Part shown: positions 1-43,524 of the stretch, piece by piece
Layout: the number at the start of each line of letters is the position of its first letter
Position numbering within the stretch: the first letter of the stretch is position 1
Source: Prevotella sp.
GTDB lineage: Bacteria > Bacteroidota > Bacteroidia > Bacteroidales > Bacteroidaceae
Assembly (NCBI GenBank): GCA_017934525.1
Contig: JAGBJJ010000073.1
Coordinates: 1 to 43,524 of the forward strand
Length of the DNA stretch: 43,524 nucleotides
Direction of reading: 5' to 3'
Notes under the pieces: model-generated
Database searches by the model: none
Seen by the model: only the letters and a program-made list of their open reading frames with translations
What the model was told of the DNA's origin: nothing
Made by a program: the position numbers and the translations under genes

Positions 1-441
1 CTGGTGCTGGTTGTCGGGGGTGAGCGGTGTGCCATGAATCATCACCGAGGCATAGATTACCATGTCGTAGCGGTAGTTAGGCATCGGCTCATACAGGCCG
101 GGCATCACGACGACCACGCACGTGTCGCGCAGCAGGTCGATAGAGCTCCAGGCGTAGGCCAGCGTCTGGCCCTCGCTGAGGGCCACGAGCGTGTCGTTGA
201 CGAAGCGGGCCACCGTCCGGTCCTCAGTGAGCCAGTAGACCGTGTTGTTCGACAGCTCTACGGGCGAGAACGCCACGGGGATGCTGTAGCGGTCGCCCAC
301 CACCAGCGGAATCACCTTGCGGCTCAGCTGCATCTCGCCCGCCGTCGTCACTCCCTCGAAGTATTCGCCGCAGGCCGTCGCCAGTGCGGCGCCCAGCAGC
401 ACGGCGATGCCGTAAAGCAGATGTCTCAGTGTCTTCTTCAT
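1..441 (-). CDS. Lipoprotein with Ig-like (group 2, BIG2) domain, partial
   Basis: The minus strand reads open from an ATG at 439-441 to the left edge of the window, so the C-terminus is missing. The first 24 residues form a lipoprotein signal: Lys-Lys near the start, a hydrophobic stretch, then an Ala-Thr-Ala-Cys lipobox with Cys24 as the likely lipidated residue. From about residue 38 a BIG2-type Ig-like pattern is visible (VVGDRYSIPVAFSP, then VYWLTEDRTVARF, DTLVALSEGQTLAYA and DTCVVVV). Such domains usually act as extracellular spacers or binding modules, so a surface or periplasmic lipoprotein is inferred. It starts 40 bp after the stop of the fibronectin-type gene and is probably the last visible gene of the envelope operon. 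Its specific role is unknown. Confidence 0.8.
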   Translation of the reverse strand, partial: MKKTLRHLLYGIAVLLGAALATACGEYFEGVTTAGEMQLSRKVIPLVVGDRYSIPVAFSPVELSNNTVYWLTEDRTVARFVNDTLVALSEGQTLAYAWSSIDLLRDTCVVVVMPGLYEPMPNYRYDMVIYASVMIHGTPLTPDNQHQ

Positions 442-461
442 ATCGCGTTATAAACTATGTA

Positions 462-496
462 CACTATTCACTTGTCACTTCTCACTTCTCACTTCT
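462..496 (-). repeat. Five-unit 7-bp tandem repeat over a stop codon
   Basis: Five contiguous heptamers are present: CACTATT, CACTTGT and three copies of CACTTCT on the plus strand. On the coding (minus) strand the perfect units read AGAAGTG. The last codons and the TGA stop (482-484) of the fibronectin-type gene lie inside the array. Because 7 is not a multiple of 3, gain or loss of one unit would move the stop or change the last residues. Confidence 0.9.
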
Positions 497-2773
497 GACC
501 GTCACCACGTTCGAGGGATGGCTCTCTCGTCCGTCGCTGAAGTGCAGCAGCACATAGTATTCGGCTTCCTCGTCCTTGTTCAAGCGCTTTTCTTCGTACA
601 GGGACTTGTCGGCCTCAACGTTCATCACGTAGCTGAAACTCTTCTGACCGGTCAAGCGGCGGAACACACAGTAGTAGTATGGCGTGTTGCGTAGTGCTTC
701 AGGCAGTTCGCCCAGATCCCATGTCAGGCGAACTAGTCCGCCACCGGTGTGTGCACCGTAGAGCTTGATGGGAATATCGAAATATTTCGGCCCCTGGTGC
801 AGCCAGCTTACCGCGAGGCTTTGCGAGGTGAAGGGACTCGAGTTGAACGATTCCACCATGTAATAGTAGCGTTCCTGCCGGTTGTGGCGCGGGTTGTCAT
901 ACACATCCACCGTCCATTTCCCCACTTTCGCCAGCGAGTCGGCATCCCAGCGCTGCAACTCCTCCCAGTCGCCTTTATCGCCTACGCGTCGCCAGAGCAC
1001 GTGGTGATCCATGTCGGCATCGGGACCGACCACCCATCGCATGTACATGCCTTTCTCGTCATCGTGCGAAGACTTGTCGAGGTGAGGTTGGGTGGGCGGT
1101 GAGATATGCGGGCGTTTCACCTCTATCCAATGGCTCCAGTCGCTGATGTTGGTGGACCAGTCCACCGCGCGTACTTTATAGTAAATATACTTCTGGTTCA
1201 CGTCGAGTGCCAGCGAATCGACATAGGCTGTTTCTGGGAACGTCTCGTTGTTCAGTCGCAGGAACGTATGTGTGGTGTCGTTGGCGAAAGCCACGTCATA
1301 GCCTGCCACGTCGTCGTCGGGCGACGGGTTCCACTTCAGGATGACGCATCCGTTGCTCAGCACCAGGGCCTGCAGGGAGTCGGGCACATCGGGGGCCTTG
1401 TAGTCGTTCACGCGAATCATCTGTGCCACCGATACGGATTCGTTGCCCGAGTCGTCGTAGGCGCGCAGAGCCATCATACCGGTGCGAAGTCCCGTCACAT
1501 CGACAATGACAATGGTGTCGGCGGGAGAAATCAGGTCATTGGTGCTCTCTCCGACAGTCCCCGATTCTACATCGACAGTCTGATGGGGCAGTGGTATCCA
1601 CTGGTCGCCCGTCATCTGATTGTTCTGATAGTAGACCATATACCCCGTGCAGTCGTCCATCTGCTCTTCGGGGTTTTCCCAGATTACAGCCGCCAGCACC
1701 TTTTTCATAGGCCGTTCTATGTCCTCGCGGATGATGGCGAACTTCTTGATCTGAGGTGGTATGGGTGGTTCGATATCACGGGCATAGACGCGGTGAACGG
1801 GCGACGGCTCCGTGAGTTCGCCGAAGGGGTCGTGTGCCATTATGCGGTATTCCCACACGCCGTCGGCGGTCACCGAGTCGTTAAAGAGACAAAGTCCCTC
1901 GAAGTCGGTCTCAATCATCGGCACGTATGGTTTCTCGTTGATGCGTTCCCACTCACCTGTGCTACTTGTACTGCCGAATCGTCCCACATAGCGTCGTTCC
2001 ACCTCCCAACTACCATGCGTCTCATCCACCCATGACAGCACGAAGCGGCGGGGCGAGGTCAGCGTGTCATCCAACTCCGGGTCGTATGCAGTTGGCTTGT
2101 AGGTGCGGTTCACCACGTTTGAGCGCACGCCCGGCTCGAAGATGATCTTGCCGCCGTTGTCCCACACAGTGGGCTGCACGATATACTCATACACTTCGCC
2201 CGGCTTTGCCGTACGGTCGATGAGGCCCACCGCCATGTCCTGTGCCAGGTCGGTCCGCCAGTCGGCCACGAGCATGGCGAAGCCGAACGAGATGTCCTGC
2301 TCGCTGTTTAGTTCCACGCTGGCACCCATCGAGCCGGGCGGGTCCTCGGTCTGGTTGCTTCCCTTGCGTCCCTCGCCGTAGAGCACGCCCATGACGATGC
2401 TGGCCTGGTCATCCTCTGAACCGTATTTCGCCTCGAACTCCGCCTGCGACAGCGGCTTCAGAGCATAGGCCAGCGTGTCGATGTCGAGCGAGCCTTGCTT
2501 GGAGCGCAACACGTTCACGCCGTCGATGGTGAGGAATAGCCACGACACATAGTCCTCGGGCACCCAGCGCAGATAGACGCGGTCACCGTAGGTGCGCACC
2601 TTCAGGTGGATCTTCGATGTGAGCAGCTCGCCCTGGAGGGGTTCCACCCACTCCGTACTGTCGGGCACAAAGGCAGCGTCGGCCACCATCACCGTGTCCT
2701 CTTGTTGTGCCTGCACAGCCATGCTCCCAAGGAGCAGACCTGTCACCACTATTATTGTCTTCAGTTTCATCAT
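482..2773 (-). CDS. Secreted fibronectin type III domain protein
   Basis: I start this gene at the ATG-ATG pair at 2768-2773. A TTG further upstream (2788) would prepend residues that come only from a repeat array and would spoil the signal peptide. The N-terminus (MKLKTIIVVTGLLLG, then AVQAQ) is a typical cleavable signal peptide. After an N-terminal region with no obvious family, about five fibronectin type III-like modules follow: roughly residues 235-335, 345-450, 470-565, 570-665 and 675-763. They begin with phrases such as PDSLQALVLSNGCVILKW and PPTQPHLDKS, and contain the usual core Trp and Tyr residues. No sorting tail or lipobox is seen, so a soluble periplasmic or surface-associated partner is possible. 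The gene lies 32 bp downstream of the TANFOR-like giant and is probably co-transcribed with it. I recall TANFOR proteins next to fibronectin-type proteins in other Bacteroidetes, which would fit a shared function. Confidence 0.85.
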   Translation of the reverse strand: MMKLKTIIVVTGLLLGSMAVQAQQEDTVMVADAAFVPDSTEWVEPLQGELLTSKIHLKVRTYGDRVYLRWVPEDYVSWLFLTIDGVNVLRSKQGSLDIDTLAYALKPLSQAEFEAKYGSEDDQASIVMGVLYGEGRKGSNQTEDPPGSMGASVELNSEQDISFGFAMLVADWRTDLAQDMAVGLIDRTAKPGEVYEYIVQPTVWDNGGKIIFEPGVRSNVVNRTYKPTAYDPELDDTLTSPRRFVLSWVDETHGSWEVERRYVGRFGSTSSTGEWERINEKPYVPMIETDFEGLCLFNDSVTADGVWEYRIMAHDPFGELTEPSPVHRVYARDIEPPIPPQIKKFAIIREDIERPMKKVLAAVIWENPEEQMDDCTGYMVYYQNNQMTGDQWIPLPHQTVDVESGTVGESTNDLISPADTIVIVDVTGLRTGMMALRAYDDSGNESVSVAQMIRVNDYKAPDVPDSLQALVLSNGCVILKWNPSPDDDVAGYDVAFANDTTHTFLRLNNETFPETAYVDSLALDVNQKYIYYKVRAVDWSTNISDWSHWIEVKRPHISPPTQPHLDKSSHDDEKGMYMRWVVGPDADMDHHVLWRRVGDKGDWEELQRWDADSLAKVGKWTVDVYDNPRHNRQERYYYMVESFNSSPFTSQSLAVSWLHQGPKYFDIPIKLYGAHTGGGLVRLTWDLGELPEALRNTPYYYCVFRRLTGQKSFSYVMNVEADKSLYEEKRLNKDEEAEYYVLLHFSDGRESHPSNVVTVRSEK

Positions 2774-2776
2774 ATC

Positions 2777-2804
2777 TTCAATGTTCAATGTTCAATGCTC
2801 AATG
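2777..2804 (-). repeat. Four-unit 7-bp tandem repeat between two genes
   Basis: Three copies of TTCAATG and one CTCAATG lie end to end on the plus strand (CATTGAA/CATTGAG on the coding strand). The array fills the whole gap between the TGA of the 3003-residue gene (2806-2808) and the ATG of the fibronectin-type gene. Copy-number change would alter the spacing of the translation start. Confidence 0.9.
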
Positions 2805-2805
2805 G

Positions 2806-5800
2806 TCACTCCTTCACGTCTTCACCCGCGTAGATATCCTCCGACTTGTCGGAAGGATCATCGCCGTCGCAGACAACCTTTGGATCGCCCACCATATTAC
2901 TAAGGCGCCATTCATTCATATCCTTTGGATTCTTATTACTACCCGTAAACATCCAATCGTAAGTAACGTCAGGCATTATCTCGCAGTTGCCGTCCACCGC
3001 ACTGCTGCTGAAATACTGACCAGAGTTAATGTCGTATGCGTTCACACGGTAAGCCATCAGATTTAGCTTAGTGATATAACTCAAAGGTAACCACGCATAG
3101 AATCTATCTTGGTCAACAGTCCTGCGATCGACCCATTGCCCGTTTACTACCCTTGAAGATGTAGCGTAGCTGCTTCCTTTCAGCTGCTTGAACGGACTGC
3201 CGCCGTTCATTCGGTTAAACAGCAGGTTCGACACATCTGCGCCATAGCGGGCTTTAAGCGTTGTCTTGGCATGTGCTCCCAGTGAGGTGTCGAAAGCACG
3301 GTCAAGGCTCTTCGTCCAGAAGCCATTCACGCTGTCGGCGCCCATCGTGTCGCTGTTATCGTGGTTGTATCTGCCGAAGCAATCGCCGAAGAGCAGCGCA
3401 AACTGATAATAGGGCACCTTTACCTTGTAGCCATGGCTCTCCACGGTCAGGTAGCGTCCGCGGTACTTCTGGTTCCACTTGCGAATATCTGCGTTCAGGC
3501 TCCAGTCATCACCGCCACTGCCATCGAAGAAGAGCAAATTCGTCTGCCCGCCATAATTCTTTAATGTTTGATAGACTCTATCGTCCAGGGCGGCTGCGAG
3601 ACGGCCATTAGGCGTGTTAAGGTCATACCCAAGGTTGGCTATCCTTGTTCTTGCCACAGAATTGAAATTCTTCAAGGCGTTGATGCGCTTGTCCATGTGC
3701 TGCTGGTAGATGCTGACCAGCTCGTCGCATACCTCGCCCATGCGCTTATATAGTTTCTCTGCCACGTAGTAGGGTGCTGTAAAGTTTAGGGCGAAATACC
3801 TCATGCTGGCAGCATCTGCTGAAATAGCATCGGCGCTGGTGCTTGTGGGCAGGTAATGAGGCGTCTTTCCATCCTGATTGGCGATGGTCTTCTCGTAGAG
3901 ATCCATGCTGCCAATCTGGCTGTGCTTCAACTCACCTTTTTCTACCGATGGATCGGCAACGCCATAGGACGGCAACGGGAAGAACGGCTGCTTGGGGTCG
4001 TAGCCCTCAGCACTGGCGTTGTCATAGTTGAAGTTGTTCCAAGTGTTATACATCTTCCGCTGCACATCACGCATCGTTTCATTGCCACTCTGCAGCATAA
4101 AGTTCCCCTGAATATCGACGCCATTGTAGCTGAAAGTCAGTGGTTCTGCTGCGTGGCTGATGCCCACGTCGTCAAAAGCGTAAGGATTCACTTTGTAGCC
4201 GTTGATAAACACATGGTTGGAGAGATAGGCGAAATATGAGAAAGGATCTTGACGGCGATAGTTCTTTTGAACTCCCCACACGTTTCTGTAAGCCTCAGCC
4301 ACGTCATTGCTGTACGTCCATGGATAATAACTGTTCGCGGGGTAGTCCTTCATGATACCTGTAGAGTAGGTGGGCGGGTCGAAAGGACGCATGCCCACGA
4401 AGGGGGCCTCGTAGGGTAGCAAGGATGCAGCATGAATCGAAGATTGGCTCTTGAAGCCATATGGTGCTGTCCAGCTCATGTATTTGTTACACTTGAAATA
4501 GAGGTCAGCCAGCACATAGGTGGTATCCTTCATGCACTCTTCCTTACTTGAGTTCTCATCCATATATCTGTCGTAGGCCGTCTTCAACACCTCGTCGTCC
4601 TGGATAATCTTCTCCATGTAGGCGATGGCACTGATATAGTAAGATGTGCTGCCGAGCTTACTCTTGATCTCGTCAAGAATGGGCTGGATGTAATTACCAT
4701 AGCCCTGCGTGCCGAGGTATTGCTTGAGAAACTCATGCTTTTCGTAGTTAGAGCTCAGGTTGGCATAGCTTGAAGAGTTGGGATACTTCACGGAACCTGA
4801 GTTGCACTGGCCCTTGATCTGGGTCTCGTAGAGCAGCTGCAGATGGTTGTTGCTGGGATAGGGATATACAAACAACTTGCTCTCTGGCGCCATGTTGATG
4901 CTCTGCATTTGGGCAACCGAGGAAGGAAGCGTCCGGCCATAGACGGGCGTCTTCATCTGCACTTTGACGAACTTGTTCTTCACTTTGGTGGTTCTGGTGT
5001 CACCGGTCTCAGTGTTCTGGCTTTCAAGGTTCCAGTAGAGGGTGCCGTTCTTGAAGGACGTCTTGCTGATATCCTGGTTTAAGGCTATGTTAGGTCTTTC
5101 CAGGTCACGCTGGTATGACTCTTCCGAATAGTTTTTCTTATTGAACAGTTTGCCATCCTCACCTGCCGGGAAGGCCACGGCCACATATGGATCAAGGTCG
5201 CTGATCAACTCAGGCGGAGTCTCCTCGCTTCCCGTACGGAAGAAGATGAACTTGTCCTGCTGCCACTTGATGCGGGTGTTGTAGAGCGGCTTGCCGTTCT
5301 TGTCCACCTTCACGTAGTTGCACCATACTCTCACGCCGTCCTCCACTTCGTAGGCGGAACCGGTGAGGCGAAGGATATAGTAGCAGTCGGGTTTGAGTGT
5401 GGGGAGGTTGAGATGGAAGTTAGAGCCACGCACCTCGCGGATAGAGACGGGCACCTCCATCTTCTTGAGACTGAAGCCGCGATAGGAGTGATACTGGCCG
5501 TAGTAGGAGAAGCCATACCAGTCTTCTTCCAATTGCTTGTTCCATTGCTCGGCCTGTTCGATGGGTGTCCATGTAGAGGCATCAGAGTAGCTATAGCTGA
5601 CAGGTTGACCGCCAGTGATGGAAGCATTGCTCATCTCGACACTGGTCTCGAAGCTGCTTGTGTTCTTCTTGAAGAAGCTGTATAAGTTCTCCAGATACAC
5701 ATTCTTGTTGAAATAGTTCAGGCTGCTGATCTTCGATTCGCTAATCTCGTAGAGCTTCACGCCCACGTTGCCGATGTTGTTGGTGGTGCCGTCGATGTCG

Positions 5801-8800
5801 AAGATATAGGTTCGAGAGGCGTTCTGCTTAATCTGGTCCTCTGTATAGCCTCCCTGGCTTGCCAGCCAGCCGCCTGTCGTCGGGTCGTAGAGGCGGTACT
5901 GTGCACCCAACGATGCCTGGGTGCTGAACATGGCCCGTTTAGCTTCTGCATTGGTGACTGTGGGCACTTCGTACCAACCCTTTGTTTCTATGGAGTCGAT
6001 ACCGATATTCACGTCGCCGAAGAGGTTGAAGCCGTCCAGGGCGTTGCCCTTGAAGGGCACACAGACCTTTCCGCACTCGAAGTGGAACGTCTTGTTCATA
6101 TTGACCAAACCACCCAGCAGGCGCAGTTTCACGCGGGCACGGCCTTCAAGCCACGACGGGCTGGGCAGACCGCACTGGAACACGCCGCCGATACCGGCAT
6201 CGACGATGTCGATCTTCTTGTTGATGAGCTTGCCGAGCTTGATGTGCAGGCCGAACTTGGCAGCCAGATAGGCGTAGAACTGGCCCTGAGCATACCAGCC
6301 GTTGCGGCCCATAGCACGACCCAGGTTGACGCAGTAGGCCATGTTGCCGTAGTTGACGAGCGACATGTCGAAGCCCGCAATGGCGCGCAGGCCGCCGTAG
6401 AACAGGCCGAGGTCGATGTCGATGAAACCCCACGCCGAGGCGCCCACCATCACACCACCCTTGCAGTCGGCCTTGCCCAGCAGCTCGTTGACGGCTGCCT
6501 GGCGCGAGCGCTGCGCCTTGGCCATATCACCGCCGGTATCCACGCCCTTCGGTGTCACGAAGTTGGTGATCTCCGAATCGATGGGCGGCAGAGCACCGTT
6601 GTTGGGCAGTTCGTTGCCGATGCAGATGTAGCCGTCGGCACCGATATCAACGCTTACCACGGCCGACTTAAATTTGATATACTGGAAGTAGCAGCGATTC
6701 GACTTGTTGGGTTCGCCGACGTAGAGGTGCCACTTCTGCGGGTTCTTGTTTACACCGTTCTCGCGCCACGTGATCTTCAGAGCCAGCGTGATCTTGGTTT
6801 CACCGATGGTCAGATCTTTCTCTTTCTTCTTCTTCTCGGCTTCGTCGGCTTTGGCATCGTTCGAGCTCTTGTTTTTCGCAAAGTCGCTGTCTTTCACCTT
6901 GGCGCCCGACTCGTCGTCGTCGGCAAGGGCATCCTTCAGTCCGGCCATCGGTGTTCCTTCAATTAGCTTGTTGGCATATCCCGCCACGTCTTCCTTGAAC
7001 TTGTCCAGATCCTTTTGGATCACCTCCAGTTCCTGTTTGTATTCCTCTCCCAGTTTCTTCACCTTATCGCCCAGGTCGCCGCCGGACATGTCGGTCTCCA
7101 CCGAGACGTCCAGCGACAGGAAGCGGTCCTTTTCGTCGTTCTGATAGAGCAGCATCATGTCGGCCTTGATCATGCCGGCGATGGCTTTCACGCCGCCCTT
7201 GAACATGAAGGTGCTGAGTCGGTTCTTCTTGCGGTTATACACCACCGTCAGATCCAGGTCGGCCGATAGCGTCTCCTTGCCGGCCGAGCTCTCCAGGCCG
7301 ATACCGAGCGACACGCCGATGGCGCCATACTCGGCCGTGGGCGTGCCGTAGCGTGCCTCCGGGTTGTCGCCGCCCAATCCCTGTCCTTTCGGCTTGCAGT
7401 TGAAGTAGAAACCGCCGGATACGCGGTTGATGACCACCGGATCGACACGCATGAGCGAACTGGTGATGTCGCACATGAAATAGCCCCAGCTGAACTTGCG
7501 GTCGTCGGCGGTAAGCGTCGTGCCCTCTTCTTTGGCCTCTTCCTGGAGTTTCTCCTCCGATGCTTTGCTGACGGCCCCATCATACTCGAAGAAACCGCCG
7601 GTGGCCTTCATGCCGAAGAAGCCGATGATATCGATGTCGAGCAAGCCCTTGTAACCCTTGCTGGTCACGTTGTTCTTGTCGGTGAAGTCGCCCATCTCGA
7701 GCTCGCCCTTGAAGTGCAGCACCTTGGCCACGTCGAGGTCCAGTGCCAGCTTCTTGAAGTCGGTGTGGTTGTAGCTCAGGTCCCAGGTGCTCACATCGGT
7801 GAAGTCCTTCCATGACAGGTCGCTGACGATGCTGATGCCGCATTCCACGTCGAGGTTGATGCCCTTGATGAGGCCTACCTTGCCGGTGATGTCAAGCGTC
7901 AGTTGCTTGTTTTTGTAGTCGGGCTTGAACTCGGTGATGTTGAACTTGAACGGTCCTATCTTCTTGTCGGGCGATGCCAGTGACCACTCGCCGAAGTTCA
8001 GGTAGCAGTGTTCGCCCAGCTTCATCTCCTTGGCGGCGTGTAGGTCGGCCCACTTGATGGTCTCTTTCTCCCATTTCTCCTGAGCTTCCTGCCGCTTCTT
8101 CTCCAGATTGCCCATCCAAGCATCGTACTTCATGATGAGGTTGTTGGAGGCGGTGAGAGTGACACCCTCGCGCTTGAAGTTCGATATGTAGAGCTTGGTG
8201 AAGTGTACGCCGGGAATACGCGGTTTCAGGGGCAGCTCGGCGGTATATTTTGCTATCTTGTCGTTAATCTCGGTGGCTCCGAAGAGTGCTATCTCACCGC
8301 CCATGCAGAACTCGACGTCGGTCTTGGTGGTGCCGTCCTCCTGCTCCTCGGCCGCCAAGGCGATGAATGTCTGTGCCGGGTCGAAGTTCAGGTCGGCCAG
8401 GAAGCAGTCCATCTGTAGGCGGTTCTTGTCGATAGACTCTGTGTGGAACAGGTAGGCGTAGCGCATCGTCTCAGTATAGACGCTACGCTTATGTGCTATC
8501 TTCTCATACCCATCGCTCGTGGTGGTCGTTGTGGGAGTACTGATGGAGTTGTGGGTACTGGAGGCTGCTGTAGAGCCTTTTCTGCCCTTGCCGCCTATGC
8601 TGGTTGCCTGGGTGCCGGATGCTGATGAGCTGCCGTCGCCGGCCTTCACATAGGTGTAATAGGTTTCGGTCTCGGGCTTGGTTAGGCGGCGTATGTCGCA
8701 CCAGTAGCCTATCTTGCCGTCATCGCCGCTGTCCTTCACGCCGAAGAGTGGGACGCCGAACTTGCCGGCGATGCGACATTTGTCGAAGTTGTTCTGTACG

Positions 8801-11800
8801 ATTTGTACGATGCACGTATCTATGTCGAAGGCCCAACCGCCGGCCTCGCCCGTCTGGGCGTTCATCACGTTGCGGGCGCCGGTGGCGAGGGTGACACCCG
8901 AGCCGTCGAAGAGCATATCCTCCACAAAAACTTCGGTTCCCTTGTCGCCTTTACCGAAGACGCACCATTTGGGGAACTGCAAAGCCACCTTCTTGATGTA
9001 GAGTCCTTGCCAGGCGTTCCAGTCGGTCTTCGTGTACGAGCCGCAGAGGGCAGGATTGTAGGTGTTGCCCACCTTGCTGATAATCTGGTTGAGCGACGGC
9101 ATCGCGATGTCGTTGTGCTCGTAGGAGTGGTCATACACCACGTCCTCGCCCACGGTGAACACCCATCCGGGCAGGTCGCGCACTTCGAACGGATCCATGT
9201 GTATCTTGCCCATCCAGTCGCCCCAGCCGTTCTCGATGGTGGCGCGGAGCTCGAAATTGGGTTCCACGCCGTCGAGCACCTTGCCGTTCTCCACGCGGTT
9301 CAGGTTGGGTACATGCACGGATGCGTGTATGCTCAGCCCGTCGAACGCATCGTTCTCCCAGCGGATAAAGCAGCCGTCGTAGGGGTCCAGCGGCTGACTG
9401 GGTGCGAGGAAGGTGAGGTCGAAGTCGCTGTCAGGATCCTTGATGCGGAAGTTGCTGAGCAGTGACAACACACCGTCCTCGGGCAGGAAACGGTCTTTTG
9501 ACACGCAGAGGCGTGGGGCACCGAACACGAGCAGGTCGTTGCCCAGCACGTCGCTCTTGGGCAGCACGAACTCAGCGATGATGTTCATGCACGCGCCCTT
9601 CGGCGAATACATCATGCTGGCAATCTGCAGCGCGAAGTCCTTGGGGAAGTACTGCGACACCTCCTCCGGGAACTCGGTGGGGAAATACACCTCGAACCAG
9701 TTGCCCTTCTTCCATTCGTTCCAGCGCTTGCAGCCCTTCTCGAAGTAGCTGTAGTATTTGCCCAATTCGAGGGCTTTGGCCACATCTGTGGCCTCCTCGT
9801 TCATATCCTTGTTCAAGGCGGCTTCGTTGGCGGCACCAAGTCCGGCATTGGTCCAGAAGTTGTCCAGGCCCGTCATGCTGAAGATGGAATCGACGGCTGC
9901 CTCGGGGGAATAATTTTCGTCATCGCCAATCCACTTCGTCCCGTTGGGGTCGGCATAGGTCTGGCAGAGACCGTCGAAGCATACCAGGTCGGTGTTCACC
10001 TTCAAGTCGTTGAACTTCACGGCCACGCGGACATTCATCTGCGAGACGCCCTCCCAAATAATCCAGCCGGTGCCCTTCAGCACCTTCGTGTCCTTGTCCT
10101 GCTTCACGTCGTCCAGCTCCAGTTCCCAGTCGCTGATGCGTATCTTCGTTCCCTTCTTCGGACATTCCTTCACGAGTTCCTTGTTAGTCACCGTGCTAGT
10201 GTTCAAGCCGCAGGCCCAGTCTATGTTCACGTGCTCGGCCATGACGAAGTCGATGATGTTGAGCGAGTCGCCCTTCATGCGCAGCGACAGCTTCTTGTCC
10301 AGGGGCTCGGCCTTAATGCGCATGACGACGTAGTCGCCGGCCTTCACCTTATCCTTCAGCTTCTCCCACTTGGCCGAGTCTCTGAGTTCCTCGTCGCTGC
10401 CCTTCTTGGGCACGAAGGAGTGCTCGAAGAAGGGCTTCTGCGTGGCGATGGTCACCTCCATCTTGTCGGACGAGCGGCCCTTGAAGAGCTGCATGGTGTA
10501 CTTGAACTGCACGGTGTCGGCCTGCTCGCCGCGTCCGCCGACGTGCCAAGCCTTGCGGAAGCCGGCCGTGATGCTGTCGCCGACGAACATCTTGCGCAGG
10601 GCCAGGCCGGAGAATTTGGGCGAGGTCAGCGTGGGCTGCTCGAAGACGTAGAGCGAGTCCTTGTCGCCTTCCTTGTCGCCTTCCTCGACGAGACCTTCGA
10701 GGGAGTCGGCTACGTCGGTGGCCGTCGGGTCGTAGAAGCGGAAGAGGAGGATGGGGCTGCGGCCGTCGTTCTCGATGAGCGAGAAGTGGAGCTTGTCGAG
10801 GTCGCTGTTGGCGAAGGGGTTGCTGGCCGTCACCTGCAGGGCGTAAACGGCGGGCTGGCCGTCGGCCCCTTTCTGCTCCTTCATCTTCGTGACGTAGGCC
10901 GTGGGGATGGTCAGGGTCGGGGTGGTCAGCTTCAGGTTCTGATATTCCACGGCGTGGGTCTCGATGGCCACGTCGGGCATCTCACCGTCGAGGCGGACGA
11001 TGCGCACGTCGTACTGGAAGGGATACTGCGAGGGGTTGCACTTCAGTGTGGGCATGGTCCACGCGATGACGGGCGAATGGATGTTGAGGTTGGCCACACT
11101 GAGCTGGCCCAGCGCGTCGTCAGGGTCGATGCCGACGGCGGCCTGGGGCGTGATGAACGTGGGCGGCTGGGCCCTGTAGCACACCTGGAACGAGCAGGTG
11201 CCGTTGGTGGGCTCGTTGAGCTGCACGGCCTGCGTCAGCTCGGGGTCCCACTTGTAGCACTGCATCGACATCTTAAACTGGCCCTCGGGCAGCAGTCCGG
11301 CACCGTTGAACTGGTCCCACAATCCGTCGCGCATGTAGACGTCGTTCTGGTCGAGATAGGTGAAGAGCTGCTTCATCTCGACGCGGTTGAGCAGCTTCGA
11401 CTGTCGCGGCTCGAGCACGATGGGCATGCGGGGAATATGGCCGTAGTTGGTGACGACATACGACTCCTGGTCAGGGAACTCCATGTTGATGTGGCAGCCG
11501 AAGAACAGTCGCTGCTGCTCATCGGTGTTGTTGGTCACGCGCAGGGTGAAGAAGTTGCCCGGGTCGTCAATGTAGTCGCCGGCCTTGGGGGGCAGGATGG
11601 GCTGCACGGGGCGCACGTCGACGCTGACCTCCTGTGCCGCTGCGGGAGTCATGCAGAGCGCAGAATGAAGAATGAACAGGGCGGCGGCGCAGAGAATGCG
11701 GAGCGGGGCCGCCGAAAGGCGGCGGAAGCGGCGTCGAAAACTATTTTCAAGCCCTGAAATATGTTTTATGCGGCGTGTCGGCAGGATTTCTGCGGTTAGG

Positions 11801-11817
11801 ATCTGCTCTTTCTTCAT
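2806..11817 (-). CDS. Giant (3003 aa) secreted TANFOR-like protein
   Basis: This intact 9-kb frame starts at the ATG at 11815-11817. An unusually long N-terminal leader (Arg-rich up to about residue 40, hydrophobic to about 60, ending TPAAAQ) precedes the mature protein. Residues about 62-230 resemble the TANFOR N-terminal domain (VDVRPVQPILPPKAGDYIDD, later GLLPEGQFKMSMQCY). The region near residues 930-1040 also fits the family as I remember it (WQGLYIKKVALQFPKW, GWAFDIDTCIVQI, IAGKFGVPLFG). A Ser/Thr/Gly-rich linker lies at about 1055-1105. Charged, probably coiled-coil stretches lie near 1240-1265 and 1580-1670. Between them and after are long beta-rich stretches with Gly and alternating hydrophobic residues, up to about residue 2010. 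The last 1000 residues are Tyr/Asn/Ser-rich and unfamiliar. No sorting tail is visible. Probable location is the cell exterior or periplasm, possibly with the barrel protein encoded upstream. A perfect 6-bp stem hairpin (11708-11723) falls in the early coding region. Function unknown. Confidence 0.8.
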   Translation of the reverse strand: MKKEQILTAEILPTRRIKHISGLENSFRRRFRRLSAAPLRILCAAALFILHSALCMTPAAAQEVSVDVRPVQPILPPKAGDYIDDPGNFFTLRVTNNTDEQQRLFFGCHINMEFPDQESYVVTNYGHIPRMPIVLEPRQSKLLNRVEMKQLFTYLDQNDVYMRDGLWDQFNGAGLLPEGQFKMSMQCYKWDPELTQAVQLNEPTNGTCSFQVCYRAQPPTFITPQAAVGIDPDDALGQLSVANLNIHSPVIAWTMPTLKCNPSQYPFQYDVRIVRLDGEMPDVAIETHAVEYQNLKLTTPTLTIPTAYVTKMKEQKGADGQPAVYALQVTASNPFANSDLDKLHFSLIENDGRSPILLFRFYDPTATDVADSLEGLVEEGDKEGDKDSLYVFEQPTLTSPKFSGLALRKMFVGDSITAGFRKAWHVGGRGEQADTVQFKYTMQLFKGRSSDKMEVTIATQKPFFEHSFVPKKGSDEELRDSAKWEKLKDKVKAGDYVVMRIKAEPLDKKLSLRMKGDSLNIIDFVMAEHVNIDWACGLNTSTVTNKELVKECPKKGTKIRISDWELELDDVKQDKDTKVLKGTGWIIWEGVSQMNVRVAVKFNDLKVNTDLVCFDGLCQTYADPNGTKWIGDDENYSPEAAVDSIFSMTGLDNFWTNAGLGAANEAALNKDMNEEATDVAKALELGKYYSYFEKGCKRWNEWKKGNWFEVYFPTEFPEEVSQYFPKDFALQIASMMYSPKGACMNIIAEFVLPKSDVLGNDLLVFGAPRLCVSKDRFLPEDGVLSLLSNFRIKDPDSDFDLTFLAPSQPLDPYDGCFIRWENDAFDGLSIHASVHVPNLNRVENGKVLDGVEPNFELRATIENGWGDWMGKIHMDPFEVRDLPGWVFTVGEDVVYDHSYEHNDIAMPSLNQIISKVGNTYNPALCGSYTKTDWNAWQGLYIKKVALQFPKWCVFGKGDKGTEVFVEDMLFDGSGVTLATGARNVMNAQTGEAGGWAFDIDTCIVQIVQNNFDKCRIAGKFGVPLFGVKDSGDDGKIGYWCDIRRLTKPETETYYTYVKAGDGSSSASGTQATSIGGKGRKGSTAASSTHNSISTPTTTTTSDGYEKIAHKRSVYTETMRYAYLFHTESIDKNRLQMDCFLADLNFDPAQTFIALAAEEQEDGTTKTDVEFCMGGEIALFGATEINDKIAKYTAELPLKPRIPGVHFTKLYISNFKREGVTLTASNNLIMKYDAWMGNLEKKRQEAQEKWEKETIKWADLHAAKEMKLGEHCYLNFGEWSLASPDKKIGPFKFNITEFKPDYKNKQLTLDITGKVGLIKGINLDVECGISIVSDLSWKDFTDVSTWDLSYNHTDFKKLALDLDVAKVLHFKGELEMGDFTDKNNVTSKGYKGLLDIDIIGFFGMKATGGFFEYDGAVSKASEEKLQEEAKEEGTTLTADDRKFSWGYFMCDITSSLMRVDPVVINRVSGGFYFNCKPKGQGLGGDNPEARYGTPTAEYGAIGVSLGIGLESSAGKETLSADLDLTVVYNRKKNRLSTFMFKGGVKAIAGMIKADMMLLYQNDEKDRFLSLDVSVETDMSGGDLGDKVKKLGEEYKQELEVIQKDLDKFKEDVAGYANKLIEGTPMAGLKDALADDDESGAKVKDSDFAKNKSSNDAKADEAEKKKKEKDLTIGETKITLALKITWRENGVNKNPQKWHLYVGEPNKSNRCYFQYIKFKSAVVSVDIGADGYICIGNELPNNGALPPIDSEITNFVTPKGVDTGGDMAKAQRSRQAAVNELLGKADCKGGVMVGASAWGFIDIDLGLFYGGLRAIAGFDMSLVNYGNMAYCVNLGRAMGRNGWYAQGQFYAYLAAKFGLHIKLGKLINKKIDIVDAGIGGVFQCGLPSPSWLEGRARVKLRLLGGLVNMNKTFHFECGKVCVPFKGNALDGFNLFGDVNIGIDSIETKGWYEVPTVTNAEAKRAMFSTQASLGAQYRLYDPTTGGWLASQGGYTEDQIKQNASRTYIFDIDGTTNNIGNVGVKLYEISESKISSLNYFNKNVYLENLYSFFKKNTSSFETSVEMSNASITGGQPVSYSYSDASTWTPIEQAEQWNKQLEEDWYGFSYYGQYHSYRGFSLKKMEVPVSIREVRGSNFHLNLPTLKPDCYYILRLTGSAYEVEDGVRVWCNYVKVDKNGKPLYNTRIKWQQDKFIFFRTGSEETPPELISDLDPYVAVAFPAGEDGKLFNKKNYSEESYQRDLERPNIALNQDISKTSFKNGTLYWNLESQNTETGDTRTTKVKNKFVKVQMKTPVYGRTLPSSVAQMQSINMAPESKLFVYPYPSNNHLQLLYETQIKGQCNSGSVKYPNSSSYANLSSNYEKHEFLKQYLGTQGYGNYIQPILDEIKSKLGSTSYYISAIAYMEKIIQDDEVLKTAYDRYMDENSSKEECMKDTTYVLADLYFKCNKYMSWTAPYGFKSQSSIHAASLLPYEAPFVGMRPFDPPTYSTGIMKDYPANSYYPWTYSNDVAEAYRNVWGVQKNYRRQDPFSYFAYLSNHVFINGYKVNPYAFDDVGISHAAEPLTFSYNGVDIQGNFMLQSGNETMRDVQRKMYNTWNNFNYDNASAEGYDPKQPFFPLPSYGVADPSVEKGELKHSQIGSMDLYEKTIANQDGKTPHYLPTSTSADAISADAASMRYFALNFTAPYYVAEKLYKRMGEVCDELVSIYQQHMDKRINALKNFNSVARTRIANLGYDLNTPNGRLAAALDDRVYQTLKNYGGQTNLLFFDGSGGDDWSLNADIRKWNQKYRGRYLTVESHGYKVKVPYYQFALLFGDCFGRYNHDNSDTMGADSVNGFWTKSLDRAFDTSLGAHAKTTLKARYGADVSNLLFNRMNGGSPFKQLKGSSYATSSRVVNGQWVDRRTVDQDRFYAWLPLSYITKLNLMAYRVNAYDINSGQYFSSSAVDGNCEIMPDVTYDWMFTGSNKNPKDMNEWRLSNMVGDPKVVCDGDDPSDKSEDIYAGEDVKE
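11649..11676 (-). repeat. Heptamer repeats inside signal-peptide codons
   Basis: On the coding strand four consecutive heptads read TTCATTC, TTCATTC, TGCGCTC and TGCATGA. They encode the hydrophobic FILHSALCM segment of the leader of the 3003-residue protein. The unit length matches the arrays at the gene ends, although the sequence differs. Confidence 0.7.
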
Positions 11818-11827
11818 AATCGTATCG

Positions 11828-11842
11828 TTTTTTTGGGGGGGG
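11828..11842 (-). promoter_or_regulatory. C8-A7 homopolymer tract upstream of giant gene
   Basis: Seven T and eight G on the plus strand read C8-A7 on the coding strand, ending 10 bases before the ATG of the 3003-residue gene. The C run is followed upstream by a single G and four more C. Runs this long in a leader can slip during replication and change spacing. Whether this one does so cannot be told from a single sequence. Confidence 0.6.
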
Positions 11843-11970
11843 CGGGGAGATTGCGATTCAGTCGCAACACACGCAACCCTTCGTTGTCTTTTCTCGGTTC
11901 TATGTTCGTGATGCGCGCCTTTATGCGGGGGGCGTAGGGGGCTTTCCCCTCATTCAGGCGGCAGCAAACT

Positions 11971-11998
11971 GTTCGTTGTTCATTGTACATTGTTCATT
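11971..11998 (-). repeat. Four-unit 7-bp repeat over the barrel-gene stop
   Basis: Heptamers GTTCGTT, GTTCATT, GTACATT and GTTCATT follow one another on the plus strand. The TGA (11980-11982) and the last codons (Met-Asn-Asn-Val-Gln) of the 594-residue protein lie within the array. No other feature was recognised in the rest of the 11843-11970 spacer apart from short local inverted repeats. Confidence 0.85.
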
Positions 11999-13764
11999 GT
12001 CTTCGCTTTCCGCTTCAGATTCAGCAGTGAGAAGGTGTAGTTGTAGCCCAGCGACAGGCTGACCTCGGTGGTGCCCATTGACGAGTGGTCGGCTGAGAGG
12101 TTGGTGTCGGAGTACTTGTTGAAGCCGGCGGAGAAGGAGAACTGGTGAACCTTGGCCAGCGTATAGCCAGCCGAGAGGTCGGCCCCGACGGAGAGCATGC
12201 GCTGCTGGTCGCGGATGTCGTTATAGCAGAGCGAGACGGTGGCCGAGGTCGACAGGTTCTTCTCCTTGAGAAACGAGCGGCCCGTCGTGAGCGAGAGCAC
12301 GTCGGAGGTGTAGCGCGTCTGATAGCCGCTCGACGTCTGGTGCGAGAGCGACGTGGCGATGGTCATCTCCCACGCCTTGATGTCGAGGGCGTGCGACAGT
12401 CCGAGGGCCCATGTCTTGACGTCCGAGACGCCCGTGGCGAAGCGGTTGAGGTCTTTGTTCTGCGTGTAGTTGAACGAGAGTGAATAGACCTGTCCGACGT
12501 GGTCGCCGTCGATGTTGTAGGAGGGCGTCAGGTAGACGGAGTGCATGATGCGGTTGACGCGCGTCGAGTCGTTGACGTGGGCCTTGCCGTCGCTTTGCAG
12601 CTGGCGGTAGCCGTTGTAGCCGGCGGCGAGCGAGAGCCGGTCGGTAAGGTTGGTGGAGGCCGTGGCGCTGTAGACGAAGCCACGGGTGGTGTAGAGCTGG
12701 TTGCGGGTGATGTTGTCCTCCTGTCCGGAGAAGTTGACGGCCAGCGTGACGCGGTTGAAGAGGCTGGTCGAGGCGTTGATGCCTAGCGACTGGTAGTTGT
12801 TGGAGGTGTAGTAGAGGCCCAGCGTCGTATAGTCGGGCTGCACCATCTTATAATATATCTGTGATGAGAATCCTTTCAGGTTGAGGTTGGCCGAGATGTC
12901 GCCGGCAATACGCATGAGCGACGTATAGCGGGCTTCGAAAATCTTGTCCCAGCGGTCGAGCTGGGCGGTGTGGACGCGCTGGGCGCGCTTGTCGGAGCTG
13001 AAGGCGCTCCAGGCCAGGTTGCCGCGCAGCGAGAGCCACTTCGTCAGGCCTAGGCCACCGCGCAGGGCGATGGCAATGTTGTCCTGCGGGTTCACCTTCT
13101 CCTGCCATCGCGGGTCGATGCTGCCTATCTTGTCGTAGGCCCGCAGCAGATAGAGGTCGATGAAGTTGAGGCCGGAGCCATAGCCGGCCTTGAAGCCCCA
13201 CCCCACGCGCGCATACTGCGGCGTGCGGGCCTTGGGGTCGTCGGGGTCGTCGTTGATGGCGTTGCGCAGCTCGCCGTAGAAGGCACCGAAGCGCAGCCGC
13301 GACGATGTGTACTCGAGTCCGACGCCGTTGAACGACATATTCATGATGTAGGGCGAGAGGGCCATGTTCGAGCGGCCGAAGTGGCCCCGCCAGTTCTTGT
13401 AGGTCGGGTCGATGTGGAACGAGAAGTGGGGGAACGAGAAGCTTGAATTATTGTTCGAATAGTAGAAGGCGAACGGCATCGAGATGCCGTAGACCGAGAT
13501 GTTCAGGTTGGCATACAAGGAGTTAGCCCACGGCGAGCGATAGCCAGAGCCCAGTGAGGAGTGGTAGTAGGTGTTCTGGGTGCCGACGGCACCCGTGATG
13601 ATGAGCGGGTCGCTCTTCGCGATGGTCGAGATGGTGTTCTGGGTGAGGGTCTGAGCGAAAAGCCCGGCCTCTCCCTGCCCCCTCCAGAGGGAAGGGGTGA
13701 ATAATACGGCGGTGACACATAGCATATAGATGTACGCGCGCTTCGTATGGTTCCTGCTCATCAT
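11980..13764 (-). CDS. Predicted outer-membrane beta-barrel protein (594 aa)
   Basis: The gene starts at an ATG-ATG pair (13759-13764). The N-terminus has basic residues, a hydrophobic core (MLCVTAVLF), an odd polar insert (SLWRGQGEAG) and then LFAQ, a likely signal-peptidase site near residue 38. The mature part is almost entirely short alternating-hydrophobicity strands rich in Tyr, Ser, Gly and Asn (for example LRFGAFYGELRNAI, LSLRGNLAWSAFSS, VSLSLGYNYTFSLLNL), separated by charged turns. This is the look of a transmembrane beta-barrel of about 20 or more strands. I did not recognise a named family. Its place between the Ig-like protein and the TANFOR-like giant suggests it anchors or exports one of them at the outer membrane, which is inference. 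Confidence 0.75.
   Translation of the reverse strand: MMSRNHTKRAYIYMLCVTAVLFTPSLWRGQGEAGLFAQTLTQNTISTIAKSDPLIITGAVGTQNTYYHSSLGSGYRSPWANSLYANLNISVYGISMPFAFYYSNNNSSFSFPHFSFHIDPTYKNWRGHFGRSNMALSPYIMNMSFNGVGLEYTSSRLRFGAFYGELRNAINDDPDDPKARTPQYARVGWGFKAGYGSGLNFIDLYLLRAYDKIGSIDPRWQEKVNPQDNIAIALRGGLGLTKWLSLRGNLAWSAFSSDKRAQRVHTAQLDRWDKIFEARYTSLMRIAGDISANLNLKGFSSQIYYKMVQPDYTTLGLYYTSNNYQSLGINASTSLFNRVTLAVNFSGQEDNITRNQLYTTRGFVYSATASTNLTDRLSLAAGYNGYRQLQSDGKAHVNDSTRVNRIMHSVYLTPSYNIDGDHVGQVYSLSFNYTQNKDLNRFATGVSDVKTWALGLSHALDIKAWEMTIATSLSHQTSSGYQTRYTSDVLSLTTGRSFLKEKNLSTSATVSLCYNDIRDQQRMLSVGADLSAGYTLAKVHQFSFSAGFNKYSDTNLSADHSSMGTTEVSLSLGYNYTFSLLNLKRKAKTMNNVQ
13661..13701. repeat. Possible dispersed GC-rich repeat within signal peptide
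   Basis: A stretch mixing CCTCTCCCTGCCCC with a CCTCCAGAGGGAAGGGG motif encodes the SLWRGQGEAG insert in the signal peptide of the barrel protein. From memory, sequences of this kind recur through Prevotella and Bacteroides genomes. Only one copy is in this window, so the assignment rests on recall. Confidence 0.35.
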
Positions 13765-13801
13765 AGCCTTGCTGTTGATGGGTTATTGTTTTGAGTTGGA
13801 A

Positions 13802-13865
13802 GGGAATTCCGGCCGGAATTTTGGCTATTCTGGCCGGAATGTGTCTGATTCCGGCCGGAATTCCC
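13802..13865. repeat. Triple 14-bp palindrome at exact 21-bp period
   Basis: Three copies of the palindrome ATTCCGGCCGGAAT start at 13806, 13827 and 13848. The middle copy has one change (ATTCTGGCCGGAAT). Spacers are 7 bp each. The flanking GGGA and TCCC extend the outer copies into an 18-bp inverted pair (13802-13819 and 13848-13865), so the block can fold as one large hairpin or three small ones. It lies in the 147-bp gap between the Ig-like gene and the barrel gene. It may act as an mRNA processing or attenuation element, a DNA-binding site array, or a dispersed repeat. Confidence 0.85.
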
Positions 13866-13911
13866 TTAGAGAGAGAGGGTATGCTCAGTAAGTTTTGCAG
13901 GTGGAGCAAGG

Positions 13912-16900
13912 TTACTTCACAACCTGCTTGCGCACCTTGCCGTCGTTTGAGCGCTGTATGTTCACGCCCTGGCGTTTCGAGTCGAGCTTGCGACCGCTGA
14001 GATCATAACTATCCATTGCCGATGATTCGTTGTCGATGGTTGCAATGCCCGTGGTCACGGCTTCGCTCGTCAGCAGGACGGGAGCCTTCATGGTGCCCTT
14101 CATGAGCGACATGGTGACCGTCTGGTCGACGTCGAAGAGCTGGCCGGTGAGTTCGTCGCGCAAGCGGAAGCTGACCTGCTCGCCCTGGTTGGCATGCACG
14201 GTGATGAACATCAGACCATCGATGCACAAGCCCTCGCCACGACACTCACCATCGACAAAGGCACCGATGGTATAGTGCTCGGGCGACGTGACGCCATCGA
14301 GCCGGGCCACCATCGACATGTTATCGCGATAGGGATGCGGGGCGTACTGCCAGACCGACTGCGGGCTGACCTTGTGGGGAGCATTCTGGCGAGCGCTGCG
14401 GCTTTGGGCAAGCCCTGTCTCTGCAGGCCAATAGATGGCACTCTCAGCATCAGAGTTGTTGTAGTAGAGGTACGACTGCGTGGGCCAGAGGCTCTTCAGG
14501 GTACCAGTCCATGCACCATTGCTCCACTCGGCAAAACCGTCTTCCTTCGACACGATGCGGTCGCCGTCGCTGGCCGACGTGATGACGTCGCTGAGCTTGT
14601 GGTACAATACATAGGGGTTACCAATCCATGTCCAGGCCTTCTGCAGGGGCTGGGGTTTGTCCTTCAGCAGAATCTCGCCGCCTGTCTGGATGGCTGCTTC
14701 CCATGACTCAATACTTTCAGTGCAGTTGATCTTGTAGGCCACGTTAGGCTGCAGGCCTTGCTCGTAGAGCGCACCATAGTAGCCGTACTGCGGGTCGTTG
14801 GCCATCAGGGCCGACTGTGAGCGGATTTCGTCGATACGGCCCATGAAGTGTGCCTCAAACTCATTCCGAGCGATGGGGCCCCACAGCGACTTCCACTGCC
14901 AGCCATTGTTGAGGATTGTGGCCTCACCGACGGTGATAGTCTGGTTTTCGACGATGTTCAGCTGCGTCGTGCCGTCGTCGTAGCGGATGTTCAGCGTGCT
15001 GACGCCGGGATAGTTGGCGCCGACCTCGTAAAGGGCATTGCCATTCTCATCTAATTCAACAAAATCAGCTTCAAAGAACTGCGTACTCAGGTTGACAGGG
15101 TCGTCAGCCCAAATCTGAATGGCCTCCGGGTCGAACTCAGCGTCTTCGGGCTGTGGCTTCAGTAGCAGGTCGTAGGTGGTACGGGCTGCCATCGGCTCGG
15201 GCAGGGCGGCCACGATGTTGAAGCCGGAGAGACCCTCGCTGACGATAATCTTGAACGTGCGCTCGACGGTGGTGCGGTGCTCCTTGCCGTCTATCGTCTC
15301 AGACAGATAATCGATGTAGGTGACGGCCATCGTGACGGTGGTCTCGCCGACGCTCTTGGCCGTGGCGGTGACAGCGACGTTGACGGCGGTGTTAGAACCG
15401 GTGTTGGTAATGGTCATATCTACCGTTGCTACATCAGGATTGCTTGATGTCACAGTTACATTAGCGCGCGAAGCTTTGGCGGGATCGAAGGTGATATTGT
15501 TCTTCACTTCCTCAGAAATGTCAACATCGCTGCCGGTGTACTTCACCGTGATGTCTTTGGCAAACGTGACGTCCTTGGCCTGAGAGACAATAATAAACAC
15601 TTTCATCTTAGAAGAAGTGACGCCAGAACCGTCATCTGCAACCGCTCTAAACTGTGTAAGTCCGGCCGTTGCTGCTACCCATCTGCCGTTGACATTCCTT
15701 ATGTTTGTACCGGTCACTGTGAAGTGGAAGCTCTTGTTGGTGGCATCTTCCGGGAGGATAGTGACGATTGAGTTGAGATAATCGGTTATGTCGTCGCCGA
15801 CGTTGATGGTGACATTACCTGCAGGGAATGTGATGCTCTCAATGGGCACGTTGATGTTGACGGTGACCTGCTGCGTGGCGTGCGCCTCAAACGAGGGAGT
15901 ACCGTCGGCATTAAAGGTGTAGGTTCCGACCTTGACGGTCATCGTCGTCTGTCCGCCCTTGATGGGCACCCACTCGCTGAGGGTCGCCTCGCCTGCTGCA
16001 ACCTCCTGCTGAGCGATGTATTCCTCGTTGTCAGACGTCCACACAATCTCGTCGGTGTGGTTGGTCGGGTTGACCGTGATGGCGCTCTCCAGTGCGCTCT
16101 TCAGGGCCTCCCAGTCACCCTTGTTGACGGTGATCTCCGGCGTGTTGACGTTGATGCTGGTGGCGGGCTGGTTGATGAAGACGGTGATGTCGGCCGTGCC
16201 GAGGCTCTCGTAGCCTTGGAGCTGCAGCTGGAGGGTAGAGCCCTTTTCGTCGATGTTGGGAGCGAGGGCCTGGAGCGTGTTGCCCGTGACGGACATATAC
16301 TGGCTGTGCGACTCCTGGACGGTCCAGATGTAGTCGTTGTCAGCGACGGAAGCGCCTTCGGGCTGGATGGTCACATAATCTTTCAGGTTGATCGTCTCGC
16401 CGACGTTCATCGTGATGCTGTTCGTGTTGAACGAGAAGGCGGTGGGACCCTGCGTCACGTCAATGCGGAGCGTGACGGGCTCGGCTGTCTTGATGACGGG
16501 CGCGCCGGGCGTACCTGCCATATAGTCGGGATACCGGAGGGTGAAGGTCAGTGTGGCTGTGCCGGCCTTCTTCACCGTGGCGCCCCATCCGGTCTCGAAG
16601 GCTCCCTTGCCTTCGCTAATCTCGACGACGCTTGGGTCGCTCGAAGTCACATTAACGAAAAAGACGCCTTTGCCCATAGGCTGGGTCGTGGCTATACCAA
16701 TCTGCTCCCACTGGCCGGTGGCATAGTCGAAGCTGCCGAAGATGTCCTTACTGATATCGATGGCCTTGTTGGTGTAGGTGTACGTCTGGCTTGTGCGGTC
16801 GACTGCCACGCTGGTGGCCCAGTCGTGGACCATGACGGCTATAGTGGTATAGACCTCGGGGTTGCTCACAGAGCGGACGGTGATTGAGGTCATGCCCTCG

Positions 16901-18135
16901 GCGACAGCCTTGATGGTGTTGTTCTCGATCGTGACGATGCCCTGGGCCGTGCCAGGCGTCAGCTCGTAGGTGACGCTCGCGTCAGTGGCTGTTTCGGGCC
17001 ATACCGCATAGCACTGCTTGATGTACTCGGTCAGGTCGTCGCCCACGTTGCAGTCAATCGACTGGTAGAGCAGGTCGATGGTCATGACAGGCTGCACCAC
17101 CTTGACGTTGACCGTCTTAGTGGCGGTGGTGTAGGTGTAGGAGTCGGGCTGTCCGGGTCTTGTCCATTGGTACCTTTTTGTTATCGTGGTCTCGCCGACA
17201 GCCACGGGGTTGTAGACCACAACACCGGAAGCACCGGGGCCGATGGCGACGATATTACTGTTGGCAGAGGTTAAGGTCGCATAATCCGACGGGTTGGTGG
17301 GCGTCACGCTGAAAGCGGCCGCTAGCTTCTGCCGCAGCGTGGTGGAGTCGCCGAGGTTGACCGTGATGGTCTCGTAGCCGGGGTTGACGGTGAGCTCTTT
17401 GGCGTGGTTATGGACTATCACGTCAATTCCTTTATAGTAAGATCCAAGTTCGATAAACATATAATAACTTCTCTCGGGATTGACAGCTGCTTCGTTCGAC
17501 GTCAGGATGCCGTCCTCAGTGACTGCGAGCTTGTCCGTATAAGACGGATTAATGCCGTAGGTGTACTTGAGGTTGTTGGGCACGGTGGCATTGGTAGGCG
17601 TCAGCCGCGGGTAGTAGCTGAGGTCAATCTCCTCGTCCCAGTTCATGTCGATTCTGTAAGACGACAGGGTGATGCCTGTCACCTCGGTGACGCTCAGCTC
17701 GACGAGGTCCGACGTCGTGCCGTGGCGCTTGCCGTCGAAGGTGATCGAGGGGCTGCTCAGGTCGTACTCCAGTCCGCTGGTGCTGTTATACATCTTAAAT
17801 GTAATAGCCTTGCCGTTGTCTTCCTCGGAGGTGGTGAAGTTGCCGGGGATGCGAAACACGAAGTAGTTGTAGTCGGCAGCTTCGGCGCCGGGTGCTCCGT
17901 AGCTGTTGGAGTTGCCAAGGACGATGGCGCGCACCTTGCCGTCTACCAGTGCAGCAATCTCGTAGTTCGAGAGGTTGCCCGAGAGGGTAGCGTTCGTCGC
18001 GAGCTTAGCCTCGACGACGGTCTCAGTGGACTGTCCGCCGGGCAGTGGCGGGTCGATCGTGAAATGCGTTGTTTCCTGGGCCCATCCTACGGCGATGGCG
18101 AGGAGGGCCACGGTGAGTGAAAGTAGTCGTTTCAT
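13912..18135 (-). CDS. Secreted Ig-like repeat protein (1407 aa), probable sorting tail
   Basis: The first 20 residues (MKRLLSLTVALLAIAVGWAQ) are a clear signal peptide. Residues about 20-140 form a separate N-terminal domain. Between about 150 and 1060 the protein is a chain of BIG2/BACON-like Ig modules; each opens with a phrase such as ITMNVGETINLKDY or VTINVGDDITDYLNSI and has later core phrases of the type SSNPDVATV. Residues about 1075-1370 form a C-terminal region of Trp-rich beta segments (NNGWQWKSLW, AWTWIGNPYVLYHKL, ARLDGVTSPEHYTIGAFVDG). The tail after about 1375 (YDLSGRKLDSKRQGVNIQRS, then DGKVRKQVVK) is typical of Prevotella secreted proteins and resembles a type IX secretion sorting tail, which would place it on the cell surface. 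A stalk or adhesin role is inferred. It begins 74 bp after the 59-residue gene and precedes the barrel gene. Confidence 0.8.
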   Translation of the reverse strand: MKRLLSLTVALLAIAVGWAQETTHFTIDPPLPGGQSTETVVEAKLATNATLSGNLSNYEIAALVDGKVRAIVLGNSNSYGAPGAEAADYNYFVFRIPGNFTTSEEDNGKAITFKMYNSTSGLEYDLSSPSITFDGKRHGTTSDLVELSVTEVTGITLSSYRIDMNWDEEIDLSYYPRLTPTNATVPNNLKYTYGINPSYTDKLAVTEDGILTSNEAAVNPERSYYMFIELGSYYKGIDVIVHNHAKELTVNPGYETITVNLGDSTTLRQKLAAAFSVTPTNPSDYATLTSANSNIVAIGPGASGVVVYNPVAVGETTITKRYQWTRPGQPDSYTYTTATKTVNVKVVQPVMTIDLLYQSIDCNVGDDLTEYIKQCYAVWPETATDASVTYELTPGTAQGIVTIENNTIKAVAEGMTSITVRSVSNPEVYTTIAVMVHDWATSVAVDRTSQTYTYTNKAIDISKDIFGSFDYATGQWEQIGIATTQPMGKGVFFVNVTSSDPSVVEISEGKGAFETGWGATVKKAGTATLTFTLRYPDYMAGTPGAPVIKTAEPVTLRIDVTQGPTAFSFNTNSITMNVGETINLKDYVTIQPEGASVADNDYIWTVQESHSQYMSVTGNTLQALAPNIDEKGSTLQLQLQGYESLGTADITVFINQPATSINVNTPEITVNKGDWEALKSALESAITVNPTNHTDEIVWTSDNEEYIAQQEVAAGEATLSEWVPIKGGQTTMTVKVGTYTFNADGTPSFEAHATQQVTVNINVPIESITFPAGNVTINVGDDITDYLNSIVTILPEDATNKSFHFTVTGTNIRNVNGRWVAATAGLTQFRAVADDGSGVTSSKMKVFIIVSQAKDVTFAKDITVKYTGSDVDISEEVKNNITFDPAKASRANVTVTSSNPDVATVDMTITNTGSNTAVNVAVTATAKSVGETTVTMAVTYIDYLSETIDGKEHRTTVERTFKIIVSEGLSGFNIVAALPEPMAARTTYDLLLKPQPEDAEFDPEAIQIWADDPVNLSTQFFEADFVELDENGNALYEVGANYPGVSTLNIRYDDGTTQLNIVENQTITVGEATILNNGWQWKSLWGPIARNEFEAHFMGRIDEIRSQSALMANDPQYGYYGALYEQGLQPNVAYKINCTESIESWEAAIQTGGEILLKDKPQPLQKAWTWIGNPYVLYHKLSDVITSASDGDRIVSKEDGFAEWSNGAWTGTLKSLWPTQSYLYYNNSDAESAIYWPAETGLAQSRSARQNAPHKVSPQSVWQYAPHPYRDNMSMVARLDGVTSPEHYTIGAFVDGECRGEGLCIDGLMFITVHANQGEQVSFRLRDELTGQLFDVDQTVTMSLMKGTMKAPVLLTSEAVTTGIATIDNESSAMDSYDLSGRKLDSKRQGVNIQRSNDGKVRKQVVK

Positions 18136-18209
18136 AATCGTAAAGGTTTTTATGAATGAATGTTTGTTGTTGTGTCTGATGCTCTGTGGGCGTCGCTCTG
18201 CTCTGTCGC

Positions 18210-18389
18210 TCAGTACATGCAGAGCAGTCGCCGTAAGCGTTGGCGCAGCCGCTCCATCAGCGACCGGGGCCGGCTGGCGGCCTGGCGCTGCGCCTCGAGT
18301 TCGGCTTCGCGCTGGTTGTCGACCTCGATGTCGGCGATCTGTGCGTCGATGTTCTGCTGAATGCCTTGGTAGTTGTCTTGTGATGCCAT
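18210..18389 (-). CDS. Small 59-residue protein of unknown function
   Basis: An ATG at 18387-18389 opens a 59-codon frame ending in TGA at 18210-18212. It begins MASQDNYQGIQQNIDAQIAD. The sequence is helical and highly charged, with a Glu/Gln-rich middle and an Arg-rich amphipathic end (LMERLRQRLRRLLCMY). There is no signal peptide. A Bacteroidetes -7 element lies 29 bases upstream, and the gene is first in the envelope operon. A competing frame on the same strand (18257-18463) would be translated through the promoter and has a composition unlike a protein, so I prefer this one. The role is unknown; a small regulator or a cytosolic partner is possible. Confidence 0.6.
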   Translation of the reverse strand: MASQDNYQGIQQNIDAQIADIEVDNQREAELEAQRQAASRPRSLMERLRQRLRRLLCMY

Positions 18390-18417
18390 TTCGGTTTGAT
18401 AATTATAAATTCTGCCG

Positions 18418-18425
18418 CAAATATA
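18418..18425 (-). promoter_or_regulatory. Promoter -7 element of envelope operon
   Basis: The minus strand reads TATATTTG, matching the Bacteroidetes TANNTTTG element, 28 bases before the ATG of the 59-residue gene. A TTTG lies 24 bases further upstream, slightly more than the usual 19-21. I see no other such element before the 1407-residue gene, so it may serve the whole operon. Confidence 0.55.
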
Positions 18426-18444
18426 GGGAAAAATGCCGAAACGG

Positions 18445-18563
18445 ACTTACAAATTTTTAACATCGACTTACAAATATTTCACATTTTCCGTTTCGTGACT
18501 TACAGATTTCTTACATTTTCGCCTCGTAACTTTCTGACTGTCAGAGAGAAAGTATATGTAAGT
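18445..18563. promoter_or_regulatory. AT-rich direct repeats, candidate regulator operator
   Basis: Copies of ACTTACAnATTT followed by TnACAT or similar start at 18445, 18466 and 18498, with a degenerate copy (ACTTTC) at 18529 and an inverted ATGTAAGT at 18556-18563. Spacings of 21, 32 and 31 bp keep the copies on about the same face of the helix. They lie just upstream of the promoter of the envelope operon and just downstream of the AraC-type regulator gene. AraC outputs usually bind direct repeats, so an operator is inferred. No gene or further structure was seen between 18564 and 18715. Confidence 0.5.
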
Positions 18564-18715
18564 CAACATTTGTTAACATTTAGGCCTTTTTTATCCTTTT
18601 TCAACCCTTTTCGGCGGAGAATTTTATAAAAATGTAGAGCCATGCCTGGCCTTGCTTTTGGAAACAAATTGCCATCATTCGCGTGATGCAGTCTGACGGC
18701 GGAATAAAAAGAAAT

Positions 18716-18745
18716 CACGACGTGACGGCATGCGGTCACGTCGTG
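18716..18745 (-). terminator. Intrinsic terminator of the hybrid regulator gene
   Basis: An 11-bp stem (CACGACGTGAC paired with GTCACGTCGTG) with an 8-base loop lies 33 bases beyond the regulator's stop. On the minus strand it is followed by ATTTCTTTTTATT. It separates the regulator transcript from the envelope operon. Confidence 0.8.
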
Positions 18746-18778
18746 TCGTAAGTTAAAAGGAACGCGCCCGCGAGGGCT

Positions 18779-21628
18779 TCACCGTGCGCGATGGATCCAC
18801 TGCGTGGGGGTGTAGCCGTAGGCCGCCTTGAAGGCGCTGCTGAAGTGGCCCGGCGTGGAGAATCCGCATCGGTAGGCGACGTCCGAGATGGGCATCTCGG
18901 GGTTCTTGTCGAGCATCGCCTTGGCGTTGCTCAGCCGGATCTGCATGAAGTAGTTGGCGGGCGTCTTGCCCGTCAGTGCCATCACCTTGCGGCGCAGCTG
19001 GTTGGAGCTCATGCAGAGGGCCGTGGCGAGCGACTCGACGTCGACCTGGCTGCGGCCCATGTGGCTGTAGACGAGGTCGGTCAGTCGGCCGAGGAAGCGC
19101 ACGTCGGCGTCGTCCATGGCGCTCGTCGTGGTGGCGGCGCTGCCGTTGTCGGCGGCGTCGGGGATGCTGCCGTTGCTGTCGACGACGATGCGCGAGAACT
19201 TTTCGCGGAGCAGTCGGCGCTGGTCGAGCAGCTTGGTGATCCATGCCTGCAGCTCGTCGGCGTTGAAGGGCTTGTAGAGGTAGGCATCTGCGCCCGCGTT
19301 GATGCCCTTGACGAGGTCCTCGTTGGCCGAGCGGGCTGTGATGACGATGATGGGGATGTGGCTGGTAACGTCGTTGGAGCGTATGTTGCGGCAGAACTCC
19401 AGGCCGTCCATCTTGGGCATCATGAGGTCGGTGATGATGAGGTCGGGCACGAGCTGCTGGGCCTTGTCGAGACCGTCCTGACCGTCGTAGGCATAGCTGA
19501 TGGCGTAGCGCTCGGCCAGCTGGTTGCCGATGAAGTAGGCCACGTCGCGGCTGTCCTCGACGACGAGCACGCGGATGGGCTCCACCTGGTCGTCGACGCC
19601 CTCGGGCATGTCGAGTCCGTCGCCGTCGGCCTGCGTGACGATGGGGTTGATGCCGCTGCGCTCGGCCGCCATGAGGGGCTGCAGGTCGGTGTCGCCGCCG
19701 TGGCTCAGGGGCATGGTGATGGTGAAGACGGTGCCCCGCTCCTTGCTCGAGACGACCTTGATGGTGCCGTCGACGGCGTTGATGAGCTGTCGGGTGAGGG
19801 CCAGTCCGACGCCGGTGCCGATGGTGGCCTTCTCGTTGTCGGCCTGATAGAAGGGCTCGAAGATGTGCTGCAGGTGTTCGCGGCTGATGCCGATGCCGTC
19901 ATCTGCGATCTGGAAGACGAACTGTTGTCCGTCGCATCGGGTGATGATGTTGATGTGTCCGCCTGAGGGCGTGAACTTGATGGCGTTGTGCACCAGGTTG
20001 TTGGTGATCTTCTGCACGTAGTCGGGCACGAAGTCCATCATGACGGTGTTCTCCTGGGGGGCATAGACGAGACTGATGTTCTGGCTCTGCGCGTAGCTGT
20101 AGAACGTCTCCATGATCATGTTGATGTAGCCGACGATGTTGTCGTGGCGCCAGTTGGGGGCCTCGACGCGGGCCTGCACCTTCGAGAGGTCGAGCAGCTG
20201 GTTGATGAGCAGCAGGAGCTGCGAGCCCTGGCGGCGGATGAGGTTGCCGCTGGTGTGGACGAGCTCGGGCGTGTCCTCGGGCGGTGTGTAGTCGATGAGG
20301 CGCTGGCTCATGCCGAGGATGACGGTCAGTGGTGTGCGGAACTCGTGGGTGATGTTGGTGAAGAAGTTCTCGCGGGTGTGCTGCAGCTCGAGCAGCTGGT
20401 GGTTCGACTTGTTCTTCAGCCGGATGGCATAGACGAGGAGGGCCAGGGCCAGGAGCATGAGCACGCCGATGACGGTGCCGCCGATGATGATGGTGCGGTT
20501 CTGGCGCTTGGCGGCGGCGTTCTGCTCGGCCAGCTCGTCGTTGCGGAACTTGGCGCTGTAGTTGGTGAGCAACTGCTTCATGTCGTTCTGATAGATGGTG
20601 TCCTTCAGTTTGGTGTAGTGGTCGAGATGAAGCATGGCCGCCTTGGGGTCGGTGTCATAGAGGGCAGCGAAGAGCCCATGGAGCGAACGGGCACGGTTGT
20701 AGAGGTCGCCCGTCTGACTGAAGAGGCTGTTGGCGGCATTGAAGTAAGAGGCAGCCTCGTCCCGTCGTCCCTCCATGCGCATCACCTCGCCCATGGTGTT
20801 CAGACTGATGCCGAGCGACGGCATGACGGCGGCCTGCTGCAGCACGGGTATGCTCTGTGAGAGCAGCTGACGGGCCTGCGCCGTATCGCCCATCGAGGTG
20901 TAGGCAGCCGCCATCTGCGAGAGACGTATGGCAGCCTTGGTGCCATTGCCACGCTGCTGCTCCAAGGCAAAGGCCCGCCGGGCATAGTCGAGCGCCTTGT
21001 CGTATTGCTCCAGTCCCTGATACACCTCGGTGGCCACACCGTAGATGGCCGGTGCATGCTCATGGTCGGAGGTCTTCTGGTCGGCCTCGATGGCTTTCTC
21101 AATATATTGCCGCGCCTGCTCGGGCTGACGGGCACCGAGGTAGATGCCTGCAATGGTGTTGAGCGTGGAGCTCATGCGCCCGTAGTCATGGTAGCGGCTG
21201 TCGTGGTCGTAGCCCATCTCGCCATAGTGCAGCGCCTCGATGTAGTTTGACTTATAGAAATAGGCCAGCATGAGCAGGTTGATGGTCTCCGACCGCCATG
21301 TGTAGTCGGCGTTGCCCTCGGTGAGCGGCAGTGCCTGCAGCGCATAGTTGATGCAGAGGTCGTGCTGCTGCGTGTTGAGAAAATATTCGGCAGCATAGTA
21401 GCAGACTGTCATGGTCATGGTGTCAGAGGGTATGTCGGCCGTGAAGACCACCTCGTCGCCAAAGCCCTCACTCACCAGCAGCTGCATGAGCCGGTTGGCT
21501 GTTTCGGTGCGTTGTGTATTTTTTTGTTTGATGAAGCGTTCGCAGAGTTTCTCCACATCGTGATTTTGAGCGCTGGCAACGGCCAGCGACAGGCTGAGTG
21601 CTAAAAGAAGAGCAACAATCTTAGGCAT
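18779..21628 (-). CDS. Hybrid two-component system protein: TPR sensor, kinase, receiver, AraC
   Basis: The 949 residues run in order as follows. A signal peptide (about 1-20) leads to an extracytoplasmic TPR-rich sensor (about 25-370), then a transmembrane helix (about 379-402). The histidine kinase dimerisation box is HEFRTPLTVILG with His428. The ATPase domain has its N box near 545 and DDGIGI near 574. A receiver domain runs from about 685 with DLMMPKMDG and phospho-acceptor Asp734. An AraC helix-turn-helix output covers about 850-945 (VAYRCGFSTPGHFSSAFK). All catalytic motifs are present. Such proteins sense an outside signal and activate nearby envelope or polysaccharide genes. The usual two-component beta-propeller sensor is absent here and replaced by TPRs. 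It has its own promoter and terminator. The adjacent envelope operon with direct repeats is the likeliest target, by inference from position. Confidence 0.95.
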   Translation of the reverse strand: MPKIVALLLALSLSLAVASAQNHDVEKLCERFIKQKNTQRTETANRLMQLLVSEGFGDEVVFTADIPSDTMTMTVCYYAAEYFLNTQQHDLCINYALQALPLTEGNADYTWRSETINLLMLAYFYKSNYIEALHYGEMGYDHDSRYHDYGRMSSTLNTIAGIYLGARQPEQARQYIEKAIEADQKTSDHEHAPAIYGVATEVYQGLEQYDKALDYARRAFALEQQRGNGTKAAIRLSQMAAAYTSMGDTAQARQLLSQSIPVLQQAAVMPSLGISLNTMGEVMRMEGRRDEAASYFNAANSLFSQTGDLYNRARSLHGLFAALYDTDPKAAMLHLDHYTKLKDTIYQNDMKQLLTNYSAKFRNDELAEQNAAAKRQNRTIIIGGTVIGVLMLLALALLVYAIRLKNKSNHQLLELQHTRENFFTNITHEFRTPLTVILGMSQRLIDYTPPEDTPELVHTSGNLIRRQGSQLLLLINQLLDLSKVQARVEAPNWRHDNIVGYINMIMETFYSYAQSQNISLVYAPQENTVMMDFVPDYVQKITNNLVHNAIKFTPSGGHINIITRCDGQQFVFQIADDGIGISREHLQHIFEPFYQADNEKATIGTGVGLALTRQLINAVDGTIKVVSSKERGTVFTITMPLSHGGDTDLQPLMAAERSGINPIVTQADGDGLDMPEGVDDQVEPIRVLVVEDSRDVAYFIGNQLAERYAISYAYDGQDGLDKAQQLVPDLIITDLMMPKMDGLEFCRNIRSNDVTSHIPIIVITARSANEDLVKGINAGADAYLYKPFNADELQAWITKLLDQRRLLREKFSRIVVDSNGSIPDAADNGSAATTTSAMDDADVRFLGRLTDLVYSHMGRSQVDVESLATALCMSSNQLRRKVMALTGKTPANYFMQIRLSNAKAMLDKNPEMPISDVAYRCGFSTPGHFSSAFKAAYGYTPTQWIHRAR

Positions 21629-21648
21629 GAGAAGTTATTTTATTTGTG

Positions 21649-21656
21649 CAAAGATA
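21649..21656 (-). promoter_or_regulatory. Promoter -7 element of the hybrid regulator
   Basis: The minus strand reads TATCTTTG 20 bases before the ATG, matching the Bacteroidetes TANNTTTG box. The sequence upstream is strongly AT-rich. No exact TTTG at -33 was found (TGGG lies at the right distance). Confidence 0.65.
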
Positions 21657-21735
21657 CAACAAAAATTTTATTTTTACCCATTTAAATTGCAAAAAATACT
21701 TTACACGCTTTTTTTTTCTGTGTTTTTGCACAAAA

Positions 21736-21769
21736 AAGGTTGCGCAACCCTGACAGATTGCGCAACCTT
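21736..21769 (-). terminator. Intrinsic terminator of fba
   Basis: A perfect 12-bp stem (AAGGTTGCGCAA with TTGCGCAACCTT) and 10-base loop are followed on the minus strand by a run of T. It begins 26 bases after the fba stop codon and should keep fba and the regulator as separate transcripts. Confidence 0.9.
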
Positions 21770-21795
21770 GATTCTTTTTGACAGCCGACGAGTGA

Positions 21796-22806
21796 TTAGT
21801 CGAGCTGAGCCAGCTTGTTGTCAGAGCCAAGCACCTCGAGAATCTTGTGCTTGTACATCTTTTCCATCTCGTCGCGAGCAGGACCGCAGTACTTGCGGGG
21901 GTCGAACTCACCGGGCTTCTCAGCCAGCGTCTTGCGCACGGCAGCCGTGAAGGCCAGACGCGAGTCGCTGTCGATGTTAATCTTGCACACGGCGCTCTTC
22001 GAGGCCTTGCGCAGCTGGTCCTCGGGAATACCCACGGCATCGGGCAGCTTGCCGCCATACTGGTTGATGATGTCGACATACTCCTGAGGCACGCTCGACG
22101 AGCCGTGGAGCACGATGGGGAATCCGGGCAGCTTCTCCATGATGGCATCGAGCACGTCGAAGGCCAAGGGAGGAGGCACCAGACGGCCCGTCTTCGGGTC
22201 GCGCGTGCACTGTTCGGGCTTAAACTTGTAGGCACCGTGAGAAGTACCGATGGAGATGGCGAGCGAGTCGCAGCCCGTGCGGGTGGCGAAGTCGATGACC
22301 TCCTCGGGCTTTGTGTAGTGGCTCTCTTCAGCGGCCACCTCGTCTTCTACGCCGGCGAGCACACCCAGCTCAGCCTCAACAGTGACGTCGAACTGATGAG
22401 CATACTCCACCACCTTCTTTGTCAGGGCGATATTCTCCTCGTAGGGCAGGCTCGAGCCGTCAATCATCACACTCGAGAAACCCATGTCTACACAGCTCTT
22501 GCACAGCTCGAAGCTGTCGCCGTGGTCCAGATGAAGCACTATTTCGGGGTGCTTGCAGCCCAGCTCTTTGGCATACTCCACGGCACCCTGTGCCATATAC
22601 TGCAGCAGCGTCTGGTTGGCATAGTTGCGTGCACCCTTCGACACCTGCAGGATGACGGGGCTCTTCAGCTCGCTCGAGGCCTTGATGATGGCCTGCAGCT
22701 GCTCCATGTTGTTGAAGTTGAAAGCGGGAATGGCGTAACCGCCGTTGATGGCACGGGCAAACATGTCTCTGGTGTTCACGAGGCCGAGGTCTTTGTAGCT
22801 TACCAT
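21796..22806 (-). CDS. fba: Class II fructose-bisphosphate aldolase
   Basis: This 336-residue protein is a full-length class II (zinc-dependent) aldolase, which interconverts fructose 1,6-bisphosphate with dihydroxyacetone phosphate and glyceraldehyde 3-phosphate in glycolysis and gluconeogenesis, in the cytoplasm. Visible active-site features are HLDHGDS (Asp94 catalytic, His95 metal ligand), the EAELG motif (Glu145), GTSHGAYKF (His190) and VLHGSSS (His234). The insert after GAYKF (PEQCTRDPKTGRLVPPPLAF) is of the longer, class IIB-like type. The start at 22804-22806 (MVSYKDLGL) gives the standard N-terminus. It is a single-gene unit with its own promoter and terminator and is probably unrelated in function to the systems on either side. 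Confidence 0.97.
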   Translation of the reverse strand: MVSYKDLGLVNTRDMFARAINGGYAIPAFNFNNMEQLQAIIKASSELKSPVILQVSKGARNYANQTLLQYMAQGAVEYAKELGCKHPEIVLHLDHGDSFELCKSCVDMGFSSVMIDGSSLPYEENIALTKKVVEYAHQFDVTVEAELGVLAGVEDEVAAEESHYTKPEEVIDFATRTGCDSLAISIGTSHGAYKFKPEQCTRDPKTGRLVPPPLAFDVLDAIMEKLPGFPIVLHGSSSVPQEYVDIINQYGGKLPDAVGIPEDQLRKASKSAVCKINIDSDSRLAFTAAVRKTLAEKPGEFDPRKYCGPARDEMEKMYKHKILEVLGSDNKLAQLD

Positions 22807-22860
22807 AATAAATAATTAATATTTAGAAGTTATAATGAAAATCGCTTCTTTTTACGACCG

Positions 22861-22868
22861 CAAAGTTA
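22861..22868 (-). promoter_or_regulatory. Promoter -7 element of fba
   Basis: The minus strand reads TAACTTTG, matching TANNTTTG, 54 bases before the fba ATG in very AT-rich DNA. An imperfect inverted repeat with GCAGG/CCTGC arms lies just upstream. No exact TTTG was seen at -33. Confidence 0.6.
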
Positions 22869-23400
22869 ATAAAATATTTTTAATGCAGGAAATATTTTGC
22901 CTGCCGATTGTACGTTTTTCACGGTTTTAACGATTTTTACGCGTAAGAGACACTATAGGCCGCAGCGAAATGGCAGATGTTAGGTGGCAAAAGAATGCTG
23001 AGCGTATGCAGGTCGAGGCGGCATGCCACCTCGCCTTTTTGTTGTCGACGACTGTTAGCAGACGCGCTGCGGCATTCCACTGGCTATCTGAGCCTGGACT
23101 TCCACCATCATAATACTTGCCGATGGCACACAAGAAAAATATTCACAAAGCTTTTTATTAAGTTATGTTAAAAAGACAAGGCACGGCGGTCTACAATCGT
23201 TAAAAGAACCTATAATAACCGCAGAAATTCACAATCTTTGATTTTTTTTACTAATTTAGCAAAACTAAAATATATAAACACATCTTACCGTCAAACAACC
23301 CTCGACGGTCTCTCATCTTCGCCTCGGGCGATAAAACCACCTATTAAACAATACTACTAACACGGGGCTCACCCGCGAAACATTCAATACTTCTTTAAAG
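22869..23400. other. Long intergenic region between fba and giant-gene operon
   Basis: About 530 bases separate the two divergent units. A near-perfect 20-bp palindrome lies at 23014-23033 and is followed by CCTTTTTG on the plus strand, so it could be a terminator or part of a small RNA. I recognise no gene that it would end. A short minus-strand frame (22927-23133) crosses the palindrome and looks spurious. From 23140 the DNA becomes AT-rich. The last 120 bases form a leader with three small potential hairpins (near 23289, 23321 and 23362) before the ATG at 23401. Confidence 0.5.
23252..23259 (+). promoter_or_regulatory. Possible promoter -7 element of giant-gene operon
   Basis: TAATTTAG differs from TANNTTTG at one position and follows an AT-rich tract. 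TTCA, not TTTG, lies 20 bases upstream. It would give a leader of roughly 130 bases. This is the best candidate I see but it is weak. Confidence 0.3.
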
Positions 23401-26400
23401 ATGGTAAGCCAAGGTATTCAGTCAGACACCATCGTCACCAAGGTGTTAGACCTGTTGAAAAAAACAAAGGAGGCCCTGGTGGCCGACCTGGAGAATGAAT
23501 TTGTCAGCGTCAGGCAAACAGCCCTGGAGCTCCGTCTGTCGGCAGATGCAACGGCCAGCAATTCTCTGGCCGCCTACTATGACGAGGTGCAGAAATCGTT
23601 TGACCTCATCGACGCCGTCTTTGCCAAAGTGGGCTACGACATCAGCCACTACGACCAGCTCTCGGAGCTAAAGGGCAACATCAACAAGCTTATCGATGAA
23701 ACTGCCGCCCTCGGCGAGAGCATCCGCAAGGCCGTGCGCAACTACCACGACGACAACAGCCTCGACGGCGATGAGGTGGCCGCCCTGCTCGACGAAGGGG
23801 TTCCTCGCATCCAAAACATCCTGACTCTCGTCAAGGATATCAGCAACACGGAGTGGAGCCGCGTGGAAGCCGAGCTGAACCAGTCGGCCGCTGATGTCGG
23901 CACCAAGGTAAAGAATCAGTTCTTCAGCAAGGACTTTGCCCGCGCCATCCTCGACCACATTCTCATTACGCTGCTGAAGAATGCCAAAGTCATCTTCAAA
24001 GATGAGATTGACTACGTGAAGCTGACGCTGACGAATGAGGTGGAAGAACTGACTGGCAGCGCCAAGGACCTGGCCTCGCAGATAGAGCAGCGACTGACCA
24101 AAGAACTGAAGGCTGCCAGCGTAGCCGCTGAAGACCTGCAGCAGGCGCTCCATCTGCTGCTGAAAGAGACGCTCGACGAGGCCAACCGGCTGGAAGCCCG
24201 TGTCTCGCAGGAGCTGAAGCAGAGCCTGCAGCAAGCCAAGCAAGACTTCAACAACGTCTATGCCAAGGTGGCCCATGCCCTGTCGGTGACCCACGCCATT
24301 CTTGATTTCTTAGGCATTCTCAAAGAGAAGGAGATAACGCTGAAACTGCCCAAGAAGCTGAAAGCCATCGTCAGCGACCTGCAAGGCAAGATTGACGCCG
24401 GCAAGGACGGCTTTGCCGATGCCGTGACATCGCTGAACAGCAAGATAGAGGCATCAAGAGAGACTCTGGCCAGCGGCGTGGCCTACGTGAACACAACTAT
24501 TGACAACGGACTGAGCGAGGCATCGCAGCTGCTGGCCAACAAGACCAACATGCTGGCTGGCGAACTGTCAGGCTCGATGAAGATAACCCAGGAGATGACG
24601 GGCATGAGCGTCGCCGCCGTGGGTGCCGTCAACGTGCAGATGCTGACAATGGACATGTACACCGACCAGATAGCCAAAGACACTAAAAAGGCGCTCAGCT
24701 ATCTGTCGAACGGCTTGCAGACCTACACCAACAATGCCAACGACGTAGTGGCCAGTGTGGCTAAGCTGGCCAACGAACGACTGGAGACGCTCAAGAACTT
24801 TGAATACCCCATCAAGATTGAAATCATTGACTGGAAAAGTCTGAAGAAGCTGTTCACACAGCCCGTGGAGCACTTCAAGGCCCTCTACCCCATCAACACC
24901 GTAGAAGATGCTGAGGACTTGATGCGTCGTATCATGGGCATCCTGCACAACATCAACCCCGACATTCCCGACTTCAGCTCACTGCGCTCGCTGCTGGAAG
25001 ACCTGCTCCGCCAGCTGCAGCAGCGCATGATGCAACTCATGAGCGAAGCCAAGGCCAAAGGACGCGAAGTCGTACAGGAGATATGGAACCACTTCCAGCC
25101 GCTCATCACCACTATCCGCAAGGTCATTGACATGCTGAAGGAGTTTGCCCTTGCCTTGAAAGACCAGATGTTCGACGTGCTGAACGATGTCAAGGGCGAG
25201 GTGAAGAGCGTGGTGAAAACTGTCAACGAGGAACTGGCAGAGTTGCAACGGCAGTTTAAAGAGGAAGCCAACCAGCTGAAGAAGAAAGGCGACCAAGCCA
25301 TCACCCAAACATACAAGAATCTGTCGGAGGTATACAATGCCATCGACGAAAATGCCAGCCAGATAGTCAAGCAGATGAAGCAGGCCGCCACTTCCGCCGG
25401 ACAGGCGGCCGACGACATGGCCCAAGCCACTGCTGCCGCAACAGAAGAGTGGCGGGCCAAACTGCCCAAGCTGCCTAAGCTGGCGAAGCTGAACCTGCCC
25501 CGCCTTTCGCGTAACGCCCTAACCGAGCCGCTCATCAGCGCCGTAGAGGATGCCTGGGAGGAGACGGAAGGCATCAACGTGAGAATTGACCTGAGCAGCA
25601 TCATCCAACTGTCAAAGGACATTGAGCAGGTGAAGACTTCGTTCAAGGCCATCAACAAAGACTACTACGAGGCGCTGCGGCTCATCAGCAAGAGCCACAT
25701 TGCCGGCTTCAGCATGCCCAAGATTGACATCAGCAAGAAAGACCTGACCAAGGGTCTCTTCGACACAAGCTCTATCGACACACTGATACCCAAGGGCATA
25801 CAGATACCCGACATTGCCGCTATCGTGGAGGAGACCGCTCTACCTGAGCTGAAAGCGTGGGCCTACGGTGTGGTGTCGAGCATCAAGACCGTCACCAACG
25901 TCGACGTGTGGCGCAAGCGCATGGACACCGTCGTCGCCCAGCTGCAGGCAGAGTTCCAGAGCGACATGAGCAATATCACAGGACTCATCTCCAAAGAGGG
26001 TGCCCTGCAGGTCATCAACCATGCCGGTGCCGTCAAGGCGCAGCTGGCCAGCGAGCTCAGCATCACCGACTACATCACGATTGTACGCACAGCCGTAGAT
26101 GACGTGGTGCTGCCCAACCCCGAGTACTACTTCACTACGTTCAAACGCTGCATACTGAACATTCTGTCGGCCCTGACAAAGAAGCTCATGGCCTGCCTAA
26201 AGAATCTGAAGTCGCAGCTAAAAGAAGCCAAGAACGCATTTGAAAAGAGCATCAGCAACTTCCAGGAGCAAGTGTTAAAGCAGCTCACTCTGAAGATAAA
26301 CGATTTTGAGAAGCAGATAACAGACATCAAGGACGTTGCCGACAGGAAGAAAGAGGCTGCCAAGGCGAAAGCCCTGCAGTATTGCAACGACATCAAGGCA

Positions 26401-29400
26401 CTGAAAGGCTCCATTGAGAGCACGCTGAATGACATCAAGCGCATATCGGGCGAGCTGCAAGACCTGTTTGACAAGCACGAAATAGCCAATGCCATTACTG
26501 CATTCGGCACAAACCTGGCAGAGAATATTGTAAAGAACCTGGCCGAGAAACTGCTGGAACGGCTTGACGACCTGGCTCATGAGGTATGGGGCAACGTCAA
26601 GTCGCAAATCATCAATCCGCTGATTGACACCCTGAAGAACAACATCCTGGAGGTTGTCAAGCGCATCATGACAGAGCATCTGAAAGAGCTGGTCAACAAG
26701 ATAACCGACCTAAGCCGCGACGCCAACTCCAACATCAGCAAACTGCTGGACAAACTGCCCACGCTGCGCGACTTGCTATCAGCTGAACGCCAGTTCATCA
26801 ACGAAGTGACAGCCATCATCAAGCGCAACGAGCAGTTGCAAAGCAAGGTGAAGAAAATCCTGCAGGAGACAAAAGGCAACATCACCAATCTGAATCAGTT
26901 GCCCAGGCTTTTCAAGGAGCTGGCAGGCGACCCGGTCTTCGCCAACAGTGTGAAAGACTTGAAGCTGCACATCAAGGTTGGCACAGAGCAATTGACCAGG
27001 GAACTGCAGAAACAGGCCGTCAAAGAGGCCGTGCAGTATGCCGAGTGCGTCAAGAGGGAACTCGACAAGCTGCCCTCCATCCAGATACCTTATTATTATA
27101 TAACGTGGCTGCAGTGCATCATCTGCGACGTGCTGGAGTATGTCCAGTCAGACAGGCGCCAGGCCAATGTTCTCACATTGGTAAAGAACCTCTACGATGA
27201 CATTCCCGAAGAGGTGAAGGACAAGGTGAGCGACATCCTGCCGCAACTGCCGCCCCTGCCAAAGGGCGGTTTCAGCAGTCTGACAGACAACATCAGATGC
27301 AGTTACGACCTGGACAACAAGTTCTGCAACGTGACACTACTCGACCTGAAACCCGACGGCAAGGACAACGACAAGGGAAAGGTGGACGTGGACTACCGTC
27401 TGCTGCTGCAGCTGTTCCTTTTCGTAGGCACCTACGGACCGGATGCCGAGGAAGGCTTCGACGATGCTGAAGACGAGCCCGACAGCGACCGCACCGACGT
27501 GGTGACCACTGGCGACGACGCAGAGAAAGAAGAAGAAGGGCGCCCGGCCCTCTATCTGATAGTCAGGCTACAGGGACACCTGGACCTGACATTCAAGTTG
27601 GGCGACAACCACACTCTGGATATCGAGCTGGACGGTGCCATCGGCGAAGGTGTCGAACAAACCGACAAGAAGACCGGCAACGGCAAGGAGGTCAGCAAAC
27701 TGAACGAGAAGCACATCGGCTTCTGCCTGACGCGGAAAGACCCCGACAAGGGCGACCTCTCCGTGTTCCACGGGTTGGGCTCGACAAAGGGACTGGGCGG
27801 ACGTGCCATCCTGCATTTCCAGCGCAAGGACAAAGACTCCGCCGGCAATGCCAACCCGCTGAAGGTGCTCAACACCACCTACCTGGATATCAACATCGGC
27901 AACTACCCACAGACGGCCTATGTGCTGTATAACTACAGCTATCCGGAAAACGTGGCCAAAGCCCTCGGTTTGAAGAACGGCGAAGACAGCGTCGCGGGGT
28001 TCACCGCAGGCTATCTGGGCAGCATCAACGACATGGAGTTTGTGCTGAAACTGCGCAACAACAGTTTCTTCGGCATTCTCATCAAAGACGATATCTCAGC
28101 GAAGTTCAGCCTGAGTCTGCTCTACGACTACCTGAAGGGCTTCAAGATAGGCGGCGGCTACAGCTTCCACTACGACATTGACTGCTCAGGACTGAAGCTC
28201 GGCAGTCTGACGATGCAGAGCCTGAGCATCGACATCGGCAGTCTGGACATGGACTGGGGAACGCTACACCTCGGCACCGGCTCGTCGTTCTCGCTCGACT
28301 TCAGTGCCATCGCCTTCTCATTTGAGAATCTGGGCCTCGGCTTCAACCTGAATATTCTGAAGCCCGACTTCAGCATGGGCGACTGGGACTTCGGCGTCAA
28401 CTTCAAATTCCCCGACGGCATTGGCATCGCCATCGACACGACCGGCGTGAAAGGTGCCGGACTCATATCCTACACACCGTCCACGGGAGTGCTCTTCGGC
28501 GTCTTAGATCTGGAGATTATCGACAAGTTTGGCGTGTCGGCCCTGCTGCTTGCCGACTTAGGCATTGTGGAAGGCCACTACTTCAGTCTGGTAGCCATGA
28601 TATCGGCCCGCTTCTCGCCCGGCATCCCCCTGTCGATGGGATTCACCCTGACCGGCATCGGCGGCAGCATCGGCCTGCAGCGCATGATAGACCGCACAGC
28701 CATTCAGAATGCCGTCTACGCAGGCACTCTGGGCAGCGTCTTCTTCGTCGAGAACCTGTCAGAGCACATGGCAGAGATGATTTCCACCTGCGAAAGCATC
28801 TTCCCCTCCAAGCAGAAGCAGTTCTTCTTGGGTCTGCTGGCCCAGATCAGCTATGAGCCGGTGTTGTCGTGCTCGTTTGGCGTGTTCCTCCAGCTGCCTG
28901 ACCCGACGATGATTATGATTGTCGGCATGCTGAAGGTGTCAATCAGCGACACCGACATCATCCGCATCAATGTATGCTTTGCCGGCGGCATCGATTTCTC
29001 GCAGGGCATCTGGTTCGACGCAGCCATTGTTGACTCTGAGATAGTAGGTATCAAGCTGGAAGGCAGCATGGCGTTCCGCCTCTACTGGGGTGGCAGCGCC
29101 AAAGGCTTCCTGCTCTCCATCGGCGGTTTCCACCCTGCCTATAAGCCTGAGGAGGCCATGAATGTGTCGCAGATGAAGCGAGTGGCCATGAAGCTCGACT
29201 ACAAGGTGCTGAAGGTCAGCCTGGAGACGTATCTGGCCATCACGTCGAACACATTCCAGATAGGTGCTCGCCTCGACATCAGGATTGGTTGGAAGAAGTT
29301 CGGCATTACCGGCTATGCCGGCTTCGACGCCCTGTTCCAGTTTGACCCGTTCATGTTTATGTTCGACATCGAGGCTGGCATGGCCGTCAAGTGTGGCAGC

Positions 29401-30177
29401 TGGACGCTCATGTCCATCGACGTGAAACTGTCGCTGTCCGGCCCCCAGCCGTGGCGTGCTTCGGGCTCAGCCAAGTTCAAATTCATCTTTATTCCCATCA
29501 AGGTATCGTTCGACATTGAATGGGGACAGAAACGGCAGGAGCTGCCTAAAAAGCAGATTGAGGTGCTGCCCCTCTTCGAGGAAGAGCTGACCAAGATTCA
29601 GAACTGGAGTGCCGAGACAGGCAGCCGCGACAAAGAGGTGAACTTACTGCAGTCGGCCAGCCAGTCTGAGGAGATGGTTATCGACCCCTCGGGCACGCTC
29701 TCCTTCAACCAGAGTGCCATACCGCTGAACCTCGACCGCCCGATGGATCTTTGCAACAACGCCGTGCCTACCGACGTGAACAACATAGTGATCAAGGGCT
29801 TCAGCGTAGGCAGTTGCCAGTATGAGGCCAAGGAAGAACAGCTGGAGGTCAACGACTTTGCACCGGCCCTCTACTTTGCAATGGACAATAAAGACAAGCT
29901 GAAGTCTCCCTCATACGTAAGCTATCACAGCGGTGTCACGATGGGCGGGCTTGACAAACGCAAGACCGACATGAAGTCGGCCAAGGAAATCAACCCACCC
30001 ACCTACGAACTGGTGACCGGGACCTTCCGTTCGACAGCCAGCAGTGACACGACAAGCAGAAGCAGCAAACGAAACGTCTACAACGTGAAAGCAACCGCCA
30101 ACAACAGTGTGGCATATCAGCGTACTGACAAAGAGTCGTTCGAGCGCTACGTGGAAAGGCTGGATTCTATTTACTAA
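23401..30177 (+). CDS. Giant helical plus DUF6603-like protein (2258 aa)
   Basis: The protein has no signal peptide (MVSQGIQSDTIVTKVLDLLK). Residues 1 to about 1285 are almost wholly helical: long heptad-like runs rich in Lys, Glu, Leu and Ala (for example EEANQLKKKGDQAITQTY and LKSQLKEAKNAFEKSISNF), consistent with extended coiled coils. A very acidic linker lies at about 1345-1380 (DDAEDEPDSDRTD). After it come beta-rich repeats with alternating Leu/Ile and Ser/Asp (GLKLGSLTMQSLSIDIGSLD). Then, at about 1640-1920, there is a block matching my memory of DUF6603: MGFTLTGIGGSIGLQRMIDR, ending GGFHPAYKPEE. The tail (about 2065-2258) is polar. The family has no function known to me. The gene leads a four-gene operon, 15 bp before the next gene. 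A scaffold, conduit or filament is possible but unproven. Confidence 0.8.
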   Translation: MVSQGIQSDTIVTKVLDLLKKTKEALVADLENEFVSVRQTALELRLSADATASNSLAAYYDEVQKSFDLIDAVFAKVGYDISHYDQLSELKGNINKLIDETAALGESIRKAVRNYHDDNSLDGDEVAALLDEGVPRIQNILTLVKDISNTEWSRVEAELNQSAADVGTKVKNQFFSKDFARAILDHILITLLKNAKVIFKDEIDYVKLTLTNEVEELTGSAKDLASQIEQRLTKELKAASVAAEDLQQALHLLLKETLDEANRLEARVSQELKQSLQQAKQDFNNVYAKVAHALSVTHAILDFLGILKEKEITLKLPKKLKAIVSDLQGKIDAGKDGFADAVTSLNSKIEASRETLASGVAYVNTTIDNGLSEASQLLANKTNMLAGELSGSMKITQEMTGMSVAAVGAVNVQMLTMDMYTDQIAKDTKKALSYLSNGLQTYTNNANDVVASVAKLANERLETLKNFEYPIKIEIIDWKSLKKLFTQPVEHFKALYPINTVEDAEDLMRRIMGILHNINPDIPDFSSLRSLLEDLLRQLQQRMMQLMSEAKAKGREVVQEIWNHFQPLITTIRKVIDMLKEFALALKDQMFDVLNDVKGEVKSVVKTVNEELAELQRQFKEEANQLKKKGDQAITQTYKNLSEVYNAIDENASQIVKQMKQAATSAGQAADDMAQATAAATEEWRAKLPKLPKLAKLNLPRLSRNALTEPLISAVEDAWEETEGINVRIDLSSIIQLSKDIEQVKTSFKAINKDYYEALRLISKSHIAGFSMPKIDISKKDLTKGLFDTSSIDTLIPKGIQIPDIAAIVEETALPELKAWAYGVVSSIKTVTNVDVWRKRMDTVVAQLQAEFQSDMSNITGLISKEGALQVINHAGAVKAQLASELSITDYITIVRTAVDDVVLPNPEYYFTTFKRCILNILSALTKKLMACLKNLKSQLKEAKNAFEKSISNFQEQVLKQLTLKINDFEKQITDIKDVADRKKEAAKAKALQYCNDIKALKGSIESTLNDIKRISGELQDLFDKHEIANAITAFGTNLAENIVKNLAEKLLERLDDLAHEVWGNVKSQIINPLIDTLKNNILEVVKRIMTEHLKELVNKITDLSRDANSNISKLLDKLPTLRDLLSAERQFINEVTAIIKRNEQLQSKVKKILQETKGNITNLNQLPRLFKELAGDPVFANSVKDLKLHIKVGTEQLTRELQKQAVKEAVQYAECVKRELDKLPSIQIPYYYITWLQCIICDVLEYVQSDRRQANVLTLVKNLYDDIPEEVKDKVSDILPQLPPLPKGGFSSLTDNIRCSYDLDNKFCNVTLLDLKPDGKDNDKGKVDVDYRLLLQLFLFVGTYGPDAEEGFDDAEDEPDSDRTDVVTTGDDAEKEEEGRPALYLIVRLQGHLDLTFKLGDNHTLDIELDGAIGEGVEQTDKKTGNGKEVSKLNEKHIGFCLTRKDPDKGDLSVFHGLGSTKGLGGRAILHFQRKDKDSAGNANPLKVLNTTYLDINIGNYPQTAYVLYNYSYPENVAKALGLKNGEDSVAGFTAGYLGSINDMEFVLKLRNNSFFGILIKDDISAKFSLSLLYDYLKGFKIGGGYSFHYDIDCSGLKLGSLTMQSLSIDIGSLDMDWGTLHLGTGSSFSLDFSAIAFSFENLGLGFNLNILKPDFSMGDWDFGVNFKFPDGIGIAIDTTGVKGAGLISYTPSTGVLFGVLDLEIIDKFGVSALLLADLGIVEGHYFSLVAMISARFSPGIPLSMGFTLTGIGGSIGLQRMIDRTAIQNAVYAGTLGSVFFVENLSEHMAEMISTCESIFPSKQKQFFLGLLAQISYEPVLSCSFGVFLQLPDPTMIMIVGMLKVSISDTDIIRINVCFAGGIDFSQGIWFDAAIVDSEIVGIKLEGSMAFRLYWGGSAKGFLLSIGGFHPAYKPEEAMNVSQMKRVAMKLDYKVLKVSLETYLAITSNTFQIGARLDIRIGWKKFGITGYAGFDALFQFDPFMFMFDIEAGMAVKCGSWTLMSIDVKLSLSGPQPWRASGSAKFKFIFIPIKVSFDIEWGQKRQELPKKQIEVLPLFEEELTKIQNWSAETGSRDKEVNLLQSASQSEEMVIDPSGTLSFNQSAIPLNLDRPMDLCNNAVPTDVNNIVIKGFSVGSCQYEAKEEQLEVNDFAPALYFAMDNKDKLKSPSYVSYHSGVTMGGLDKRKTDMKSAKEINPPTYELVTGTFRSTASSDTTSRSSKRNVYNVKATANNSVAYQRTDKESFERYVERLDSIY

Positions 30178-30192
30178 AAAAACTATCAGACC

Positions 30193-33100
30193 ATGGCTAT
30201 ATATTTATTTCCTTATCTCAGAAAAGGTATCAGTAACGGCATCACCAAAGGTGAGCTGAAGGCGGGAAAGACGCGGGCCGAGCTCGACGTAAAGCTTTCC
30301 GTGGACTATCACCGTGTAGACAGGCAGAAGAAAGCGGAAACGCCAAAGGCCGTAACCATCCAGCTGATAGGTCCCGCCGACGTGAAATCGCTCAACAAAC
30401 GGGCCGTGAGCCACTTCTTCCCCCCCGAGAGTGCAGCCATCAAGATGACCAGCGTCTATATGCCCTACATGGAGTTTTTCGAGGAAGACTTGCCTTGGCG
30501 CTATACGCCGCTGCCAGTGGAAAGAGACGCCGCCAACAAAGAAGTGGTGCTGCCATGGATGGCGTTGATTGCCGTGCGCAAGGAGGAGGTGAGCTTCAGA
30601 ATAAGCAGCGCAGGCATCAGGATTGCCACGCTGAACATCAGCGACCAGCAGCGCTTCAGCGAGATTTTTGCACAGAGGGAGGCTCTGCTGCATTCGGCAC
30701 ACGTGCAAATTGAGTCGGCACGGGCGGTCAGCGACGTGGATGCTGTGCTTACGGATAATCCTGACTGCGGCATCTCGCGACTATTCTGCATGAGCACATT
30801 GACACCCGACACGGAGTACTACGCCCTGCTCATCCCCGTCTTCGAGTCGGGCCGCCTGGCCGGTCTGGGCCTGAGCACCGCTCAGGTGAGTGCCAACACG
30901 CTGGCATGGAGCGCCAAGGCCGACGGCTGGACGCAGCAGGCCAACGAAGGACAGCACCCCGACGGATGGTCGTTCCCCGTATATTACCGATGGAAGTTCC
31001 TGACGGCCAAGACAGGCGATTTCAAGTCGCTGGCTGAGAAACTGGCCTTCACCAGCGCCAACGACTACAAGACATTGGCGTCGAGCCTTACCGTCGACAT
31101 CTCATCGTCAGGCCTGCCCGACTACGAAAGCAAGCGGCCAAGCGGTAAAGAAGAGGTGATTGACGTGCAGGCCGCCCTGAAGCTGATGGGCACTGCCGGA
31201 AGCAGCAGGACAGAGAGCCAGGACTATCGCCGATGCCTGAAAGACTTGCTGAAGGACAACCCCGTATTCCAGGAGAATGCGACAGGTGCCGCCAACGAGA
31301 AGGAAGACCCGTGGGTGGTGCCGCCGATTTATGGTGCCCGGCAGGTGCTGGCCACCGCACTTGACACACAAACGGGAGCCAACAAGCTGGTGAGTGAGGT
31401 CAACCTGCAGCTGTCGAACCGCATTGTGGCCGGCATGGGCAGCTCCGTCGTCAAGGAAAACCAAGAACAGTTTGTCAATCGGGCCTGGCGTAAGGTGGAG
31501 AAAATCAATGAGGTGAACCAGAAAATCAGGGAGTACTACCAGATACTGCAAGCCAACAAGCAGGCCCAGAAGAAGTACGACTTCAAGAGCCTGCGCAGTA
31601 AGAAAGACCGAATACAAGTGACCGACAAACGCCGTGCCCTGGGACTTGACGTCACCTACCGCACCCTCCAGGCATCAGGCATCTTCAAACGTAACGTCAC
31701 GGCCGAGCGGCTGCTGGAACAGGCTTCGGCGGATCCCAAGCTTGTCAGCCGAATGGTGAAACGCGGCATCACGCCGTCAGAGATTCTCAGCATCTTCGAT
31801 AGTAAGATGTGGAGCGAGCGTGCCAAAAAGGAGAACCGCAACCTGGCCATCATCAACAGTTTCAAACAGAACAGACAGTTTATCGGTCCCTTCGAGGACT
31901 ACGATTATCTGGAGGACCTGCTGGATCTGGAATACTACAAACAGCAGTTCAGCTTCACCTCGGAGGCCGGGCGTGAATATCTGACGCCCGTGAGTGGCGG
32001 CATGAGCGATGAAGACTACCACGCTGCGTTCGACATGGCAGCCACGGCGGCGAAGTCGCTGTATTACACAGTTGTGAAGTCTACGTTGGCAGCCATTCCG
32101 AAAGGGTCACTCCTGGACAAGACCGACAACAACAAGAAGTTGCGTCCCATGCAGCTGCAGCTGAAGACACCTGCAGGACCGGGCTTCCTGCTCAGACAGA
32201 GTGACGCCCTCATCCTGGGCGGCAGCAAAGCCTTGGCCGTGGAGTACAAGGAATGGCAGAAGGACACAAAGGCAACGACGCAGAAATATCTGTACATCAC
32301 GTCGTGGGACAAGCTGGAATCAAACTTCCCTGGCAAAGTGACCTATTGGCTGAAGACGCCGGCCCGCTCGGTGAGACTGCAGAGGCAGGGCAATGTCTTT
32401 AAGCCCATGAACAATTCTAACTGGTGGCATAACATCCCCTTTCATTACAAAACTCTGACCTCTCTGCCGTTTTATCAGGATCTGGTGCGATTCAGACAGG
32501 TGTTTGCCGAATTATATGGCTGGGTTTTCTTAAGGTCGAACAGCGGTCGCTGTTCCCTGTTTACCCTGGCCGACGGGAGGACACTGGTGGTAGACTGGTC
32601 GCTGAAAAAAAATTTTGTAGACTTCTACCTCTATCCGGCCAATACAACGGTGAAGGTGAAGAAGCTCAACAGCGCTTATATCATGCCTTTCCGCTTTGCC
32701 TACAACGACGCCACAATGAAGTTCAACGGGCATGTAAACTCCGACAAAAACAGCATCGAACTGAAAATCTCACAACTCCACAACGCGCTCGACGAAGTGA
32801 TACGAATGCTTGAAAACATCGAACGCGTCCGATGGGAGCCAAACTATGTGGAGATAGCTGATCTGAACGAGCAGACGGCGGGGGTCAAGGTGATCAGGGC
32901 GCAGGAGATAGCCGACAAGCCTGGTTACGACGACGATGACTATGGCGACCAGGCGGGCGAGAACCTTCCGAAGCAAGTGGCCGAAAAGGTGAGCCAGGTG
33001 GCTGGCAGCATCGGCAAATGGCTGGAGCGCGACATGGTTGAGCAGCAGGACAGCGGGAAAGCCAAGCCTATATCAGACATAGACCCCAATCAGCTGGCAG

Positions 33101-33885
33101 CAGAACGCATAGCCGAAATCATCAGCACCTACGGCGACACCGAAGATAACCAGGTGGAGGTCAACTGCGACAGCAAATATCCTGTGATGGCCTATCCCGA
33201 CTTTCTGGACCCGACGTTCTTCTACTTACGACAGTTGTCGGAGGCCTACGTCCTGCCGTCGTCAGGCAGTCTGGGCAAGAACACCATCACGTGCTTCGTG
33301 ACCAATCCTGCGTTTGAAGAGGCATTCCTGATGGGTATGAATACCGAGATGGGCCGCGAGCTGCTCTGGCGCGAGTACCCCACCGACCAGCGCGGCTCAT
33401 ACTTCCGCAAGTTCTGGGACCAGTTGGAGCTACCCCTTAAAAAAGATTTGGAGAAAAAGTATTACGACGTGCAGGCGCTGCACCAATGGAAAGCACCCCT
33501 GGGCCAGAACCACACTGCAGGCAAGCAGTCGATGACGGTGTTTGCCATCAAGGGCGAGCTGATGCAGGCCTACCCGAAGACGGCCGTCTATCTGGCCACG
33601 TCCAACTATCTGGCCAACCGCGAGAAGGCGGCCAAGGAGCGCATCAGCGCCGAGATGATGTCGTGGCTGTCGGAAAGCACATGCCTCATAGGCTTCAAGG
33701 CAAGCCTCGACGTGCTGCGCGGCAAACTGCTGGTGTTCGAACAGGAGCGCGGCAACCTGCAGTACAGGCTGGCTGCGACGGCCGGCAGCACCGTCAATGA
33801 CAGCATGCTCATCAATGGCGGCTACATCAAGCTTGAGACGCCCACCATCTACACCATCTCGCTGAGTCAGTTGATGAAAATATAA
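30193..33885 (+). CDS. Conserved uncharacterised protein (1230 aa), giant-gene operon
   Basis: There is no signal peptide or membrane segment. An N-terminal region (1-190) is followed by FCMSTLTPDTEYYALLIPVF (about 199-218) and FPVYYRWKFLTAKTGDFKSL (about 261-280). VNLQLSNRIVAGMGSSVV lies at about 402-419. Near the C-terminus is MGMNTEMGRELLWREYPTDQ followed by RGSYFRKFWD (about 1047-1076). I remember very similar phrases in proteins annotated only as hypothetical in actinobacteria, cyanobacteria and myxobacteria, so these look like family signatures. An acidic, low-complexity segment lies near 910-940. The gene starts 15 bp after the DUF6603-like gene and ends 22 bp before the next, indicating co-transcription. 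Function unknown. Confidence 0.75.
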   Translation: MAIYLFPYLRKGISNGITKGELKAGKTRAELDVKLSVDYHRVDRQKKAETPKAVTIQLIGPADVKSLNKRAVSHFFPPESAAIKMTSVYMPYMEFFEEDLPWRYTPLPVERDAANKEVVLPWMALIAVRKEEVSFRISSAGIRIATLNISDQQRFSEIFAQREALLHSAHVQIESARAVSDVDAVLTDNPDCGISRLFCMSTLTPDTEYYALLIPVFESGRLAGLGLSTAQVSANTLAWSAKADGWTQQANEGQHPDGWSFPVYYRWKFLTAKTGDFKSLAEKLAFTSANDYKTLASSLTVDISSSGLPDYESKRPSGKEEVIDVQAALKLMGTAGSSRTESQDYRRCLKDLLKDNPVFQENATGAANEKEDPWVVPPIYGARQVLATALDTQTGANKLVSEVNLQLSNRIVAGMGSSVVKENQEQFVNRAWRKVEKINEVNQKIREYYQILQANKQAQKKYDFKSLRSKKDRIQVTDKRRALGLDVTYRTLQASGIFKRNVTAERLLEQASADPKLVSRMVKRGITPSEILSIFDSKMWSERAKKENRNLAIINSFKQNRQFIGPFEDYDYLEDLLDLEYYKQQFSFTSEAGREYLTPVSGGMSDEDYHAAFDMAATAAKSLYYTVVKSTLAAIPKGSLLDKTDNNKKLRPMQLQLKTPAGPGFLLRQSDALILGGSKALAVEYKEWQKDTKATTQKYLYITSWDKLESNFPGKVTYWLKTPARSVRLQRQGNVFKPMNNSNWWHNIPFHYKTLTSLPFYQDLVRFRQVFAELYGWVFLRSNSGRCSLFTLADGRTLVVDWSLKKNFVDFYLYPANTTVKVKKLNSAYIMPFRFAYNDATMKFNGHVNSDKNSIELKISQLHNALDEVIRMLENIERVRWEPNYVEIADLNEQTAGVKVIRAQEIADKPGYDDDDYGDQAGENLPKQVAEKVSQVAGSIGKWLERDMVEQQDSGKAKPISDIDPNQLAAERIAEIISTYGDTEDNQVEVNCDSKYPVMAYPDFLDPTFFYLRQLSEAYVLPSSGSLGKNTITCFVTNPAFEEAFLMGMNTEMGRELLWREYPTDQRGSYFRKFWDQLELPLKKDLEKKYYDVQALHQWKAPLGQNHTAGKQSMTVFAIKGELMQAYPKTAVYLATSNYLANREKAAKERISAEMMSWLSESTCLIGFKASLDVLRGKLLVFEQERGNLQYRLAATAGSTVNDSMLINGGYIKLETPTIYTISLSQLMKI

Positions 33886-33907
33886 ACCATAGAAATATAA
33901 ACTGATT

Positions 33908-36900
33908 ATGAGGACCACATATCAAGAGTCTCTGCGGAAAGAGACGAGCCAGAAGTTTTCACGCAAGGATGTCAACACGTCGCTGCTGATGTTCCCCGTC
34001 CGACTGGAGACAAAGTTCAAGATGAAGAGTCTGGAGAAGATCCACGAGCCCGACAGAGTGTACTACACGTTCTGCGAGCTGTGGGCTGTGCTGCGCCGCT
34101 TGCAGAGCTCGTCAGAGGAACGCGTGCTGCAACAAATGGAGCGACTGCAGGCCGAACTGGAGCGGCTGGACATCATCTACAAGGAAGACAAGGGCATGCT
34201 GCGGATGCTGATGAAGAAGATGCGCAGCATCATGCCCACCGTTGACCTGTGCGACCGCTGGACGGAGCTGCAAGCGATTCTGGACGACGTGACCGTGAGC
34301 TGCTCTGTAAAAGACAATGAGTCGACACTGCTGCTCAACGAGATGGATCACTACACGCGGCTGCTCGTCAACACATGTAAGACGCCACCCTACAGCGGCT
34401 ACAAGCGTCTGCAGATGAACGGTATCTACTCACAAACCGTGAAGTTCAGGATGGCACTGAAACACTACCGGCAGTGCTACCGCTTCATCCTCGACATTGA
34501 GGGCAAGGTGAAACAGCTGCCGGCTTTCCTCAACAAGAAGCAGTATCACAAATTCGAAAGGCTCATCGAGCAGTGGGCGGCATTGGCCGACAGCCAGACA
34601 CTGATGGAAAACTTCCAGACGACGATGAAGAAGAATACCGTGTGCAAGGCTCAAGCCGACCTGCAGTATTTCGTGCAGCAGAAGCTGGCGCCCTGCCTGG
34701 CCCGCATCAAGCGCGACAAAGACCACCTGCTCTCTCTGATGGCAGGCAAGCTGAGGCGACGGGCGATAAATCCGGGAAAACCTCAGCCGTATGAGAGTCT
34801 GAAGCGCTACACCGTGCTGGCCACCATGCTGATGAGTCTGGAAATCAAGCGCAAGCGCGGCGTGCACCTGCCCGACCTTCAGGCAGAGATACTGAGGAAA
34901 GTGAAAACGCTGGCCGACTGCACATACTTCCGTTATGAGTGCGAGCGAACGTGGGTCGGCGGACTGTTCGACGTGATGAACCGCCGTATGTCGGCGGGCA
35001 CCAAGGTGACGGTGCTCGACAAGCAGTGGCTCCATGCGCACGATGAAATGCTCAGGCGGAGCACCGGCCGACAAGGCTGCCCGCCGCTGCGCCACTACGG
35101 CAAGAAGGAAAAGGTGCTCTGCGTGCGCATCTATCCCGACGTGCTGGCACTTACACAAAGTGTCAGACAGCTCACCAAAGCTGAGTATGAGACGGGCAAG
35201 GACTTCTGGCTGAAATACATCTTCTCTGACGACACCAGCTACAAGAACTCGCTGTGGGCGGCGGTGTGCGACCTCTATCCGCCGCATCGGGCAGCCTTCA
35301 TTCTCAGGCAGACCTTCCCCTCGGCCAACTATCATATCATCTGCCGGCGGGCCCGCCAGTTCCACGACGACCAACTGACCGAGGCGGACTTCGTCAAAGA
35401 GATTGACGAGAACTTCCTGAACTCGTTCCCTACGACCTATGTCGACAGCAACGAGACGATGTTCACCGTGCCGGCCACCAACCTACTGCCTGACCGCTTC
35501 ATCCTGCAGGCCACGCTGAAGCTGAGCGACAGCAGGCGCACCACCATGACCCAATACGGTCACCGCCTGCCCACCAGCCTGCAAGTAGGAATCGACATGA
35601 ACAACCTGGAAAACGCTGCCTCTGAGCAGAACGAGCAGCTCTACCTGAACGGCAGCCTGCGGTGGATGACCGACTACGACGAGGCCGAGCACATGGGCAT
35701 GGCCATCACGCTGCCGCTGGAGCACTTCACTGCGGTTGTGGGCAGCAAGAAAAAACGCGTGTTCCAGTTCGACTCCATCTTTGTCTACGGCGTTCACGAG
35801 GCACCTGCCGACGAGTGCAGCAACATTCTGCAACAGCTTTTTGACGCCCACCTCTACAGCGAAGAGGCCATCGACCTCATCCCGTCGCAGACGGCCACCA
35901 ACATCCTGACCGACGACGACGAGGGCTATGCCTACGACAGCGGCGAAGAGGCGCAGCGCGAGCGATTCAAATATCAGGCACAAAACTGTGTCACGCCTTA
36001 CAGGATGACCGCCAAGGAAGACCTGAAACTGCTCAACATGCTGTTCTGCATGGACAAGAGCGTGCTGGGCAACATCAAAAACCCGTCGGGCAAGCGACAG
36101 CGTGAAGTGGAAAATGCCAGGATGGTGAACAGTGCCCTGCTGAGCATCATCGACAACGCTGCCGTCAAAATCATCAACAACACACCACTGCTGAGAGACT
36201 ACTTCGTCAACGACGTGCTGCCACGAGGGCCTTTCCCCATGATACGCATCAGCAACCAGCCCTACGGCATACTACCGGCGTGCGACTTCAAGCACCTGAA
36301 CTTCAGCCATTCCTCGCCGTTGTGGATGGTAAGGAAGCTGCTGCTGACGCTCACCGTCCACTGGAACAGCATCACCCGCTTCGTGGAGTACAGCGGCGGA
36401 CAGGCAGGCAGTGATGCCGACACGGTCAACAATGCCGGACTGCAACAATATCTGGCTGCCATCAGTTGCACACCGGCCAGCACATCGCTGTGGAAACGCA
36501 AGATTTTCGGCGACAAGACACTGATTGACCCTGCGTTCTTCAGAGGCGAGAAGCGCGAACATCAGCTGGCCGAACTGCTGGACCTGGCTCACTCGCTGGG
36601 ACTGGAAATCACCATGGACGAGCTGAAAAGCTACGTGCCCCACTACAACGAGATTCCGCTGATTCCTGACGACGAAGGCGCTGACACCAGCAAGACGTTT
36701 GTAAAAACCAGCGACGGCCGGTTTACCGGCATCATCCGCCAACTGCGCGCCAAGGGTATCACCACACAGCAACTGTCCGACGAGGAACTGAACCAACACA
36801 TCATCGAGTTCTTCGACCTCTTTGCCTACCGGCTAGACTGCTGGCTGATGGGACTGCTGAGCAACAAAATCAGGACACGCATGGAGAAAGGCACCCACCG

Positions 36901-39139
36901 CATCGCCCTGGGCTGCTTCGGATGGATTTTCAATCTGGAGGAACCCGACGAGGAAAAGAATAAGAAGCAGAACAAAGACAACACGAACGAGTATATCCTG
37001 GCACCATCGGTGAACCACGCCATCACCGGGGCCGTGCTGCGCAGTGCCTACGTCAACACCCACAAGGACGGCGACAGCGACTACCAGATGAGTGTCAACC
37101 TGTCATCAGAGCGAGTCAGAAAAGCCATCCGCATGATTGAGGGTCTGCAAAACGGCCTCTCGGTAGGCTCCATCCTGGGCTGTGACTTCGAGCGGGCCAT
37201 CCACGACTATCCGGGTCTTGAGCTGGATGTCTGCATCTACGAGCTGCGCAAGCGCTACCCGCTGGTGACGAGCACCAAGGAAGACGGCAAGACAGCTCCC
37301 GACAGCACTTCGGTGGTGAACGGCGCCAAGCTCCTGGATGACTACAGGCAGCAGCCGAAGGGGGAAAATTGGATTTCGGGAATGAACCTTTTCAAAAATA
37401 CGAAGGATATCAAGAATAAGGAGAAAGCGCTGCTGAAGCTGATAGACCGGATGGACGACGAATACGACGCCCTGACGGATGTCATCCTCTCAGAGGGTGT
37501 CTACAAGCTGACGCAGGGCAACACCGAGGCCGTCAACGCACTGAACCAGGCCATGCAGGAGATGCGCAATATCCCGCGGCCGGAGGTGACGGAGATTCCC
37601 ATTACCAGTGCCCAGATTGACGGGCGCATGGTGGTGGCTCTCGACGTCAACGCCCAGCCTACCGTCGCCGACGACCTCTTGGCTGCGACGGAGCCTAAGG
37701 TAGACGCCTGGTTCAACCAAATGCTGGGCGATATTGCCAACATCGACGTCGTATTCCGCTGGGAAGACGGCGGGCTGGAACAACTCACGTTGAAGAGTCT
37801 CGGCGTCAGCGCTTCGGCGCTGGTCTATCTGTCGGCCAACAGGCAGGCATTCGTTCACTATCTGGAGACGCTCTACTGGCTGAAGGAAGGCGTGCGCCGA
37901 AGCATCGTCACCGACGGAGCTCCCGTGGGGCTCAGCCTTGACGAGGTGGAACTGGCCGTTGAGAACCTGCGCGAACTGATGACCAACGCTGCCGTCTTGA
38001 AGAACGACGATCTGGTCAAGGAGACCGGCCTGGAGAGCCATGCCTCTTACACTGACTGCCAACAGAACTACTACGTGCTGAAAAACAGCATTGAACTGAC
38101 CGTGAAGGAGATGGTGGAAGCGCTGAATGAGCAGGCAAAGGTGCAAGTTGAGACCAACGACGACTACGACCGTGTGGCCATGGACGATGCGGCAGTGACG
38201 AGAGCTGTCAGGCTGATGGCAAGATGCTTCAAAATCGGCCAGACGGACGCCCTGGACATGGTAAGCGAGGGGCTCTTCACCCGAGGCAACACGCTCTATG
38301 GCGACACCGAAGCCTTCATGGCTACAGTGGAGAGCCAGCACGCCTTCTATAAAGCCATGCAGACCAAGATAGCCAACCTGACCGAGCTGATTGTGGCAGC
38401 AGAGAAAATGGTGGAAGGTGCCGCCGAAAAGACGTACAGGACGTATGCCGACGCCATACGCAAGCTGCTGCTCTCAAACTATATGGTGGTGCCCGTGTTC
38501 AGTCCTGACGACAACGTGCCCGTGGAGCTGCTGAAGGAAGAGAGCGTGCGCCGTAGTAGTATGTTCACCAACATCAATGCCATAGGCGCAGAAGAGGTGC
38601 TGGCCGATATGGCCCGCGTGGAAAAACCGATGATGCACCTGCACCAGCTGCGGCTCTTCGCCAAGTGCAACTTCCTCGAGCAGGCTGACGTCGTGCCCAT
38701 GCAGATTCCTGTCATGATGGATTCCCAGAAGAAAGCCGAGTGGCTGGGGGCTGAGGTGAAGGACGAAAACCATGTGCACGACGCCTTCACGTATCTGGTG
38801 ATGAACCCTCAGAAACTGGTGGAGACGGTAGGCGAAGCCAACTGCCAGATGGCCGGCATCGTGCTGGACCACTGGGTGGAACGCATCCCCTACCGCGAAC
38901 AGACGGCTGCAATGGCCTTCAACTGCGACCAGCCCGACGCCGAGGCTCCGCAGACGCTGCTGCTGGCCGTGTCGACGAAGGACAACGCTTCGCGCTGGTC
39001 GGAGGAGATGTTGCTCAATGCACTCAAGAGTGCTATCCACATGGTGAAATGCAGGGCCGTAGAGCCAGACATGATCAGCAACGACGCCTGGGCATCGGGT
39101 ATCTTCCCGTTGATTGACTACAAAGACATTAACAAATAG
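33908..39139 (+). CDS. Conserved uncharacterised giant protein (1743 aa)
   Basis: The start at 33908 (MRTTYQESLRKETSQKF) follows the previous stop by 22 bp. No signal peptide is present. Signature phrases are LLMFPVRLETKF (about 26-37), VLCVRIYPDVLALTQSVRQL (about 403-422), then FWLKYIFS and AAFILRQTFPSANYH, and FPMIRISNQPYGILPACDF (about 776-794). Between the first two is a helical, basic insert (about 40-390) that I do not remember from relatives. I recall the PVRLETRF, VRVYPD and QPYGVLP phrases from hypothetical proteins encoded beside relatives of the two neighbouring genes in other phyla. The middle and C-terminus mix helices with acidic loops. No enzyme motif was recognised. Cytosolic complex partner is the inference. 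Confidence 0.75.
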   Translation: MRTTYQESLRKETSQKFSRKDVNTSLLMFPVRLETKFKMKSLEKIHEPDRVYYTFCELWAVLRRLQSSSEERVLQQMERLQAELERLDIIYKEDKGMLRMLMKKMRSIMPTVDLCDRWTELQAILDDVTVSCSVKDNESTLLLNEMDHYTRLLVNTCKTPPYSGYKRLQMNGIYSQTVKFRMALKHYRQCYRFILDIEGKVKQLPAFLNKKQYHKFERLIEQWAALADSQTLMENFQTTMKKNTVCKAQADLQYFVQQKLAPCLARIKRDKDHLLSLMAGKLRRRAINPGKPQPYESLKRYTVLATMLMSLEIKRKRGVHLPDLQAEILRKVKTLADCTYFRYECERTWVGGLFDVMNRRMSAGTKVTVLDKQWLHAHDEMLRRSTGRQGCPPLRHYGKKEKVLCVRIYPDVLALTQSVRQLTKAEYETGKDFWLKYIFSDDTSYKNSLWAAVCDLYPPHRAAFILRQTFPSANYHIICRRARQFHDDQLTEADFVKEIDENFLNSFPTTYVDSNETMFTVPATNLLPDRFILQATLKLSDSRRTTMTQYGHRLPTSLQVGIDMNNLENAASEQNEQLYLNGSLRWMTDYDEAEHMGMAITLPLEHFTAVVGSKKKRVFQFDSIFVYGVHEAPADECSNILQQLFDAHLYSEEAIDLIPSQTATNILTDDDEGYAYDSGEEAQRERFKYQAQNCVTPYRMTAKEDLKLLNMLFCMDKSVLGNIKNPSGKRQREVENARMVNSALLSIIDNAAVKIINNTPLLRDYFVNDVLPRGPFPMIRISNQPYGILPACDFKHLNFSHSSPLWMVRKLLLTLTVHWNSITRFVEYSGGQAGSDADTVNNAGLQQYLAAISCTPASTSLWKRKIFGDKTLIDPAFFRGEKREHQLAELLDLAHSLGLEITMDELKSYVPHYNEIPLIPDDEGADTSKTFVKTSDGRFTGIIRQLRAKGITTQQLSDEELNQHIIEFFDLFAYRLDCWLMGLLSNKIRTRMEKGTHRIALGCFGWIFNLEEPDEEKNKKQNKDNTNEYILAPSVNHAITGAVLRSAYVNTHKDGDSDYQMSVNLSSERVRKAIRMIEGLQNGLSVGSILGCDFERAIHDYPGLELDVCIYELRKRYPLVTSTKEDGKTAPDSTSVVNGAKLLDDYRQQPKGENWISGMNLFKNTKDIKNKEKALLKLIDRMDDEYDALTDVILSEGVYKLTQGNTEAVNALNQAMQEMRNIPRPEVTEIPITSAQIDGRMVVALDVNAQPTVADDLLAATEPKVDAWFNQMLGDIANIDVVFRWEDGGLEQLTLKSLGVSASALVYLSANRQAFVHYLETLYWLKEGVRRSIVTDGAPVGLSLDEVELAVENLRELMTNAAVLKNDDLVKETGLESHASYTDCQQNYYVLKNSIELTVKEMVEALNEQAKVQVETNDDYDRVAMDDAAVTRAVRLMARCFKIGQTDALDMVSEGLFTRGNTLYGDTEAFMATVESQHAFYKAMQTKIANLTELIVAAEKMVEGAAEKTYRTYADAIRKLLLSNYMVVPVFSPDDNVPVELLKEESVRRSSMFTNINAIGAEEVLADMARVEKPMMHLHQLRLFAKCNFLEQADVVPMQIPVMMDSQKKAEWLGAEVKDENHVHDAFTYLVMNPQKLVETVGEANCQMAGIVLDHWVERIPYREQTAAMAFNCDQPDAEAPQTLLLAVSTKDNASRWSEEMLLNALKSAIHMVKCRAVEPDMISNDAWASGIFPLIDYKDINK

Positions 39140-39153
39140 ACACCAGTAGCAGC

Positions 39154-41106
39154 ATGAAACAGATTCAGAAAATTGAAAACTATATCGACAACAACGTCAC
39201 GCTGAACCAGCAGACCGTCAGTGAAATAAATCCTGTGATGAGCGAGCGCATTGAGGGTCGTACCCGCGACAACGACATCACCGAGGCACTGAGGTTCAGA
39301 GTCCACGATCCGCTGTGGATGCTGACACGGCAGTGGCAGATGGGCGAGTTCCGGGGCAACAACGTCGGCACGGCGATGGCCGTGAAGTGCAGAGTTGCCC
39401 AAGACACCTGCCAGAAAGATCCCATCGAGCCTGTCACGGAGTGTATCAATCAGCCCATCGACCTGCTGGTGCGGGTAGAGTCGGCCATCTATGCCCTCGA
39501 CCTGATTCGCCAGTACGCCCAGTGCCCGGCAGCCACGTTCAAGTCGTTTGCTGCTTTCCTGCTAAAGAGCTACCCGATAAAGTGGGAGCAGGAAGAGCTT
39601 ATTCTCGACAGCGACCTGACCACCGCCCATGAGCGGGGGCTCAACAAGTGCCGGCAGAAGTTTGTCAATGCCTACAAGGGAAAGGCCTTCGACGGCTACC
39701 AGCTCTATGTGGTTTTAAAAAACTACATGAAAACCAAGAAGCAAAACGACAACCACATCTTCAGCCAGGCCAAGAAACAGAATATTGACCTGAAGCTCTC
39801 TTCGGCCAACATCAACAAAATCATGAATGCCTACGTCGAATGGTTTCAGAAGAAATACATTCCAGGCGCCGCACAGAACACATGCTGGCAGGAGCGCGAC
39901 CTCTGCTACGAGGCGAAGATAAGCGCCGGCAGCGAGCAGTATGTCGGCACTCAGTATCAGGGGGGCAGGGTCTCATGGCACACCTTCGACTATAAAAGCA
40001 GCGGGAAAGCTGCAGCCTACCGGAATGTTTCAAACGTGCTTTCACTGCCGACGCTGGCCTCTTACGCCGGAGCACCCAACAAGCGGCTGTGGGAGTTTGA
40101 AGACCACAAGGTCTTTATGGGCAACAGCGTGGAGCAGCAGTCTGACGCCAACCTGGTGTTTATGAAATTTGCCACGATGTATGGCAATGACTGGATGCTC
40201 ATCCCACTGCAGACGGAGATTGGAAAAACTATCAGCGTCGTGTCTATCGAGGTAAAAGACACTTTCGGCGATACCATCAACATCAACGGAAACAGCCGGG
40301 CCGGTGCCAACGACTCCGTGGGCAAAAATCAGGAGAGATGGCAGATGTACACCAACTCGCTGCAAAACACCGAAGACGGCAGTGCGGCCAACAGCCTCTT
40401 TTTCACGCCTCAGCTGGCGGCCACTCTTGAGGGCGACCCCATCGAGGAGGTGCAGATGCTGCGCGACGAGATGGCCAATATGGTGTGGGGAGTTGAAACC
40501 CTCATCCCCGACGGATGCGGCACATCACTTGACGGCAACCTCTATGCCGCCCAACTGGCCGAATACGTCAGCCAGCTCTACGATGAATACCGCGTCAAGC
40601 CTGCCCCGAAGACGTTCGCCTTCGGACAAGACGGCGAGATGGAGACCAAGACAGACGACAACCAGCTGGCGGCCGCCTATAAGTATCTGCTGCAGAGCAC
40701 CGTGCCGTTCAACTGGATTCCGTTTGTGCCCCAGCATAAGACTGGCTCCAAGGACATCTTCTCAATGGGAGGACGCGAAATGATTTTGCGCCGTGGCAAA
40801 ATGCCATGCTACGTATGGGACGTCGACGCCAAAGGCAACAAGCAACTGCTGAGAACTGGAGTTCGCCCGCTGACCACCATCCTGCGCAACGGTCTGAAGC
40901 GGATAAAAAAAGGCAGCTGGGAAGAAAAACCGCTCCTAATCAACGAGGAGGCCGTGCAGGCCACAGGCATTAAGCTCGTGAAAAACTTTCAACGCACACG
41001 TTGGCTCAACGGCAAAACCTATAATTGGCTCGGCATCTATAAGATACTGGCCAAGACCGAAGGTTCAAGCGGACTGGAATTCGATGTCTTAAAAGAGAAT
41101 AAATAA
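39154..41106 (+). CDS. Conserved uncharacterised protein (650 aa), end of giant-gene operon
   Basis: The gene begins 14 bp after its neighbour and starts MKQIQKIENYIDNNVTLNQQ, without a signal peptide. The clearest signature is near residues 46-75: FRVHDPLWMLTRQWQMGEFR followed by GNNVGTAMAVK. I remember DPLWLLARQWQLGEFQGEDAG as the hallmark of a widespread hypothetical family whose genes adjoin relatives of the two preceding ones. Later stretches include WMLIPLQTEIGKTISVVSIE and FNWIPFVPQHKTGSKDIFSM, mixed alpha/beta with many aromatic residues. The protein is much shorter than its partners. No terminator is obvious directly after the stop; a promoter for the next transcript begins 35 bases later. 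Confidence 0.75.
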   Translation: MKQIQKIENYIDNNVTLNQQTVSEINPVMSERIEGRTRDNDITEALRFRVHDPLWMLTRQWQMGEFRGNNVGTAMAVKCRVAQDTCQKDPIEPVTECINQPIDLLVRVESAIYALDLIRQYAQCPAATFKSFAAFLLKSYPIKWEQEELILDSDLTTAHERGLNKCRQKFVNAYKGKAFDGYQLYVVLKNYMKTKKQNDNHIFSQAKKQNIDLKLSSANINKIMNAYVEWFQKKYIPGAAQNTCWQERDLCYEAKISAGSEQYVGTQYQGGRVSWHTFDYKSSGKAAAYRNVSNVLSLPTLASYAGAPNKRLWEFEDHKVFMGNSVEQQSDANLVFMKFATMYGNDWMLIPLQTEIGKTISVVSIEVKDTFGDTININGNSRAGANDSVGKNQERWQMYTNSLQNTEDGSAANSLFFTPQLAATLEGDPIEEVQMLRDEMANMVWGVETLIPDGCGTSLDGNLYAAQLAEYVSQLYDEYRVKPAPKTFAFGQDGEMETKTDDNQLAAAYKYLLQSTVPFNWIPFVPQHKTGSKDIFSMGGREMILRRGKMPCYVWDVDAKGNKQLLRTGVRPLTTILRNGLKRIKKGSWEEKPLLINEEAVQATGIKLVKNFQRTRWLNGKTYNWLGIYKILAKTEGSSGLEFDVLKENK

Positions 41107-41141
41107 TTCTCGAAGAAAATCAGAAAAAAAGTCCGGAAAAA

Positions 41142-41173
41142 TTTGTTAGTGTCAAAAAAAATACTTATCTTTG
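41142..41173 (+). promoter_or_regulatory. Strong Bacteroidetes promoter of non-coding RNA/leader
   Basis: TTTG (41142-41145), 20 bases, then TATCTTTG (41166-41173) match the Bacteroidetes housekeeping promoter (TTTG, 19-21 bases, TANNTTTG) exactly. It is the best promoter match in the window. Transcription should start near 41180. Confidence 0.85.
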
Positions 41174-41179
41174 CACCAT

Positions 41180-41592
41180 ATCACATTGTACCCTATTAAA
41201 CTGGGCGGCGCGCATCTGCGCGCCATTATGTCAAGTGTTGCCAAAATGGCTATGGGGAACAATTGAAACGGAGGGCAAAGTGTGCCAGAAAAATGAGAAA
41301 AAGCGGTAAATTCCGTGCTTCCTGTTGTTTGAGCAGGACGGAGTAGAGTAGAAAAACGATGAGAGTGCCCCAGCTGAACCGCCGCTGAGTCTTTCGGTTA
41401 AGACAAGAATGCGAAACGAATTTGTATCAAGTAAGATTGGATGGCTCCAGTGGCGCTAAGCGACATTCAAAATCGGCGAGAAATACGATGAAGTGTTCAC
41501 TCAACGGACCAAGCCGGTGCGTATTACCCTCCGGATTTTAACAAAAAGCAGAGTCTGTTCCCCAACCCGGAGCAGGCTTTGCCGCATTTTTT
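41180..41592 (+). ncRNA. Candidate structured RNA or attenuator leader (about 410 nt)
   Basis: The region has a strong promoter at its 5' end and an intrinsic terminator at its 3' end. No frame reads far in either orientation. Clear hairpins are: an 8-bp stem at 41207-41224 (GGCGCGCA/TGCGCGCC), a bulged stem at 41313-41341, and a 5-bp stem at 41389-41404. TGGGGAACA at 41253-41261 is perfectly complementary to TGTTCCCCA at 41556-41564, which could close the molecule or compete with the terminator. I checked for RNase P RNA, tmRNA, SRP RNA and cobalamin-riboswitch signatures and found none. It is either an independent RNA or the leader of the DUF362 gene, whose ATG lies 62 bases after the terminator. 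Confidence 0.55.
41548..41592 (+). terminator. Intrinsic terminator at end of candidate RNA
   Basis: GCAGAGTCTG pairs with CAGGCTTTGC over 10 bp with two G-T wobbles, across a 15-base loop. CGCATTTTTT follows. The loop contains sequences complementary to upstream segments (41253-41261 and 41529-41534), so alternative folds are possible. Confidence 0.7.
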
Positions 41593-41654
41593 ATAGAAAG
41601 AACTTACAAGGGCTATGCCCGTAAAGACAAACTCCAACTTAAACAACTGACAAA

Positions 41655-42653
41655 ATGAAGAAGCTATTGACCATGGCCATCGCCGCAATGACGCTGATGG
41701 CTTGTAGCGGCCAGAAGCAGCCCGCCGCAGAAAACGAGACAAGTGAAGAGAAACTGCCAGTCGTCTACTTCACGAAGGAGATTACGCCCGAGTCGCTTGT
41801 GAAAATCTACAAGGCTCTCGGACTGGAGGCCACAGGACGCGTGGCAGTGAAAATCAGCACAGGCGAGGGCGGCAACACACACTACCTGAAGCCCGAGCTC
41901 ATAGGCCAGCTGGTCAAAGAGGTCGACGGCACCATCGTAGAGTGCTGCACGGCCTACGGCGGCACCCGCCAGGACCCAAAGCTCCACTGGGAGACCATCC
42001 GCGACCACGGCTTCGACAAAATAGCCAAAGTTGACCTGATGGACGAGGAGGGTGAGATGCAGATTCCCGTGGCCGACACGACCCACCTGAAATATGACAT
42101 CGTGGGCAACCACCTCACGAACTACGACTTCATGATCAACCTGGCCCACTTCAAGGGCCACGCCATGGGCGGCTTCGGCGGCGTGCTGAAGAATGCCTCC
42201 ATCGGCGTTGCCTCAACCAACGGCAAGGCCTATATCCACTCGGCCGGCAAGACCACCGATCCCAAGCTGTGCTGGACGGAGGAATACTGTGCCCAGGGCC
42301 CCACGCAGGACCTCTTCCTCGAGTCGATGGCTGCCGCCGCACAGGCCGTACACAATCACTTCGGCGAAGGCCATATCCTCTACATCGACGTGATGAACAA
42401 CATGTCGGTCGACTGCGACTGCGACGGTAACCCCGCCAAGCCCGAGCTGCTCGACATGGGCATCATGGCCTCACTCGACCCCGTAGCCGTCGACCAGGCC
42501 TGTCTCGACAAGGTCTTCAGCTATGAGGGCCATGAAGGCGACGACAACCAGCCCCTCATTGAGCGCATCAATCGCCAGCACGGCACCTATATCACCGAAT
42601 ATGCCGAGCGCATCGGCCTCGGCTCGAAGAAGTATAAGCTCGTGGAGCTCTGA
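41655..42653 (+). CDS. DUF362 family lipoprotein
   Basis: The 332-residue protein starts MKKLLTMAIAAMTLMAC with a good lipobox (Leu-Met-Ala-Cys17) and a short polar linker, so it should be lipid-anchored and face the periplasm or outside. From about residue 35 the whole length fits DUF362. Recognisable phrases are VAVKISTGEGGNTHYLKPEL, VECCTAYGGTR, FMINLAHFKGHAMGGFGGVL and KNASIGVAST, and later NMSVDCDCDGNP and MASLDPVAVDQACLDKV. DUF362 proteins are often linked to iron-sulfur chemistry, but no ferredoxin-type Cys cluster is present here beyond scattered Cys residues, and the substrate is unknown. It lies 62 bases after the terminator of the candidate RNA, so expression may depend on read-through, or on a promoter I do not see. 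Confidence 0.9.
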   Translation: MKKLLTMAIAAMTLMACSGQKQPAAENETSEEKLPVVYFTKEITPESLVKIYKALGLEATGRVAVKISTGEGGNTHYLKPELIGQLVKEVDGTIVECCTAYGGTRQDPKLHWETIRDHGFDKIAKVDLMDEEGEMQIPVADTTHLKYDIVGNHLTNYDFMINLAHFKGHAMGGFGGVLKNASIGVASTNGKAYIHSAGKTTDPKLCWTEEYCAQGPTQDLFLESMAAAAQAVHNHFGEGHILYIDVMNNMSVDCDCDGNPAKPELLDMGIMASLDPVAVDQACLDKVFSYEGHEGDDNQPLIERINRQHGTYITEYAERIGLGSKKYKLVEL

Positions 42654-42677
42654 CCCACCCCACCCCGCAACAATCGC

Positions 42678-42827
42678 GACGGCGCGAGTTTGGCTTACCT
42701 CTTGCCAAACCCGCGCCGTCAGCGTATGTTCGCTTCAGTTCACTGCCACACAACCAGATGACATGGCAGCCGGATCACCTTGCGGCGGTCAAACCAAATC
42801 TTTCGGCCCTCGCAAGCCTTGCGAGGG
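42678..42827. repeat. Cluster of three hairpins between converging genes
   Basis: The first hairpin (42678-42720) has a 17-bp arm with one mismatch around a 9-base loop (GACGGCGCGAGTTTGGC with its complement). The second (42743-42779) has a CTGCCA/TGGCAG stem. The third (42807-42827) has a perfect 9-bp stem (CCCTCGCAA/TTGCGAGGG). None is followed by a long T run. They probably end or protect the DUF362 transcript and that of the opposing gene. Confidence 0.7.
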
Positions 42828-42854
42828 AGCATACATGCAGAACTGCAACCGGAG

Positions 42855-43112
42855 TTAGTCGAGCGGAGCATCGTCACTATCCCCCAATCGCAGTCCCAGT
42901 CTGTTCATCAACGACGAGACGCGGGGATTCTGCTCAACCATCTCGCTCAAATACAATTCCCCGTCCTCCTTAGAATGGTCCACCATGCTGATCAGTTCAC
43001 GAGCGTATGTTCGAATTACAGCCTTTTTTGACAGATTCTCTCGAATGATTCGCTTAGATTGATTAGACAAGATTTCTAAGTCTGTTATTTGAATTATCTC
43101 GTGAGAAAGAAC
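42855..43112 (-). pseudogene. In-frame continuation of interrupted gene after a TAG
   Basis: Directly after the TAG of the edge gene the same frame stays open for 85 codons to a TAA at 42855-42857. The sequence is protein-like (VLSHEIIQITDLEILSNQ, later VIRTYARELISMVDHSKED and VSSLMNRLGLRLGD) and mainly helical. Its only plausible starts of its own are a TTG at 43070 or internal ATGs. It is best read as the C-terminal part of a gene broken by a nonsense mutation. A separate small gene or translational read-through remains possible. Confidence 0.5.
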
Positions 43113-43523
43113 CTATCTTAACCCTCGTTCGAAACAAGAAATATATTGCAACGGAATAGTTTTCCGAATAGATGCCACATCCTGAAACTTGCCTTGAACG
43201 AAGTGATGATACAGACATATGTGCTTCACAAAATCATTACAATTTACTCTCTTATAAATTGAGCCATTTCCTGCAGTAAAACGCAAATGTCCTGTAGGGG
43301 GAAGTCTTCTTGTGTGGAAACATATACGTCCTTCATTCCCCCAAGCTCCCTGGTCTTCATTATTTTCCCATGTTAAGGAAGTAGAGCCGTCTGATTTTGC
43401 CAAATAGCCAAGAAGTTCATAATACTCTTCCGGACTTGAAAAACGTACCTGTCCAGTTCTTCCAAAATAAGATTTGTACATACTATGCGGCGTTATATAA
43501 TATTCGTAACTGTTTTCGGATAT
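43113..43523 (-). CDS. Unknown protein, partial at the right edge
   Basis: The frame is open from the right edge, so the true start is outside the window; an internal ATG lies at 43479-43481. Visible residues include SYFGRTGQVRFSSPEEYYEL, TSLTWENNEDQGAWG, NEGRICFHTRRLPP and CNDFVKHICLYHHFVQG. The frame ends at TAG (43113-43115) after FERGLR. I do not recognise the family. The DNA is clearly more AT-rich than the neighbouring genes, which suggests an acquired gene. Confidence 0.6.
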   Translation of the reverse strand: MSENSYEYYITPHSMYKSYFGRTGQVRFSSPEEYYELLGYLAKSDGSTSLTWENNEDQGAWGNEGRICFHTRRLPPTGHLRFTAGNGSIYKRVNCNDFVKHICLYHHFVQGKFQDVASIRKTIPLQYISCFERGLR

Positions 43524-43524
43524 C

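Follow-up and report, generated by a model that had tools for sequence, protein, structure and literature searches.

A conserved four-gene operon of giant proteins with changing hydrolase neighbours, a possible effector platform

Gene content of the locus

The window, 43,524 nucleotides of a Prevotella contig, carries four large genes on the + strand, separated by gaps of 15, 22 and 14 bp: gene 1 (23401..30177, 2258 aa), gene 2 (30193..33885, 1230 aa), gene 3 (33908..39139, 1743 aa) and gene 4 (39154..41106, 650 aa). Together they form a 17.7-kb core, flanked upstream by aldolase and sensor kinase genes on the other strand and downstream by a DUF362 lipoprotein-like gene. An earlier note on this DNA had described four intact genes spaced 14–22 bp apart and encoding proteins free of signal peptides. 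Open reading frames of 2258, 1230, 1743 and 650 codons bear out the first point; for the second, a strongly hydrophobic N-terminus is absent from all four proteins, and the Kyte-Doolittle mean over 19 residues never reaches transmembrane strength (maximum 1.49). A Pfam scan of the neighbouring window genes found no adjacent exchangeable hydrolase of the kind seen in relatives.

Gene 1 combines a helical arm with a DUF6603 domain, as judged from its open reading frame and Pfam. The likeness to DUF6603 that the earlier note had stated proved correct: residues 1599–2114 (28195..29742, + strand) match PF20248 with E = 7.7e-93 and 312.2 bits (Pfam gathering cut-off, 27 bits). The domain is predicted to consist of many long antiparallel strands, with pLDDT over 80 across most of residues ~1670–2040. 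No function is recorded for it, and none of the papers in the collection searched names DUF6603 or PF20248. The arm (residues 1–1290; 23401..27270, + strand) is helical-looking and poor in glycine and proline, and draws weak apolipoprotein-like matches in Pfam. Among the open reading frames searched, it was matched only in nine distinct proteins of the window's Bacteroidales-type lineage, and it is present in 7 of 28 genomes checked. Inspection by eye picked out no hydrolase immediately before gene 1 in these seven. In one of them, G218, gene 1 is preceded at a distance of 365 bp by a gene for an 822-aa protein, which has a signal-like start and may be a peptidase.

Genes 2–4 have no known family: Pfam yielded none over cut-off for any of them, and NCBIfam gave nothing over its curated cut-offs for all four proteins. 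Matches in PADLOC and PHROGs were weak, the best lying in the helical part of gene 1; PHROGs, searched with the four proteins only, gave a single weak tail-protein match in the helical region (E = 0.0026). Profiles of genes 1–4 found no credible relative among solved structures (best value 0.0025, to helical or repeat proteins), nor did genes 1 and 3 searched singly. Three of the four proteins thus remain without credible matches across Pfam, NCBIfam, PADLOC and PHROGs, and the profile searches that the earlier note had proposed matched no described machine in the libraries searched. Zorya was considered and rejected, with a MotA/ExbB/TolQ membrane domain and a ZorB partner as the test: the PADLOC match to ZorA (30 bits) covers the helical region only, and the membrane segment is absent.

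Within these proteins, a very conserved gene 2 motif at residues ~1050–1076 (33340..33420, + strand) has the family consensus MARELLWREYPTDQRGSYFRQFW, and a putative Walker-A-like string lies near the gene 2 start. Gene 4, our marker for locus searches, has the conserved motif DPLWMLTRQWQ at residues 52–62 (39307..39339, + strand); its structure model reached pLDDT 77.2 and pTM 0.74. The gene 4 and DUF6603 models are both beta-rich, as would suit an adhesion or S-layer-like structure, at the surface or in a matrix, that leaves the cell by a route not recognised here, and copies elsewhere are annotated with surface-type domains: lamin-tail and BGTF in haloarchaea, VCBS repeats in Streptomyces. 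We nevertheless hold a surface structure to be very unlikely, as the window's four proteins have neither signal peptide nor membrane segment, and such a role leaves unexplained why there should be a slot for hydrolases that has a docking-like domain of its own.

The window also encodes a secreted giant protein, P0007 (2806..11817), which we rejected as a part of the system because P0006–P0009 occur in G373 as a conserved cluster of their own, with the core absent from the 20 kb examined there, and hhalign of P0007 against each core profile found nothing. A weak DUF6603 match was seen inside the P0007-like protein of G373.

Conservation and spread of the gene set

Homologues of genes 1–4 stand in the same order on one strand in the window and its relatives. 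In a set of 80 loci retrieved with gene 4, all 73 with room for it have gene 3 upstream, and 64 of 65 have gene 2 there; DUF6603 is encoded in all 28 genomes checked. The loci span ten bacterial phyla and haloarchaea, and the gene pairs that were measured are separated by median gaps of 0, 11 and 5.5 bp. The genes are also coinherited: distance correlations reach 0.90–0.92 across 59 loci, where permutation gave 0.185 at most. Because the same order recurs in distant relatives, it reflects more than chance, and the four genes are almost certainly a conserved operon. The earlier note had proposed a conserved set of partners of unknown function, an idea to be given up if homologues rarely occurred together; the comparison of gene neighbourhoods found them together, and the order 1-2-3-4 in distant taxa, with coinheritance, strongly supports the proposal. 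Signal absence and coinheritance of such giant proteins also make the large intracellular assembly guessed at in that note plausible.

A single peptide pattern, run once against 84,980 species genomes, returned 483 gene 4 relatives; this is therefore a common and very costly gene set in bacteria and archaea. Its spread is patchy: gene 4 occurs in 4 of 198 Bacteroidota, and only 2 of 301 family members have a near-full DUF6603 (the window's own counted in each case), and a same-genus copy in G403 has different neighbours. Phyla are intermixed on a quick tree in which several rows are metagenome bins, so that transfer between phyla is suggested though unproved. A P-loop protein adjoins gene 4 in 17 of 99 loci; the window's operon is without one. 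A phage origin was considered in view of matches to a short IMG/VR contig and to one 'Bacteriophage sp.' record, which is unverified and unannotated.

A second DUF6603 operon type (L171–L177) shares DUF6603 (hhalign probability 99.8) and the gene 2 N-terminal domain (96.3) with the present one and likewise has changing neighbours, for example MBL-fold or DUF4135 proteins. It differs in that its large third gene is its own, its further partner is a different one, and neither gene 3 nor gene 4 finds a profile match in it.

Hydrolases beside the core in relatives

Hydrolases flank the core in 19 of the 21 genomes whose gene 1 is without the helical arm (13 assigned by the shared domain described below or by matches over cut-off, 6 by weak matches or motifs read by eye). 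They lie directly before gene 1 or after gene 4, and their classes include trypsin-like, S8, M64, M15, PhoD and PLD enzymes. All three trypsin motifs were found in 8 of 21 proteases by a strict test and in 18 by a looser one. Among the trypsin-like slot enzymes scanned, the protease L147 has no match in Pfam or the PDB, and L052 matches NAL1_N and Nal1_C, both below cut-off; this likeness to the plant NARROW LEAF 1 (NAL1) proteases is qualified in that the bacterial enzymes have an extra C-terminal domain and stand beside a giant core. A caspase-like label for L145, L146 and L170 comes from H and RGCRxG motifs read by eye and was confirmed neither by Pfam nor, for L170, by the PDB.

The trypsin-like proteases and subtilases have in common a C-terminal domain that has no Pfam match and no credible relative among solved structures. 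It occurs on 23 GDSG proteins and 2 subtilases at 14 loci (ten being the seeds). Eighteen of 19 genomic copies adjoin the core (15 of 15 in the 28 genomes, 3 of 4 in 395 Bacteroidota); the copy in G029 has no core nearby. At E 1e-4 the domain is absent from the core proteins and present on the 25 proteases only.

The enzymes can change faster than the core. Two Chitinophagaceae have cores 86–94% identical and neighbour enzymes only 29.9% identical; in two Nannocystis, core (94%) and protease (89%) are about equally conserved. Processing or metabolic systems, too, could take the form of conserved operons with varied hydrolases, and an intracellular metabolic, storage or protein-processing megacomplex, its hydrolases maturing or degrading the giant proteins or a product, would accord with the signal-free proteins and with hydrolases adjoining the core in many genomes. 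We judge it unlikely, however: the enzyme class varies by lineage without an obvious common substrate, one strain pair's enzyme diverged far faster than its core, and the gene set occurs in patches, not throughout lineages.

By analogy, the operon resembles extracellular contractile injection systems and Tc toxins in pairing giant cytosolic proteins with associated cargo. On a further reading, the core might be a capsule- or needle-like carrier that assembles in the cytosol, is freed by lysis and brings hydrolases to another cell's envelope. Several candidate cargoes would suit the cell wall (an M15-like peptidase, a PG_binding_1 domain, a beta-lactamase-like SxxK/SDN protein below cut-off and GH25 genes near the Rhizobium operon), and close to one locus of the second DUF6603 type there are a tail-collar protein and a domain that falls just short of the cut-off for the S74 chaperone family. 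Yet the four proteins match none of the families of those systems, with no sheath, tube, baseplate or portal family in Pfam, structure-profile or PHROGs searches; Pfam likewise found no contractile sheath, tube or baseplate among 11 window proteins, and inspection by eye of the neighbour clusters common to at least four loci revealed no gene for lysis or secretion. A released or injected particle is thus a rather unlikely account.

A candidate effector platform

A gene set that travels with changing enzymes suggests an undescribed machine that carries or controls cutting enzymes. The four genes make up the core of an undescribed operon, widespread but patchy in distribution, and we put at about even the chance that this operon serves as an effector platform in biological conflict. 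The effector-associated-domain (EAD) conflict systems described by Kaur et al. 2020 (PMC7159879) are organised around a core that depends on NTP (MoxR-vWA, STAND-like or GTPase), and one small domain recurs on both their core and their effector. The present operon resembles them in its constant core, exchangeable trypsin-, caspase- or metallopeptidase-type effectors and effector-coupling domains. It differs in that the shared domain is found on the enzymes only. It may also differ in its core, since Pfam, NCBIfam and PADLOC found no MoxR-vWA, STAND-like or GTPase family in genes 1–4; against this stand the putative Walker-A-like string in gene 2 and the P-loop protein beside gene 4 in 17 of 99 loci.

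On the effector-platform reading, the four soluble proteins would most likely form one large complex on which hydrolytic effectors are held. The effector in many lineages would be a separate, often fast-changing hydrolase encoded at the core's flank, and the shared C-terminal domain probably docks a large share of these enzymes. The platform would keep the enzyme inactive or packaged until contact with a phage, a competitor or another cell frees or delivers it, although nothing recognisable as a trigger or as part of a secretion apparatus turned up in the core. The system would probably work in biological conflict. In the window's lineage the enzyme slot appears empty, and the 1290-residue helical arm is fused to DUF6603 instead. 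Since no hydrolase adjoins the core in the window, the effector reading is extended to this copy from its relatives.

More tentatively, and less likely than not, the operon may represent a new class of conflict machine in bacteria and archaea: a giant four-protein carrier without a recognised NTPase, loaded through a dedicated docking domain with rapidly exchanged proteases, phosphatases, lipases or wall hydrolases that it delivers or unleashes, the cargo being replaced in gut and rumen Bacteroidales by the built-in 1290-residue helical arm, which may itself act on membranes.

The most informative part of the system lies outside the window, in the relatives' hydrolase slot and the domain that many slot enzymes share. 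Function can be approached through the exchangeable slot and the domain common to the proteases, which offer a testable docking partner and a predicted antagonism or immunity phenotype.

Four-gene core and its conservation

The four core genes lie on the forward strand at 23401–30177 (gene 1), 30193–33885 (gene 2), 33908–39139 (gene 3) and 39154–41106 (gene 4), and ORF calls with intergenic gaps of 15, 22 and 14 bp agree with the earlier note's description of intact, closely spaced genes. The DUF6603-like product described there is that of gene 1 (P0001), which carries DUF6603 at residues 1599–2114 (E = 7.7e-93). Genes 2–4 gave nothing over cut-off in Pfam or NCBIfam, and their PADLOC and PHROGs matches were of no use. 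A gene 4 model (pLDDT 77.2, pTM 0.74) has a helical domain at ~91–235 and is otherwise mostly beta; the DUF6603 piece (overall pLDDT 64.9, pTM 0.56) exceeds pLDDT 80 across most of P0001 residues ~1670–2040 and has many long strands. The contig belongs to a Bacteroidota genome bin, 76.5% complete, in which a class II aldolase and a hybrid sensor kinase, both on the other strand, lie upstream of the operon and a DUF362 lipoprotein-like gene lies downstream.

Searching with gene 4 by tblastn returned 14 plasmid records and one phage-labelled record, and a search of 198 Bacteroidota genomes found gene 4 in three others. Fourteen loci outside the window were examined, ten from the plasmid records, one from the phage-labelled record and three from the Bacteroidota genomes, with hosts including Streptomyces, Nocardia, Rhizobium, Paraburkholderia and two haloarchaea. 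The full set in the order 1-2-3-4 was present in 11 of the 14, counting one in which gene 1 was taken from the record annotation and two in which gene 4 came from its tblastn place and annotation, the ORF caller having chosen other frames. A Gemmatirosa locus has genes 2-3-4, with gene 1 missing from the called ORFs, and S. anthocyanicus has gene 4 by itself. The phage-labelled locus (L028, MT835531.1) comes from human faeces and is recorded, unverified, as 'Bacteriophage sp.'; its last genes are genes 3 and 4.

Scanning 84,980 species genomes with a profile yielded 483 gene 4 relatives, of which the best 80 were kept; one of these, L105, belongs to a genome already among the three Bacteroidota hits. 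In six-frame profile searches, gene 3 preceded gene 4 at all 73 loci that had 2 kb or more of upstream sequence (the other seven of the 80 had less), and gene 2 did so at 64 of the 65 that had 9 kb or more, the miss being L095. DUF6603 was encoded in all 28 genomes chosen from the best 80, compared with 0 of 14 control genomes; these counts bear out the earlier proposal of a conserved partner set. Median gaps were 0, 11 and 5.5 bp over 19, 62 and 64 measured pairs, respectively, with mechanically assigned starts and with weak-score pairs and gaps outside −300 to 1,000 bp excluded. For genes 2, 3 and 4, the distance matrices over 59 loci correlated at 0.904–0.922 (permutation maximum 0.185, 1,000 permutations per pair), a correlation that operon coinheritance alone can explain and that does not prove contact.

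Several loci vary on this plan. On a Rhizobium plasmid (L010:7053–14941), genes 2 and 3 are each broken into a pair of neighbouring ORFs, a hint at domain boundaries. Extra inserted domains are annotated at L014 and L009/L015: BGTF surface and lamin-tail domains in haloarchaeal genes 3 and 4, and VCBS repeats in Streptomyces gene 2. Tandem cores occur at L095/L157, L097/L162 and L154; between one core's end and the next gene 1 lies an enzyme gene in L095/L157 and L154, and a DUF6734-like and a cation-efflux-like gene (by eye) in L097/L162.

Nine bacterial phyla are intermixed on a quick tree of 52 gene 4 proteins, and Gemmatimonadota is a tenth with operon genes. Of 301 genomes in the window's family, two, its own counted, have near-full DUF6603, and a genome of the same genus (G403) has the operon with differing neighbours. 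The distribution is patchy, and the operon is probably mobile. A 'Crenarchaeota' locus (L033) falls among Bacteroidales on the tree; single rows may reflect bin contamination.

Changing hydrolases and the helical arm

Upstream DNA was surveyed in 28 genomes, seven with a long helical arm on gene 1 and 21 without. A predicted hydrolase adjoins a core copy in 19 of these 21; 13 of the calls rest on a shared C-terminal domain or on Pfam over cut-off, and six are weaker. Trypsin-like proteases with the shared domain occur in eight genomes (G198, G202, G205, G207, G209, G210, G214 and G217) and a subtilase with it in G208; Pfam matches over cut-off identify M64 (G206), PhoD (G203 and a second G202 copy), PLD (G204) and M15 (G221). 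The weaker calls are M64 (G212, G216) and PhoD (G215), which fall short of the cut-off, and three genomes (G199, G200, G201) whose enzyme was judged caspase-like by eye; G199 and G201 also hold a gene resembling Matrixin or beta-lactamase, again under the cut-off. The two genomes without a recognised hydrolase have a DUF2515 protein (G211) and a 640-aa protein of no recognised family (G213). The proteases of G202 come after gene 4, and in G203 the enzyme sits between tandem copies, away from the locus that brought this genome into the survey. The trypsin label is based on H, D and GDSG motifs, which a loose pattern finds in 18 of 21 proteases, and on one NAL1 match below cut-off; the L147 protease had no match in Pfam or PDB. 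The 918-aa product of a haloarchaeal gene before gene 1 (L014:22912–25668) has a strong hydrophobic segment and no Pfam match.

Between two Chitinophagaceae strains (G199 and G201), genes 1–4 are 93.7, 91.8, 86.1 and 92.3% identical, compared with only 29.9% for the gene before gene 1; two genes further upstream are 41.8 and 72.8% identical, and one strain has an extra HExxH protein. Five changing proteins (L146:8580–11929, L170:4024–8027) carry MCKT[TS] at, or at most three residues from, the start, perhaps a common leader on cargo genes of differing kinds. Two Nannocystis are 94% identical in gene 2 and 89% in the protease, so rapid cargo change is not universal.

The helical-looking residues 1–1290 of window gene 1 match nine distinct proteins of its lineage (E 1e-4) and no gene 1 of other genomes at that threshold among called ORFs, from which a few GC-rich gene 1 are absent. 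Matches to apolipoprotein and ZorA were weak, giving no evidence of either family, and fit amphipathic or coiled helices. In the seven genomes with the arm (G218–G220 and G222–G225), the genes before gene 1, where present, seem unrelated by eye; in G218, an 822-aa protein encoded 365 bp upstream is possibly a secreted peptidase. Four of the seven (G219, G220, G222, G223) have a gene that overlaps the 3' end of gene 4; in the single case scanned it is DUF6734.

Shared C-terminal domain and candidate mechanism

A profile built from ten protease C-termini found the shared domain, by six-frame search, on 25 proteins in 14 loci, 23 with GDSG and two subtilases, the ten seeds matching by construction. 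Within the 28 whole genomes, coordinates put all 15 copies, in nine genomes, beside the operon; some seeds come from these genomes, and the telling point is that no copy was located elsewhere. A draw of 395 Bacteroidota, some of them (including G033, G696 and G539) scored on their ten best candidates only, gave four copies, three of them immediately upstream of gene 1 in a complete core (G033, previously known; G539 and G696, newly found). The fourth, on an orphan trypsin-like protein in G029 (L211:10380–11792), has no core within 20 kb, and that genome has no DUF6603. The domain matches no Pfam model. Common to two unrelated protease folds and almost confined to the operon, it looks as a docking domain would.

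The gene set, its order and coinheritance, the changing hydrolases of relatives and the nearly dedicated shared domain are demonstrated. So is the lack of export signals in the four window proteins: no signal-like start was seen in any of them, as the earlier note had claimed, nor any membrane segment. We give roughly even chances to a reading in which the products of genes 1–4 would assemble into one complex that carries or restrains hydrolases docked via the shared domain and is used in biological conflict. A released particle is an unlikely product of the same genes; an intracellular processing or metabolic complex is slightly less likely still, and a surface structure improbable. For the docked-hydrolase complex, the nearest theme is that of effector-associated-domain systems (Kaur et al. 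2020, PMC7159879), which are defined partly by a single kind of small domain that both core and effector carry, an arrangement not found here. Those systems also have an NTPase; none was recognised in the four core proteins, although a P-loop protein adjoins gene 4 elsewhere. Among the open-access papers searched, none names DUF6603 or PF20248; papers outside that set or under other names are possible.

Other neighbours and a second DUF6603 operon

The P-loop protein (211–326 aa) adjoins gene 4 in 17 of 99 clustered loci, mostly Bacteroidota (L038–L042, L044, L052–L054, L067, L080 and others), on the opposite strand in many of the examples listed, and is absent from the window. It may resemble the P-loop part of the tRNA enzyme MnmH, and is possibly an extra partner or a housekeeping gene. 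A separate secreted cluster in the window (P0006–P0009, 482–18135, reverse strand; 768, 3003, 594 and 1407 aa) is kept in G373 (L203), with no core there in 20 kb; the P0007-like protein of that genome (3478 aa) has a weak partial DUF6603 match over cut-off.

DUF6603 exceeded cut-off in 10 of 198 Bacteroidota, six of them without gene 4. These six hold seven loci (L171–L177) of a second operon type, with a different gene set and its own large partners, that has DUF6603 (hhalign probability 99.8) and the N-terminal domain of gene 2 (96.3) in common with the core. Its neighbours vary: MBL-fold or DUF4135 proteins occur in three of the loci, and a tail-collar protein lies near one locus of this type. 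Since a second operon type also carries it, DUF6603 marks a wider class.
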